Assembly: GCA_009760855.2 (NCBI GenBank)
Contig: WPIO01000003.1
Location: 14,483,501-14,547,500 of the forward strand
Reading direction: 5' to 3'
From: Cristatella mucedo
Taxonomy: Eukaryota > Bryozoa > Phylactolaemata > Cristatellidae
DNA: 64,000 nucleotides
Under the pieces are notes generated by a model. That model saw only the letters and a program-made list of their open reading frames with translations. It searched no databases and was not told where the DNA came from. The stretch's first letter is position 1. Each line of letters starts with the position of its first letter. Position numbers and translations under genes: made by a program. Of this stretch, positions 1 to 64,000 are shown in pieces.

Positions 1-94
1 CCGGATCGAATTACTGCCGTGGGTTTGAATATCTTCTTAGAGCATAAATCGACTGTCGCATCTGAGTGTTGAAGCATGTCTCTAAAACGAAGAT

Positions 95-890
95 AAGCTA
101 CAATGAGCGACAGTCGTTCGGATGCTTTTAAAAGTGAATGCATTCGTGCGTGTAATGGTGCATATGAAATAAGCAGAGGTACTGCTAAGAATAATATATC
201 CCAATTGGTCCATGCATTTGTGACATCCAGTCTCGACTTCTGGAACTCATTGTTTGCTGGTCTGCCGGCCTGTCCTCTTAAGAGCTTACTGCTGGTGCAC
301 AACTTGGCAGCTAGGATTATTTATTGCAGTCGCCATATCACACATTTTCTCGCCGACATTGGCTCCCAGTCAAACAGCATATCGACTTTAAAGTTCTGTG
401 ACTCACTTGTAGGTCCCTTCAGACTTTGGCCATAGCCTACCTATCAGAACTACTACCCCGCCTGGCTTGGCATTTTACCGCCGCTTTTTCCCACTCAAAT
501 CACTTAGCAGTTCGTCGAACCAACTTTAGATCCCTTAGGGACCGCTCCTTTAGTTTGCTTCAATGCGGAAAATTCACTCCCCGCTGACTTCATGACAACC
601 ATTGACTTGACGGTATTCAAAAAGAAGCTGAAAACGCGCTTTTTTTCTAACGGCATATTATGGGTCTTCGTGATGTGTCCTTCTTGTACTAGTGCGTGCA
701 TGTTACCACTAACCATATTTACTTGTTGATATTTTGCATGTTCCCTCTAACTATATAATGGTTGTTCACATTGTGAATGTTACCACTAACCATTTGATCA
801 TGCTTCTCATTGAGTATATGTACAGGCCTAGAAAGTGATCAAGCTCCTTTAGGGCGCACTGCAAAATTATTATTCTTATTATTATAGATA
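95..890 (+). mobile_element. Degenerate L2/CR1-like LINE 3' end
   Basis: Frames at about 195-430 and 520-660 read as the C-terminal part of a LINE ORF2: 'LVHAFVTSSLDF', 'NSLFAGLPA', then 'TVFKKKLKTRFF'. The same landmarks occur in the intact copy at 41401-42069. Stops and frameshifts break it. The 3' UTR follows, with the 'gttaccactaaccat' segments seen in other copies, and it decays into ATT repeats near 870-890. Non-autonomous and dead. Confidence 0.75.
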
Positions 891-2795
891 TACCTGCGTA
901 TTCTGAGGACGTGAGCAGGTTTTCTGATTCGAAACTGGAAATCAAAGCAATTACCCTACATTCTTTTATAACGAACACTCTATATTTTATCTGAAAGGAC
1001 ATAATTATAGATGGGTCTTTAAAATTCCAGATTACGATAAGTTTCTTGGTTATAGCAGCACTCAAACTCATCATCATTGGTAGTGAATATTGAAATGTAC
1101 CTAAACCATCTGGCCCGATTAATTCGTCATCAAAATTATATTAATCATCTTCCAGACCAAACTGTTGTAGGCTGTCAGGTCTGAGTAAAATTTGATTTTA
1201 CTGACTGTGATTTGCATCGTTTCTGTGTCTGATTTTACAGTAATCTTAATTTTACTTCAAATAAAATCTTCTTTTCACTCGTGCCTTGAATTCATGTAAA
1301 ACGATAAGCCATTCGCTCACCTGTCAATCGTCTCATTCACACCAAATGACTTCATCGCGAATTTCTGGAAGATTGATGTCGTCCAGTTGCTCAGAAGCTG
1401 AAGCTATTACGTGAAAATGGCTATCTTCCAAATTGATGTCTTCTGTTATTTTATAGCACTTAACAATAGCCGCTTTTGGTTGCAGAACGTATGAAAAAAC
1501 TTTACCCGAATTAGGACTTCAACCTGTGCAATTAGATGAATCTACCATCAGTGACCGTGAAGATAACTATGATCATTTGCGGATCAAGCAATCCGGAACT
1601 CATGACAGCGGTAGGTGAACTGAATTCTAACTGAGGCAGCGCATCTGTACAAACAATAAATGGGAGAAGAGTAATCGCAGCCCGCGAAAAGTGAGTTGAT
1701 AGCGAAACGATACACATACACCTCATTTATTGATGCTTTGTTGCACTCGTGACGCTGAGAGGAGCAGGGAGCAAGGACAGCATATGTTATCGGATTCCGC
1801 CGCATCTTTTTCGCACTGAATAATGAATAGAACTTTTCGCCAGACTGCGGTCGCAAACCATACCTAAACTTCAACCGTTGTCTCTCTCTCGAACATTAAA
1901 ATAATTGACGAACTGCCCGTCCAGGAAATTAAATAGGCCGATTTACACCACAGAGCAATCCACCGCATCTCCTGAGCTTATGCGAACGCTTGGGCGAGGC
2001 TGCAAAGTAAGTTCGCCAAAGTCAAGGTGCGTGAAAGTGCGAACGAATCATGCTATACCTCTGGGAAATTATTTTTGAGCTCTTTACATATGCTGGAAAG
2101 AAAGTATTTCAACTGACTTAAGTGATGACATTCACGTATTCAGTACCCACGAAGAAAGATTTATATTCTTAAGTCAACGGATCTTGAATTGCTCGTCTGT
2201 AGTTAGTTTCTGGCTTTAAGAGAATAGAAACTGAAGGCATGGTTCTTCAAAGTATTTGAGATCGGTTAAAGATGAACCCAAGCGAGGAGAGTTAATGAAG
2301 CAGGTGGTACGACAAGTAGGCTAGGGATTGTTTTCTCAGATATTTGTTGATGGGGCAGTCACTAAGTGTCAATGTAACGGCAGTAGAAACATTCAAGACA
2401 TACAAGCCTAGCTACGGGTGCTGTATATCTCAGTTAATGCACTATCAGATAGATCAGCAAGCGACTTGCAAAAGTGTTGATAGGGTTTCACTAATTAATA
2501 GACCAAGTTAGATGCGGCATCCATATAACAGAAAGCTCACATTTGGAAATAGTTCGTAGCTGAAAATAGATACCCTTAATGTGAAGCTTATATTTTGTCG
2601 TGTATTGTGAACTGCAGGGGATAGCTTAGCTGAGTATATTTTAAGGGTTGAACTTCCCAGTTTGAAGTGACCTTATTTTTGTCAATAGCTATTCATTAGG
2701 CCTTGGTTGCATTCAATTAGAAAACGTTTGCCCTTCAAGTGTGATTTTAGGCCGTTGAGGTGAGCTAGGAAGCTAAAAGTAATAGTTAATAGTAA
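891..2795. other. No gene recognised (AT-rich intergenic)
   Basis: Open frames are short, overlap on both strands and show no domain signature. No tRNA head, LINE tail or long tandem repeat was seen here. It may be old degraded repeat sequence. Confidence 0.4.
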
Positions 2796-2895
2796 TGATT
2801 TTTATGCAGCGTCCGTAAAGTGTCTAGAAAGAGAGATTCAGTTCTCTGAGGGCTCTATGCAAATGTATTATCACTATTATTATTTTTCCAAAAAA
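2796..2895 (+). mobile_element. LINE 3' tail (hairpin plus ATT run)
   Basis: The segment matches the 3' terminus of the L2-like family: a 'gtaaagtgtctagaaagag' left arm, 'gttctctgagggctct' right arm, then a TTATTATT-rich end. The arms pair as the conserved terminal hairpin. Only the last 100 bases or so are left. Confidence 0.7.
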
Positions 2896-3427
2896 ACTGG
2901 AAATGCTTGAGCGCAGGGGTCTTTCAATTGACCGGTACATGCATTTTGCATTTGCATATAAATAATAGCCTCTTTTTTGCTCGAAGGTCACATTGACATT
3001 GACGAGATGAAAGAGTATACACTGGGAACAAGTTGGATCCCCGCCCGCCACCCTGCACCTTAAATGCTCAACTGATGTCAGGCAGCCATTGACTATATCG
3101 TACACTGTCTTCTTAACTGTCAAATTTGTTTCTGTTGGGTGACTTTACGTTTTAGTTTAAGTTTTAGCCTAACCAGGCCTATACAGGATAATATGGTTTT
3201 TCAGCGTTGAACATTGACCATAGATAGGCGCGGCTCACAGGTCAACGTAAGTGAAGCTGCATTACTAATTTTGAACGTCCTCAAAGTTGAACAAGGCGAG
3301 ACCCGACGCGCGATTTACTTTATATACGCTCGAAGGTTTTAATGCGATATTTTGTACTCGGAAGCAGCGGCGGCGAAACTACACTTTACACGCGGTAGGA
3401 CTTGTGAATTATGCGTGTGGCGCAAAT

Positions 3428-3471
3428 GAATGTGTGTGTGTGTGTGTGTGCGTGTGTGTGTGTGTGTGAAT
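3428..3471. repeat. (GT)n microsatellite
   Basis: About 20 GT units interrupted by one CGT. Open frames crossing it encode only Cys/Val or His/Thr runs and are artefacts. Confidence 0.95.
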
Positions 3472-3669
3472 GTGTACGTGCGTGCGTTCGCACTAATTTA
3501 TGCCCGAATGCAAGTTCATTTGCAATGGCACAGAACCATGATGACTGAGTGAGCGTTACTCTGAAATGATTTATGTAGCCCACTTAAAGCCTAAACAACT
3601 GTTAATGCGAACTCTGCGGCCTATAACAGGTAAAAGTGCATTGATTCAAAAGACTTGTGTAAATGGCTG

Positions 3670-3800
3670 TAGAAGAGCAGTGACCGAGCGGTGCTTCTGC
3701 TTGCGGTGGGCGATGCAGAATAGCCGGAAGTAGGACTCGAAACTACGAACAGCCCTGTGAATACTGATCACTTCTATCTTAGCCCAAAACTCAGGGTTTG
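3670..3800 (-). mobile_element. tRNA-derived SINE remnant
   Basis: On the minus strand a 'tgggctaaga' A-box-like segment is followed about 35 bases later by 'gttcgtagtttcgagtcc', a decayed B box. The order and the downstream 'cgcccaccgcaag' match better-preserved SINEs in the window (for example 24345-24520). Confidence 0.5.
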
Positions 3801-3829
3801 CATTATTATTATCAAAAATCAATAAAGTA

Positions 3830-4010
3830 GGAGTATATGAGATTTAGGAAAGCAGTGGTGGAAGCAAGTAACAGAGTAGGACAGCTGAAAGAAAGTGCAG
3901 GAGCAAGTAGCAGGAGTGGAGATAACTTCTTTGAGTGAGAACGCTGTAATTGAGTTCCAGGGCTATCACATGCAGAGTAAAAGCTTCTGTTCTGCAACAA
4001 TAGCCTTCGC
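3830..4010 (-). mobile_element. Remnant of second LINE family
   Basis: The minus strand aligns by eye with the better copy at 8617-8960: an 'agcttttactctgc' segment, then 'ggaactcaattac' where the intact copy encodes LWNSLPQF, then an Asp-rich region. Strongly diverged; orientation and family only. Confidence 0.45.
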
Positions 4011-4429
4011 GTGAAAGAAAGAGATGGCCTATTTGTTCTCCTGTTAAGACCCGCGGCCTCGAGGATGCGGGAAATTCGGCAGCAGTTGAACTAAATGTGA
4101 GAAAGGACTAAGCCTCCCTGCTGATACATTTGCAGCCACGGGCAGCTCCTGTAGCAAAGGAATGAGTGACAGATACGCTTTAAAGGAATTTACCGACCAA
4201 CCTAACGGCAACTTGTGTGTGCTACTTGTAAGGTTTAATGACTATTTTGTCTGCTCTGCCTACACTGAACTGCAATAGTGTGGACTAGAGAGAACCAGGG
4301 ACCTAGTACGAGCTGTTGTCAGCCATTGCTTCTCCTCTTCGGATGAACCCCTCCTCTTACACTGAGGCTTCTCGCTCAAGGCTCGCTCGCACGCCTCGTT
4401 TTCCGGCCTCTAGACTAGAAACCTTCTTT

Positions 4430-5250
4430 GGAAATTGTTTGGTACGATATGGAATCAAAAATATAGTTGTGCGACGCCTGTTGTTGAAATGGCAGCTGTA
4501 TCGAAACTCAAATAGCTAGCACGGCTGGCTGGCCTGGGTCACTTAAGACCATAAAATAAGAACACACATGCCCAATCGCATTAAATTTATTAGGTTAACC
4601 CGGGACAATGTTTACTATCATGGGATAAAAACTGACGTTTTGAGATGACTATTGTGAAGATAGTAGCTGTATCCTAGTCTATTAATGTCTAGAGGCTGGC
4701 TGAAGCGGTTCATTAGAGGCCATGACATTAGAACACGAAAGCGAAATCGCATGACATATGTTTTGTAAACTTTGAATACTTTCTTTCTATAATTTTTAAT
4801 CAAAACCCAGCTGCGCGAAGCTATTTATGGAAATGGCAGCTTTAATGCCGCTCGAACATGTTTGGCTGCGATTTGTTCTGGGCCGTTGAAGGCCATAACA
4901 CAAGAACGAACAAGCACAATAATAGAAAATTTGGTGTTTATACTTGGCGCACAGTTCTCTTTAATTTGGAATCAAAGTAGCAGTTTCGCCAACCGTTTTG
5001 TGGAAGTGGTAACTGTATCGACGTTCGAATGCGTAAACAGCTTCGCTGGCCTGGACCATTTGAGCCAAAAGCGCGAGAACCTAAAGCTAAATTGCGTGAA
5101 ACGTGGTCGGTAAACCCACAACGTTATTCTGCATTATTTGAAATCACAAGAGAATAACTCTTACATTTATCGTGTGTGGAAATGGCAGTTGTATCACAAT
5201 GTATCGCAGTTATTTGTGGGACCCTATAGAAGTCGCCAGAACTACACTTG
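4430..5250. repeat. Tandem array of about 173-bp degenerate units
   Basis: The anchor 'gaaatggcagctgta' recurs in diverged form at 4486, 4656, 4830, 5003 and 5179, a spacing of 170, 174, 173 and 176 bases. Each anchor is followed by a 'gctggcctgg..c...tt.a..ccata' segment and a later 'ttggaatcaaa' or equivalent. About 4.5 units are present. The 61-84 aa frames inside are periodic by-products, not genes. Confidence 0.8.
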
Positions 5251-5311
5251 CCCGGCTTGTACGGCCTTCCTCATGTCGATTGACCAAGGTGTGATTCCTT
5301 TCAGCTACAGG

Positions 5312-6030
5312 TAATAATAACAATAATGCACATGATAAAGCGCCCTCAGAGAACTTAATCTCTTTTTAGGCGCTTTGCATTTGCTGCAAAGGGAAACGCG
5401 TTTGAATGCTGAGTAATATCATGCTTGATAAACAACATAAATAACATGGTTAGGGGTGAACTTCTCAGGGTCAGTATGCAGATGTGGTTAGTGGCAGCAT
5501 GCACAGTGTCTGCACGCCTCAGCACATGAAGGACGAATCACAGGGACCCACTAAATGGTTTCCTAAATAGGTGTTTTTAAAGTTCTTTTTAAATGCGGCC
5601 AAGTCAGGATGTGTTCTGACGCAAGTCGGAAGAGAGTTCCGGGCTTTGCGAGCATACGAACTAAATGCCCGGTCTCCAAAGGATTTGAGGTTTGTAGGAG
5701 GTATTGGTAAACTGTTGGATTCCGGAAAGTGGGTGGTACGATGCTTGGCCTCGTGGGGCAGTAGATCTGAGAGATAGGCTGTAGCGAAAGAATGAAGTGA
5801 CCTAAAAGTGAGCGACAAAACCTTGAAGTCGATCCGTTGTCTAACTGTGAGCCAGTGCAGGTCGGCAAGAAGTGGTGTATGTGGCAACTGCGACGCTCAC
5901 GACAGACAAGCCTAGCTGCGGGAGTTCTGCACCAGCTGTAATCTCCTGATTGTACATGCCGGTAGACCAGCAAGCAGTGAGTTGCAGAAGTGAAGACGGG
6001 ATGCCAAGTACGCAGAATGCCTAGAAATAA
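5312..6030 (-). mobile_element. 5'-truncated L2/CR1-like LINE, minus strand
   Basis: Reading the minus strand, the ORF2 C-terminus runs from about 6000 to 5520: 'PLLADLHWLTVRQRIDFKVL', 'AYLSDLLPHEAKHRTTHF', 'LKSFGDRAFSSYARKARNSL', 'AAFKKNFKNTYL'. The start is lost and the reading frame switches once upstream (two overlapping frames share the family motifs). The 3' UTR, the terminal hairpin (5345-5395) and a TTATTGTTATTATT tail ending at 5312 follow. Close to the copy at 41401-42308 but inactivated. Confidence 0.85.
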
Positions 6031-6085
6031 ACTTATTTAGTTCTCTGGGGGCGCTTTACAAATGCCACGTCGTTCTATTGTGCGG
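6020..6085 (+). mobile_element. LINE 3' hairpin fragment
   Basis: 'tgcctagaaataaacttatt' then 'gttctctgggggcgctttac' is the plus-strand terminal hairpin of the same LINE family. It directly abuts the 5' truncation point of the minus-strand LINE, so two copies lie tail-out here. Confidence 0.55.
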
Positions 6086-8584
6086 AAACAATATTGTAAA
6101 GGACAATATGCATTTAACGATATATGAAATGGGATGGCACAACACTGGATGTACAATAAATACCCGTCATGAGTCATTAGCTTTATATTTTGCCCGGTTT
6201 TTGTGGTAGTTGCTCATTGTTTCACTGCTTGGCTATTAGGCTGCTGCCCACGAACGGCTAAGTGCCAGCTTCAATTCGCTGTGCTTTTCTAGGCCATCAA
6301 TATAAGATTTTTAGCTTTGCCCTCGGCAGCTTGCTCGCCGTCGACCAGTGCTTGTAGTAAGCGAGCAGCGTCTGTAGTGGGCGCTTGACGTGCACTGCAA
6401 CAGACCGCGCGAGTTTAGTCAGTGACCGAGACCGTATCGAGGCGTGTATAGACCGTATCGAGGCGTGTATCTCGTGTCTGTAATGGCTCCGAATGCCGCA
6501 TTAGTTATTCTCACGAGGACAATCTTCGGCACCGCTTACTTGTCGCCGCTTTGCACAGCTTGGTGAGCATCGTTGAAAATAACACTACTCCAGCCAGCCC
6601 ACCAAGTACCCAACCTCATTTGTATTGTGCCCTAGTCCACAACACTTACGGACTTTCCGGTTGCCTCAGCAATGTCTTTTTGTCTCCGAATGGATGAGTT
6701 ACCTATTTCGCGTAACGTCCACAACTACCCCTGCTCGAAATATACAGGTTTTATGTTACAGGCGTATAATAGTTTGAGATTTAGGTCGCATGCACTTGTT
6801 AGCGATTGTGCTTCTTTTTTAGACTTCGATGACCATTCATACGCTAGCCTTCAATTGGGACTCCGACCACAACATTAATTGTCAGAAACATCCCGTCCCC
6901 CAGCAGACGGCCGCTCAGGGTCTCACACGTTTGAAGCTGCGAGAATAAGGGCAACGAATGGCACCATCTATGGCACTGATGTTTAGCCAGACTCTTCGTA
7001 CGCTCTTCTGCAAATAATAACCTTTGATATCGAAAGCCCGATTTGAGCATTCCTGGCCGGCCTTCGCAGACAATGGAGGCAAGCAGTACAGTGAAGGGCC
7101 AGCAAACATAATTTGCTCTACGGAAGTGCCAGTGAAAAGCACGAGGCTTTATACCTATGTATGGCTGAGTATATGGCTTTATGTGTATTTGTACTTGCTG
7201 ATGCGTAACCAACGCCTGCTAGCTTGTCACTGGTGGTGGCTGTGCAAACTTAATTAAATACTACGCCAATTCGAGTACCTGCAATCATTTTCCTGCAAAG
7301 AATTTATTAGTGGAGTGCCCATATGGTTATAAGCTGCCTTGAGGTTTCCGTGCGAACGAACTTCCTGTAGCCGGCGGGAATACTTTTGTGGGTATTGGAG
7401 AGTCAAGGGTTTTCTGCATCAACTAGCTGTTTCACTTTGTTGCTAGTTTAAAAGAGGCTTTTCACTTAAATGAGTTCTAAAGTCATTTATGGTGCAACCT
7501 GCTCCTGCCAAACTGCTTTTACTATATCCCTGACCTGCCTCAGAGGATTTTTGTTTTCTTGGTCCGCTCGTTGCAACAACTGCAGCGGCTCCTGACGGAT
7601 GCCTCTGATATTGTAACGGCTGCGTACTGGACGAGCCAGATTATAAATATTCAAATATCTGTAGCAGTTCTTGGACTATCACATCTAGTCACCGGTTATG
7701 TAATAATCTTTGGTGAGAGCATCCCCCGGCAACACTTACATGTGTCCAGGCAAGTAGAGGAAACCTTCACAAGCGGTCTACTAGAACGTTCGTGCAAGCC
7801 AAGCAGGATCTTTAAAAGCAGTGCAATCAGAGACCATCAGTAGAGCGATGGACCGCCTTCAAAACTATGTGGTTGTAATTAATATTAGACAGTTAATATA
7901 TGACAAGCACGTAGTCTTCGAGGTTTATTCAGTTACATACCTCGATGCACGAGCTTGCACAGGTACTAAACTGCTAAAAAAAAAGAACATTGGCATGAAG
8001 AAGACATTACATTCGGGCCACAATTTATTGCTTTTAGCGCCCAAAATAAACCGGCCTGCAGCATCACACACTTAACATCAGAAAAGCTGAAAAAAGCTCT
8101 TCAATAAGGTGCCATATGGTACGATGCACTAGCTTAATGTTTCAACGGAGATTATACTGAAAATCACATCTTTCTGGTACAAATATCTTCAAAGTTCTTT
8201 GTGCTTCTTAGAGGACCTGATTGAAATAATATTTACGGATTCAGTTTTCCTCCACTAAGCGTAAACGTATTCTCATGAATTATTTAGTTTCGGGTCCTAC
8301 GGAAAATTATAACAGAAAAAAGCCCATATGTGAGACAGGTGCAGAAATTTGAATCAAAACCTTAGATAGTGTTTGCGCCCGAAGCACTCAGAGTTGTATG
8401 TTCTGCAAAATGGTTACCTATTTTTTCTGCACCGTCACGACAGACAAAATGCTATTAAAGACACGCTTAATACGGGTATGACGGAATAGTGAGACACTTC
8501 GCTAAAAGAACACTGCGGATCCAAGGATCGAAGATGACTACACCCTTAGGTACAGATGCTTTATTCTTAATGGGCTGTGTGTAA
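6086..8584. other. No gene recognised; one short tandem duplication
   Basis: A 21-base unit beginning 'agaccgtatcgagg' is repeated twice at about 6430-6471. Otherwise only short overlapping frames occur. A stretch at 7725-7960 belongs to a dispersed repeat listed separately. Confidence 0.4.
7725..7960 (+). repeat. Dispersed repeat C, copy 1
   Basis: Shares ordered segments with 22375-22650: 'ggcaagtagag.aaacc.tcacaag.ggtctact', 'aaagcagtgcaa', 'ttcaaaactatgtg.ttgt.attaat'. The relation is direct and diverged. No coding potential; element class unknown. Confidence 0.6.
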
Positions 8585-8622
8585 GTAATGTAATGTAATG
8601 TAATGTAATGTAATGTAATGTA
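8585..8622. repeat. (TAATG)n microsatellite at a LINE 3' end
   Basis: Seven GTAAT units run directly into the 3' end of the minus-strand LINE at 8617-8960. On the LINE's sense strand they read (TACAT)n, as expected for a LINE with a microsatellite tail. Confidence 0.85.
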
Positions 8623-8960
8623 TCTCCGTCAGTAACTCCACAAAGTCATAAAGACCATGTGGGTGTTACGCAGGAGAGTTTTGTATAGCGCACTCACAGC
8701 CTAAGCGGCTTTCGGTACGCATTCGGTAGCCAACAGACTTCATCTCACGCAACAAAGAGAAAGTGGGAAGCATAGCAGAGTCAGTTGAGGTAGTGAGTAG
8801 CATAGAAGTAGCAGTTCAGGACCGCTGAAAAAGATGTGCCATAGTCGGCAGTTGGAGAGTAGATGTCGTTTCGTAAGAATTGTGGAAGCGAGTTCCACAG
8901 TCTAGGACCTGCAGAGCTAAAGCTTCTGTCGCCAACTATCTGGTGTACGCGCATGCATAT
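8617..8960 (-). mobile_element. Second LINE family, 3' fragment
   Basis: The minus-strand reading matches 13990-14335 almost throughout: region encoding 'GDRSFSSAGPRLWNSLPQFL', then 'acccacatggtctttatgac' and the '..ggagatacat' terminus. It differs from the hairpin-tailed family by its (TACAT)n end. Heavily 5'-truncated. Confidence 0.8.
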
Positions 8961-9069
8961 TGTGTGAGTATATTAACGAGTGTATAGCTATTTAATAGCC
9001 TATGCTCGTGAAAAACTATGGGAAACTTCAGTGTTGCATTACTATGTAACCGCGCAGAAGCTCGTCCCC

Positions 9070-9880
9070 CGGTTCTCTACCGGTGGACTATGTGATGCAG
9101 TGCTGCAGTGCGGTTAAAACACAGGCGGCCACAACTGGGTGCCGAAAGCAACAGTTTATTGTGGGCCTGTTAGTAGTGGTTACGCGCCGGCGCAAGCGCT
9201 TTACGCGGCGCGTATCGGCCCGACGGAGTTAACTGCGAACTCCCGAAGCCCGAGTATAACCAACTACCTTGTGCGCTTACGCGGCGCGTAACGGACTGAC
9301 GGAGTTAACTTCGCGAACTCCCGAAGCCCGCGTATAATACACTAACCTATGCGCGCGTCGCTAGCGATTGCGAAGGCGGGTTGCTACAGCACCCCAAGAT
9401 ACGAGCAGCTAACTGAGTAGCCGGCAGAACAAAACTGCACAGTCTAAGTCGCACTTAGCTGTTCGTCGCCGTAGGTTCGTCTCTCGTGCTCTCGAAGCGT
9501 AGTCTCGCATCGACTACCCAGCTGCAGCCCTCAGCACTGTCAGTCGTCTCATTATATTCTCTCTCCTCTCAACTCCTGACCTTGCGCGTAGCTGCTATTT
9601 CTACTTCAGCATATTAGTCGGTGCACATCCTGACCGCAACGTCTGCACCAGGCTTCATTCCAACTTTAGCGGGTAGACCAGGAGTCGGGCTTGTACTAGC
9701 CGTCCAAGTCGAACCCGCTAAGACAATCACATTAGTCGCCCCATCTCCTAACCGCATCGCCTGCATAAAGCTCCATTCTAACCAGAGCTAGGTGAGTCAG
9801 GAGCTGGGTCTGTACCAGGCGCCCTAGTCGACCCCCCCTCTCTAAGGCAAGGGCTCCCATCGCGGCTAAGCTGAGAGCTG
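9070..9880. repeat. Dispersed repeat A, longest copy
   Basis: The first third (9070-9345) matches 19114-19345 ('tctaccggtggact', 'gcggttaaaacaca', 'ttacgcgccggc'). The remainder (9390-9880) matches 17285-17720 ('gagcagctaactgagtagcc', 'gtgctctcgaagcgtagtct'). A 118-base internal direct duplication is visible (9610-9727 against 9728-9850). Fairly GC-rich without a long ORF. It could be an LTR or a non-autonomous element; no termini were identified. Confidence 0.65.
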
Positions 9881-10245
9881 CACCAGTGCAACTATTTGGA
9901 CCTGGGTGTCCAATGACTTAGTGGCATGCCCAGCCTAGTTGGTGAGCCCGGATAACTGTGGTTCTGGGATTCCATACCACGAACTGGGTCGACGTGAGCT
10001 TTTTTCTGTTTTATCGACCTCTTCATAACTGAGGCTTTGGCATAGAGCTTTGACAGGACGAAGCCTCTGGGCTTCTTCATCACTCTTTTCCAGTTGTAAA
10101 ATTTCTCGTGGGCGACGTTTCTCTCGATTTTCGGCGGTGTGGCACTGAGTGGTTTCGTGAATATTTGCGTTCAGATTCTACTGTATTCTTAGGGTGAAAG
10201 ACCGCTAAGCAATACGCATTCATACGTAATAACTCTTTAATTAGC

Positions 10246-10367
10246 GAAAAAGAGCACCAAGCAGTAGCTTCGAAAATAGTGTGTATGTGTGCGTGTGTGC
10301 ACGTACGCGCGCGCACACACACACACATACACACTATTTTCGGAGCTACTGCTTGGCGCTCTTTTTC
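10246..10367. repeat. 122-bp near-perfect palindrome
   Basis: The left arm starts 'gaaaaagagcaccaagcagt' and the right arm ends with its reverse complement, with only two or three mismatches over about 60 bases each. The centre (about 10306) is alternating GT/AC and CG. It would extrude as a cruciform, and the centre favours Z-DNA. Confidence 0.9.
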
Positions 10368-10460
10368 ACACACGCGCACGTTCGCTTGCGTGTGTATGCA
10401 CGCGCGTGGGTTCGCGTGCGTATGTGTGTGTTTCTGTGCGTTTCTGTGCTTATGTGTCTA
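10368..10460. repeat. GT/CG-rich alternating tract
   Basis: A degenerate purine-pyrimidine alternating run ('cacgcgcacgttcgcttgcg', 'gtgtgtgtttctgtgcg') continues from the palindrome. The open frames across it are repeat artefacts. Confidence 0.75.
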
Positions 10461-11129
10461 CGAATGGCTACTGATGGTGTTGGGCTCCCTTTATTATCAT
10501 CAAATATTTTGAAGACCTTGTGTAAAGCCACTACGTTCGTAACGCTTGAAAATCATTATCGATCGACTGACATTATGCCATCCCCTGATTTCGAAGACAT
10601 TGAGAGTCAAGCTCAACAGCCACCTGTTCCGCTCAGCCTTCGGTACGACTGAGTATATTTTCTTTTGTTCAGCTGTTCGTTACGAAACTGTTCGCGTCAT
10701 GACTAAGGGTGAGAGCGATACGCTTTTGTATAGTGCCCCAGTGAACGAAATTTTTTCCTGTGTGCTTTTGAGTTATTACCTGTGTATAATTTAGAGCACA
10801 TTACTAACTACGGGTTCTACTAAAAGTCGGCTACGGGAGGTGGAGGAGACTGGATTTCGTGCAGGGAGGCGCAAGACCCGCCATTTTCCTGTTGGAGGGG
10901 CTAAACCCGCAATTATATAAACTCGTAGCTCAAAGTTGTAGTGTTCATTCGGCACAAAATCGGTGGTTAACTTATCGACTGGAATCTTCGAACGCTATGA
11001 AAAACCCTGAAAAGGTGTCTAAAATATCAATTTCAGACCAGCATACAAAAGCATGTGAAAAGACAACGACTCTACGGTCCACTAGCAAGTAGGACCCCTG
11101 GCAATTAGCATGTACTGAATCGTTATATG

Positions 11130-11590
11130 CACATGTCAGCATGCAAAGCACGCAGCGACAAGAAAGACATGTTCTGTGGACATGTGGAAAGCAGAGCGGG
11201 AAAGGCGTGGCTTTAGTTGAGAATTAAATGACGCAAGGTCAATGCAAGCTATGACAGGAGGCAGAATCGAGTTCGGTATATACGGAGTGACAACCTGATC
11301 ATCGAAAGGTTTCAAGTTATTGTCAGAATCGGCGAGACGACTGGAATTAGGGGAGCGGGTAGGACGAGAGCAAACTGCAACGGCAAATGAGATCGGGTGG
11401 ACAGCCCAGTGTACAAGAGTGGAGTGACCTGCAGGCCAGAGAGACGGGAATCGTGAAGTCGATTCGATGCTTAGTAGAGAACCAGTGATACGGCAGGGAG
11501 ATGCCGTTAACGACAGACCAGCCGAGCTGCCGAGTTTTGCACCAGTTGTAGTCAATTGAGTGCACGGCCTGGGGGTCGGGAATAAAGGGA
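11130..11590 (-). mobile_element. LINE ORF2 C-terminal fragment, diverged
   Basis: The minus strand encodes 'RPTRSPNSSRLADSDNNLKP' followed by a short C-terminus containing 'ASFNSQLKPRLSRSAF', in the place of the TTFKRNLKTYLFRTAF ending of the L2-like copies. Upstream, 'SIDYNWCKTRQLG' equals the 'QLVQNSAARL' segment in another frame. At least one frameshift is present. Confidence 0.65.
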
Positions 11591-11599
11591 ATTACAGTG

Positions 11600-12712
<1,113 letters not shown>

Positions 12713-13780
12713 GGTTGGGGAGTGCGAGAGTAATAAAGTGAGAGAAAGGGGCCTAAAGTCGAGGCCTAAAAGTGCGTTGCATTTTTTAAAAGGGCTAGAC
12801 TGATGACCCACCGCCAATCGCGAATACGCTCTGACCTCTCTCACTGAGGTAGGACGCAGCCTAGCTTAGCACTGCATCATGGATGATATGGCGTGTTTGA
12901 GAGGAGCTCCAGAAGGATCTGGTGTGAAATTGAATCAAATGATGCTGAGAGAACTAGACGACCCAACCCTGATCAGCTTTATTCAGAAGGTCAGTGGATA
13001 CCCAAAGCAGATCGGTGTTTTGAATGACTGTCTCTAAAAAAAAATTCTATTGGCACTAGATAGTAAGATCCTACGAATTGATATAATTTTCTAGCAACTA
13101 CTTCACCAAATGTTAGCATTTTGGATAAGAATAGAGATGGCTAAGTGGACCACAGTTACTCCAATTTTCGTGGCCTTGTTGACGTTTTAATGAGTGTCCT
13201 GAATACAGCTGGGTTCGGAGGGGCGTGGACCTACGCTGTAATCAGGAACATGCTTTACAATATTTGTTATAACGGGTCCAAAAATGCCGGTGCACCTCAT
13301 AAAAAGAATTCTCGGAACAGAGGGAAGAGTACTGGTGCTTCTGTTAGCTGAGGAAACTGCAGGCTGAATCCGCTTTACGGCCAGCGTGCCCATACATACT
13401 ACGCCGGGCGGTTTCACCTAGACCGCAGTGCAGCAGCACCTGCTGACTCAAAACACCGGGCCTATTTTTACAGCCACAGACCACTAGCGATTGGCCAGAT
13501 GTCACGTGATACGGTGCAAGCTCTATCTCGCAGATGCTTTATTAAACGCTCGTAGCTTTCTCAGTCATTGACTAGTAAATGTCTCACAGGAACAAGGTTA
13601 GTGACGAGTTCGTGCAGAAGAGGCCCACTAGAAGAAGAGAGGGAGCAGGAGCAAGGAGACGTGGATTTGCAGCGATATTGCCATCTGGGAGAAAATGGGG
13701 CGATGCAATTGCTCATGCAATCTGTTACATTTTTTCTGTGACAGATTTATGGTATTTTCTCGGTGCCAGCTGCACACTAA
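12713..13780. other. No gene recognised
   Basis: Only short frames; no known domain or repeat signature seen. A 76-aa minus frame at 13187-13417 has no recognisable features. Confidence 0.35.
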
Positions 13781-13789
13781 CGCACAGTG

Positions 13790-14335
13790 GCTCTCAGAGC
13801 CTTTGTGCGTTGCCCGATCGGGCCCCTGCATTGTGTGTTGGCTGTCAGAGCCTCCAGGCACTTCCAGAAGTTCTTACGCTGACCCACAAGGCCCGCCACG
13901 GCTTGGCTCCTTCATACCTATCTGAACTGCTGCATCAGTTCCAGCCTGTTCGCGCCCTCAGGTCCTGTGTGGACAATAAATTAGCTGTCCCATTCCTCCG
14001 CTTACAGACAGTTGGCGACAGAAGCTTTAGCTCTGCAGGTCCTAGACTGTGGAACTCGCTTCCACAATTCTTACGCAACGACATCTACTCTCCAACTGCC
14101 GACTATGGCACATCTTTTTCAGCGGTCCTGAACTGCTACTTCTATGCTACTCACTACCTCAACTGCTCTCCTGACTCTGCTATGCTTCCCACTTTCTCTT
14201 TGTTGCGTGAGACGAAGTCTGTTGGCTACCGAATGCATACCGAAAGCCGCTTAGGCTGTGAGTGCGCTATACAAAACTCTCCTGCGTAACACCCACATGG
14301 TCTTTATGACTTTGTGGAGTTACTGACGGAGATAC
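13790..14335 (+). mobile_element. Second LINE family, best-preserved 3' end
   Basis: The end of a 236-codon frame (13579-14289) reads as the C-terminal region of a LINE polyprotein: 'LTLTHKARHGLAPSYLSELL', 'LAVPFLRLQTVGDRSFSSAG', 'PRLWNSLPQFLRNDIYSPTA'. The part before about 13850 is not obviously LINE-derived, so the frame probably opens in older flanking sequence. The 3' UTR contains 'catggtctttatgactttg' and ends '..gagatacatatatacat'. The reading frame is intact over about 145 codons, but RT and endonuclease are missing. Confidence 0.8.
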
Positions 14336-15395
14336 ATATATACATATAAGAACGGGCCAACCAGGATGCAGTCCTCTATTCCGGTACTGCCATTAATCAG
14401 CTGCAGCCGTGCTCCGCCGGTACGAGTACCCTGATTACCATAAGTACGGTACATCAGGCCCCCTATGACACACAAACACGCAGGCAGGAGGGCGCTCTGG
14501 AGGTACTGCTAGGCGATCTGGTCCGCTCATTAAAACTCACTACCTGTGAATATGTATTTCTTAGCAGTATTTTGTCTTAAGAACGTAACAGTATTCGTAG
14601 TTTATGGGCACATGGTGGTTAGTGCCTTGTTATTCCCGCTAAGGCCCGTATAAGGCCAAATAGAGTTATGGGCCTGTTAGTCATGCTGTGGCCAGTGGCC
14701 TGGTGGCGTTTCTAGCACTGCTGCTGGTTTATAAGCCAGTGCCATTAATGGCGGCGATGGTTTGATAAGGGGCGACTCACGGTCTGAAAAGGAGCGGTTG
14801 AGTTTCGACGAGGATGTTGGAGAGAGCCCTGCCAAGCCATTGCATGCCGGCCCCCCAACTTCGAGCGTCCTTGAAATTATACTTTGTATTGAACCCGCCA
14901 AGGTGTTACTGTGTCTTTGTGGGTGCACCGTTCTCAATTAACTTATTTTTTTTCTATGCAGAATCGTTTTACACACGCTGCAACATCATCACATGGATCA
15001 CAGGTCAGCATGTGACTTGATCTTAACTAGTATTAGTCTTTTGCTGCATTGGTTGCTGCTTGCTCAATCATGTCCTCACTGTGGGAGCTCTTGTCAAGAT
15101 GGCTATGTCACGACTGAGCCTTTCGCGTGCAATTGGTCATTATCTGCCTATGCTCGAGTAGTGAAGGGACTTGCATTTATTCGCTGCTGTTTATGATCAA
15201 GGAGAGACAGCAGGCAGCAATGCAGCCTACGGCAGTAGCCACTTCAGCTACAACATGGCCTTTTACTCTCTGTGTTGATTGCCTAGCCCGACACGGTTGT
15301 ATTCGCAAGCCCTATTCGAATTATTCCATGCCGAGCCGGGAGTAGTTTTCGGATGAATCTGAGCACCACTTGCGTCTGCTTGGATCTTCGAGCTC
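14336..15395. other. No gene recognised
   Basis: Mixed unique sequence with short frames in both directions. Nothing identifiable. Confidence 0.35.
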
Positions 15396-15555
15396 GTACG
15401 TGCTAGCGTCTGCACGCCTTTATCGACCGAGGTCAAAGTGAATGCATTTGATGGCCGAGGTTGCGGGCTCAGGACCTGTGGCATATGTACAGGCGCCTGA
15501 ATAGAGATAAAGTTTTCTTAGAGTGCTACGCAAATAATATATATAAATTATTAAC
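15396..15555 (+). mobile_element. SINE-like element with LINE-type tail
   Basis: 'cgaccgaggtcaaagtgaat' and 'gaggttgcgggctcagg' resemble the tRNA-derived body (B box). They are followed by '..gaatagagataaagttttc' and a TTATT-poor, TATA-rich end. The inverse order is found at 59270-59390. Confidence 0.45.
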
Positions 15556-15659
15556 ATCATCTTGTGATCACTGAAGATGCAAGTTATATTCACGAATTAA
15601 GATTACTCCCACCCGTCTTTTCCGTCCTGTCTGGTTCTGGATGTCTTAGCATGCTCTCA

Positions 15660-15935
15660 AAGCGTTAAAATAGTCCCTTTATTCTCTGGCTCCAACCTAC
15701 CTATCAATACTTCTCCCCACAAGGCGAAGAATCTTAATGCCCACTGTTCTGACTCGAATCGCTGACCCATGCCTCGAATGAACCTCATTGCCGAGCTGGT
15801 TTGGCCCACTAGCTTAGGTGCTCGAAGCGACCAAGGTTTACCCGATTTCATGAGCTCGAGTCCCATGGCATATTTGAAGTATCTGAATAAAGATTAATTT
15901 CTCTAAAGATGCTATATAAATAAATTATTATTAAA
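15660..15935 (+). mobile_element. LINE/SINE composite remnant
   Basis: 'cctacctatcaatacttctc' corresponds to the AYLSDLL coding segment of the L2-like LINE. 'tgctcgaagcgaccaag' and 'gagctcgagtcccatggca' correspond to a decayed tRNA-like part, and the copy ends in an '..taaattattatt' tail. The order suggests a recombined or overlapping pair of insertions. Confidence 0.45.
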
Positions 15936-15949
15936 TCCTCATTATCTTA

Positions 15950-16460
15950 ACGCACCGGGTGTGGTGTGATATTCGCTTTGTATATCAACCCATCGGAGAC
16001 AGTGCCTTTAGTTCCTATGCTCCCAAAGCCTGGAAATCCCTACGGATGGAGATCACAACGTCCCCTGACATGACGACATTTAAAAAAAAGCTTAACACGC
16101 ACCTGTTTAAAACAGCATTTGGTGGGTCTTGGTGATTCTTCGTCTCTCGTGTGCATGTACCAGCACACTAGGTCAGATGGTTGCTTTTGTGACCTCGGTC
16201 CCGAGGTCGTGGGTTCGATTCCTGCGGTTGGCGATCCTTTATCACCACGGCAAGCGTTGGTGATAGCGGTAAAGGCTCTCCTGTAACTATACAAACAGAG
16301 GCTGTTTAATCAGCTAGGATTTCTTTCCTTATTTATACTGTGCCTTTGTTTGCAGATAATACCACCAATCATTTGTTAATGCTTTCTATACAGCATCTGT
16401 AAAGTGCCTAGAAAGAATCAGTTCTCTGAGGGCATTATATAAATGTATTATAATAATTAC
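15950..16460 (+). mobile_element. L2-like LINE 3' end, split by a SINE
   Basis: Before 16155 the sequence encodes the LINE ORF2 terminus (region matching 'SSYAPKAWNSL' and 'TTFKKKLNTHLFKTAFGGSW'). After 16315 the LINE 3' UTR resumes ('taccaccaatcatttgttaa', hairpin 16390-16435, ATT tail). The intervening 16160-16315 is a SINE in the same orientation. Confidence 0.8.
16160..16315 (+). mobile_element. tRNA-derived SINE nested in a LINE
   Basis: An A-box-like 'cactaggtcagatggttgc' is followed by a good B box 'gggttcgattcctgc'. Then comes the family body ('caccacggcaagcgttggtg', 'gatagcggtaaaggctc') and the conserved end '..gaggctgtttaatcagcta'. About 155 bp, close to full length. Confidence 0.8.
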
Positions 16461-16849
16461 TATAACCTCATTACCTTGCCACGTGGGTTTTGCTGCGATA
16501 TTCGCTTGGTTTGCTTCTTAGAAAGACTTTTTCCGGTAGATGTAGTCACTCTATTTCTTGGCCCATCGGACCGTGGTGCCTCGTTCTTTTTCCCTACTTC
16601 ATACTCATCTGGCCTGTACTCGAGAGATCCCATGAAGGGAAGCTGATAGCGGTCGAGTTGCCGTGCCAGCCGGTGTTGCTGAATCCGCCCACTGCATCCT
16701 GCCCGCTGGCAGCCTATCAAACTCCCACTGAGCTCTCAGCGATGCTGCCCATGGCAGCTGATATTTCAATTGATTTGTCGGGCGGATAGTAGATTGTCCC
16801 AGCAGGGCGCGCCTCATGCTTTCGCTTTCGCGTGAGCATGAAAGAGTAG

Positions 16850-17150
16850 CCGTTGACCGCAGGACCTGCAGTGCTACCTTGTAAGCACGTGTACCTCCAG
16901 CACTGCAGAACTCAATCCCACAATTCTTGTGAAGCGACATCTACTGTCCTGCTGTCGACTATGGCATACCCTTTCCTGCCGTCCTGAGGTGCTACTTCCA
17001 CGTTACTCACTACCTCGACTGCTCTTCCGACTCGGCTATGTTCCTCGCTTTCTCTTTATTGCGTGAGATAAAGTACCCTGGCAACCAAAGGCCTACCGAA
17101 CTCTCCTGCGTAACAACCACATAGCCTTTGTGGAGTTACAGGAGGAGATA
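16850..17150 (+). mobile_element. Second LINE family, 3' fragment
   Basis: Follows 14030-14335 segment by segment: 'gaactcaatcccacaattct', 'tgctgtcgactatggcatac', 'ctcctgcgtaacaaccacat', ending 'ggaggagatacatttcattt'. It has frame breaks and a roughly 25-base deletion near the 3' end. Confidence 0.75.
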
Positions 17151-17284
17151 CATTTCATTTGTAATATCCCGCCGACGCACAAGAGTTTTACCGGCGCAGC
17201 CGTGAGCCTTAACCTTACTTTTTATTTATGAAAAGATACATGGCGCCGCTGTATGTTTCATGACACTGTCCCCTACGGCTACTA

Positions 17285-17720
17285 TGGCTCACCTCGAAGG
17301 CGGACCGATACAGCACCGCAAGATGCGAGCAGCTAGCTGAGTAGCCTGCAGGACATAACTGAACAGTCCAAGTTGCACTTCACTGTTCGTCGCTGTAGGT
17401 TCGACTCTCGTGCTCTCGAAGCGTAGTCTCTCATCGACTATGGAAGCTGCAGCCCCGAGCTCTGTTAGTCATCCCGTCATTTTCCCTCTCCTCTAAACAC
17501 CTGACCTCGGGAGTAGCTGCTATTTCTACTTAAGCTCATTAGTCGGTGCACATCATGACCCTATCGCTTGCACAGAGCTCCATTCTAACCTGAGCTAGGC
17601 GGATCAGAAGCCAGGTCTGTACTAGGTGCCCTAGTCGAACCTACTAAGGCAAGGGCTCTAATTGCGGGTAGCCTAACAGCTGACCCAGTGCATTGCTAAC
17701 AACTGCTCAGGAGACCATGT
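17285..17720. repeat. Dispersed repeat A, second copy
   Basis: Matches 9390-9880 in direct orientation: 'gcgagcagctagctgagtag', 'gtgctctcgaagcgtagtct', 'ttagtcggtgcacatcatga', 'aaggcaagggctct'. It lacks the 118-bp internal duplication seen in the longer copy. Confidence 0.7.
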
Positions 17721-18087
17721 AATTTGTTCAAGGCCTCCTGCGTCTAGCCCTCGGTGTTACTTGCTGCTCTGATGAATAAACAATAGGTTCCGATCGAGCT
17801 CAGAGCTAGCGAATACATGTACACAGAATCAGTTTTACAGGAGTTGTTTAAAAACTTGCAAATACACGAGATGGCCAGAATACAAACGTATTATTTCCCT
17901 GCCCTTAGCCCACTGCAAGAATATTTCGACTGAGCACTTTGACAATCCACTTTAATTAGCTATAAACATAAATATCGAGCTGGTCAGCCAACAGACCCCA
18001 ACCCACCTCGTACCGCCTGCCACGGCCCTTCAGCCTTCCTGCAATTGTCTACCCCTGGCAACGTCAATGTTAAAGCTTAGCTGACTC

Positions 18088-18245
18088 AATTGCCTCGTTT
18101 ATATAGCGGCGCAAGAGCCTTAATGACTATCATCGCAGCGTGCGGTCGGCAAATAATGGCTCACCCACTACAGAGCTCGAACTCACGACCTCGATTGTGA
18201 AGAGCGAGCACCTTCACTCTGGGCTCAGACCCGGGAGGGGGGCAA
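18088..18245 (-). mobile_element. tRNA-derived SINE
   Basis: In plus orientation it starts 'agctgactcaattgcctcg' (the SINE 3' end) and carries 'gagctcgaactcacgacctc', the complement of a B box, then 'ctctgggctcag' (A box side). About 155 bp. Confidence 0.7.
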
Positions 18246-18581
18246 TGTCTGGACCCTCCTTCTCTTAGCTCATGCTAAGCCTATGCCTATGCCGACTGTG
18301 TTTCTCAGCCTAGGCAGTTTGACGTGGATTTCAACGCAGCCAACTCACCACTTCCCGTTCCCTACCTTCTAGTCACTAATATTCCAGGCAGCACGCTAAC
18401 ACACCGGTGGGAACTTTCCATTGAGTTATGTCTAGTGACTAAGCTGAGAAAGGGGCCAGATGTTGAACTCGCCAGTGCAGCCACGAAGAAGGCTATATGA
18501 CTATATGAAAATATACATAAACAAGATATATATACAAGAAGGCTATATGGGTGTTTGGGGTGGACAGACCCATACCCCCCT

Positions 18582-18960
18582 CAATTCGGTCCGGTGGGGT
18601 GGAACCAAAGACCAGTTGCCACGTTTCTCTAAGCCTCTGGTAAATCATTTAAGAACGGGCTGTTGGTCACGCGACCTTAAACTGCGGCCTGGCGAAGCCG
18701 CTCGTGACCGTACGGATACGGCGGTGTGCTGGATCAGCTCGAAAATGACTGCCGAAACATTATTCGTGGTTCATGAACTTTAACAGCTAGGAACAAGCTA
18801 TTTCATAGTACATGGTTAGGTGGCGTAAAAGCCGAAGTCGTGAATAAGTCTGCTAGTTGAGCTCTAGTTTTGCGCCAGGTTAGAGTTCCACCCAAGGCTT
18901 TTTGCGAGTCGGCAGTTGAGAGGTGCCCTGGGTGCGGTACGTTAGTTGTTGTATGATATT
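18582..18960. repeat. Dispersed repeat B, copy 1
   Basis: About 375 bp matching 19588-19960 at high identity in direct orientation ('gaacaagctatttcatagta', 'aagtctgctagttgagctct', 'tttttgcgagtcggcagttg'). Parts also resemble the outer arms of the large inverted repeat at 46440-46560. Confidence 0.85.
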
Positions 18961-19113
18961 TGTATTTCATACTCCCAGCCGCACAGCCATCTGTCAAACC
19001 GGCTTACCCACTTCACGCAGAGCTGCAATTGCATGCAATTTTGTGTGTACATATCAGGGAGACCTGGACACTGCTTGCTTGTCTAGAATGTCGCTGTAAC
19101 CTCGCGGGGATTG

Positions 19114-19345
19114 CTCGTCCCCAGGTTCTCTACCGGTGGACTCTGCGATGCAGCGCTGCAGTGCGGTTAAAACACAAGCGGCCACAACTGGGCGCCGAAA
19201 GCGACAGTTAATATAGGGCCCGATGGTAGTGGTTACGCGCCGGCACAAGCACTTTCCGCAGCGCGAACCAGACCAATGGAGTTAACTGTGCGAGCTCCCG
19301 AAGCCAGCGTTTAATAAACTACCTTATGGGCGCGTCGCTAGCGAT
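19114..19345. repeat. Dispersed repeat A, partial third copy
   Basis: Matches 9070-9345 in direct orientation ('ggttctctaccggtggact', 'agtggttacgcgccggc', 'gggcgcgtcgctagcgatgg'). Confidence 0.75.
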
Positions 19346-19361
19346 GGTCCCAAAATACTAG

Positions 19362-19520
19362 CTGATTTAACAGCCTCTTTTTATATAGAGACAGATTAGC
19401 CTTGACGGCTATCACCACCGCTTGCAGTGGCGATTAGGGATCGCCCACCACAAGATTCGAACCCACGACCTCGGGCTGAGGTCGTGAAAAGCAATCGCCT
19501 TACCTAGTGAGCCATTACGG
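19362..19520 (-). mobile_element. tRNA-derived SINE
   Basis: Complement of the family: 'agctgatttaacagcctctt', 'gctatcaccaccgcttgcag', 'agattcgaacccacgacctc' (B box complement), 'cttacctagtgagccattac' (A box side). Confidence 0.85.
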
Positions 19521-19587
19521 CTCACCCCGAAGGCGGACTGATACATCACCGAAAGATGCGAGCAGCTAGGTAAGTAGCCTGCAGAAG

Positions 19588-19960
19588 TCGGTCCGGTAGG
19601 GTGGGACCAAAGCCCAGTGACCACGTTTCTCTAAGCCTCTGGCGAACCATTTGAAAACGGGCTGTTGGTCACGTGACCTTAAACTGTAGCCTGGTGAAGC
19701 CGGTCGCGACCACAAAGATACGGCGGCGTGCTGGATCAGCTCGATTATGACTGCCGAAACATTATTCTTGGTTCAGAACTTTAACAGCTAGGAACAAGCT
19801 ATTTCATAGTACATGGTTAGGTGGCGAAAAGCCGAAGTCATGAATAAGTCTGCTAGTTGAGCTCTAGTTTTGTGCCAGGTTAGAGTTGCACCCGAGGCTT
19901 TTTGCGAGTCGGCAGTTGAGAGGTGGCCTGAGCGCCGTACGATAGCTGTTGTATGTCATG
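19588..19960. repeat. Dispersed repeat B, copy 2
   Basis: Direct copy of 18582-18960, about 90 percent identical by eye. It starts immediately after the SINE at 19362-19520 plus about 65 bases. Confidence 0.85.
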
Positions 19961-20555
19961 GCTGACGCTGGCCGCCTGCACTCCTCTGTCGCTGTTGAAT
20001 GGGCGTTTTTCGACGCTATGGATATGGACTTTGGATATCAAGGTACGCATTCCGCAATTCGCAACTGTTGGCAGTTTCCGCAACCTGCTTGCGTCGGTCC
20101 TGCACCTGCGTATCATTAGCAGCCGCTCAGAGGTTCAGGGCCTCGCCTGTATTTAAGACGCTTCGGAGAGGACGAGCGCTGTTATGTGCGTTGTGCTTGC
20201 CGTATAATTCTGTCTGGACGTAGAAGTAGCTAAAACAAAACCCGTTTGAACCCATATTCTCACGTTTCTCGGCACTGTCTGGTTTCCATGTTTCCTTCGC
20301 TGTCCCATAAGCTGAATACAGTCAACTCCGCTTTTACGCTCAGGCCGGCAGGTGGGCATTTTTATATGCGCAGTATTCCCATATGCAAAAAGATCTGGGA
20401 CGCAGAACTGCTATTCTTATATGCGGAGTATTACAATATCCGATAATCTTACAAGCGAAGTCAACTGTATTTCCATTTATTGTGGGAAAGAAATTCGCAC
20501 GTGCGTGCTAACACTTGCACATACATTTAATGTTCTTCTACGTCCAAACAACTAA

Positions 20556-20592
20556 GAACACACACACACACACACATACACACGCACACTCA
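20556..20592. repeat. (CA)n microsatellite
   Basis: About 17 CA units with one TA interruption. Confidence 0.9.
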
Positions 20593-21039
20593 TCTGTTTG
20601 AGTAGGATTACCAATTAGTTCCTATAGAAACGTTCGTCGTCCGTCGGAAAAGACTAGCGCCCCTACAACGCTGTGTTTCGGCCTAGTTCTGAGCGGACGA
20701 GGAAGCTGCACATCACTTTTGTAGCATCACATCTGAGAGATTTTGACTGATGCGATATTGTTAACAGTTACAGAATAATTGCTTTTAAGTAGCTATGCCA
20801 TCATCTACGTCTAGGCGTCGGAAAAAGCCTACGGTGAAATATTCTGGAAGCTGTGCTTTAAACTTCGAGTCAGGAAGCTGAGTTGTGATTTTTGGCTTCG
20901 TACTAGAATTGTTGCTTGCTAGGGCTGGTGATGGATACCTGCATCCCTCTATGCTGCCGAATAGACCGCTCTGCGCTATTGCTAAGGATTTTTTATATTA
21001 AGGTACGGGCGCTCTTCATCGATGCCTTTTTCTGCCACT

Positions 21040-21155
21040 GTCGGTATGCGTGAGGGTATTTTCACCGAAAGCCGCGAGGGTATTTTCGAGGGTATTTTCA
21101 CCGCACCTATAAGCCGCGAGGGTATTTTCGAGGGTATTTTCGCCGCACCTGTAAC
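21040..21155. repeat. Imperfect tandem repeat around 'gagggtattttc'
   Basis: The motif 'cgagggtattttc' recurs five times between 21050 and 21142, arranged as two longer units ending 'accgcacctataagccg' and 'gccgcacctgtaacc'. Frames across it are repeat artefacts. Confidence 0.85.
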
Positions 21156-21339
21156 CATATATAACCCGCAAGCCGAGCTCCAAGACTTGGGGCTTCACTG
21201 GTATTTGTCGTGCATCGACAAGGACTAGCACCGTTACGAATGCTGCGTTTGCGGACTAAGGACTTCACAGAAAAGCTGCTACGGTGGTTCTTTATCATTA
21301 TTTGCCGTTGGATTATTATGAACGATGCATATCGTTCAC

Positions 21340-21500
21340 TGGGCCAAGACACCCCTGGAGGTAAGGCGCTCATTCTTCCCGACTGTGGCCGTGGGTTCGA
21401 TTCCTGCCATTTGGTGATTCGGTATTGTCAATTGCAAACGGTGGTGATAGCCTACAAGACTCTTCTGCCCCTATAAAATGAAGCTGCTAAATTGGCTAAG
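21340..21500 (+). mobile_element. tRNA-derived SINE
   Basis: A-box-like 'tgggccaagacaccc', B box 'gggttcgattcctgcc', body 'caaacggtggtgatagccta', and the 3' end 'gaagctgctaaattggctaa'. The order matches the other copies. Confidence 0.75.
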
Positions 21501-21589
21501 ATTATTTTAAGCAAACAAGCCGAGGTGCCATTATGAAGCTGTGCATTCTTGGGTAATTTTATGCGTAAATTCCATTCATTGCTAGCCGG

Positions 21590-21712
21590 TCGATAAGTAA
21601 ATGGGTTGATGAGTAATAAGTAAGTGGGTTGATGAGTAAGTGGGTTGATGAGTAAGTGGGTTGTTAAGTAAGCTCGTTGTTGAGTAAGTGGATTGTTGAG
21701 TAGGTGATTGCG
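21590..21712. repeat. Minisatellite, about 16-bp unit
   Basis: About seven diverged copies of 'gagtaagtgggttgat', with two degraded terminal units. The Thr/Leu/Asn-rich minus frame reading 'HLLINPLTHQPTYLL' derives from it. Confidence 0.9.
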
Positions 21713-21714
21713 TG

Positions 21715-22874
21715 CTCCAGAGTAGGGTATCTTTGTTGACAACCTCTTGAAGTTGAAACTATTATTCGTAAGACAGCCTCTAGTGTCAGTAATCCTTTTC
21801 GGTTCACTTGCAGAATTAAAGTGACTTGAAACAATGTATGACTAAGATTCTTACTGATTTCTTGGTTTTCTTGGGTCTATACTCTATACTAGCACAGGAG
21901 CCGAATGTTAAAATACACTAACTCAATACTGGCCAGGGCAGCCGAGAATATCTACTAAGACTCTGCATTTGTTCTAACTACGTATGATTGGTCTTAATCA
22001 AAGAAATGCAGTCTTTTTTTGTCTAGAGGAGCTTCGGTAGCTCCGAGTTGGTCAGTAGATACTGCGTAAAAAACCTCTTCCTCTAACCCAGAGGCCCAGC
22101 ATTTATTGACTCAATGTTCAGGCTGAACTGCAGTAACATAAGCTATTTGCTCCTTTCTAGTGCACTCTAAGGACAATTAAGTATTATTAACCAATAGCAT
22201 TTTTAAAGTAATACTATTGTCGAGACTCCTTTTCGTTAAAAGCTTAAAATTGGTCCTTAAAGCCTCGACTTTAGATTTCCACTGCGTTCTGGAGTCGAAT
22301 CCTGGTGTACTGTGTCAAATTAATGAGTAAATGTTTCAATTGTGTGCCAATCTGCAATCATTACGTGTGCTGCGGCCGGCAACAACAGTTTACTCTGTTT
22401 ACTCTGCTTATGTGGGTTGAGGCAAGTAGAGAAAACCCTCACAAGTGGTCTACTGTAGTGTCTTTGGCAGCCCGTGAATCGTTGAATATGTAAGTGTGGC
22501 CTTCAAACTTGGAGGCGAGCAAAGAAGTATCTTCAAAGTGCAGTGCAAGCTGAGTTCATCGGTAGTTTGGCATAGAGCTCTTTCAAAACTATGTGCTTGT
22601 CATTAATAATAACTATACTGGCATGCAAATAAAAGCTGTTTGCCACTTGTTTTCAATCCAATAGGGGATTTGAGTAAACGTGGGATGCTCTTACATAATC
22701 TGTAACTCGTTTTAACCCACCACGTCACGGAATTTTAAAAATGAGCATCTTATGGTAATTTCAGTTGCAGTACTTTTTTAAAATGCAGTACAGTTTTTAC
22801 AAGGTTTAATAAGTTTAATAACGATGTTTAATAAAAAAACCTATAATCTAGATTATTTACAATTTGAACCTAAG
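21715..22874. other. No gene recognised; dispersed repeat C inside
   Basis: Short frames only. The segment 22375-22650 is the second copy of dispersed repeat C. Confidence 0.4.
22375..22650 (+). repeat. Dispersed repeat C, copy 2
   Basis: Direct diverged match to 7725-7960 ('gaggcaagtagagaaaaccc', 'gtgcagtgcaagctgag', 'tcaaaactatgtgcttgtca'). Confidence 0.6.
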
Positions 22875-22985
22875 TCGAAGTTGCCACAACACACGACTTT
22901 ATGCTGACCTACCCTGGCTCCTAGTCAAGGAACGTACCGAATTCAAGGTTTTTTCACTTTCATTCTTTGGCTCCAGCTTACCTAT
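22875..22985 (+). mobile_element. LINE ORF2 fragment
   Basis: Encodes a decayed match to the 'PLLADLHWLPVKQQIDFKVL' and 'LTFRSLHSMAPAYLS' segments of the intact copy. It is cut off at 22985, where unrelated GC-rich sequence begins. Confidence 0.65.
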
Positions 22986-23560
22986 GTACCCAGGCTAGGT
23001 TCAGTTGGCTGGAACTGGACGGCTGTAATGTGGTACGGGTCACCGGCTAGGCCGGGTTGGACCTGGGTAGGGTCAAATGTGCCTTGGCGAGAGGTCACCG
23101 GGGCTCTTGGGTAGGAGAAGGTGTCGGAGTTAGTCGAGATGTTAGACTCCAGGTCTTGCCGATGTATGCATCTCGATGGGTGCGGGCGTGCTCCAGCGAT
23201 GCCGCCACGCACGAAAGGCACCGAGTGCCCAAGGCCCGAGCGGAGCTGCATAGCAAGCTCGTTGTCGTGACTTGTATATACCGCGTTCCCCACGTAGCCT
23301 GTTCGTGGCCCTCCCCTGCATGAGTTGGAGTCTTTCGGCGGAAGCTCTCGACTGTGGTAGACGTCAACTCAGACTAGCCAAGTTGCTTATCTAGCCGGAT
23401 CTTTTACGGCATACGCTCGTACTGTTGGAATGGAGTAGGTACAACGGAGGGACTGTGGAAGCCGACCGACCAACTAACACGTTTGTTCACCCTTGCTACG
23501 TTTTCTTGCTCCCGTATAGTGTACTTTCTATAGGACCCTCCCTGTATACTTGTTTAGTTC
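22986..23560. other. GC-rich insert between LINE fragments
   Basis: Sits between two LINE pieces in the same orientation. Contains overlapping frames on both strands, the longest 103 codons on minus, none recognisable. Could be a foreign insertion or solo LTR; no terminal repeats were found. Confidence 0.35.
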
Positions 23561-23564
23561 CCCT

Positions 23565-25745
23565 GTTTTTGTTTGCGCATGCGATCCTGGTGATGATCTA
23601 GCCGATCGCTTTTCTTGATTCCTTGTGCAGAAGATAGATAAGATCACGGGGTCCATTCCTGCGATGACAATATCCCACCTAGAATGCTGTTCCCCGATTC
23701 CTGGCAGTACCTCAATGTCTAAATTTAAGCAGCTCACTTGTGATCTCGTCCTGAAGTTCATATCCGAATCAAAGAAGACGACAAGTCCTTCGGACCCTAT
23801 TCCCACTGTCCTGCTCCTACGTTTCATTGATCTGCTGCTGCCATGCATAACTATAGTCATTAATATGTCATAAGCCTCAGGTCATGTCCCAGCACCGTTC
23901 AAAAAGCTGTAGTCAGACGACTTCTCAAGAAGGCGACAATAGACCAAGAGAACTTGAGCAACTACCGCCCAGTCTTCATTCTACCATTCCAATCAAAGAG
24001 ACTGGAACGAGTCTGGGCGGACCAGCTGAACTCATATAATGAAACTTTAAGCGTTGCTAATAAGTTCCATTCTGGCTGTAGAGCTAATGACTACATAGAA
24101 TCAGCATTGCTTAGAGTGTAAAACGACCTATTTAGGAATGTAAACATAGTCAAGTTTCTCTGCTTGTTTCGCACGATCTTTCGGCAGCTTGTGATACTAT
24201 CTATCACAAAGTTGTTTTAGAGCACCTCTCATCTCGCCTCGGCATCACTGACACTGCCCTGCAATGGCTCAGGTCCTATCTCAGTGGCAGACTCCGGAGT
24301 ATTGACGTGAATAGACAAAGATCATCCGAGGTACCTCTGAGCTAAAAATAATCCTAGCTGATTAAACAGCCTCTTTTTTATAGCGATAGAAGAGCCTGTA
24401 TGGCTATCACTACCACTTGCAGTGGCGATTAAGAATCGCCCTCCGCAGGAATCGAGCCCATGCCTCGGGAAGGAGGCCGTGAAAGCAACCGCCTTACCTA
24501 GTGTGCCATCACGGCTCACCGACAATGGGTACCTCAGGGGTCCGTGATAGGTCCGGTTTTTTCACGGTTTATACTCTCCTTCTTGCTGATGTGATTGCCA
24601 AGCACAATCTAGGCTTTCACTTTTGTGTGGATGACACTCAGTTGTACCTTTGCTTTGATCCCTCCCAGCCTTCGAGCACCTCAAATTCTCTCAACTTACT
24701 TGCTGCATGAATTGATGATATCCACACATGGATGGCAGCAAATTTTCTGAAAGTAAACGATGATAAAACAAACTTACTAGGTATGGGCAAACTCAGTGTG
24801 ATTCAGAAAGTGGAAAGACGGACGCCCAAAATGGGCTCTGCCAGCATATATCCTGTTGAATCAGCTCGAAAGCTAGGAGATATACTCCAGAGTGACCGTT
24901 AGACGACTTGATCAGCTCCACAATCATGTCTGCCTACTTTCAGCTACACAACATCGCTAAAATTCGGGCTTGTTTAGATAAGGATACCACGTCTAAGTTG
25001 GTCCACCCTTATGTGACATCCAGTCTTGACTTCAGTAACTAACTGCTTGCTGGCCTACCGGCATGTACAATCAGGCGATTACAGCTTGTGCAAAACTCTG
25101 CAGCTAGGCTTGTCTGTCGTGAGCGTCGCAGTTGAAACATCACACCGCTTACCTGCGCTAGCTACCAGTCAAGCAAAGGATCGACTTCAACGGTTTGTCG
25201 CTCACTTTTAGGTCACTCCATTCTTTGGCTCCAGCCTATCTCTCAGATGAACTCCCCCACCAGGCCAAGCATCGTACAACCCGCTTTTCGGAATCCAACA
25301 GTTTACCAATACCTCGTACAAACCTCAAATCCTTTGGAGACTGAGCATTTAGTTCATATGCTGCCAAAGCCTGGAACTCACTCCGGACTTGCATCACGAC
25401 ATCCCCTGATTTGCGTCACAACATCTCCTGATTTGTGTCACAACATTCCTGACTTGACCACATTTAAAAAGAACTTACAACACACACCTATTTAGGACAG
25501 CATTTAGTAGGTCCATATGATTCGTCCTTCACTTGCTTATGCATGCTGACACTGCATGCTGCCACTAACCACACTTGCATGCTGACCCTTTGCAAGTCAC
25601 CCCTAACCATGTTATTCATGTTGTTTATCGAGCATGATATTACTCACCATTCAATCACATTTTCCTTTGCAGCAAATGTAAAGCGCCTAGAAAGAGATTG
25701 AGTTTTCCGAGGGTGCTTTATCAAGTGCATTATTATTGTTATTGT
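23565..25745 (+). mobile_element. Long degenerate L2-like LINE with nested SINE
   Basis: About 2.0 kb of LINE sequence. In order: a 'DKITGSIPAM' / 'KKTTSPSDPIPTVLLL' segment (23620-23850); RT core with stops; an RT catalytic region mutated to 'FHFCVDDTQLYLCFDPSQPS' (24610-24680), where family copies have YADD; a 'AKIRACLDKDTTSKLVH' equivalent near 24950; then 'SGLASRHPLI' and a 'TTFKKNLQHTPI' end (25455-25495). The 3' UTR and hairpin follow at 25670-25720. Interrupted by a SINE at 24345-24520. Multiple stops: inactive. Confidence 0.85.
24345..24520 (-). mobile_element. tRNA-derived SINE nested in LINE RT domain
   Basis: Complete by comparison with siblings: 'agctgattaaacagcctctt' (3' end), 'gctatcactaccacttgcag', 'gaatcgagcccatgcctcgg' (B box side), 'ccttacctagtgtgccatca' (A box side). 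It falls just before the conserved PQGS motif of the LINE, opposite orientation to the LINE. Confidence 0.85.
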
Positions 25746-26258
25746 TATTATTTCTTGTAAGTCTTGCTGCCCAAATATTTCGAGCCTTTGGTTGCCAAAC
25801 TTATAACCAGGTCAAGATTGCTACAAACTTCTTAAGCCTAGAAAGGACGTGCGTCTACACACCACTTTCAGAATTGCTCTTTATTGGAGCGATATGGTTA
25901 GAATCGTATTATTCACGTACAAATGCTAACGAGCTGCTTTGGCAAACCACCATGTCATGCTGCTGACCAATATGCTTTACATGTATTTAATCTCAGGAGC
26001 AATCAACTCATAACAATGGTTTCAATCTAGCCATTGCCTCGATTATTCGAATCACTATAGGAACAAACAAATGCGTTAGAAGAGAAATAACGCCAATGCT
26101 CGAAGATATCGAACACCAAACGGCTCAAGGAGTTGCTACTCATGCATCACTCGTGCACGTGCCCTGCTGAGCTTTGCCACGAGACAGCATTTCCTTGAAG
26201 TAAGGGGTGAGGGTGCAGTGGTTACAGGAGCAGCAATATTTGCAGCAGATCTTTTATG
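25746..26258. other. No gene recognised
   Basis: AT-rich, short frames only. It lies downstream of the minus-strand gene whose poly(A) signal is at 26259. Confidence 0.4.
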
Positions 26259-26264
26259 TTTATT
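26259..26264 (-). terminator. Candidate poly(A) signal AATAAA
   Basis: The minus strand reads AATAAA about 485 bases after the stop codon of the terminal coding exon (26749). Plausible 3' end of that gene; other AATAAA-like hexamers exist, so only moderate support. Confidence 0.35.
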
Positions 26265-26748
26265 GATAAGTACTTTACACAGTTAAATATAATCGCGTCT
26301 TACCAATGGCCCAGAGCTGTCACTCTGGCAGGAAGAAAGCAAAGTGATGACCGCTAAGCTGTACAACTAAAACACAGCCGCACCACTATTTCATGATAAT
26401 AATAAAGAACGAACGAGTACAGAGAATAGCAGCATGAACATCCGATATCGCCGAATTGCACCTGGCATGCAGTTAAGTCATTTCGAGAAGTATATCAAGT
26501 GCTCCTGCTAGGAATAAATAATTAAGATAGCAGATCTATCTTTTAGCGATGGCTATATCCCATAGAGCTGGGGTGAGTAGCACCAATGCATTGTGCAGCA
26601 ATATATCAGTGTGCTGCTCTATGTGAAAAATGGAAAAGGAGCCCTGTGTTGACAGAACCCTGCTGAGTCCGGGTAAAACTTTCTCTGTCTCAGTATGGGG
26701 AGCTGATCTCAAGGAATTCCTCCGTCGATTCAATACTTGCTGCTCCCA

Positions 26749-26888
26749 TCAAACGATGACTTCATATAACACCCTTTTAGCCTGACTGCTGTCAGTAGCA
26801 GAAGTGGCATCACTCTCAGCTACACTGACCTGAGGATGGTATGCAGGTGGCTCAGACACTGACGAACTGTCATCCCTTTGGAATCCGC
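26749..26888 (-). CDS. Terminal coding exon (ITIM-like C-terminus)
   Basis: The acceptor follows a 'gcatgtctttttgtag' tract. 140 nt, phase 1 start, ends with TGA at 26751-26749. The 46 residues include 'SEPPAYHPQVSV' and end 'KRVLYEVIV'. The frame is open only in the phase predicted by the upstream exon. Confidence 0.65.
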
Positions 26889-27356
26889 CTACAAAAAGAC
26901 ATGCAATGATAACATTATGGCAGTATCACACACGCATGCATGCACACACACACTGACTGACATACACGTTTATTTATTAGCTGAAATTAATTCCTCGAGA
27001 GCCAATGACGGCACAGGAACAAAATAGAATTGGCATCAATAGCCAGGAATATTGTAACAAGTAAAAATATGAGCTGATGAGGCAGCCACGATTGGATCTC
27101 ACCACGTCATCAAATTGGCACTAGCCCATAGAGCTTTCTTACCAAGTTCGTCAATGTTGTCCATGTTGTAGCCGGATATGCCTTTTGCAGCACTAGCGGT
27201 GATAGGGGCTGGTTGCTGCTTGACCCCGACAGAGGCATAAGTGTAATCGTGACGCTGTGGATTGTTGTTGGCTGCAGGAAAGAAAACCTGCTGACAGCCT
27301 CAATCAGAGGATAAGTCGGTCAGGTCAGCATAACCTGATGCAAAATGGCTAACCAC

Positions 27357-27448
<92 letters not shown>

Positions 27449-28233
27449 AGGACATGAACCAGAGGCAATAACAGAATACACAAAATTCCGAATGAAAGTG
27501 ATTGTAGAAAGCGATAACCAATGAATTGATGGCTGCAAAACTGATGCAAACACGGAGCACATCCCGACTAAAATAAAAATGATGCAACTTACTAAAGTCC
27601 TGATCATGAATCTGAGTACCATCATGGGAAAGATCATCTTCACCTTCACCAGTAAAATTTGGATTAGCATACAACTGATCCCTTACATAGCTTGCATATG
27701 GCGGCTCGTTGGCAGCTAACACTGTACCACTGCAATGTAGTACAGAAGTATTACTACTCATGTTCATAACTCATGAAAGACTGATAATCGGAATTTTTAA
27801 TTAATTATTCATAACTCATTAATTACGTCTTGCATGCATTGAGACCTGTAACTAGGGCTGAGAGAGCAAGATACCCATCCAAATTCACATTTCGAATGTG
27901 AGTTCCACATTCTATTATTCTTGCGTTTCTATAAAGTGCATACTGAGCCACACAAAAACGGCAAAGAAAGCGATGAGTTTCGGTGATCCATGCACATGCA
28001 TCGACCGCCACAATGCTGCAACACGCACGGGATGCGAAACGAGTTGTGGCACCTTACCTTTGTTAAAAGTCATGCGCATTGTACATCAATAAGCCCAGTG
28101 GGCCCTTCGTACGGCCTCGACGTCTGACATAGCAAGCAGCTATGATCACAATTACGATGAGCAACACTGACCCAACAACGACACATGATGATGACATTGT
28201 GTCGGGAATGTTTCGTCTGGCTGTCTTGTGAAC
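26749..28233 (-). CDS. 3' part of membrane protein with ITIM-like tail
   Basis: Proposed join on the minus strand: transmembrane exon (from 28233, end uncertain), 27721-27593, 27271-27143 and 26888-26749. The last three exons have consensus splice sites and are all joined in phase 1. They give a 132-residue cytoplasmic tail rich in acidic, Ser and Tyr residues. Tyrosine motifs in order: PPYASYV, QLYANPNF, DYTYASV, PAYHPQV and the C-terminal VLYEVIV. The last fits the ITIM consensus (V-x-Y-x-x-I); YASV and YHPQV are SH2-ligand-like. In animals such tails recruit SH2 phosphatases or kinases after Tyr phosphorylation; that role here is inferred. The ectodomain is not established. No family name can be assigned. 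Confidence 0.6.
27143..27271 (-). CDS. Cytoplasmic-tail exon with YASV motif
   Basis: Acceptor after 'tttctttcctgcag', donor G|gtaag. 129 nt, phase 1 at both ends, so removable without changing the frame. Encodes 'PQRHDYTYASVGVKQQPAPI' and then 'SGYNMDNIDEL'. Confidence 0.65.
27361..27446. repeat. (AG)43 microsatellite inside a 321-nt intron
   Basis: On the sense (minus) strand of the ITIM-like gene it is a (CT)n polypyrimidine run 90 nt upstream of the acceptor at 27272. It makes up a quarter of the intron. Confidence 0.95.
27593..27721 (-). CDS. Cytoplasmic-tail exon with two Tyr motifs
   Basis: Acceptor 'ttgcagtggtacag', with an alternative AG 8 nt earlier that would be out of phase. Donor A|gtaagt. 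129 nt, phase 1 at both ends. Encodes 'LAANEPPYASYVRDQLYANP' followed by an acidic Gly/Asp/His-rich stretch. The same length as the next exon suggests, weakly, an old exon duplication. Confidence 0.65.
28058..28233 (-). CDS. Transmembrane exon, 3' boundary uncertain
   Basis: Strong acceptor 'gaattttcag' at 28234-28235. The frame encodes a short juxtamembrane segment, a clear membrane helix ('CVVVGSVLLIVIVIIAACYV') and a basic stop-transfer 'RRRGRTKG'. In this frame TAA occurs at 28063, just before the excellent donor AAAG|gtaagg (exon end 28058), and that donor is phase 2 in this frame. A weaker donor C|gtacga (exon end 28113) is phase 1 and would splice cleanly to the next exon, joining 'YVRRRG' to 'LLAANEPPYASYV'. 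Either the weak donor is used, or a short-tailed isoform exists, or the locus is damaged. Confidence 0.5.
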
Positions 28234-28489
28234 CTGAAAATTCACTACCTATTATTTTCACCGGCCGTCGAACACGAATAGTGCCGAGCCATGGACACAG
28301 CTTTCACAAAGATATAACACATGGCACTACCACACTGCAGCTGGTTCAAATGTAGGTACGGATTATAGTGCTCTGAGTGAATAAGACTTGGATGCTTAGA
28401 TCACCATTCCGTCACCATTGCTGCTCCGACCGACTAGTTTCCACAGCTAACAAGACAACTCTTTAAGACCAGAATGAATGCATCAGCTC

Positions 28490-28930
28490 AGCAAGAGAAA
28501 ACCTGGTGCGGTGCTGAAATGATTCAGAGCCAGCTGCAGAGCTTTTTATAGCCATATACTGCACATGTGGACTTCGTGATTTCGTGTGGTGGGCGAAGAA
28601 GCAGGGGCAAGCATACTTCTTGTGCTCAAGCATATATCTAAATTTTTATATCAGAGTAGTCAGTGTGGTTACGCAGCACTCAACACTGTAGAAGCAGCAT
28701 CGTTATACTAGAGCTGTCAGCAGCCGAGTCAAGCAGCAATAACACAGACTTTAGCATTGGGATCAGTGTTCCTTGCAACTTGCAATTCAGCTTCTAGAGA
28801 GACCATGCTCAAAAAGACAGGAAATGAATGCTCAAGAAAGTAAAAGCAACAAAGCCCAATGGATTCAGCTTGGCGTTTCCAGAATACAATTAGCTAAGCC
28901 AGGCAGCAGAGTAACACCTAACTTCGACGA
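28490..28930 (-). repeat. Paralogous block, inverted relative to 63560-64000
   Basis: The reverse complement matches the window's last 440 bases along its whole length: 'tttctggaaacgccaagct', 'gagcatggtctctctagaag', 'ttgcaaggaacactgatccc', 'ctctgaa..tttcagcaccg'. Similarity is about 80-85 percent by eye. It lies about 260 bp upstream of the transmembrane exon. Confidence 0.85.
28543..28550 (-). promoter_or_regulatory. TATA-box-like element
   Basis: The minus strand reads 'gctataaaaagctc' about 310 bp upstream of the transmembrane exon. The homologous position in the 63-kb block reads 'gttatgaaaagctc', so the motif is not conserved. Possible alternative promoter only. Confidence 0.2.
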
Positions 28931-28967
28931 CTGAACCTTCAAGTCCCCTGTAGGACTTATGTCACGT

Positions 28968-29012
28968 ATATTAATAATAATAATAATGCACTTGATAAAG
29001 TGGCCTCTCGAA
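28968..29012 (-). mobile_element. LINE 3' tail fragment
   Basis: 'ttaataataataataatgca' then 'cttgataaagtggcctct' is the complement of the family terminus (ATT tail plus right hairpin arm). A second fragment of the left arm in plus orientation lies at 29225-29260 ('aaatgtaaagtgcctagaaa'). Confidence 0.6.
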
Positions 29013-29102
29013 CAATCCCACACAGTACATATGCTCTGAAGCAACACTACTAGCTCATCCTCCACCAACTGATTGAATGCAGGGTTGCCACCACCTTTTA
29101 CA
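29013..29102 (-). other. Possible ectodomain exon of the ITIM-like gene
   Basis: After the minus-strand acceptor 'attgactattcag', a phase-1 frame reads 'GITVKGGGNPAFNQLVEDEL' and continues 'VVLLQSIC'. The right boundary is unknown because a LINE tail begins at once. No family assigned; a juxtamembrane stalk exon is one possibility. Confidence 0.25.
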
Positions 29103-29439
29103 GTGATTCCAACTGAATAGTCAATTTGAAAATACCGAGCGACTGAAGTCTGTCTACAGTGGGACTGTAATCTGTAAGGTTCAGCAATATGCACGTACGA
29201 GCGGAGATTTCATGATCTTGCACAAATGTAAAGTGCCTAGAAAGAGATTAAAATCACGAACAAATATAAACCATGTTGCACAACTTGCTTTCCAGAAATT
29301 CTTAAACTAAGGAAAATCAACTCATTCAAAATGTGGAACCAGGCCTTGAAATTGCCATTATAAAAACTAAAAGGGTAAACAACTCTAGCTGTTTCAAATG
29401 TAAATGATGCACCACTTTGGAATTAACTGTAGACAGGTA

Positions 29440-29670
29440 GCTATTGCATCCAACATATGATCCTCAATTAACTGTGATTTTACCTTTCGCTTGCTATATT
29501 AGTCCCTAAAAATTCTAGCAATCTTCCGGCTGACTACTTGTGTCAGTGATTTGACCAGGAGTCTGCTGCCCTTATGGGTCAGCTAATTATCTGCCATCAA
29601 ACCAGCACCATCTAAATACACGTGTGACTGAAGAACCGTCCATCTCAACTAAATACTCGTGGCTGCATGC
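29440..29670 (-). repeat. Paralogous block, inverted relative to 58240-58480
   Basis: The reverse complement matches: 'ttcttcagtcacacgtgtat', 'agctgacccataagggcagc', 'actcctggtcaaatcac', 'gttaattgagg.tcatatgt'. The order relative to the 28490-28930 block is the same as in the 58-64 kb copy. Confidence 0.8.
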
Positions 29671-29839
29671 TAACTTAAAGACTAAAGCAATTGATTGTGG
29701 ATCACAACTAGGTATATATAATAGCGAGTGTTTTAGCGTTTTGAGAAGGCATTTATCAAGGGGCATCAGTAGTTCGACTTGCGTGTGGTTCTTGTAAGAT
29801 CAGCATAAGCTCCACCCTCAATATCTTGAAAGTTGACCA

Positions 29840-30070
29840 TGCACTATCGGGCACGAGCTGCAGGACACTGAATGCTCTGAGCCACGTTAGCACCTGTCTG
29901 GGTGCAATTGTTGGCAGACGTACTGCTCTGAGAATCGGCATAGGAGCAATTGACCTCGACACAGTATTCAGCATCAGCATGAAAAGGAAGACTCCAAGGA
30001 GTGCCACAGCCATGGGAGCTCAGCCAGAAGTGACGTGATGTGGGCTCTAGGCAGCTGAGACGGGACCTGA
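29840..30070 (-). other. Possible signal-peptide or Cys-rich exon
   Basis: Two overlapping minus frames both look protein-like. From ATG at 30013, one begins 'MAVALLGVFLFMLMLNTVSR', a convincing signal peptide. The other, without ATG, reads 'HADAEYCVEVNCSYADSQSS' with several Cys and NxS/T sites, and has a phase-1 donor candidate 'ACAG|gtgcta'. They cannot both be used. If real, it would be an N-terminal exon of the ITIM-like gene. Confidence 0.3.
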
Positions 30071-30349
30071 TTGCATGAGAAAGCTATGCACCTGTAAAAA
30101 GTTTTTAAAGTAAAGTTTTCCTTGTGTTCAGCTTTCAATCAGACGCCTACGAGTTCGTAAAGAGTTGTTCACAATGATCCCGATGTCTGAGAAAATACAG
30201 ACAAATCTAGCTGCCGTATTCTGGACAGCAAGGGAGAGTTGACTATTCCATACCGGTCGTCTGAGATCAAAACTAAAAAAGTTCAACTTAGTTTTATAGA
30301 GGCTTGTACAATTCATTAAATAGCTATCGTAGCAAGCCCCAGTGGTTTT

Positions 30350-30353
<4 letters not shown>

Positions 30354-30388
<35 letters not shown>

Positions 30389-30412
30389 TGTGTGTGTTTG
30401 TATGTGTGTGTG
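30354..30412. repeat. (GA)n then (GT)n microsatellite
   Basis: About 16 GA units followed by interrupted GT. The Ser/Leu frames are artefacts. Confidence 0.9.
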
Positions 30413-30777
30413 TGCTTGTGTGAACTTTGTTCGCATGTGTGCGTGTAAAAGAATACGTATGTATACAGTATGTGAACGTGAGAAAGATTATACGTATGGT
30501 TGAGCAAGCGCTTGTATGAATATTTTTTCCGTGACCCAAGTGTATATGAGGAAAAATCGACACTACGAGCACTGAAATGCGAGAGGGCACATTAGCTCAC
30601 ATAGACACACAGCTCGTACAGCTCGTTACAGCTAATCATGGCTACTCGGTTGCGATTGCCTAAGAGAATTAAATTTACAATAAGTCAAAATTTGACAAAA
30701 ATAATTATTACCAAACAAGACTCAACGTATACAAAGTATTGATGTTCTTATGACTTGACTGGTAAGATGGTGCATCT

Positions 30778-30817
<40 letters not shown>

Positions 30818-30841
30818 AAACACACACACACAACACACAAA

Positions 30842-30913
<72 letters not shown>
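30778..30913. repeat. (CA)n-(TA)n compound microsatellite
   Basis: About 90 bases of interrupted CA followed by about 20 TA units. Confidence 0.95.
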
Positions 30914-30919
<6 letters not shown>

Positions 30920-31689
30920 TATCTAGGGTACAGCTGTATTTGAGATCAATTTTGGAAGGCATTAAGAGTACTGATTAATTTGGGTCTCGCCTTGCTTGTC
31001 TCAATTCACTGTAAAGGAATCTGTAATGGGCTCGAGCCCATTAACTTGGTCGCTAAAGGCGAGAAACCCGGGCCAAACCAGGAAATTGTACGTCAAGTGT
31101 CGGCAATCGTACTTGGTGGTAAAATTTGTCTAGATGACTCGGATTTGTACATGGAGGCTAGTTTTTGAGATTGACCATGACAAAGCAATACCTCCAGTCT
31201 TTTCTGGAGGGAGTTCTCGTGTACTATACAAGTTATCAACTTACTACGGATAGAGGATAATTTGATCACGGGTATTCGAAGTGTAAAGATATTTTGTGCT
31301 GAACAATTAATATTTTAGGCCATGCAATATTTTTCATAATTAACTTACAAAAAACCACAATCATTAAAGTGAAACTGTCACTGATATGGTGTGCATAAAG
31401 GTATAGCTCGGCAAACCGTCGACTTTGAGCAACCATCTTCACAGACACAAAAACGAGCTCCTCGCTAGCACAAGTTTGCGCTGACCCGCTTACTTACGAT
31501 AGGTTGATGTTCCCTCAAATTCACAGGTAGGCAGATGGCTTGAGTGGCTAGAGCCTTCCCAGAGATGAGAGAGTGATTGATGGCGCCCCTTCCTTCACCC
31601 CTATCAGTCTCAATGCAAGCCTGCAAGCTCCCTTTGGAATACCGTACTACTTGCAGCTAGAAAATAGGCCTGTATTACTAAAGTATTTA
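30914..31689. other. No gene recognised
   Basis: Short frames only; 31538-31600 looks like the start of a decayed tRNA-like segment. Nothing else identified. Confidence 0.35.
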
Positions 31690-31860
31690 ATTCTTGCAGA
31701 GCCTTTGCCCAGGATTTACTTGCTCGCATCGCATCGCCCGGTTCGTAAGTTCAAATCCTGCAGCAGGCAATCCTTTATTACCCACTGCAAGTGGGGGGTG
31801 ACAACTGTTAAGACTTTTCAGCAGCTATATATATAAATGAGACTGTTTGATCAGTTAACA
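31690..31860 (+). mobile_element. tRNA-derived SINE
   Basis: 'gagcctttgcccaggattt' (A box side), B box 'aagttcaaatcctgc', body 'cccactgcaagtggggggtg', end 'gagactgtttgatcagttaa'. Confidence 0.65.
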
Positions 31861-32414
31861 TGTGCTACTTTAATTTTAATTGTATGCAATCTGCTTACTT
31901 GATCTGATAGTAGCACGGAATGAAAGTGCAATACATAGTCCAATATGAAAAAAGAACGTATGATGGGTCAGGTTCAGCAACCTCTGTTGTCGGAGATTTA
32001 TGATCCACCTCTTCGGCCGCTAATTCGTTATGGCAAAACTCAAAGGGCTGCTGCCACTGCTCTCAAAGCATTTGCAAGAAAGTCAGTTGAAATGATTATA
32101 CTTCCCTTCTGCCGAATTAAAGAATATTTTTAAAAATTCACCCTAATCTACCTGCTTTTTGTGACATCTCGGAGTTCATGTCAAATCACGGCTTTCACGG
32201 GTTCTAAGCCCAAAGGCTAATAGAAGTAACGTAGAAATAAAATAAAGTGTAATGTTTTTGACTGGTACTCAATAACCACGGGATATCCAAGCCTTATTTT
32301 TTTACTGTGAGACCAAATCCAAGGTACTTAACTGTCGGCAAAAGCGGTAGACAGTACACGGGTAGCTTGCAGATGCCTTGACTCTCACAGTATTTATACT
32401 TTCAGAACTCTATG
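31861..32414. other. No gene recognised
   Basis: A 62-codon plus frame at 31945-32133 starting 'MKKERMMGQVQQPLL' has no recognisable features. AT-rich. Confidence 0.35.
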
Positions 32415-34260
32415 CATGATAATAATACTAACATATTTGTTATAGCTCCTTCAGAAAACTCGTTTGCTTCTAGGAACTTTAAATTTGGTATAAAAGAAGC
32501 ATAATCGAATGGTTAGTGATAGCATGCTCAATAAAACATCAAACGAGAGCATATGGTTTGGGGTGACACGCACAGGCTCAGCATGCAAATACGGTTAGTA
32601 GCAGCATGCACAGTGTCAGCACGATTTAGCACATTAAGGTCGAATCATATGGGTCCACTAAATGCTGTGATTAATCTAAGCGTTTTTTAGTTTCTTTTTA
32701 AACGTGGTCAAGTCCGTGGATGTCGTGAAACAAATCGGAAGTGAGTGTCATGCTTTAGGAGCATACGAACTAAAGGTACGGTCTCCAAAGAATTTGAGGT
32801 TCGTGTGAGGTATAGGTAAACCATTAGATTCTGAAAAGCTGATGATACGATGATTAGCCTTGTGGGGAAGTAGATCTGATAGGTAGGCTGGAGCCAAAGA
32901 ATAAAGAGGCCTAAAAGTGAGTGACAAATCTTGAAGTCGACGCTTGCTTGACTGGGAGCCAGTGCAGGTCGGCCAGAAATGGTATGATTTAGCAACTGTG
33001 ACGTTCACAACAAACCAGCCTAGCTACAGAGTCTTTCACCAGCTGTAAGCGCCTGCGTGCACCGAACTGTAGACCAGCAAGCAATGAGTTTCAGAAGTCG
33101 AGACAGGATGTCACAAATGCATTGACCAATTTCGATGTAGTATCCTTGTCTTAGCAAGCCAGAATTTTAGCAATGTTATGCAGCTGAAAGCAAGCAGACT
33201 TGACTGTAGAGCTCATGTAGTCGTCAAATGAGTCGTCAAATGAGTCGTCACTTTGGATTATGACATTTAGATTTTGTAAGGATTCAACAGGAGATATGCT
33301 GGTAGAGCCGATTTTGAGCGTTAACATTTCAAATTTAAGAATAACGTTTGTCGTTAACTAATTATTTGGTTTTACTATCATTCAATTTGAGAAAGTTTGC
33401 TGCCATACAATCGTGGATGTCATCGATACATGCATCAAAGGAGTTGAGAGAATTCGACGTACTCGATGGCTGGCAGTAATCAAAGTAAAGGTACAACTGA
33501 AAGTCATCTGCATAGAATTCAAAGCCTAGATTGTGTCTGGTAATCGCATCGGCAAGAGGGAGAGTATAAACCATAAAAACCACAGGACCAAGCATAGAGC
33601 CCTGAGGTCACACCTACTTCAGAGGTTCATCGGATGATCTGGATTCATTCACATCAGCACTCTGGCGTATACCAGTGAGACAGGACGTGAACCATTGCAC
33701 TGCAGTGCCAGTGATGCCCACGAGAAATGAGAGGCGCTCAAGAAGAACTTGATGATCGAATAGTATCAAAAGCTGCCAAAAGATAGAGCAAAATAAGCAG
33801 AGATACTCCTTCTTGCATGACAGGAGATCTATGCATAATAGAAGCAGGGCAGTGGGAATAGGATCTAGAGGACAAGTTGTCTTCTTTGATTGATATACGA
33901 ACTTCAGGCCGAGGTCAATAGCGGCCTCCTTGAATGTAGACATTGGGGTGCTGCATGAAATTGAGGGACAGGAATCCAAGAGGGTGCTGCCACCCTAAGG
34001 ATGAACTCCCTGATCTTGTCTATCTTGTTGGCAAAAAAGCTAAATATTCGATCAGCTAGGTCATCACGAAGATTGCTAGGTAGAGGGCTAACCTGGGAGC
34101 GCTTAAGGAGATGGTTGATCGTCAACATAAGAATTTTTCAAGGATTGTGCATCTGTGATTCAACAATATTTTGATAGAAGCTGGACTTGGTCTTTGCTAG
34201 GATCGATTGGTATGATCTACAGTGGTCCTCGTATGATCTTGTATAGGTTTTTTAAGCTTG
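32415..34260 (-). mobile_element. Long degenerate L2-like LINE, minus strand
   Basis: The best view of ORF2 in the window apart from the C-terminus. On the minus strand: 'LPSNLRDDLADRIFSFFANK' and 'IDKIREFI' (34080-34000); 'YQSKKTTCPLDPIPTALLLL' (33900-33830); RT fingers 'LDHQVLLERLSFLVGITG'-type sequence; 'GPVVFMVYTLPLADAITRHN' then catalytic 'FYADDFQLYLYF' (33600-33480); 'DIHDCMAANFLKLNDSKTK' (33420-33365); then the C-terminal region (33010-32700) and 3' UTR to about 32415. Several frameshifts; 5' end (endonuclease) missing. The PQGS-type context and 3' hairpin place it near the L2/CR1 group. Confidence 0.85.
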
Positions 34261-35178
34261 GGCTTAGAAGAACTAACTTGTTTAATGTCTGTGGTAAACC
34301 GCAGGCCGTCTGGGCGAGGGCACATAGTGCGTTTAGCCAGAGGTGCAAACTTTCATTCGTCAGCTAGGACATATAACCGTTGCTTGCACCGTACTTGTGG
34401 CAAAGGACTTGATTTTGTCTAGTCCTTTGACACAAGGCTGCTGCAGCACGGTCGTAACAATGGTAAAAACGCGGAAGTTTACCTCGAAAGGCTCACTTGC
34501 AGATTACCAAACCTGGCCTGAGCTCAAAACCTCATTGATTGGTCTATGTCAATGAGGCGCCGTTAGTCATGCCTGCTCATGCACTGAAGATTGGTGAGTT
34601 TAACGGCTAGTCCTCGCTCGTCTCGCCAGCCTACAGTATCTGAGTGGTAAGACCGGATCCCGCGCAGCGTTGGTGGGACGCACGAGCTGCACTGCCGCGC
34701 TTATCGGCATCGTCTGTCGGCACTCGCCTTGTCCTCCTGCAGGTGCGCTACGGAGGTCGCAGCCGAGTCAGCCTGGGTGGGTGTGGGTGCTACGCGAGGC
34801 TGGCCATGCTTCTCCCGCTGCCGACCGTCGGCGGCGGTCCGTACCTTTCCTCTAACTGGCTGCCACTTCTCACTCCATTAGCGACGCACTGCCAGTGCTG
34901 TTCGTGCATGCGTTCGTGCGTGGATGCTGTTTTTAAGCCCATTGTCCCCCCAGGGCGTCGTAAAAAGGCTTTGTGAGCTAGGCACGTTCGCAAAGACTGG
35001 AAGTGCATGAAACGACGCTGGCATCCATGCCGGGCGTGCTTACTCGTTAGTTATGTTGCCCGATTGACGTCGCAGTTAAGACTCCCTGGGTTTTACGGTC
35101 AGGCTCAAGCTCAGAGTGAAAACTGCAGAGTTGAATGCCGTTAAACAAAGGCTCGGACCTCACAGAAACGGTTTTCAG
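34261..35178. other. CpG-rich region, no gene recognised
   Basis: 34570-34980 is markedly GC-rich with overlapping frames on all sides. It may belong to the neighbouring LTR element or a degraded relative; no repeat match was found. Confidence 0.3.
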
Positions 35179-35398
35179 TGTTAGGTTACTGTCTCCGGCT
35201 GCAGCAGGGCTAGTGGAGTCTAAAGGAAACACGAAGACACGAGCGGTCGAACGTGAGCGGCGAATGAGACTCTCGTCTTTATTCCCCCAGCGGGTACATA
35301 TACGAGCTGACTCACCACATATAAGGGAGTGCATCAGTGGTGTGCCACTGTGGTGGGCCGCACGCCCACATCAAAGGCTGCACCGAGCCAATTGCCCA
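35179..35398 (-). repeat. LTR (downstream copy)
   Basis: TG..CA termini. Shared segments with 37015-37243 include 'gtctccggctgcagcag', 'agactctcgtc', 'gactcaccaca.ataaggg' and 'gctgcaccgagccaattgcc'. Confidence 0.8.
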
Positions 35399-35859
35399 AT
35401 AGAATGTCAAAAAACCACATAGTCAGCTAGGCTTACAGGGGAGGGATGGCCAGCGGCCCCAAACTCGTGCAGGCTACCTGACCGCCATTCCCAGAAGGCT
35501 CACGTCAGCTCTGCCGCTCGGTAGCAGCCGGTCGTAGATGCTGCCCACCTTTAGGCAACAGTGGGGCACCGCTCCCACTGTCAGGCAGTTCCCGTAGGTC
35601 ACTTCCGTGGTAGCCCCGATGGCCGGTTGCATTCGCTCGTAGCCGGCCGATCCTGCACTTCGAAAACCACTGCGGGTCATGATTGCCCACCGTTCTCGGA
35701 GTTCCACTCCGCCATCTCGCGGTTGTGCTGTTTTGTGCTCAGCACCGAGCCGCTCTCACAGGTGTTCTTCGCCTCCGCAACGCTCACGCTGTTGTGTTTC
35801 GCCACGGCGAAGCTCTAGCTGCTTCGCTCGTGGGCAACCTGCACCTCGTCGTAGGCTAT

Positions 35860-36340
35860 ATCGCCTTGCTGTTGACTGCTATCTCGAGGCGCTCCTGTGC
35901 ACTCTGTGCAGAAACGCTCGTGCGGGTGCTGTTCACCACAGAGACGCTCTCGGCACTGCTCTCAGCGGCCTCTGAGATGCTCTCCGCCGCTACGACACTC
36001 GCGCTTCTGCGCTTGGCGGCCAAGACGTTGGTCTCACGAATGCATGTCGCTACTGCCGAGACGCCCTTGCTGGTGCGCCTCGCTGCCAAGACGTCACTCT
36101 CATGGGCTGCCTAGGCCTGGTCGCAGGCTACTGCCGCCTCGCCGCTGACTGCAATCTCGCGGTGATCCTCTGGGCTCTGGACCTAGATGCTTGTGCGGAT
36201 GCTCTCCACTGCGAAGAAGCTCTCGTCAATGATCTCTGCGGCCAAGACGTCGCTTTATCGGGCACTCTTTGCCGCCGAGATGATCTCTGCTGCTACGACG
36301 CTCTCACCGCTCTGCTTCGCCGCCGAGACGTCGCTCGCTT
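35860..36340 (-). other. Degenerate Ala/Ser/Glu-rich repeat region in LTR element
   Basis: Motifs like 'gccgagacg' and 'ccaagacg' recur every 25-60 bases. On the minus strand one frame reads 'SASVVAAESISEAAESSAES' and similar. Probably the frameshifted low-complexity continuation of the upstream gag-position ORF. Plus-strand frames of up to 143 codons are shadows. Confidence 0.45.
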
Positions 36341-36347
36341 GGGCCGC

Positions 36348-36929
36348 CTAAGCCTTTTCGCAGGCAACTATCGCCTCACCGCTGCCCACTACCGCCTTGC
36401 CGCTGGAAGCCGTCGCATGCAGCACCTCCTTATACTCCGGCTGCTGCCGCTGGGCACTTAGGTTGTTCTCGCGCTCTTCAGCTGTTGTAGCTACTGTGTC
36501 GGAAGCGGTCCCATACCCGCTTCCTCCATGGGTATTGCCGTCGGATAGCTGAGGCAGCCGAATGAGTTCCGCTCGAATGTCTGAATGTCGCGGGCAGTTG
36601 ACAGTGGGGTTGACCGGTGATGCAGCCGGCTCGTCGCCCAGCTTTGTTCCGGTCTCGGATCCGGCGAGCTGCTTCTGCTCCAGCCGAAACCTCTCGGCCT
36701 CAAGCTCGGCCTCCTCATCCGTCAACCACAAGAAGATCAGGATTAACTCATTTCGCAGCTTGTGGTAATCTTGCTTTACGTCGGTCGGATGATCACCCCA
36801 ACCGTGTATGGCGTTATAGCCCAGACACACTGGCGCAACAGGCTTCAGCTGCATCGAAATCTGTAGCTTTGCTACGGCCTTCTCAAGCGTTAGAAGCCAA
36901 GGCATAAAGTCCGGTCTGCCATGAAACAT
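36348..36929 (-). CDS. Gag-position ORF of the LTR element
   Basis: First ATG at 36929; the frame is open from the primer site (37013). 193 residues. It begins 'MFHGRPDFMPWLLTLEKAVA'. A region around residues 60-75 is hydrophobic (LILIFLWL), followed at once by a highly charged helix 'TDEEAELEAERFRLEQKQL', then a Ser/Gly/Thr-rich C-terminal half. No zinc knuckle is present. The position directly after the LTR suggests gag, but similarity to a named gag family cannot be claimed. Ends at a TGA; downstream sequence continues in other frames, so it may be truncated. Confidence 0.5.
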   Translation of the reverse strand: MFHGRPDFMPWLLTLEKAVAKLQISMQLKPVAPVCLGYNAIHGWGDHPTDVKQDYHKLRNELILIFLWLTDEEAELEAERFRLEQKQLAGSETGTKLGDEPAASPVNPTVNCPRHSDIRAELIRLPQLSDGNTHGGSGYGTASDTVATTAEERENNLSAQRQQPEYKEVLHATASSGKAVVGSGEAIVACEKA

Positions 36930-37014
36930 TTCGTACCTCAGTATAGACGTCCCATCTACACCGTAGAACGTCTGGTACTCTTTCGGCTCGAGTAAACCAT
37001 TCTTTGCTACCAAT

Positions 37015-37243
37015 TGTTATGTTACAGCGTCTCCGGCTGCAGCAGCGCTAGTGGAGTCTCACGGAGACACGAAGACACGAGCGGGCGAACGTGAGCGATG
37101 AACGAGACTCTCGTCGTTATTTCCCCAGCGGGTACATATGGGACCTAGGGGCTGACTCACCACAGATAAGGGAGTGCATCTGTGGTGAGCCACTGTGATG
37201 GGCCACACGCTCACATCAAAGGCTGCACCGAGCCAATTGCCCA
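37015..37243 (-). repeat. LTR (upstream copy)
   Basis: TG..CA termini; adjoins the tRNA-iMet-like primer site at 36997-37012. It has a 9-base insertion relative to the other LTR ('ggacctagg' region). Confidence 0.8.
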
Positions 37244-37442
37244 ACCGCCAGCTGTAGGTGGGGCGTACACTAGTGGCCGAGAAGCAACAGCCTTACTCAA
37301 CATCAGACTCAGGCCGGGGCCGAGCTAGAGTAAGGCTCAGACTCAGAGACTTTGGGCACGCCCCACTCAACGTGTACATCGCATTTTTGCTTGACAGCCT
37401 TTCCTCAATCTGTAGTGTAAGGAATGCAGGGACTTCCTTCTA

Positions 37443-37600
37443 TGGTACTAATAATGATATTTGTGTAGCACTCTAAGAAAACTCAACTACTTGCCAACAC
37501 TTTACTTAAGCTCGAAAGGGAGAGAGTATTGTTTGGTTAGTAATAGCATGTGCAGTGTCGGCTCGTACAAGCATACATAGGACGATTCACCCAAGCGAAC
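37443..37600 (-). mobile_element. LINE 3' UTR/tail remnant
   Basis: 'tgtagcactctaagaaaac' (hairpin), then 'ttggttagtaatagcatg' and 'gcagtgtcggctcg', in the order seen in the minus-strand LINE at 5312. Confidence 0.55.
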
Positions 37601-37609
37601 AAGTGCTAT

Positions 37610-37720
37610 AACAGCAATATAAACAATGGAACGTAGTACATGGCACCTCAAGAGAACCTAATTTCTTCTTTGGCACTTTCCATATTTTGGAAAGAGAAAA
37701 TATTAGCTGGTTAGTCATAT
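37610..37720 (-). mobile_element. LINE 3' tail remnant
   Basis: Degenerate hairpin 'gcacctcaagagaacctaat' / 'ttctttggcactttcc' followed by 'agctggttagtcat'. A second tail directly beside the previous one. Confidence 0.5.
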
Positions 37721-37882
37721 CGTAGATCTATCTTTTCAGAACCCCCTTCCCCAAAAGCAAAATTTATTCTACCGGAGCAAAGGCCTTGAGGAACAAGTAA
37801 TTTCTTAGCTTCTTTAATAATATCGCTAAATAAGGATTATTAATTATATATATATATTTATTTATTTATATATTTATTTACT

Positions 37883-38040
37883 ATAAGCTGATTTTACAGC
37901 CTCACTTGCTTAGCAGACGAGCCTAATGGGTATCTCCACCGCTTGCACTAGGTAATAAAGGAGTATCCACTGCAGAATTCGAACCCACGACCTCTATTGT
38001 GGAGGACGAGTGCCTTTCTCCTGGGCTACCATGGCCCTAA
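37883..38040 (-). mobile_element. tRNA-derived SINE
   Basis: 'agctgattttacagcctcac', 'ggtatctccaccgcttgcac', B box complement 'gaattcgaacccacgacctc', A box side 'ctcctgggctaccatggc'. Confidence 0.75.
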
Positions 38041-38309
38041 TAATGCAGGCCTATCGTGGATTTTGGCTATCCGAAATTTGTCAAATTTACTTCACTGTGC
38101 TAATCACTTACACTTTGGAATCGCCTGCAGTGGAATAAATAACTAAACTTAGGCATCGCACTTTTCAGTCATTGGGTCATACCGGGGTTCGTAGCCCTCA
38201 ACCTTAGACAGCGATTGAGCGTGAGATGACTAGCTGAGGAAGCGGTCATCGGGATGGAACTTTCAAAAGTCAAGAAGTGGTGAAAGAGTACACCTAAATT
38301 AAGAACGCA

Positions 38310-38440
38310 TGATAATAATAATAATAACAATAATAATACATACGCATAGCATCCTGCGAGAACTTGATCTCTTTCTAGGCACTTTAAATATACTATAAAG
38401 GCTACGTAACCATATAATTAATTGTCACAGGCCTAGTGGC
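38310..38440 (-). mobile_element. LINE 3' tail remnant
   Basis: An (AAT)n run, then 'cctgcgagaacttgatctct' / 'ttctaggcactttaaa' (hairpin), then decayed UTR. Confidence 0.6.
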
Positions 38441-38710
38441 AAAATATATAATGTGGTTGGTGGGCATAATGAAAGTCGCACTACAGCACCCCGAAGTCTT
38501 GTAGTCCAGCAGAACGAGTACGGCGTCCAATGAGACGGAGTTTGGTTCAATCTTCGCTTAGCTTAAGAAAATAAGCCCACATCCATCCTCGAATGTAAGC
38601 AAGACAGGCATTTAATTCATTGGCCGCTCCAGCCAATTCCAGTGATTTAAAGGACAGAGCTCAGCAGCCAGTCAAGCCTCTGTCCTGAACGGCATAGCTG
38701 CTGCATCGTA

Positions 38711-38926
38711 CTATTTCTGTGTAAGATTTACTGGCTCCCTATCACGAATCAAATCATCTGTAAGACTCACTCTCTCTGGCCTCCAGATCACTAATCTCGC
38801 TTTTGCCAGGCTTTCTATTTGACCACGATCACTCATGCGTTTCGCTCTCTCGTACCATCTATTCCTTGGCTTCCTGTCACCACACCGTTCTCTGAATTTT
38901 GGTGGGAGCTTTTGAGGATGAGACAT
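38711..38926 (-). other. Unassigned basic ORF, 71 codons
   Basis: Starts 'MSHPQKLPPKFRERCGDRKP', very rich in Arg/Lys, and ends at a normal stop. No homology recognised; no splice context examined convincingly. Could be a LINE/transposon nucleic-acid-binding fragment or chance. Confidence 0.2.
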
Positions 38927-38984
38927 CTTCCATCTGGGTCGTGAAGTGTGAGCACCTTGCAGTGGGTCTAAGAGTCAGTTGCAA

Positions 38985-39180
38985 AGCAAAGAATGTGCTG
39001 AAATTTCATTTTGTGTACCCAAAGCCCGAGCAGCTGCGTAAGCCACTAAATTCATCTCAAGCAGCAAAGATAAAGTGGGGGCCCTAGCCAAGCCGGTATG
39101 ACTGAGGAAAGGAAGTGGCGTCGAAGTATTAGAATAAGACTTCTGGACAGTTAGCGTCCGAGTAGGCCACAATTGAGATC
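38985..39180 (-). mobile_element. Possible second-family LINE remnant
   Basis: 'ctcaagcagcaaagataaag' and 'ggaagtggcgtcgaagtatt' resemble the complement of the family's 'ctttctctttgttgcgtgag' and 'acttctatgctac' region. Weak. Confidence 0.35.
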
Positions 39181-39287
39181 ATGTCATCGTTTCACTGCTG
39201 CTTCCATACACCTATTTGCCGACTTAAGTAGGCAATACATCTGTTTTTGATTGACTGCACAGCACCCTTTTAATAATACTAAACCAA

Positions 39288-40340
39288 CATTCGACGTACG
39301 CTTTATTTTACTTATGTTTTCATCAAGAACGGTTGGTTTTTTATGTCTGCCACTCTTTTGATCTGCTAGACGCTGGCAAACAGCAATTAATCTCCTGAAT
39401 TCCAATCTTTTAAAGGGATAGTTCCTAAACATCGTCTTTGAGGATAAAACTCTTGGTCATAGTCAGAACACAAACACTTTTGAGAAGGTTCACGACTTCT
39501 GACTTGACTTCAGTGAATCCAAATTACCCGTGCATAAGTTTGAATATAATCTTAATCTTAACAAACGTATTGGAAGTACCACATCTTTTGAGCTATCATA
39601 ATATTGCTATCATAATCAGCTACATAATATTGCAGCTAATAGAGACTACAGTGTCTTGTAATCTAATCATTCCCGTGTATAATTTCGTCACAATAAAGTC
39701 AGTTCTTTTCAGTATAAAAGCACCATCTGATTCAATGTACGTGGCTGTTTCGGTAACTACTGCTCACAGATTGCTTGACATAGGAGCTACCTACATCCGA
39801 CAGCTGTACTGTTGTTCCGTTCGCCACATCCGGGCATTCTTAACTACTGCCTGTACATGTGCCATCTCAGCCAGTGGAGCATCTTCAGGCTCCGCTTAGC
39901 TGCCGAGGCTGCCGTAAATGAGTGGTCAGGGGATGGGGAGGAATTCATGATTGGTTTTATCTTGAGTTTGAATCAATCGCATCTCATGAAAGTCTCTAAG
40001 CTCAGGCATTCTAATTATCATTTATCGAAAGAGAATTAGGTAGCTTAGCAAGGACGTAGAAAGAATTTCCCTTATGGCTGGCTTAAGCTTGATTCTGAGG
40101 AGCCTGGCAGACGGTCCAGGTCATCTCTTCATCATGTGTTCGGACAAGCTCTTTAGCTCAGCTAAAGACCGGCTATTTTAATCATATCGCTATTTTAAGT
40201 GTTCTGCCAGCTGCTACAATGACTCTACAAAATTTTAGAAATTCTGGACCTGCATGACGAAGACTAGCCTCCCGGAAGTGTAATCGGAAGTCCAAAATAG
40301 AAATTCCCTCCCCTAGTTGGAAAGTTACATGCAGTGCGAA
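39288..40340. repeat. Tandem duplication, first copy (about 1.05 kb)
   Basis: Matches 40511-42496 (with its LINE insert removed) from 'acattcgacgtacgctttat' to 'agttggaaagttacatgcag'. Identity about 85-90 percent by eye. Shared frames on both strands are short ('MCHLSQWSIFRLRLAAEA') and lack a domain. Confidence 0.9.
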
Positions 40341-40510
40341 AAAGTCTTATTGAATTGCTGCTTAGCAGCCCACAGAGCTGATTAAACAGTAAACCTGTTT
40401 AGTGATTCGTTATTCGGAGGGCTGAGGAAGCATTAGACGTACACCAAAGTGTACGGACTAGAGTAACTAGAGCTCTGACGAGGCGCCGAATAAATACCTT
40501 TAAGCATTCT

Positions 40511-42496
40511 TACATTCGACGTACGCTTTATTTTACTTTGGTTTCTATCCTGAACTATTGGTTTGTTTGACGTCTGCCACATTTTTAATCCGCTAGACGC
40601 TGGCACACGGCAATAATTCTCCTGAATTCCGATCTTTCAAAGGAATAGTTCCTGAACATTATCTCCTTGACTAAGACGATGATACAATTATTGCTCATAG
40701 TCGGGACACAAACCCTTTTAAGAAGATCCACGACTTCTGACTTGACTTCAGTGAATCCAAATTAAAAGACCTATTGGCTGTACCACCTGCTTCTTGAACT
40801 ATCAGCTTCATAATATTGCAGCTAATAGAGCCAACAGTTGCATGTAGTATAACAATCCCCGTGTATAATTTCATTTCACAATAAAGTCAGTTCTTTTCAG
40901 TGTAAAAGCGTCATTTGCTTTAATGTACCAGCGACGTGGCTGTTTTGGTAGCTACCGCTCACAGATTGCTTTGCATAGGAGCTACATACACCGACAGCCA
41001 TACTGATGTTCCTTTCGCCTCTTCCGGGCATTCTTTCCTGCTGCCTGCACATGTGCCATCTCAGCCAGTGGAGCATCTTCAGGCTCCGCTTAGCTGCTGA
41101 GGCCACCGTAAATGAGCGGTCAGGGAATGGGGAGGAATTCACGATTGGTTTTTATCTTGAGTTTGAATCAATCGCATCTCATGAAAGTCTCTAAACTCAG
41201 GCATTTTAAAGCTCATTTATCGCAAGAGAATGCGGCAGCCTAACAAGGACGTAGCCAGGATTTCCCTCATGGGTGGCTAAAGCTTGACTTTGAGGAGAGT
41301 GGCAGACTGTCCAGGTCATCACTTCAACATTTGCTCCGACAAGCTCTTTAGTTCCACTAAAGACCGGCTATTTTAATCATCATTTAATATCATATCAAAC
41401 TTGACTTTCAAAATTGGCTCTGCCAGCATATCTCCAGTTGCATCAGCTCGAAATCTAGGTGTCATATTCCAAAGCGACCTCTCGTTAGACGACCACATCA
41501 GCTCCACAGTCAAATCAGCCTATTTTCAGCTTCATAACATTGCTAAAATTAGGGCTTGCTTAGATAAGGATACCACATCCAAGTTGGTCCATGCATTCGT
41601 GACATCTCGTCTCGACTTCTGCAACTCACTGCTTACTGGCCTACCAGCATGTGCGATCAGGCGATTGCAGCTGGTGCAAAACTCTGCAGCTAGGCTTGTC
41701 TGTCGTGAGCGTCGCAGTTGCCACATTACTCCACTTCTCGCCGACCTGCACTGGTTACCAGTCAAGCAACAGATTGACTTCAAGGTTTTGTCGCTCACTT
41801 TTAGGTCTCTTCATTCTATGGCTCCAGCCTATCTTTCAGATATACTACCCCATCAGGCAAAGCATCGTACCACTCGCTTTTCGGAATCCAACAGTCTAGA
41901 AATACCTCGTACAAACCTTAAATCCTTTGGAGACCATGCATTTAGCTCGTATGCTCCCACAGCCTGGAACTCCCTCCCGACCTGCATCAGAACATCCCCC
42001 GACCTGACCACATTTAAAAGAAACTTAAAAACATACCTATTTAGGACAGCATTTAGTGGGTCCTTGTGATTCGTCCTCGATGTGCTTATGCGTGCTGACA
42101 CTGTTCATGCTGCCACTAACCACATTTGAATGCTGACCCAGTGCATGTAACCCCTAACCATGTTATTCATTTTGCTTGTTTTTCAAGCATGATTTTACTT
42201 ACTATTCTATTGCGTATCACTTTGCAGCAAATGTAAAGCGCCTAGAAAGAGATTAAGTTCTCTGAGGGCGCTTTATCAAGTGCAATATTATTATTATTAT
42301 TATTATTATATCCATATCATATCATTTAATCATCTTAATCATCGCTATTTTAAGTGTTCTGCCTAGCTGTTAAAATGAGTCTAGACAATTTTAGAAATTG
42401 TGGACCTGCGTGACGAAGACTAGCCTTCCGGAAGTGTAATCGGAAGTCCAAAATAGAAATTCCCTCCCATAGTTGGAAAGTTACATACAGTGCGAG
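40511..42496. repeat. Tandem duplication, second copy, with LINE insert
   Basis: Second copy in the same orientation, separated from the first by 170 bp. Interrupted at 41400-42308 by a LINE. The empty site in copy 1 reads 'ctattttaatcatatcgct'. Confidence 0.9.
41400..42308 (+). mobile_element. Youngest L2-like LINE copy, 5'-truncated
   Basis: Contains a 222-codon frame (41401-42069, stop at the end) for the ORF2 C-terminus without stops: 'SLDDHISSTVKSAYFQLHNI', 'ACLDKDTTSKLVHAFVTSRL', 'PLLADLHWLPVKQQIDFKVL', 'TTFKRNLKTYLFRTAFSGSL'. The frame continues upstream of the truncation point, so the first codon is not a true start. The 3' UTR is followed by a clean terminal hairpin (42233-42275) and a (TTA)n tail. 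Likely target duplication 'atatcatatca' on both sides. RT and endonuclease are absent, so it is immobile by itself. Confidence 0.9.
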
Positions 42497-42544
42497 AATA
42501 TTTCATCAGATTCTGCCGGCCTGTTTAAACTAGTCTAAATGAAG

Positions 42545-42928
42545 TCACGTATTTAGAAACTTCAACTGCATTATCTTTCTTATATCTGCCATCCGTGTCC
42601 GGATGTCATCAATACATGCAGCAAGGGATATGAGAGAATTCGAGGTTCTCGAAGGCTGGGATGGATCAAAGCAAAGGTACAACTGAGTGTCATCTGCATA
42701 GAAGTGAAAGCCTAGATTGTGCTTGGCAATCACATCAGATAGAGGGAGAGTATAAACCATGAAAAGAACCGGACCTAGCACGGAGCCCTGAGGTACGTCA
42801 TATTTCAGAGGTACCTCAAATGATCTTTGTCTATTCATCTCAATACTCTGGAGTCTCCCACTGAGATAGGACCTGCATCTTGAAGGCTTCTGTTGTTCAG
42901 AAGTTGATGGAATAGAGCTTTGCAACAA
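42545..42928 (-). mobile_element. L2-like LINE fragment with RT catalytic box
   Basis: The minus-strand frame of 127 codons includes 'DVPQGSVLGPVLFMVYTLPL' followed by 'HNLGFHFYADDTQLYLCFDP'. The YADD catalytic residues are intact here. The frame ends at the thumb region ('IDDIRTRMAD'). Upstream RT and downstream C-terminus are missing. Confidence 0.85.
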
Positions 42929-42989
42929 AATTTATGACTGTAAAATGCTTCTTGTCTTACGTCACGACTCGGCACCACAGACACCACTG

Positions 42990-43270
42990 GAACTCGTGTC
43001 TTTCGTTATCAGTTATTGAGAAGATGAACCTCCTAACTTAAGTGTTGCCTTGCAAGTTCTTCTCACCGTAGCTGAATCAATTGCAAGTTGTGAACACTCT
43101 TTTAGCAAGCTGAAGACAATCCTGTTTAATCTGAGAGCCTCAATGGGCCAAGATTGAGTTTAGATTTGGCCTTGCTAGGCATGGAGAAAGAAACTCTGAA
43201 AAGTATTGACTTTCAAGCTGTAACAGACCAGTTTACCATGCCAAAGAATTCACTTAAGTTGAAGCTGTGA
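42990..43270 (+). pseudogene. hAT transposase dimerisation-domain remnant
   Basis: The plus strand reads 'VLLTVAESIASCEHSFSKLK', 'TILFNLRASMGQD', stop, 'LSLDLALLGMEKETLKSIDF', matching the C-terminal dimerisation helices typical of hAT-superfamily transposases (A-E-x-S-F-S-x-L-K, L-R-x-x-M-x-Q-x-R-L, L-A-L-L-x-I/M-E). One in-frame stop replaces the Arg after 'MGQD'. No catalytic region or TIR was found nearby. Confidence 0.7.
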
Positions 43271-44264
43271 GAGCTACCGTGTATCTTTTCTCGACTCGAT
43301 AAATCTACTAGCGTGGGTTTCTGCATTTCTTCTGTGGTGGAGCTAGTATGCATTAATTTTTGACAAAGAGAGGGGCGTTATTATCTCAGTTTTGTCTCCG
43401 TGCGCCGAAAGGTCTTGCTACGCCTCTGCGTGCCACTTCTCGGTTGCTTAGGCTCATTTCCTGCATAACCTGCAGTTGTCCTTTCGTTTATGTCGTCGGT
43501 CATGATCGATAAAATAACATGTCCAGCGGCATCGGAGATCGCTGATCAACGATCTCTGACCCATTTTAGACTTGGCTCCAATATTAGCAGGAAGACGAAG
43601 GTTCTCTGCTGAAAGGTATGAAAGCCCTTCTCTCGGCCACACTAAGATTTCGCAGACGAATGAGAGCTCTTGTGGAACAAACGAATGGCTAAAATATTGC
43701 AAACGCGTTAGTCCCTAGCAACGCCACATTAAAATGCCCCCAAATCCATAGCAACCACGTGGTTTTTTGCAGTTTTAAATCACTTAATGCACTGGCTACA
43801 AGCGACAATCGTTTCATTTTGGCTGCGGTGGTCACGGTTTAATGGAGCCCTTGGCTGTGCATAGAGTTCCATCTCCGACTGTCTGACTCTTTTATGTTTA
43901 TTGTTAGAACAAGACTTTTACGTTTGGGTGTAACCACCCAATTATCCTATGTTGCTAAGAATAGGTATTGTTAGTAGCTCTGCTTTTAGTCTCGAGTACA
44001 ATGATGAACAGAGATAAGGTAATATTAACCGGAATTTATTGTGTGTTGTCACATGAATTGACCGCATAGGTGCACGCCTATCGCTGGGGTCAGGGGAATG
44101 CAATTGTTGAGTCAACCTGCAATATCGGTTATTTATTGGTTTATTGTGTCTGGTCTGCTGCTGCAGATGAACGCATTAATAACGGCACATCGTGCACTTG
44201 GGAAATGCCCGGGATAAGGATCTGCTTGCCTACAAATATGAGGCTCGTAATATGAAAGATGCTT
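43271..44264. other. No firm gene; one 82-codon minus frame
   Basis: The minus frame 43454-43702 ends 'DHDRRHKRKDNCRLCRK' and is basic and Cys-containing. Unassigned, may be chance. The rest has no features. Confidence 0.25.
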
Positions 44265-45425
44265 GGCAAGATCTCGCTATACCTTAACATAACAAGTCCG
44301 TAACGATAATTTAGACAAATCCATTTGTCAGTCGTGGAGACTTACAGGCGTTCAACATTTGCCAAGGCGTATAACAACAGCTCCGTGTTCCAGAGCTCGC
44401 ATCAGCTCAAACGTCAACCGGAACTACAGAAACATAACTTACTGCCTATCTCACGGCGTCGGCTCTTATGAAGTCTAGGCCTAAAGATTATCGTACAATT
44501 AGTTCCTAACTGTGACAGTTCAGAACCATGAATAATGAATATCAGTCATAATCCTTCCTTTGCAGCAAGTGTAAAGCACTTAGAAAGAGATTGAGTTCTC
44601 TAAGGGCACTTTATCAAGTGTATCATTTTAAACTGTCACATTGAGCTCGCTACCGTTTCATGGTGCTTCCGCTTGAACTAGCTGCGTTGACTATCAGAAA
44701 ACAGCCGTAGTGAGCGTGACCAACATGAACACAGGCACCTGCCTTTAAAATGCCGTGGAAATGCATAGATTAAATCTATCATCGATTCTTCACAAGGGGC
44801 TAGTAATTTGTGGTGGGCTCACCAGAACACTCGGGCTCGCTTCCGAAGTTGAACTTTTCTCGCTTAATCACGGGTGCAGACTAATTTTCATAAAAAAACC
44901 TGCGGTTTCAGCCGGCCTTTCTAGGACCGGTAAGTTTTCGCAACACTGCTTTTAGAGCAACAAAAAGAAAAGCGAGCAGAATATAAGCACATCCGTCGCT
45001 GACTACAATGAAGTGCCGATATGCATAAGAAGGAAATCAACCACCACACTGCCGACACGCAACAGAAACGTGGTATATGACCAATTATACCACAGGAAGA
45101 GATTGAAGATGTAGCTTCTAGTAGGAGCTTCGTGCTGTCAAATATCAGCGAATGCCTTACTTTTGACAGCGTCAAAAATCTGACAGGGAATGAAGCTAGT
45201 ATTTGATCTCTACTTCACAACCAAGGCCGTGTGGTATACAGTCCTTGCCACACAGTAAGCCGGCCTCTCCAGCGCGGCTGGGCTTACGGCTAGATCAGCG
45301 AGTACTCAGGCCCACATTGCAATGCAACATGTTAATTTCAGGCGATTTTTCATGCTCACGGGCCAATGTTAAAATATTTATTGTTAACCCAAAAACAAAC
45401 GCATATGCTGCTGGTCTGTATGCCT
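44265..45425. repeat. Left arm of a 2.5-kb inverted repeat
   Basis: Pairs with 45675-46760. Matched landmarks from outside in: 44291 'acaagtccgtaacgataatt', 44410 'cagctcaaacgtcaaccgga', 44650 'gagctcgctaccgtttcat', 45070 'cgtggtatatgaccaattat', 45401 'gcatatgctgctggtc'. A LINE tail (44545-44640) interrupts this arm only. Contains a minus frame (44921-45175) that is conserved in the other arm. Confidence 0.9.
44545..44640 (+). mobile_element. LINE 3' tail inserted in the inverted-repeat arm
   Basis: 'agcaagtgtaaagcacttag' ... 'gttctctaagggcactttat' is the complete terminal hairpin. The opposite arm lacks it, joining '..gacggatattaattattc' region directly to 'gagctcaacctgcc'. Confidence 0.8.
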
Positions 45426-45674
45426 TCAGCATAACGTCTGCACACCAAGACTATCTATGACTTCCCTCGTCCGACCCGGCAAAGAGGCTGCAATTTTCTA
45501 CGTTGTCTTTCTGGCTGTAGTACACTCCACTGAGCCTGAGTTTCACTGAATATGTTAGCAACTGGTGCAGGTCAAACACCCTACCTCAGAAGCCTGTCGA
45601 TATGGTTCCATAGCCAATCAACGGGTTCAAGTCAGTCGACTGACTTAGCGACTGCACCAGCACCAAAGAAGGAA
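45426..45674. other. Spacer (loop) of the large inverted repeat
   Basis: About 250 bp without self-complementarity seen; contains no ORF of note. Confidence 0.7.
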
Positions 45675-46760
45675 TCGGCATACCGACCAGCAGCACATGC
45701 GTTTGTTTTTAGGGTGACAGTAAATATTCTTAAAATAGCCCATGCGTGTGAAAAATCGCCTGAAATTTACATGTTACATTGCAATGTGGGCCTGAGTACT
45801 CGCTGATCTAGCTGTAAGCCCAGCCATACTGGTGAGGCCGGCTCACCGTGGGGCGAAGACTCCGTACCGCGACCTTGGTCGTGAAGTGATCGAATCTTAC
45901 CTTCAGTCTCTGTCTGTTTTTACCCTGTCAAAAGAAAGGCATTCGCTGATTTTTGACAGCACGAAGCTTTTACTAGAAGCTTCTTCTTCAATCTCTTCCT
46001 GTGGTATAATTGGTCATATACCACGTTTCTGTTTCGCTTCGGCAGTGTGGAGGCGATTTCCTTCTTTTGTATTTCGGTATTTCTTTGCAGTCAGTGACGG
46101 GTGTGCTTATATGCCGCCCACTTTGCTCCTTGTTGCACTAAAATCACTGCTGCGAAGACTCGCCGGTCCAAAGTGGCCCGCAGAAACCACGGGCTAGTGC
46201 ATGAAAATTAGTTTGCACCCATGACCAACCATGGAAAAGTTCAATTTTGGAAGCGAGCCCAAGTGCTATGGTGAGTACGGCACAGACTAGTAGTCAGCGA
46301 GAAGAATCGTGGATAGATTTAATTGACGCATGTCCACGCATTTTAAAGGCAGGTGAAGCACGTCTTCCCGTTGGTCGCGCTCACTCTGGCTGCCTTCCAA
46401 CACGCCGACTGAGCTGGTTCAGCCGCAGCGCCGGAAGCGCCATGAAACGGTGGCGAGCTCAACCTGCCAGATTATGACGGATATTAATTATTCACGGCTC
46501 TGAATTGTAACAGTTAGGAATTACTTATACGACAATCTATAGTCCGAGACCGCATAAGAGCGGACGCCGCGAGATAGGCAGTAAGTACTGTTTCTGTAGT
46601 TCCGGTTGACGTTTGAGCTGATATGAGCTCTTGAACGCAGAGCTGTTATTATTCGCCTTGGCAAACGTTGATCGTCTGTAACTCTTTACGACTGTCGAAT
46701 GGATTTGTCTAAATTATTGATACGGACTTGTCATGTAAAGGTATGGGAGCTCTTCTTCGC
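45675..46760. repeat. Right arm of the 2.5-kb inverted repeat
   Basis: Reverse complement of the left arm at roughly 75-85 percent. Its plus frame 45832-46197 reads '..SLIFDSTKLLLEASSSISSC' and 'GIIGHIPRFC', the same peptide as the minus frame in the left arm. The outer part resembles dispersed repeat B (18582, 19588). It ends about 515 bp before the Ig gene start codon. Confidence 0.9.
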
Positions 46761-47274
46761 CGCCGTGCTTCCTTTCTGTTACCATACCAGAGTATATTGG
46801 TGATGTAACTTTACGTCTCAAGACGGAATATCAGGATAAGGCATCATCATTATTCGTCGTGCGCCGGCTGAAACTAACACCTTTGCGAGCGCTGCGTTTA
46901 TTGCTTATTTTGTCCGGGACGTGGTAACAGCACACCACGTTTGTAGCAGCCAGTCGTTATTTTCGATAAGTTACGTTGGTCGTTATTTTCGATACGTTTT
47001 TTTGATACGTTAGCGGGTTCTACGTTACGGGTTTCTGTGAGATATTGTTCCCAACACTTTTGGTTATGGACTGAATGCATAGATAGAATTACTTTCCTGA
47101 GACAAGCTTCACAATATGTATTTCGCGATGCTTTGATCTACAACAAGTTGTGTGTCGATCGTAGCTACCAGAATAACAGATTAAGCAAGTTACTTATCGT
47201 TAACAGTTTCGGCAAAGAATTTACGGTGTCGTGGAAGTGGAGGCTACCTTCGATAGATATTGACCCCTTCCCTG
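46761..47274. other. Upstream region of the Ig gene
   Basis: No TATA box or initiator could be assigned with confidence. A 98-codon frame starting upstream (47037) overlaps the Ig start codon in another frame and would be an upstream ORF if transcribed. 46850-46930 resembles sequence following repeat B relatives near 21230. Confidence 0.3.
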
Positions 47275-47638
47275 ATGTCACCAGCGGACATTTGCATCCT
47301 AAGCTTACACTTGAGCTTACTGCTGATAAATAACTATGCAGCAGCAGCTGATGTAGTCGTCTACGACAAGCCTTCTGGAGTGCCGCTCGTGTTCACTTGC
47401 CGAAGTGACCCTACTCAAGGATCCGTGACCAATGCAATGTGGACGTTTGGAACCGCAGCAGTGGCTGTCGGTGTTCAAGTGAACTGTACTTCAAAGTATT
47501 GTATAAACAGCACGTCCTTATACGACCTAGTTATTGCAAATGTGTCACGGGCCGACACTGGACAATACGGATGTACACTCGTTTACAGTGGCAGCAATCC
47601 ACCAACAGTCGTCAGAACATTGACGTTGACGGTGAGAG
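47275..47638 (+). CDS. Ig gene exon 1: signal peptide and Ig1
   Basis: 364 nt, ends in phase 1 at 'gtgagag|gtaagt', a near-perfect donor. Ig landmarks: Cys42, Trp56, 'SRADTGQYGC' with Asp94, Gly96, Tyr98, Cys100. Two extra Cys (71, 76) could form a second disulfide. The sheet ends 'VVRTLTLTVR'. It looks V-like or I-set-like. Confidence 0.8.
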
Positions 47639-50600
47639 GTAAGTTGGCTATATATGGAGGACGAGAATGAATGTACATTGTAAGCTAACAACTGAATCGC
47701 TTAGTTGCGAAATTTCATCAACAATACAACCATGAAAGACTTATTTGGCTTGTAAAAAGGGTCCAATATTTTTAATACCAATTTTTTCAAAACCATATTA
47801 TTTCTTTAGCTCAGCTCAAGATTTGAGTCTGGTATATTGTTTCATCTGTTAAGTATTGCTGGAATTGGTAGATCCGACGTTAGTGTGATGGTTCTGCATT
47901 AAAAAACAACGTTTTATAGCATAGTTGGCATTATTAATTCCATAGATAGTTGAAATTATGAATTTCTCATTCAAACCCTGGAATTATTAGTCATTGCAGT
48001 TGTTCTTGCCGTCGAATTAGTGAGTCAGGGTATCAGCCACTTTCTAGCCTCAATGTGATTTTTATGAAAAAGCAAGTTCTGAGATTCCAACAAGCACGGT
48101 AATTGGTTCATTATGTAGCCTTTTTCATGCATCGACATTTAATGCAGTCTCCTGCCCGATTGCAACAAGCAGCAAGTTGGTCGTCAGTAGCTAGAAAGTA
48201 AGAAATGTTAGATCTGTGTCATTTATATAGCATCAAAATAGCTTCAAAGGCTATCACCACAGCCTGCAATGGGCATTACAGGATCGCTCGCGGCTAATCT
48301 AGAATCACGACGTGTATCTTGAAGAGAAAGAACATTACTCCTAGCTACTTGCTACCATTCATTTTTATTTAAGTGGAACAAAATCAGCATCGATCCCGCA
48401 ATAAAAATCTCAGAAATGCTTAGAAAGCGAAATGTCTTATTTCGGTAGCAGATGATTCCCTTCAGTACTGCGTATAAAAAATACTAGCTGATTCAACAGT
48501 CTCTTTTGTATAGTGACAAAAAAGCCTTACGGATATCACCATCGCTTGCAGCAGCAAAAATGGATCGCCTACTGCAGGAGTCGAACCCACAACCTGGGAA
48601 TAGAGGTCGAGGGTTGGAAAGGTTTGGCTCTATTTGTCAAGGTAGTGTGATGTTAGTGTGATGTTGTGATGTTTTTTCATTTCAAGAAGCTGTTTCTAGG
48701 TTATAAACTAAAAACTGTACACAGTGCTAAGTCTAACTGCTACACCTTAATGATACAACCAACATGCCAGCTGCGTGATTTAAATTATTCTAGCTTTAGA
48801 CAATACAAGTTGTGCCATTATTGTCTTATCTACACTTGTACAAAAACAATTATGACAGCCATTATTGTAGGCAGTCTTTTGGCTTTGGCAATTCTTCAGC
48901 TATGCACGCTACACTTTTTCTCAATAATGATAGCCTCCACGAAACTGTAAAGCCATTTTCAAAGTTTTTTATTCCGTTGCATATTGTTTTATTAAATAGG
49001 CCAAATAAAAAGTTGCAAAGCAGTACTGTATTTTTATGGTACTATTATATCGGCTTCTTCATGTAGTTGCACGTGTCGTAAAAAGACTAGCAAGCTCTTG
49101 CACACATCTATTAATCCAGAAACAGACCCTCGCACTGATGTAACCTGCAAGGAGCTATTCTTTTTTTAAATGATTGGAAAACTGGTTTGCTATGCTTCCA
49201 CTTCGCTTATTGACACTGAAATCAACAAGGTTTCTTAATGGAATGTCATGTTTGATTTGTGACCAATGTTTTGACTGATCAAGTAACAATCGACAATGAC
49301 GCTGACAGAATGCATATTTGTGTGCTGTTGCTGCCTGTCATATTTTGAAAGATCAGTAAGCTAGCTTGGCTTGATAAATTTCGTCACATACAAAAAAGCG
49401 TAACCCGCCACAGTGTGGGTGGATGTACAAAGAATGCTTGCATTCCCATCATTTTGATTTTTAAGTATCTATCAGCCGATCCTAGCCGATTCTTCTCCCA
49501 GTCTTTCATTCCTATATATTGTCTTTTATAAGTTCGAATGGGACAAAGTAGAAAAGCTTGCATTCGGTCCTTGGGCTCCAGGTTTAACCCACGAAAACAA
49601 TAGCAGCAGTCTCTTCTTTCTCGGAAATCGTGTTGACAAACGGTATGTTCCTTAGGTAGTCTCGAGCCCTACTGCAGCAGCAGCCTTATTTATGAGTTTT
49701 AATCTTGTTTGTGCTTGTCTCAATATCTCAATCTTTAAATGCCAGATCGTCATGTTATCGTCTTTTCTCAACTTTCAAAGTTTGGATCGGCGATTTTAGA
49801 TTTGCCAGGATTGCCTTCAATATCACAGTCTGCCCTGGATATGATGGAAGGTCTCATATCCATGGTAACATGCCAGTCTCTAGGTGGTTACCCTGCTCCG
49901 AATATCACGTGGTACAAAGATGGCTCTCCGCAGCAATCCAACGTATCTGTGACGTCCAACAGCAGTGGAGATGTAATTGGCATCATCAGCTTCGTCCCAA
50001 GTTATTGGGATGACGGAGCGTCACTCACATGTGTTGCCAACAATATTCTTGGCAGTAACAATTCTACTGCTTTTCTCAATGTCAGTTGTAAGTAGATGTG
50101 TTTGCTGGAGTTGCTAACGATGAGTAACCCATGCATTTATAGTATCGTGAAAGGACTACAGTTTTGTTGATGCTGCCAGCTCGGCAATAGTTGTTCCCAG
50201 CATCTGTCATTCCCTAATTTATATTTGATTCTTGTGGCAATAGCTATTCTAATCTTCATTTTGGAAGACGTGACAGGCTGATACTTCAAATCTGGCGGTT
50301 AGATTCAGTCAAAGATAAAAATTTGCTATATTTGTAATCCTGCTTTACATGAGGTTGCTGCGGGTAACGCTTTTTTACCTTTTACTAAAGTATTTTGCAT
50401 TGTTTGTTAAGCTGTTATATAATTCCTGCAAAGGTTCACCGAAAAACGGCCTGGTTACATATTAGGAGAGCTGCTGATGTATGTAAACACTTTCAGATGG
50501 TTCTAGGAATGTCGTACTAACACCATCTGCAGCTTCAATTGTGGAAGGTGGAGAAATTATGCTGACGTGCTCGGCTCAGGGAAAGCCGCTACCCTCCATA

Positions 50601-53600
50601 TCATGGACAACGCCTGACACAAGTAAGCAGCTACGTTCTTCCTTGCTCGAATCCATAATCTAACATTCACACGGATCACGAAATTCGCATACTTGGCATT
50701 TTAAAAGAAATACAAGCATACTTATTTCTCATTATATTTTCTTGGTTTGTATGGATTGTCTGGTGCATACTTACGAATGCAAATGCTGTGCATGTTGTTC
50801 CTAACCAATCGCCAGGATTTCTTTGCAGCATATTTCGAGTGCCTAGAACGAGATTAATTTCACTTTGGATGGTATACAGATATAACTGTAATTGTTAGTA
50901 TTGATTAAGCTGATGGCTGATTTTTACCAGTAGTTTTTGCAAATGTAGGAGGGAGCAACATCCAGTCGAACAACCCTATAGGAGGAGTATCGTACTTGTA
51001 TGTGGGTCACATACAGAGGCAAGCAGCTGGCATATATATCTGCACCACTTCGAACTTTGTCAATCAACTGTTCAACATGAGCGTTTCTAGCAACATCACC
51101 TTGGGTGTTAAGTGTAAGCCATTTTGTAAGCCTTTGTGGTTTTCTTCTTTCAGGTCATTGCTGAGTAGGTTTTTTCCATAATTACTTAAATATTTGATTC
51201 GCTGCTTGCGATCTTGCAAGTGTGAGCTGTTGCCGAGTAGGCAGTAACAATCAACTACTTTTTTGTATTCTGTTTATTTTTATAGATATACCAAGCAAGC
51301 CGATCGTATACCCAAGCTCGGTTAACATTTCGTCTGGAGATAACATTAGTCTGACATGCAACGTCAGCGACCCAGGTAAAAAATATGCATTTTATTCTAC
51401 CACATATGTCGTCTGCAGCCCATGTAATGCACTATGGCATTGCGAAAAGCTTTTTGTGATCCTTGTGCTTACTTTATTTGGCAGGTTGTGGTAGACCATC
51501 AATCTAGCCTTTTCATTTTAGTGATGTCTGGTCAGTGACAGTATTTGTTGGTAGAAATCATTTCGGCTTGCTTAAATAATGGCACTGCAGCTGAATTCGA
51601 CCATTCATTTCTCGCATCTACTTTAGTTTCTGATACCTTCACTTAAAAGTAAAGCTGATTGAACAGAATCTCTTGTTTTAGCAGGTAAACAGCCTTTGCA
51701 GCTTTCATTGGTTCGCGGCAGGCAATAGTGAGTAGCCTGCCAAAGTACTCGATCCCCTGACCAAGGTCGTGATGTTTGTGAACTGCCTCCCCTCTACTAG
51801 GACTCAGGTCTCTCTGTCCCTGCAAATAAGTACATAAGCTTTAAAAGCCGACAGCAAAGTATGTTGTTCTGTATCGTTGTAACTGCCTCATGACCACTTC
51901 TCTCCGACCTGTGCTGGTTCCGCATCAAGCTTCAGATATTGTCATGCTACTAATTTTTTGGCTCTTTTACAAATTTTCTCACATATCATAACATAGCATA
52001 ACATGACAAGTCGCGTAGAATAACATACTGATAGTTTTTTGCTGTTGTTTTTTTCTACTGAATCCTCTCATTATGATTATTTACCTATGCTTCAGACCAA
52101 GCCTAAATCTTGTTTAGACCTTACATTTCTACGCAGCTAAATCTGTTGCTTTTCACATCTGGTTTCTCCTATTGTGATCATTTATCGGTAGAGAAGACCA
52201 AGCCCAAATTTGCGTAGACCCTACATTTTTATGCAACTAAGTCATAGACCTGCTGACTGCTATCACTAGTATCGCTAATATCAGTGACTCGTATTAGCCA
52301 TGGCTTTTAGATGCAACGAATCACTGCTATACAGTGCACCTACATGCGAAATCGACTGAAAAGTGCTTCAATTTCGAGATCACGTAATAGTACATGATAT
52401 TTCATAGGTATCCACATTATTTAGCACTGTTGCGCCCAGGTGTTCTTGTGAAAAATGAACTGCCAAGACCTAGACTAATACCGCTCCTTTGTAGTCCATT
52501 GCATGAGAATGCACTCTCTGTATAGGATGATGCCTTGTGGATACACTCAAATTATAGCGTACTTTAGTTTCTTCAGTTAAGATTGTTGAAGCCTGAATTG
52601 CTGTGGTTGCAGTACCTCAACACACCCTTGATTTGCTCACATTTAAATTGAAGTTTAAAGCTCCCCTGTGCCTTACGGCATGTGCTCTGTCATTGTAAAT
52701 TGTCGTTGGTATGCTTAGGCATGCTGCAATTGTGCCGTTATCTTATTGGTAATCAGTCTATGTGCATAATTTCCCGCCTTTATTGAATGCCAAGAAAGCG
52801 ATTGCGTGCTCTCAGGGAGCTGTACAACCTCTGTACTTTCATTATTGTAAAGAGTTGTGGTTGAATTAGTGCACACTATTATGAACCGGGAACAGTGCCG
52901 TTGTGAGCCAGGCATTGGAGATATTGGTGTCGTTTGGCCTCAGCCCTGAAGCCACTGGCGCCCTGATTTATCCCAGTTGCCTAAGTACTGCATAGATTTT
53001 TAATTTAATTTAAAAAAACATTTTCAAATGTAGTTTAAAATGCGTCCAGTTTTCCAGAGCATTGTTAATGTTTTATTTATTTAAAAAAATAATTACAAGA
53101 CCGATGAGATCAAAGCAGCTCATGCGTCTTGGGCAAGGAAAATGTGAGAAGTAAGTCGCCATCGCGTTTAACTGCACTCAGCTTAAGCAAGTTCTTTCCA
53201 AGAAGCTCACATTTGCGTAAACCGACCTTTCGGCTACCGAAAATTCTGTCGAATTTGAAAATGCCCACAGGAAACAGCCGAAGCACAAAGAGCAGGAAGG
53301 GCAGGATTAGGAAGAAGAAACCAATGGCAACGGCAACATTCAGGATTAATTCCAGCTTGCTGACGAGTCTGTAATCACTCTGGTCAATATTTATTGGGAG
53401 ACAGGAGTCGGAGAGATTGACACAGAAGAAGCAAAATTTCCTTTAAACATGAAACAATTTAGATTTATTCAAAAACGTATAACTTACACTGCTCGAAAAT
53501 AATTTCCTTTTTGTTGATGTATACATGATGCCTGATGGTATCGACCATCTTTTCTCTTTTAGGAAATCCTGCTGCTCTGTATAAGTGGACTCAGAATGGC

Positions 53601-53739
53601 CTGACAATTCGCACTGGTTTGTCAACGGGTTCACTGCTAATGCCATTTGTTAACCTGACCTCTAGTGGGGCATACGTCTGCACAGCTTACAACAGTGTAG
53701 GGCCGGCAGCATCAGAAATGTGTAACTTATCCGTTTTCG
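47275..53739 (+). CDS. Multi-Ig-domain cell-surface or secreted protein, 5' part
   Basis: Join 47275-47638, about 49746-50087, 50497-50622, 50931-51113, 51286-51375, 53563-53739. ATG at 47275 is the first after an in-frame TAG (47254). About 427 residues, with every junction in phase 1. The first 25 residues form a signal peptide ('ICILSLHLSLLLI', cleavage near AAA). Four Ig-like domains follow: one in exon 1, one in exon 2, one split over exons 3-4, one split over exons 5-6. Each has the Cys..Trp..Tyr-x-Cys pattern or a close variant, and NxS/T sites are numerous. No stop, membrane helix or kinase domain follows in the window, so the 3' end is missing or undetected. It is an adhesion- or receptor-type protein; the precise family is unknown. 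An antisense gene overlaps its 3' part. Confidence 0.75.
48215..48350 (-). mobile_element. SINE remnant within repeat D copy 1
   Basis: 'tagcttcaaaggctatcacc', 'cctgcaatgggcattacagg', a decayed B-box complement 'tagaatcacgacgtg'. The equivalent segment in copy 2 is at 54170-54300. Confidence 0.55.
48485..48612 (-). mobile_element. tRNA-derived SINE, head missing
   Basis: 'agctgattcaacagtctctt', 'atatcaccatcgcttgcagc', B box complement 'gagtcgaacccacaacctgg'. The tRNA head beyond the B box is lost at the repeat boundary, whereas copy 2 has it. Confidence 0.7.
48613..49745. other. Rest of Ig intron 1
   Basis: AT-rich, short frames only, nothing recognised. Confidence 0.4.
49746..50087 (+). 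CDS. Ig gene exon 2: Ig2
   Basis: Donor 'gtcagtt|gtaagt'. Three candidate acceptors (exon start 49746, 49800 or 49809) are all phase 1 and in frame, so the exact start is undecided. The domain is clear: 'SMVTCQSLGGYPAPNITWYK', then 'DDGASLTCVANNILGSNNST', a C2/I-set pattern with Cys, Trp and the second Cys. Several NxS/T sites. Confidence 0.8.
50497..50622 (+). CDS. Ig gene exon 3: first half of Ig3
   Basis: Acceptor 'aacactttcag', donor 'acacaa|gtaagc', 126 nt, phase 1 at both ends. Reads 'ASIVEGGEIMLTCSAQGKPL' then 'PSISWTT': A to C strands with Cys and Trp. Too short for standard ORF finding, but splice sites and phase are exact. Confidence 0.75.
50931..51113 (+). CDS. Ig gene exon 4: second half of Ig3
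   Basis: Acceptor 'gatttttaccag', donor 'aagt|gtaagc', 183 nt, phase 1 at both ends. Reads 'YLYVGHIQRQAAGIYICTTS' followed by 'FNMSVSSNITLGVK': the A-G-x-Y-x-C of strand F and the G strand. Confidence 0.75.
51286..51375 (+). CDS. Ig gene exon 5: first half of Ig4
   Basis: Acceptor 'tgtttatttttatag', donor 'cccag|gtaaaa', 90 nt, phase 1 at both ends. Reads 'KPIVYPSSVNISSGDNISLT' then 'CNVSDP'. Confidence 0.75.
51650..51830 (-). mobile_element. tRNA-derived SINE in Ig intron 5
   Basis: 'agctgattgaacagaatctc' (3' end), 'ggcaatagtgagtagcctgc', decayed B box complement 'actcgatcccctgacc'. Confidence 0.6.
51880..52850 (+). mobile_element. Degenerate LINE in Ig intron 5
   Basis: 'catgaccacttctctccgac' matches the 'PLLADLHWL' coding segment. 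52610-52680 matches the ORF end ('ttgatttgctcacatttaaa'), and 52790-52845 the terminal hairpin and tail. The central part is replaced by unrelated sequence. Confidence 0.55.
53072..53081 (-). terminator. Poly(A) signal of the antisense gene
   Basis: Two overlapping AATAAA hexamers on the minus strand (53081-53076 and 53077-53072), starting 29 nt after the stop codon of the antisense terminal exon. Ideal placement for cleavage near 53055. Confidence 0.6.
53110..53379 (-). CDS. Antisense gene terminal exon with membrane helix
   Basis: Acceptor after a long pyrimidine-rich tract ending 'attgaccag'. 270 nt, phase 0, stop TGA at 53112-53110. The frame is open from 53442, but with no ATG until deep inside, which is why start-based ORF calling misses it. 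89 residues. Confidence 0.55.
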   Translation of the reverse strand, partial: SDYRLVSKLELILNVAVAIGFFFLILPFLLFVLRLFPVGIFKFDRIFGSRKVGLRKCELLGKNLLKLSAVKRDGDLLLTFSLPKTHELL

Positions 53740-55160
53740 GTAAGATAGGTAGAATTTCAATGGCGTATCATTTGCTTTCCTCTGTGTGTGGCATTGCAGT
53801 AGGAAATAGCTGTTATCCAACACTCAATGTTCATGCTGTTGGTGGTTTTTCAGTGTCTGATTCTGCTATGCATGGCAGACCAGTTAGATAGTTGGCGTTA
53901 TGAATTCCTCATTCAAACCCTGCAACTAATAGTCATTGCAGCTGTTCTTGTCGTCGAATTAGTGAGTCAGGGTATCAGCCACTTTCTAGCCTCAATGTGA
54001 TTTTTATGAGACAGCAAGCTCTGAGATTCCAACAAGCACGGTAATTGGTTCATTATGTAGCCTTTTTCATGCACCGACATTTAATGCAGTCTCCCGCCCG
54101 AGTGCAACAAGCAGCAAGTTGGTCGTCAGTAGCTAGAAAGTAAGAAATGTTAGATGAATTAGCTGTCTCATTTATATAGCATCAAAATAGCTTCAAAGGC
54201 TATTACCACCACCTGCAGTGGGCATTACAGGATCGCTCGCGGCTGGACTAGAACCCACGACTTGTGTCGTGAAGAGAAAGAACATTACTCCTAGCTACTT
54301 GCTACCATGCATTTTAATTTAAGTAGAACAATATCAGTATCGAGCCCACAATGAAAATCTCAGAATTGCTTGGAAAGGGCAATGTCTTATTTCGGTAGCA
54401 GATGATTCCCTTCAGTACTGCATATAAAAAAGTACTAGCTGATTCAACAGTCTTTTTTGTATAGCGACAGAAGAGCCTTACGAATATCACCATCGCTTGC
54501 AGCAGCAAAAATGGATCACCTACTGCAGGAATGGAACCCACGACCTGTGGATAGTGGTCGTCAGATGCAACCACCTTACCTAGTGTGTCATAACGAGTCA
54601 CCATATGTTTCGTTAAGGCTGCTTCCAGATCGTCCTCCCTTGTCCTTGAACATTCTGCATAAGAAATGTACCCACTATCCAAGAATTTACCTTGCATAAA
54701 GATTCCTGAATGACTTTTTATTTGAAGCTTTTCAGATTGCTTAGCTTCTCGAATAAGCTATTAACTCAGTAATTCAGCAATGCGATGTGAGTAATTCAGG
54801 AAAGACGTACCGATCATTGCCGTGATTATCCTTTTGAATCGTATGTTCGTGAAACTCGTCTTTAGTCGAGGCAGTGATTTGTGGTCAAGTGTTTTCTGTA
54901 GGTATTTATCGCAGGGATTGATTGACTTTGGACACATGCATGTTGATCGGCCTTGCCGGTGCCTGCTGGGAAGTAGTAGCTCTCGTTGCAGCAGCTAGCC
55001 TTAGCGTTGGTAGCACCATGCGAATGAAAGTTTGCTTGCTAAATATTTCTTTGTGTCCTAAATAGTTCAAGCTCTTTAAATCTCTACAACTCAGGCAAAT
55101 TTGTGAATCGGGCAGCTTGAACTCGTCAGATTCTTGGTCGAGTCGATCGTATTCTGCCAT
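53110..55160 (-). CDS. Antisense single-pass membrane protein gene
   Basis: Join on minus: 55160-55017, 54895-54811, 54654-54602, 53379-53110; about 183 residues, phases 0, 1, 0 agreeing at every junction. ATG at 55160 follows an in-frame TAA by one codon. The N-terminal half is charged and cytosolic-looking ('MAEYDRLDQESDEFKLPDSQ', 'KTLDHKSLPRLKTSFTNIRF', 'RTREDDLEAALTKHM'). A strong hydrophobic stretch lies at about residues 105-135 ('NVAVAIGFFFLILPFLLFVL'), followed by a basic C-terminal tail ('IFGSRKVGLRKCELLGKNLL') ending 'TFSLPKTHELL'. A poly(A) signal follows. Function not recognised. Exon 6 of the Ig gene lies inside its last intron on the other strand. Confidence 0.5.
53563..53739 (+). 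CDS. Ig gene exon 6: second half of Ig4
   Basis: Acceptor 'cttttctcttttag', donor 'tttcg|gtaaga', 177 nt, phase 1 at both ends. Reads 'AALYKWTQNGLTIRTG' then 'NLTSSGAYVCTAYNSVGPAA': the Trp and S-G-A-Y-x-C motif completing Ig4. No further Ig exon was found downstream. Confidence 0.75.
53885..54563. repeat. Direct repeat D, copy 2 (downstream of Ig exon 6)
   Basis: Same orientation as 47943-48612. It lies 145 bp after Ig exon 6 and inside the intron between antisense exons 3 and 4. Confidence 0.9.
54170..54300 (-). mobile_element. SINE remnant within repeat D copy 2
   Basis: Better preserved than in copy 1: 'gctattaccaccacctgcag' and B box complement 'tagaacccacgacttg'. Confidence 0.65.
54435..54601 (-). 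mobile_element. tRNA-derived SINE abutting an antisense exon
   Basis: Complete copy: 'agctgattcaacagtctttt', 'atcaccatcgcttgcagcag', 'gaatggaacccacgacctg' (B box side), 'cttacctagtgtgtcataac' (A box side). Its first base touches the predicted donor of antisense exon 3; the family head normally reads 'ggtgagcc'. Confidence 0.75.
54602..54654 (-). CDS. Antisense gene exon 3
   Basis: Acceptor 'catttcttatgcag', 53 nt, phase 1 in, phase 0 out. Encodes 'CSRTREDDLEAALTKHM'. The donor gtgact is weak and formed by the head of the SINE at 54435-54601; the frame also stays open into the SINE. The true 3' end of this exon may have been replaced by the insertion. Confidence 0.4.
54811..54895 (-). CDS. 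Antisense gene exon 2
   Basis: Acceptor 'gataaatacctacag', donor 'atcg|gtacgt', 85 nt, phase 0 in, phase 1 out. Encodes 'KTLDHKSLPRLKTSFTNIRF' and 'KRIITAMI', basic. Confidence 0.5.
55017..55160 (-). CDS. Antisense gene exon 1 with start codon
   Basis: ATG at 55160, in-frame TAA one codon upstream. 48 codons, ending 'CGCATG|gtgcta' (phase 0, medium donor). Acidic N-terminus, then 'ICLSCRDLKSLNYLGHKEIF'. The frame is open for 36 more codons if unspliced. Confidence 0.5.
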
Positions 55161-58100
55161 GACTTATTGAACAATCTAGTCAGTAGCTGAGCTGCTTGGC
55201 CGCGGTTGGGTTGGGTCATGCGAGGACTGTGCTGAAGGATATCGATCTATGTGCAATAGTTATATCGTCGACCATGGGTCAATTTTGATCTCTCAATGTG
55301 CCCTGTATAGCAGTGCATGGTCACAGTAGCGGCTTGACTAAGATGTTGCTGCATTGCAGCATCCCAGCGAAGTGTTGGTGCTGCTGTCGCTTTGCTAATG
55401 TCTTGCTAGTGGTCGCCTGCAGCCTTCCCACTTGGCTTACACTACCAGCCCACAAAACGACTATGGGCTTCAGTCGCGACTGCAGCTTCAACCTAAAAAC
55501 CCGGATTTGCATGATGGATAGCACATGCCAGCCACGGCCAGTTTACTCATAGAGCTCACAAGAGCAGCTTGCGGTGGGTTGAGCCAGGAGGAGGAAGCCT
55601 TGGGTACTCGGTGTGTCGTACAGCTCATTAGAATGGCTGCCGAGTTATCTCAGTGGGTCTGCTCTCTCTGAGCACAGTATCATTGGCTGCAGAGGGGGTT
55701 GGTTGTTCTCGGCTCATTGCTTAGCCTTTACTCGTCTTGTCCTCTGATCCTTGCTTGACTCTCAGCTTCCCTCTGTGGAGCCAGAGCGCCTCGATTACAG
55801 CATGTGAGACACGTGAAGGACGAGTTCATTTCTTAACAATGGTGGTGCGAAGGCAACTATGATCTTGCAATCGTCATTACTATTAGTCAGTTCTAAGCAT
55901 CTCACTCTCACCGAGTGGAGGCTGAAGTGTATTAGTTATGCTACGGCACTCACAATTGTTGGAAGTGGTGTTGGCCAAGTTTTCCAAAGTATGTTCCCTT
56001 GTTCCAAATAAAAAACAATGCATATGGTGGACAATCCGACCTACTAGTGTCCAATGCTACTCTTACATGGTTAATCACCATGATTATTAGGGTTAGCACC
56101 TGAAGCATGTGGCTAGATGGCTATGTTGCATACAATGTTTGTGGTTGCACATTTGTACAAAAGGCTCTTCTTTAGTGAAAGTAAGTTACTCATTTTCAGA
56201 CTAAATCTACTATTACTATACTTTCGACTAAATCTATTGTTTGAATTCTACTACAATCTCTGAGTTTGCTTCGGCTAATTGTTGCATTACGCTAAGGCGG
56301 ACGCTTCGCTTTTCGTTAATTGTTGGTATTGCTTCTCTTTCAGAGAGCTGTAAAGCATCTAAATAGAAATTAAGGAGTGCTATCTTGCACATAAGACTTA
56401 TCGTTATCATTATGATTATTATCAAGGGATTTTCGTGGCCGTTTTACGGCGACAGAGGAATTTGCTTCCCAGTTTCATTTCAGACAACTTTTTATCTTTT
56501 GCTGGTGTGTGATTACACTTTTTCTCTCCATGTGAAGGTTTTTATCTCTATGACCTGCATATTTGCCTTGAAAGTTGTTTGTTCTACTACATTTTAATAG
56601 TTTATTGGCTGATCCAGTCATGTTGCTCATGGAGGTATTTTCACGGTATTTGATATTATTTGTTAATTAGCATCTATGACTTAAATACTGACATGCTATG
56701 CGAATGCACTTGTCCGTTTTGGTGGCACAGCATTGCATGGGGATCAGGCGTGTAGCCAGCTGCTCACGATATCTTCCTATTTACACTGCCCTAGGCAGGC
56801 TTCATTCCACCATCATTTCTCAGCAGAAACACTTTAGGTCGTTTCATTCGATCTCCTGTGCACTTGGCTGGCAAAGCATGGCTGTGAGATTTTTGAGCTT
56901 CAGGTGCTCCAGTGTTCAAGATGTGCATGGTTGCATGTGTAGACAAACTATTGGCTCTAGCAAGCCTTGACCTCGTGCCTTGGCATCGGTGTTGACAAGT
57001 ACTTAGTGATAAACTCAGAGCATTCACCTGTGCTGCTCTTGCCGAGCTTGCTGCATGCTCAGTTGTATGCTCGTTTTGCTGTGAAATGAGTAGCGTTCGT
57101 TAAGCATGTGCCCTTCGTAGTCGTTGCTTCACCCATGCAGTGTAAGCAAGATGCTTGAGCATGTCCACCAAGTAGGCATGGTCCAGGCCAGAGCGTTTGA
57201 AGCATGTTTGTCAAGTCAATTAGAACGTAGTGTCCAGATATGGCCAGTGGAAAGGAGGGCTAGCAAGTGATGGCTTCACTGGGTCGACCTGATGGCTTGG
57301 GTGGGGCAGCTTAGCCACCGGTTGATGCCCTTTCACCTACCTATGATTTCGAAGAATGAACTGCCTGTGTGGCATTTTCCATTACAGAGTGATTAAGCAG
57401 CACTCATTGCTATCTAGTTTATGCTGTAAAGTAAATTTATTAACTCAACTGATATTTCACACATCGGAATGAAATTTGAAATGTGAGTTCAGCTCTGCTT
57501 TTTCTACCCTACTTTTAATATTTTTTGATTTTGGTATTATAAATTTGGCTGTAAATTTAGGCACCAACAAATCCTGGAAATAAAGCTGTATTAAAGTCAC
57601 AAGCATTCACTTCAAAAAGCTTCAAGCATCTTTAGCGATATACCAAGGTTTGAAAAGTTGCGATACTAGTCGCATTTGATGCAGTGATCGGTATATTTTT
57701 TATTTGTAGATTTGTTGCTTCCAGTTTACCTTTGGGTTAGACGTGGTTGGTTAAACCAATTTTTTTCACGTGGAAGTCGTCAGAACTTCCGATTCTACTT
57801 CTAACATATTTGTCTTTTGAAAGGTGCCATAGACACGTATTTAATTGTCGGAAATTGTTATAGGTATTTTCTTGGCATTCCCCCTTAACACACCCCCTGT
57901 TGGTGTGTCTGAACTTTCAGCTAGCTTCTTTGGCCAGTGCCAGCTAAAGCCAGCTGATTTCTCTGCTCACTGGCCAAGTATTTCTTCTTAATAATATTAT
58001 TATTATAACCTACGGTAATGTTGGGGATAGATTACTGCTGCATTTCAGTAGCCAATGTATGCAAGTTAAGCTGAGGCCCTAAAATTCGTGCTATGCATTC

Positions 58101-58239
58101 AATTTTAAGTAGCAGGTACTTGACAGCTTGGCACTTGGTTCTTTAACTTTACCAGTGACTATCGTCCTGTGGTCACTGTCACAGCCAGCATTTTTATGCT
58201 GTTAGGTGCTCTAGAACATCTGGCTCATATATTGTCAAG
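55161..58239. other. No firm gene; LINE tail near 56.4 kb
   Basis: Contains the putative 5' flank of the antisense gene (55161-55560, moderately GC-rich). A decayed LINE terminal hairpin with ATT tail lies at 56345-56420 in plus orientation. Frames of 78-90 codons at 56.7-57.0 kb overlap on both strands and show nothing recognisable. Confidence 0.35.
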
Positions 58240-58480
58240 CTCGTATATTGCCATTTAGTTGAGGTGGAATGTTCTTCAGTCACACGTGTATTTAGATGAC
58301 ACTGGCTTGATAGCAGATTATTAGCTGACCCATAAGGGCAGCGTACTCCTGGTCAAATCACCGATACAAGTAGTCAGTGTGAAGACTGCTAGATTCTTTA
58401 GGGACTATTATAGCAGCGAAAGGTAAAATCATAGTTAATTGAGGGTCATATGTTGAATGCAATAGCTACCTGCATGCGAC
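58240..58480 (+). repeat. Paralogous block, inverted relative to 29440-29670
   Basis: Starts near 'ttagttgaggtggaatgttc' and ends at 'gaatgcaatagctacctgc'. About 88 percent identical by eye to the reverse complement of 29440-29670. Confidence 0.8.
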
Positions 58481-59672
58481 ACTCATTTACGTAGAATTAC
58501 GGACGGTAAAATATTAACTTGACTGCAATGACTGGTTTGGTGAAAGGCTCTGTTGAGAACACTCATCACCTGATGCTTTGGCCTGCTGAAAACAATCTAT
58601 CGAGCATGTCGTTAGCCCAGATTCGTTAGCATCAATCACTCGGGTCACCAGTTATCTGACAATAGGGTTGGTTGGTTGGTTTTCCCCACTTTGTCATCGA
58701 TTCCTTGACCATTCTAAACCCTGTCAAGCCTATTGCTGGCCATGCTCAAAACAGCATGCTGCAAGCCCTTGATGATTGATGAGATAAGATATGTCACTGT
58801 AGTTACGTTCTTAATAAAAGATATTTGGTTCATCCAGTTAATCTTACTTCACAATGGTCTTATGGTGCTACGAAATTATAGCCTTCAAAATGGTGACTAT
58901 GACAGAAGCTATAAAAAGCCTTAGACGCTACCAAATCAGGCTCGCTCATATCACATATTTTCGCTCGGGTTAAGATAACCAATGTGTTCATATGCACGGT
59001 CAGTTAACAACATGACTAACTCATGTGAATCCCGTATTTTTGTGAATTATGCCGGCTATAGTTTTAAGCTCATACATTTTGAGGTTATCTCTTAATCCAC
59101 AGCATTTTCAAAGTTTCTAATGCAGCAATATTTATCACGTTGTTTGGCTATAAATGCTACACCATACCCTGCCTCAGCTGACTGGTGCATTACTGTATTA
59201 CGTGTACGTGTGAGTACGTGTAAATAGATATAATTAATTTGCATAGCTCCCTAAGCAAACATAGTCTCTATTCAGGCATTTCACGTATGCCACGGGTCTC
59301 GAGCCCACGACCTCGGTCATTAACAACATTCACCTTGACCTTGGTCGAGGCGAGCACTTTAATCACTGGGCCAAACTCGGCGGCCTTACAAGGCTGCAAT
59401 GAGTTTCAAGCATTCTCCGTGGGATATTCAGCAAGAAATTTAAGACCCTGTTCAGCTACTTCTAGTGCATTTTTATTCGCATTGATGTTGCTCCTTCCTT
59501 AGCACATTTTAGTTAAGGCTGTTTTCCACTCCTACATAGCGATCTCATAAAACTTACAAAAGTTGACTGTGTGTGAGATTAAGTTTCAAGGATTTCCATG
59601 ATAAGAGGCACATCGTCCCCTTCAGACATGTTCACTCCAGATAATTTTGAAGCTACTCAGGCAACAGCAGCA
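58481..59672. other. No gene recognised; SINE-like segment inside
   Basis: 59270-59390 is a minus-strand SINE-like segment ('ctcgagcccacgacctcggt' is a B box complement) similar to 15396-15555. A minus AATAAA lies at 59477-59472, a possible signal for the candidate gene end upstream. Confidence 0.35.
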
Positions 59673-60943
59673 TCACCAGACACACTGGGCCAATTCAAAG
59701 CTGTCTTGGTTACCACGCCATCTGTTGGCGCCATATGTCTTTTGGTTGGTACTGCCACCAAAACTTCGTACTGTCGCCAGTGGTAGAGAAAGAACAGAGA
59801 TCAAGCTGCAGCCACCCAAGGATAAGTGAGATTAGATTAGCCCAAGGAATAGCAACATGATAGGAAATTACCAATCAGCAAACAAAAACTGCTGTCAACA
59901 TTATGCATCGGCATGCAACCATGAAGGTCCAGGCAGGAAAGTAATGCTAGAAAATTGCATTTGAAAAACGTTGTCAGCCAAACTATCAGTTGTTGCTATG
60001 CACGATATTATTCTCATTTCTGAAAGAATTTTGACGATTAAAATTATAGATTGTATTTAAATGTATTGTCCTTTGTTTAAGTTCTGAAGTGATTTGTTTT
60101 TTCCTTAGGTTAGGACATAATCATATTAATTAAATAATGCTAATTCGCTAGAATAGTCTCACCTCACTGCAGCTGCTTTATATTCTTTACACTGTCTCCA
60201 CAATGCCTTTCCTGATTGCTGAAGATGGTGTACCCTCTGATCAAAAAACTTGCTTAAGAAGCATAGGGGTCGCTTAAGAAATGGCTACCATCAATTGCCT
60301 TAGGGTTTAATACACTTACAAATATGGCCAGACTAAGTTAAATACCTGGTGCTACCAGCCATTTACTTTTGCGGCTCCGACTTTCAAGGGCCGTGCTAGT
60401 GCTTATTTATTTATCGCCTTGGTTCTGGGTTTTGGCCCTCTGTCCCCTGCTTTACACTAACTCCAACCTTGCAAATGGAGTCTCATCGAACCACGAGCGT
60501 GCGCCTTGATCACCATTACCTTGGAATCTTTCGAGCGACTCTGATGCTATGCTCTGGCATAGCTTCAGCAAGCTGTGATATGTGCTTTTATAGTTATCCG
60601 AACATCTGACTAGCCTAATGAAATAGACTCGCACTTGCAATGATTTAAGGTTGCATACCATTATGGCCAAATTTGTTATAGCTAGATTTATTGCAAGGCA
60701 ACTCGATTCAGTTGCTATATGGGGTTATCATTAGTTATTCCATTTTCTGACCCTTTGCGACCTAAGGCGAAACAAGTGAGGCGTAGATGATTTGAGTATC
60801 TTTACGACCTGACGAATATGCTGCATTAAGATCTGTCTGAGCAATTTTAAATTTCTTATGAAAGAATTCTACATTTATTTGTAATTTTATTTCTACTTCC
60901 TTATGGAGCAAGGTGGTGAAGAAACTAATTGCTCTAACAATGG
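59673..60943 (-). CDS. Candidate three-exon 3' gene end, unassigned
   Basis: Three minus-strand exons with GT..AG borders and matching phase 1: 60943-60809, 60609-60520, 59770-59673. Lengths 135, 90 and 98 nt, stop TGA at 59675-59673. The predicted peptide (about 107 residues) includes 'FFTTLLHKEVEIKLQINVEF', 'STYHSLLKLCQSIASESLER' and 'NQKTYGANRWRGNQDSFELA'. The first exon is amphipathic and helix-like. Problem: the last exon region is open in three frames, including one on the plus strand, so coding is not unique. No family recognised. Confidence 0.3.
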
Positions 60944-61062
60944 CTTGGAGTTGAAGCCCATTTTTGTACGTACAAATTGGCACACTATTCGGCCTGTTCA
61001 TCAGTAGTTAACAAACTCCTTTTCTCTTTTAAGCACACTGTTATTGTTCTATGCTATTTTAG

Positions 61063-61390
61063 TGCAGTAATAATAATGGCACACTTGATAACTTGTCCTC
61101 AGAGAACTTAATCTCTTTCTCGGCGCTTTACATTTGCTACAAATGAAACACGATCAAATGGTTAGTGGTAGCATACTCGATAAGCAACAAGAATAACATA
61201 GTTAGGGATGGTATGCACAAGGATCAGTATGCAAGTGTGGTTAGTGGCAGCATGCACAGTGTCCACGCACATAAGCACATAAAGGACGAATCACAGGTAC
61301 CCACTAAATGCTGTCACAAGTAGATGCGTTTTTACTTTTTTTAATGTGGTCAAGTCAGGGGATATCGTGACGCTTGTCGGGAGTGAGTTC
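61063..61390 (-). mobile_element. L2-like LINE 3' end, minus strand
   Basis: An (AAT)n tail at 61063, hairpin 61090-61140, then 'aatggttagtggtagcatac', 'agtgtggttagtggcagcat', 'aaaggacgaatcacagg' and the very end of the ORF. Structure matches 5312-6030 but truncated after about 330 bp. Confidence 0.85.
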
Positions 61391-61792
61391 AATCAGTCAG
61401 CCTATCACTGAGCAAAAACGCTATCCAACTTTGCAAACTTGTGATCTTATACTCCTTGTACCAGACTTTAGATTGAACAGCAGGGAACTTATTTTTCGGC
61501 ATCATCAGAATTATCAAAGTTTAGATTGAATATTTAATGAACTTTTAGCAATAATTGGCCATTAATTTTCAACTTTGAGAAACTGTAAACTGGATGTTCA
61601 TCAACATTGTTGAAGTAAATGTACAAAACACAGCTGCCATCTTGAATTTAATTCATGAGTCGTCATCCATAGTATTTTTTCAGTCCCCTATCTAGCTGAA
61701 CGAATATCAATCGTTTAGGTTTGGACCACTAAGAACGGGTTTTAGCAATCAAGGGGCGACTGTCCGAAAAGTTTGTGGACTGGTTTCCATAG
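61391..61792. other. No gene recognised
   Basis: AT-rich, short frames, no repeat match. Confidence 0.35.
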
Positions 61793-61903
61793 ATCATCAG
61801 CAGCTGGGTGCAAGGCAGCTAGCTCTGCATAAACCATTTCAGCTGTTTAGTCCTTAAGTGGCCAGGTCCTTTTAAGACCTCAAGTATGCAATTATGCAAT
61901 TCC
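61793..61903. repeat. Direct repeat E, copy 1
   Basis: About 110 bp ('atcatcagcagctgggtgca', 'agtccttaagtggccaggtc') repeated with few changes at 62516-62630. Confidence 0.9.
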
Positions 61904-62465
61904 ATTATGATGAGGCTTTACATAGCCTACCATTCACGGCTGTTACTGGGATCCTGTAGGACCCAGTATATGATAGATTGCGTTCTGTGAGTAACGCTTT
62001 CAACTTGCTACTCATAGGATTTGATTGTATTTCTTATGCTGGTTTACTTGCTATCATTATCGGGTCGACTTTGTTTGCAATTATTGCCAGTTGAGTCATG
62101 CCTTGTACCAGAACTGCACCTCTGCACCGAAACCAAATAAAGAACTTACAGTGGCTGCCAAAAAAGCAAACAGCGGTGAAACTCGACTTTGTCTAAGCGC
62201 GAGATCAGCGGCTCACGAGTATATTCATGGTCATCGCTACGTTTCTAAGAAGCCTTACTCTTGCTCATGCGAAATAGCAGTCTACGGCTACTTTGACCAC
62301 AGTTCATCCTCGTTTTTTCTTTTTCTTTTTGGTACCATAAAATAGAGAATACCCTCGAACAAATTGGGAGCAATCTATTAGGATGTCATCGTTTCTCTGC
62401 AGCAGTGAGCAAAATCGTCAAATGGCGTCGCACGCTTTTCTTTTAGCCAGTGCAATATTATTGCC

Positions 62466-62665
62466 CAGTTATGCAATTCCATTGATAGAATCTTGTAGCT
62501 GCACAGCTAAGTAGATCATCAGCAGCTGGGTGCAAGCCAGCTAGCTCTGCATAAACCATTTAAGCTGTTTAGTCCTTAAGTGGCCAGGTCCTTTTAAGAC
62601 CTCAAGTAAAGCCTAATTATGCAATTCCATTGATAGAATCTTGTAGCGGCACAGCTAAGTAGGAA
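62466..62665. repeat. Direct repeat E copy 2 with flanking 50-bp repeats
   Basis: 62516-62630 copies 61793-61903. It is bracketed by two near-identical copies of a 50-base segment starting 'ttatgcaattccattgatag' (62466-62516 and 62616-62665). Confidence 0.9.
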
Positions 62666-63559
62666 TTGTGGAAGATCGTGCGATCTCTGTGGAATTTCTT
62701 CAACTCACTCTCCTCAAGGTCCACATATCTATAGTGCATACAAGGACTTCATACATCTTTCTGGAGTTTCTCATATAGTCAGCAGTCCGAAACCTACTGA
62801 AAGGCTCTCCTTTTTAAATAACAAACGATTTTTGCATCGTATATTCATTATCATGTCGGATATTCTTATTCTCACCAATGACTTATCTCAACACAGTCAG
62901 AATCTTGTGGCATTTTATGTTTTTAGACATCTGTACTTCTTATTTTTAAAGCTTCGACAAAGTTCACAGAATTCTGGCCTTAATTTTGGCCTTACCGCCC
63001 GTCTTTGAATTGTCTCAAATTTTTTCAAATTAAAATGTTCATGTGCACTGGCTTGCAGCAAAGCTCATTGGAATAGGTATCGAAGTGTGCAATTCGTCTC
63101 TTGTGGGTAGGCAGCCAATATCTAGCTGATTTGCTTATGAATAGCTTATGGATACATTATTTAACTCTTATGACCCAGTCAGGTTGACGTTTAGATGTTA
63201 TCCTTACCCGATTGTACCCTTGATCCTCCTGGACCAAAGGCCGAAAAGAAATCTCTTCCAGTAAAGTAGCACCAAGCTTGGTATAAGTAATCATGACTTA
63301 GTGCACCTTCTATGCTGACCCTGGCAGAGCAGCAATGCTGGCACTGCACGGCATGTGAATAATTATGTTAGGTACATCATTACAGCTAATCTCAACAGTG
63401 TATTAAGAGATCATTTAGATAATTTGGGGCATAGAGCTTGGTTGCAGCATCTGCCTCGTCCTAACGGTTTGGTGAGGCTGGTGCAGATTATTACGCCTGA
63501 CTTTTGGTGTATGTCTCACTCAGAAAGGTTAGTATTTTAACGGAGGATACCAGACTGTG
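62666..63559. other. No firm gene
   Basis: A 61-codon plus frame at 63355-63540 ('YIITANLNSVLRDHLDNLGH') is unassigned. It sits at the place that corresponds, across the inverted paralogous blocks, to the possible ectodomain exon near 29050, but the peptides do not align convincingly. Confidence 0.25.
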
Positions 63560-64000
63560 CTAAACGTATTGGACATTACTCTGTTGCCTGTCTTAGCTCA
63601 CTGTTTTCTGGAAACGCCAAGCTGGATCCATTGTGCTATGTCGTTTTTACTTTTCTTGAGCATTAATGTCCTGTATTTTTGAGCATGGTCTCTCTAGAAG
63701 CTTACTTGCAAGTTGCAAGGAACACTGATCCCAATGTTAAAGTCTGTGTTATTGCTGCTTGGCTCGGCTGCTGACCGTTCTAGCACTAAAGATGCCACTT
63801 CCACTGTGTTGCCCACTGTGTAACCACATTGTCTAATCTTGTATAAAAAGTTAGATACTTGCTTTAACACAAGAAGTACTCTTGCCCCTGCTTCCTCGCC
63901 CAACACACAAAAGCACGGTCTATATGTGAGACATAAGGTTATGAAAAGCTCTGCAACTGGCTCTGAAACTCTTCAGCACCGCACCAGGATTTCTCTTGCC
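63560..64000 (+). repeat. Paralogous block, inverted relative to 28490-28930
   Basis: Runs to the window edge. If collinearity continues, a transmembrane exon homologous to that at 28233 would lie about 260 bp beyond the window, on the plus strand. Confidence 0.85.

Follow-up and report, generated by a model that had tools for sequence, protein, structure and literature searches.

Mirrored blocks in a Cristatella mucedo window as probable intron pieces of a locally amplified, paired-receptor-like gene family

The window, a 64,000-nucleotide stretch of the Cristatella mucedo genome, contains a predicted Ig gene on the plus strand (gene B), a receptor pseudogene on the minus strand (copy A), and a candidate tail exon of gene g1 (Table 1). 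Rfam and tRNA scans of the window gave 0 matches each. Pattern scans gave 0 matches in viral contigs and 0 in genome contigs, and of 16 stretches fitting the pattern when the LINE protein was compared with viral contigs, 0 were confirmed.

Gene B is predicted to be the Ig gene of the window, with a normal FN3b–TM intron of ∼5 kb. It is collinear with its sibling gene D over 14645121–14666982 and at block 1. The Ig5, FN3a, and FN3b exons, looked for in gene B by alignment to its siblings, are absent. Because introns up to the TM exon are of phase 1 in our model, a shorter B receptor could stay in frame without Ig5 and FN3.

Copy A, judged by its alignment and translation, is a truncated receptor pseudogene, the homology of which to gene D ends at 30004. 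The ectodomain is gone, as is ∼3.4 kb of the FN3b–TM intron, and the TM exon is broken. Bases 1–341 and 337–519 of its spacer map to 14708260–14708600 and 14711980–14712162 and, likewise, to 14629037–14629377 and 14632763–14632945.

Table 1. Predicted features of the window (positions within the 64,000 nucleotides)
Feature	Positions	Strand	Basis or remark
Candidate tail exon T1 (...EDNYDHLRIKQSG...) of gene g1	1486..1610	+	g1 starts left of the window
Tail exon C, copy A, terminal RVLYEVIV and stop	26749..26888	-	ITIM-like VLYEVI; translation; coordinates counted
Tail exon B, copy A, HDYTYASVGV...	27143..27271	-	translation; coordinates counted
Tail exon A, copy A, PPYASYVRDQLYANPNF...	27593..27729	-	translation; coordinates counted
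TM exon, copy A	28058..28233	-	defective: 5-base deletion, in-frame stop ahead of donor
Block 1, copy A, intron upstream of TM exon of the receptor pseudogene	28491..28914	-	self-BLAST, genome matches
Short spacer, copy A, pieces of 337 and 183 bp	28915..29433	-	pieces separated by ∼3.38 kb in E and m14628
Block 2, copy A, 5′ part of this FN3b–TM intron, downstream of FN3b exon remnant	29434..29654	-	self-BLAST, gene alignment
FN3b exon remnant, copy A, final ∼80 bp	29924..30004	-	exon end placed by alignment to gene D
Gene B exon 1, signal peptide and Ig1	47275..47638	+	
Gene B Ig2 exon	49800..50087	+	
Gene B Ig3 exon, first half	50497..50622	+	
Gene B Ig3 exon, second half (Ig3b)	50949..51113	+	downstream acceptor used
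Gene B Ig4 exon, first half	51286..51375	+	
Gene B Ig4 exon, second half	53563..53739	+	
Gene B stretch without the siblings' Ig5 and FN3 exons	57210..58252	+	alignment of D with B; 57858–58094 matches gene D
Block 2, copy B, intron before TM exon	58253..58472	+	self-BLAST, gene alignment
Block 1, copy B, intron before predicted TM exon	63576..63999	+	cut by window edge; self-BLAST, genome matches

The sequence-only reading of the window had described two blocks that recur in reverse complement, in collinear order but with a spacer of 5 kb in one copy and of 0.5 kb in the other. Self-BLAST of the window recovered both minus-strand matches, with 84.98% identity over 426 columns for block 1 and 89.14% over 221 columns for block 2. 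The order is as described, the block coordinates given earlier are accurate to ∼16 bases, and the spacers are indeed unequal, with inner distances of 5,103 and 519 bp. The matches score 471 bits (block 1) and 288 bits (block 2), as compared with a top score of 33.7 in five first-order Markov controls. The K2P divergence is 0.15 for block 1, copy B of which is truncated by the window edge at 63999, and 0.11 for block 2. A Fisher test finds no significant difference between their mismatch counts (p = 0.31), so a single duplication age is possible for both blocks.

Both blocks are parts of the intron that separates the second FN3 exon (FN3b) from the TM exon of a receptor gene. In the 572-Mb genome, block 1 has at least 9 copies (at least 10 matching pieces), all listed on contig C332 at 14.47–14.71 Mb or on the small contig C174; block 2 has at least about 11 copies (at least 12 matching pieces), which among the matches listed fall only in the same two places. 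All these copy numbers are lower bounds. The block copies found thus do not show the genome-wide spread of an ordinary repeat, and, as far as these searches reach, a dispersed repeat or transposable element was ruled out because they lie only on the two cluster contigs. Two separate transposable elements in chance order were likewise rejected as the source of the mirrored blocks.

That the blocks are ordinary interspersed elements which inserted twice, in mirrored order by chance, would fit a window rich in repeats, which for this reason yields 74 self-match pairs at E ≤ 1e-5 (the mirrored blocks being 2 of the 74), many of them stemming from LINE-like 3′ ends. However, besides the confinement of the copies to one cluster, block 1 keeps a constant place relative to the TM exon wherever this can be read, and entire genes are collinear around the blocks, which leaves this explanation with a very small probability.

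We favor, with a probability of about 0.7, the reading that the blocks stem from a single intron, two stretches of which persist in two genes of a locally amplified, paired-receptor-like family. Receptor genes would have been amplified locally, and copies A and B would each have kept both intron pieces, copy B retaining the intron while losing the Ig5 and FN3 exons. The inverted duplication of a receptor 3′ region proposed earlier is borne out, though not as a lone pair, A and B being two among several copies of alternating orientation. An insertion in copy B as the origin of the 5-kb spacer was ruled out because the siblings D and E have spacers of ∼4 kb; by the same comparison copy A is the deleted copy, and the spacer difference between A and B comes mainly from a deletion in this minus-strand copy.

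A TM exon just past position 64000, completing gene B, is strongly predicted because block 1 sits just upstream of the TM exon in all 7 other copies (5 on C332 and 2 on C174). The TM exons aligned from C332 share one acceptor and one donor in 6 of 6 cases. The ITIM-like tail that had been expected for the plus-strand gene beyond the window is, by contrast, unlikely. In the stretch searched, the ITIM-like exons turned up with no genes other than those of the minus class, and from 2.5 kb past the right edge of the window onward the sequence is collinear with the 3′ regions of C and D, both plus-strand genes, so gene B probably lacks such a tail.

The receptor genes form a cluster on C332 (14.47–14.71 Mb) and C174, in which members alternate in orientation, mostly as tail-to-tail pairs, with ∼56–60 kb per unit. 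The predicted product of a full member starts with a signal peptide and five Ig domains, which are followed by an FN3 domain, a TM helix, and the cytoplasmic tail. In predicted E, Pfam finds Ig_3 (1.1e-47) in 5 stretches and fn3 at 1.6e-5 (25.5 bits, with a cut-off of 25). A genome search with the Ig2 exon gave 8 matches, 7 of them on C332 or C174 and the remaining one elsewhere (32%, 28.9 bits). The predicted reading frames are continuous in D and E, and in C as far as its short tail. One extra base occurs in E and g1 just upstream of the chosen Ig3b acceptor, and the Ig3b exon of F has the length of that of g1. A frameshift in E and g1 was dropped as an explanation, since their indels sit just upstream of the second AG, the acceptor; this downstream acceptor is a choice rather than proof, and with the upstream acceptor both frames break.

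Three tail classes can be distinguished. The long-tail class with an ITIM-like end comprises E, F (as far as read, Ig4b, Ig5, and FN3 lying outside the sequence examined), and the broken or truncated A and m14628. The tails of E, F, and pseudogene A carry VLYEVI at their end, an ITIM by the usual consensus. Tail exons A–C are present in E and were not found after D. C and G have a short tail via a common 1-base deletion, the ectodomain of G having been checked in part. To g1 (without Ig1 in the part examined), D, and B we assign a candidate tail that carries a single YxxL motif. A fragment at 14567–14575 kb is, like m14628, a further broken or truncated member.

This candidate tail is encoded by T1, matches to which are 3 only, in g1, B, and D, and it carries one YDHL motif. 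By codon position, T1 differs at 4, 5, and 1 sites between D and B, at 5, 7, and 2 between D and g1, and at 1, 2, and 1 between B and g1. As there is no excess of third-position changes, the coding status of T1 is weak. T1 is the sole frame kept from the set in which it occurred; a separate set of many small conserved frames was uninformative. The TM segments of the plus class contain no charged residue.

Members predicted to have highly similar ectodomains but different TM segments and tails are present in two pairs, D/E and g1/F. D and E share a tract over Ig2–Ig4 with 99.147% identity over 6,681 columns and sharp edges, flanked by sequence of 93.3% and 89.2% identity on one side and of 80.3% and 91.9% on the other. 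The differences within it are uneven, with 26 of 57 in one of 14 bins. In the exons, Ig2–Ig4 shows 1 mismatch in 846, whereas the TM exon shows 32 mismatches plus 9 gap columns of 190. A second tract, between g1 and F, is ∼98% identical, with 39 substitutions in ten 200-column bins from C174:53691; the five bins before it hold 43, 26, 39, 31, and 12 substitutions and the four full bins after it 15, 27, 17, and 17. Here, the Ig2 exon is without difference, and the TM classes differ.

We infer that gene conversion made these identity tracts; it would keep the ligand-side parts of different classes alike. The D/E and g1/F tracts could instead be recent duplications or assembly errors. That the D/E tract is an artefact of assembly, or arose very recently by inverted duplication, in an otherwise plain array, would be compatible with the use of one assembly, with C174 possibly being an alternative haplotype or an unplaced array part, and with the tract end at 14658067, where the D–B and D–E alignments both break. 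We nevertheless consider it improbable, given the second tract, which g1 of C332 shares with F of C174, and the flanks of the D/E tract, still alignable at 93% and 80–92% identity.

Ectodomains and the E–F tails look constrained at the codon level. Ectodomain pN/pS is 0.17–0.47 in each of the 8 non-independent pairs computed. The set comprised exons Ig1 to FN3b of B, C, D, E, g1, and F, leaving out G, the 14567–14575 kb fragment, m14628, and A; Ig3b of g1 was skipped (its length differs from that of D by 3) and that of F was not entered. Between the tails of E and F, 6 codon differences are synonymous and 5 are non-synonymous. Comparisons of A with E and of A with F give 3 synonymous and 10 non-synonymous differences each, which fits drift of A; from m14628, only tail exon A entered the tail comparison.

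The cluster may also be an adhesion-type Ig/FN3 family shaped by local duplication and by birth and death, with tails that differ by decay or exon loss and no paired signaling. Consistent with this are the broken or truncated A, m14628, and 14567–14575 kb fragment, the lack of Ig5 and FN3 in B, the uncertain tail of the plus class, and an ectodomain whose closest likeness among solved structures is to the Ig domains of DSCAM, Robo, and contactin (best matches DSCAM at 1.2e-34, Robo 2, and titin). However, the apparent constraint and the contrast between TM and Ig2–Ig4 exons in D/E, similar in g1/F, speak against it, and we regard it as rather unlikely. Despite the likeness in ectodomain sequence, the cluster receptors have fewer domains than DSCAM, and they differ from DSCAM, Robo, and contactin-type receptors in that their tails are short and bear tyrosine motifs and that their genes were amplified locally and recently.

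The favored reading of a paired-receptor-like family would place one ligand before both an inhibitory and a non-inhibitory partner. A near-identical outside part joined to different inside tails, as predicted here for a small invertebrate gene cluster, is familiar above all from the paired immune receptors of vertebrates. Pairs of an inhibitory and an activating receptor whose ectodomains are homogenized by conversion are known chiefly from vertebrates, where they have been connected with the exploitation of inhibitory receptors by pathogens; KIR and LILR are examples with gene conversion, and many vertebrate activating partners have a charged TM residue. The cluster resembles these systems in its clustered genes, near-identical ligand-side domains, differing TM segments and tails, and tracts over ectodomain exons, but it differs in its five Ig domains plus FN3, in a mitochondrial code that we read as an invertebrate one, and in lacking a charged TM residue, and no ITAM was seen by eye. 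Homogenization of paired receptors by gene conversion is also described for CEACAM1 and the ITAM-bearing CEACAMs (PMC2832619) and for Siglec-11/16 (PMC5701461).

It is conceivable, though we put it forward only tentatively, that the cluster is a paired-receptor locus evolved separately in an invertebrate, probably a protostome to judge from the mitochondrial code, with convergent five-Ig–FN3 genes on opposite strands and inhibitory (ITIM), single-YxxL, and short-tail forms, conversion across the inverted array having repeatedly moved copies of the ligand-side Ig2–Ig4 exons from one class to another. If true, an invertebrate locus of paired-receptor design would represent an independent evolution of that logic. 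Signaling by the cluster receptors, and a role in immunity or allorecognition, would follow the same analogy. In this way, two non-coding blocks that mirror each other can expose a receptor cluster that is missed by reading a single window.

Two invertebrate systems invite comparison. The oyster CgIgIT and CgIgIT2 are inhibitory IgSF receptors in a protostome, compared here by description only; the available part of PMC11999971 makes no mention of a paired cluster. For Botryllus schlosseri, PMC12065747 describes the fester co-receptors (FcoR) in the fuhc locus as type I receptors that bear Ig domains, are encoded in a cluster, and have a tail with an ITIM, a hemITAM, or a single YxxI/L/V motif; according to the same paper, such motifs also occur in Hydractinia alr genes. 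Hydractinia Alr proteins are characterized by Ig-like folds of the Alr type and belong to the allorecognition complex. The mitochondrial code, as we read it, speaks against an ascidian and against a cnidarian. Like FcoR as described there, the cluster is invertebrate and Ig-bearing, with clustered genes and tyrosine-motif tails. Whereas FcoR in that paper has a V-type Ig, a sushi, and two C2-type Ig domains, predicted E has no Pfam match to sushi at E ≤ 0.01 and instead shows five Ig and one FN3 stretch.

Comparison of the window with itself recovered the two inverted matches proposed in the sequence-only reading: block 1 pairs 28491-28914 with 63576-63999, and block 2 pairs 29434-29654 with 58253-58472. 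Their bit scores (471 and 288, respectively) far exceed the best of five Markov controls (33.7), and the mismatch rates of the two blocks do not differ significantly. In the 572-Mb genome, where the window occupies 14483501-14547500 of contig C332, block 1 is found as 10 matching pieces representing nine copies (one is split), seven within 14.476-14.708 Mb of C332 and two on the 178-kb contig C174. Block 2 is found as 12 pieces (about 11 copies), eight copies on C332 and three on C174, one of the latter in two pieces. Both counts are lower bounds, very common words being skipped in the search; within these bounds, a check for many copies genome-wide returned matches on C332 and C174 only. Judged from C332 14448001-14730500 (except 14547501-14550000) and small parts of C174 (the block 1, block 2, and Ig2 loci), the mirrored blocks mark a cluster of related receptor genes of paired-receptor type, which may work as paired receptors.

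The family design consists of five Ig domains, an FN3 domain, a transmembrane (TM) exon, and a tail. We modeled plus-strand gene D with an unbroken frame and phase 1 for every intron from Ig1 to TM. The predicted product of minus-strand gene E matches Pfam Ig_3 in five stretches (1.1e-47) and fn3 (1.6e-5). In D, ∼270 bp separate the second FN3 exon from the start of block 2, and ∼260 bp separate the end of block 1 from the TM exon; therefore, both blocks lie in one intron.

Exons of the receptor genes (C332 unless stated)
Feature	Position	Strand	Remark
Gene D Ig1	14647058-14647421	+	
Gene D Ig2	14652807-14653094	+	
Gene D Ig3	14653504-14653629 and 14653956-14654120	+	
Gene D Ig4	14654278-14654367 and 14656549-14656725	+	
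Gene D Ig5	14659585-14659869	+	
Gene D FN3	14661330-14661494 and 14663216-14663419	+	
Gene D TM	14668612-14668801	+	
Gene D candidate tail exon T1	14673389-14673513	+	
Gene B T1	14553446-14553570	+	match to T1
Gene C TM	14614044-14614232		1-base deletion
Gene G TM	C174, locus L006, near 1045-1259		1-base deletion

The order on C332 is g1 (+), A (-), B (+), a fragment (-), C (+), m14628 (-), D (+), and E (-), with every plus gene opposite a minus copy, tail to tail. Ig1 lies at 14530.8 kb in B, 14590.7 kb in C, and 14647.1 kb in D. C174 carries genes F and G and one fragment, whose order and relative orientation are as expected for a flipped piece of such an array. C174 (best identities 86-95%) may represent an alternative haplotype or a further stretch of array belonging close to where C332 ends (14766910).

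The members differ in their tails. In the ITIM class (tail exons A-C, with VLYEVI at the tail end of E, F, and A), E is intact by prediction, A and m14628 are broken or truncated, and F shows an open frame over the parts read (Ig2 to the first half of Ig4, TM, and tails). The second class (g1, B, and D) shares T1, which has three genome matches, all within these genes, and splice sites in 3/3; because its substitutions show no preference for third codon positions, the odds that T1 is a true exon are about even. In C and G alike, the TM exon has lost 1 base, so that the frame ends 16 residues past the TM tyrosine; this shared deletion would turn them into short-tailed receptors.

Copy B, the Ig gene of the window, has an open frame over Ig1-Ig4. 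Collinearity with D extends over window 44502-61906 and again from ∼62.5 kb through block 1; Ig5 and both FN3 exons are absent from B, with two gaps between 57210 and 58252 in this comparison. The blocks are 5.1 kb apart in B, whereas D and E have them ∼4.0 and ∼3.9 kb apart, respectively. Block 1 of B and its neighborhood are nearest to D (91.4%) and C (91.1%) over 1.5 kb. A TM exon adjoins block 1 in g1, C, D, E, m14628, F, and G (7/7 other copies; damaged in A), and the predicted TM exon of B would start within 14547501-14550000, beyond which B is again collinear with C and D. Translated searches of C332 14463501-14723500 placed ITIM tail exons at three sites only, all on the minus strand (14510-14511, 14626, and 14705-14706 kb); F on C174 also has them. 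Since the tail exons of E lie within 2.4 kb of its TM exon, a hidden ITIM tail of B in 14547501-14550000 is possible. The inverted blocks are as the sequence-only reading described and its wider interpretation is partly supported, but the ITIM tail that it predicted for the plus-strand gene is unlikely.

Directly upstream of B, window 44268-46754 forms a long imperfect inverted repeat (arms jointly 0.8-1.1 kb, 79-86%), with which the upstream region of D (14645121-14646887) is collinear. Two introns of B share a direct repeat (47943-48609 and 53885-54560; 91%, 676 columns), part of which also matches near 16163, 19352, 24345, and 37886.

Copy A (-) is reduced to a ∼80-bp remnant of its second FN3 exon, the two blocks (block 2, then block 1), a TM exon, and three exons of the tail. 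Relative to E and m14628, it carries a ∼3.38-kb deletion at spacer position 337-341, where a LINE-like 3' end sits. Five bases are deleted from its TM exon, which also has a stop ahead of the donor, and an Ig profile built from B gave no minus-strand match below E = 1 within the window. Compared with either E or F, the tail of A shows 3 synonymous and 10 non-synonymous codon differences, versus 6 and 5 between E and F. We take copy A for a pseudogene. LINE-like 3' ends recur at window 5312-6014, 25014-25743, 32416-33317, 41408-42307, and 61068-61390; a fragment of a reverse transcriptase (RVT_1, 3e-7) lies at 42545-42931 (-). An open frame of 222 residues (36348-37016, -) has no Pfam match at E ≤ 0.1.

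Between the facing genes D and E, a tract of 6,681 columns spanning Ig2-Ig4 reaches 99.147% identity, compared with 93.3% and 89.2% to one side of it and 80.3% and 91.9% to the other. Of the 57 differences within the tract, 26 sit in a single bin of 14. Exon differences are 7/364 in Ig1, then 0/288, 0/126, 0/165, 0/90, and 1/177 through Ig2-Ig4, followed by 7/285 in Ig5, 6/165 and 2/204 in FN3, and, among the 190 columns of TM, 32 differences and another 9 columns with gaps. A second tract joins g1 and F: starting at C174:53691, ten bins of 200 columns each carry 0, 2, 4, 8, 6, 1, 9, 3, 4, and 2 substitutions, with 43, 26, 39, 31, and 12 in the five bins ahead and 15, 27, 17, and 17 in the four full bins past it. 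Both tracts take in introns, and protein selection alone therefore does not explain them. Ectodomain pN/pS (0.17-0.47 over eight pairs) supports the prediction of working genes.

In its design, the family is similar to paired receptors of vertebrates that gene conversion homogenizes, namely CEACAM (PMC2832619) and Siglec-11/16 (PMC5701461), and the nearest invertebrate systems found are the Botryllus FcoRs (PMC12065747) and the oyster IgIT receptors (PMC11999971). Among the open-access papers listed, titles and abstract starts mentioned no protostome paired receptors with gene conversion.

In the mitochondrial genome of the organism, TGA is read inside the COX1 frame. At several COX1 sites ATA stands for what is presumably methionine, and at several AGA or AGG for what we take to be serine. 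Read in this way, COX1 argues against a sponge, a cnidarian, an echinoderm, or an ascidian and fits the invertebrate mitochondrial code (table 5).
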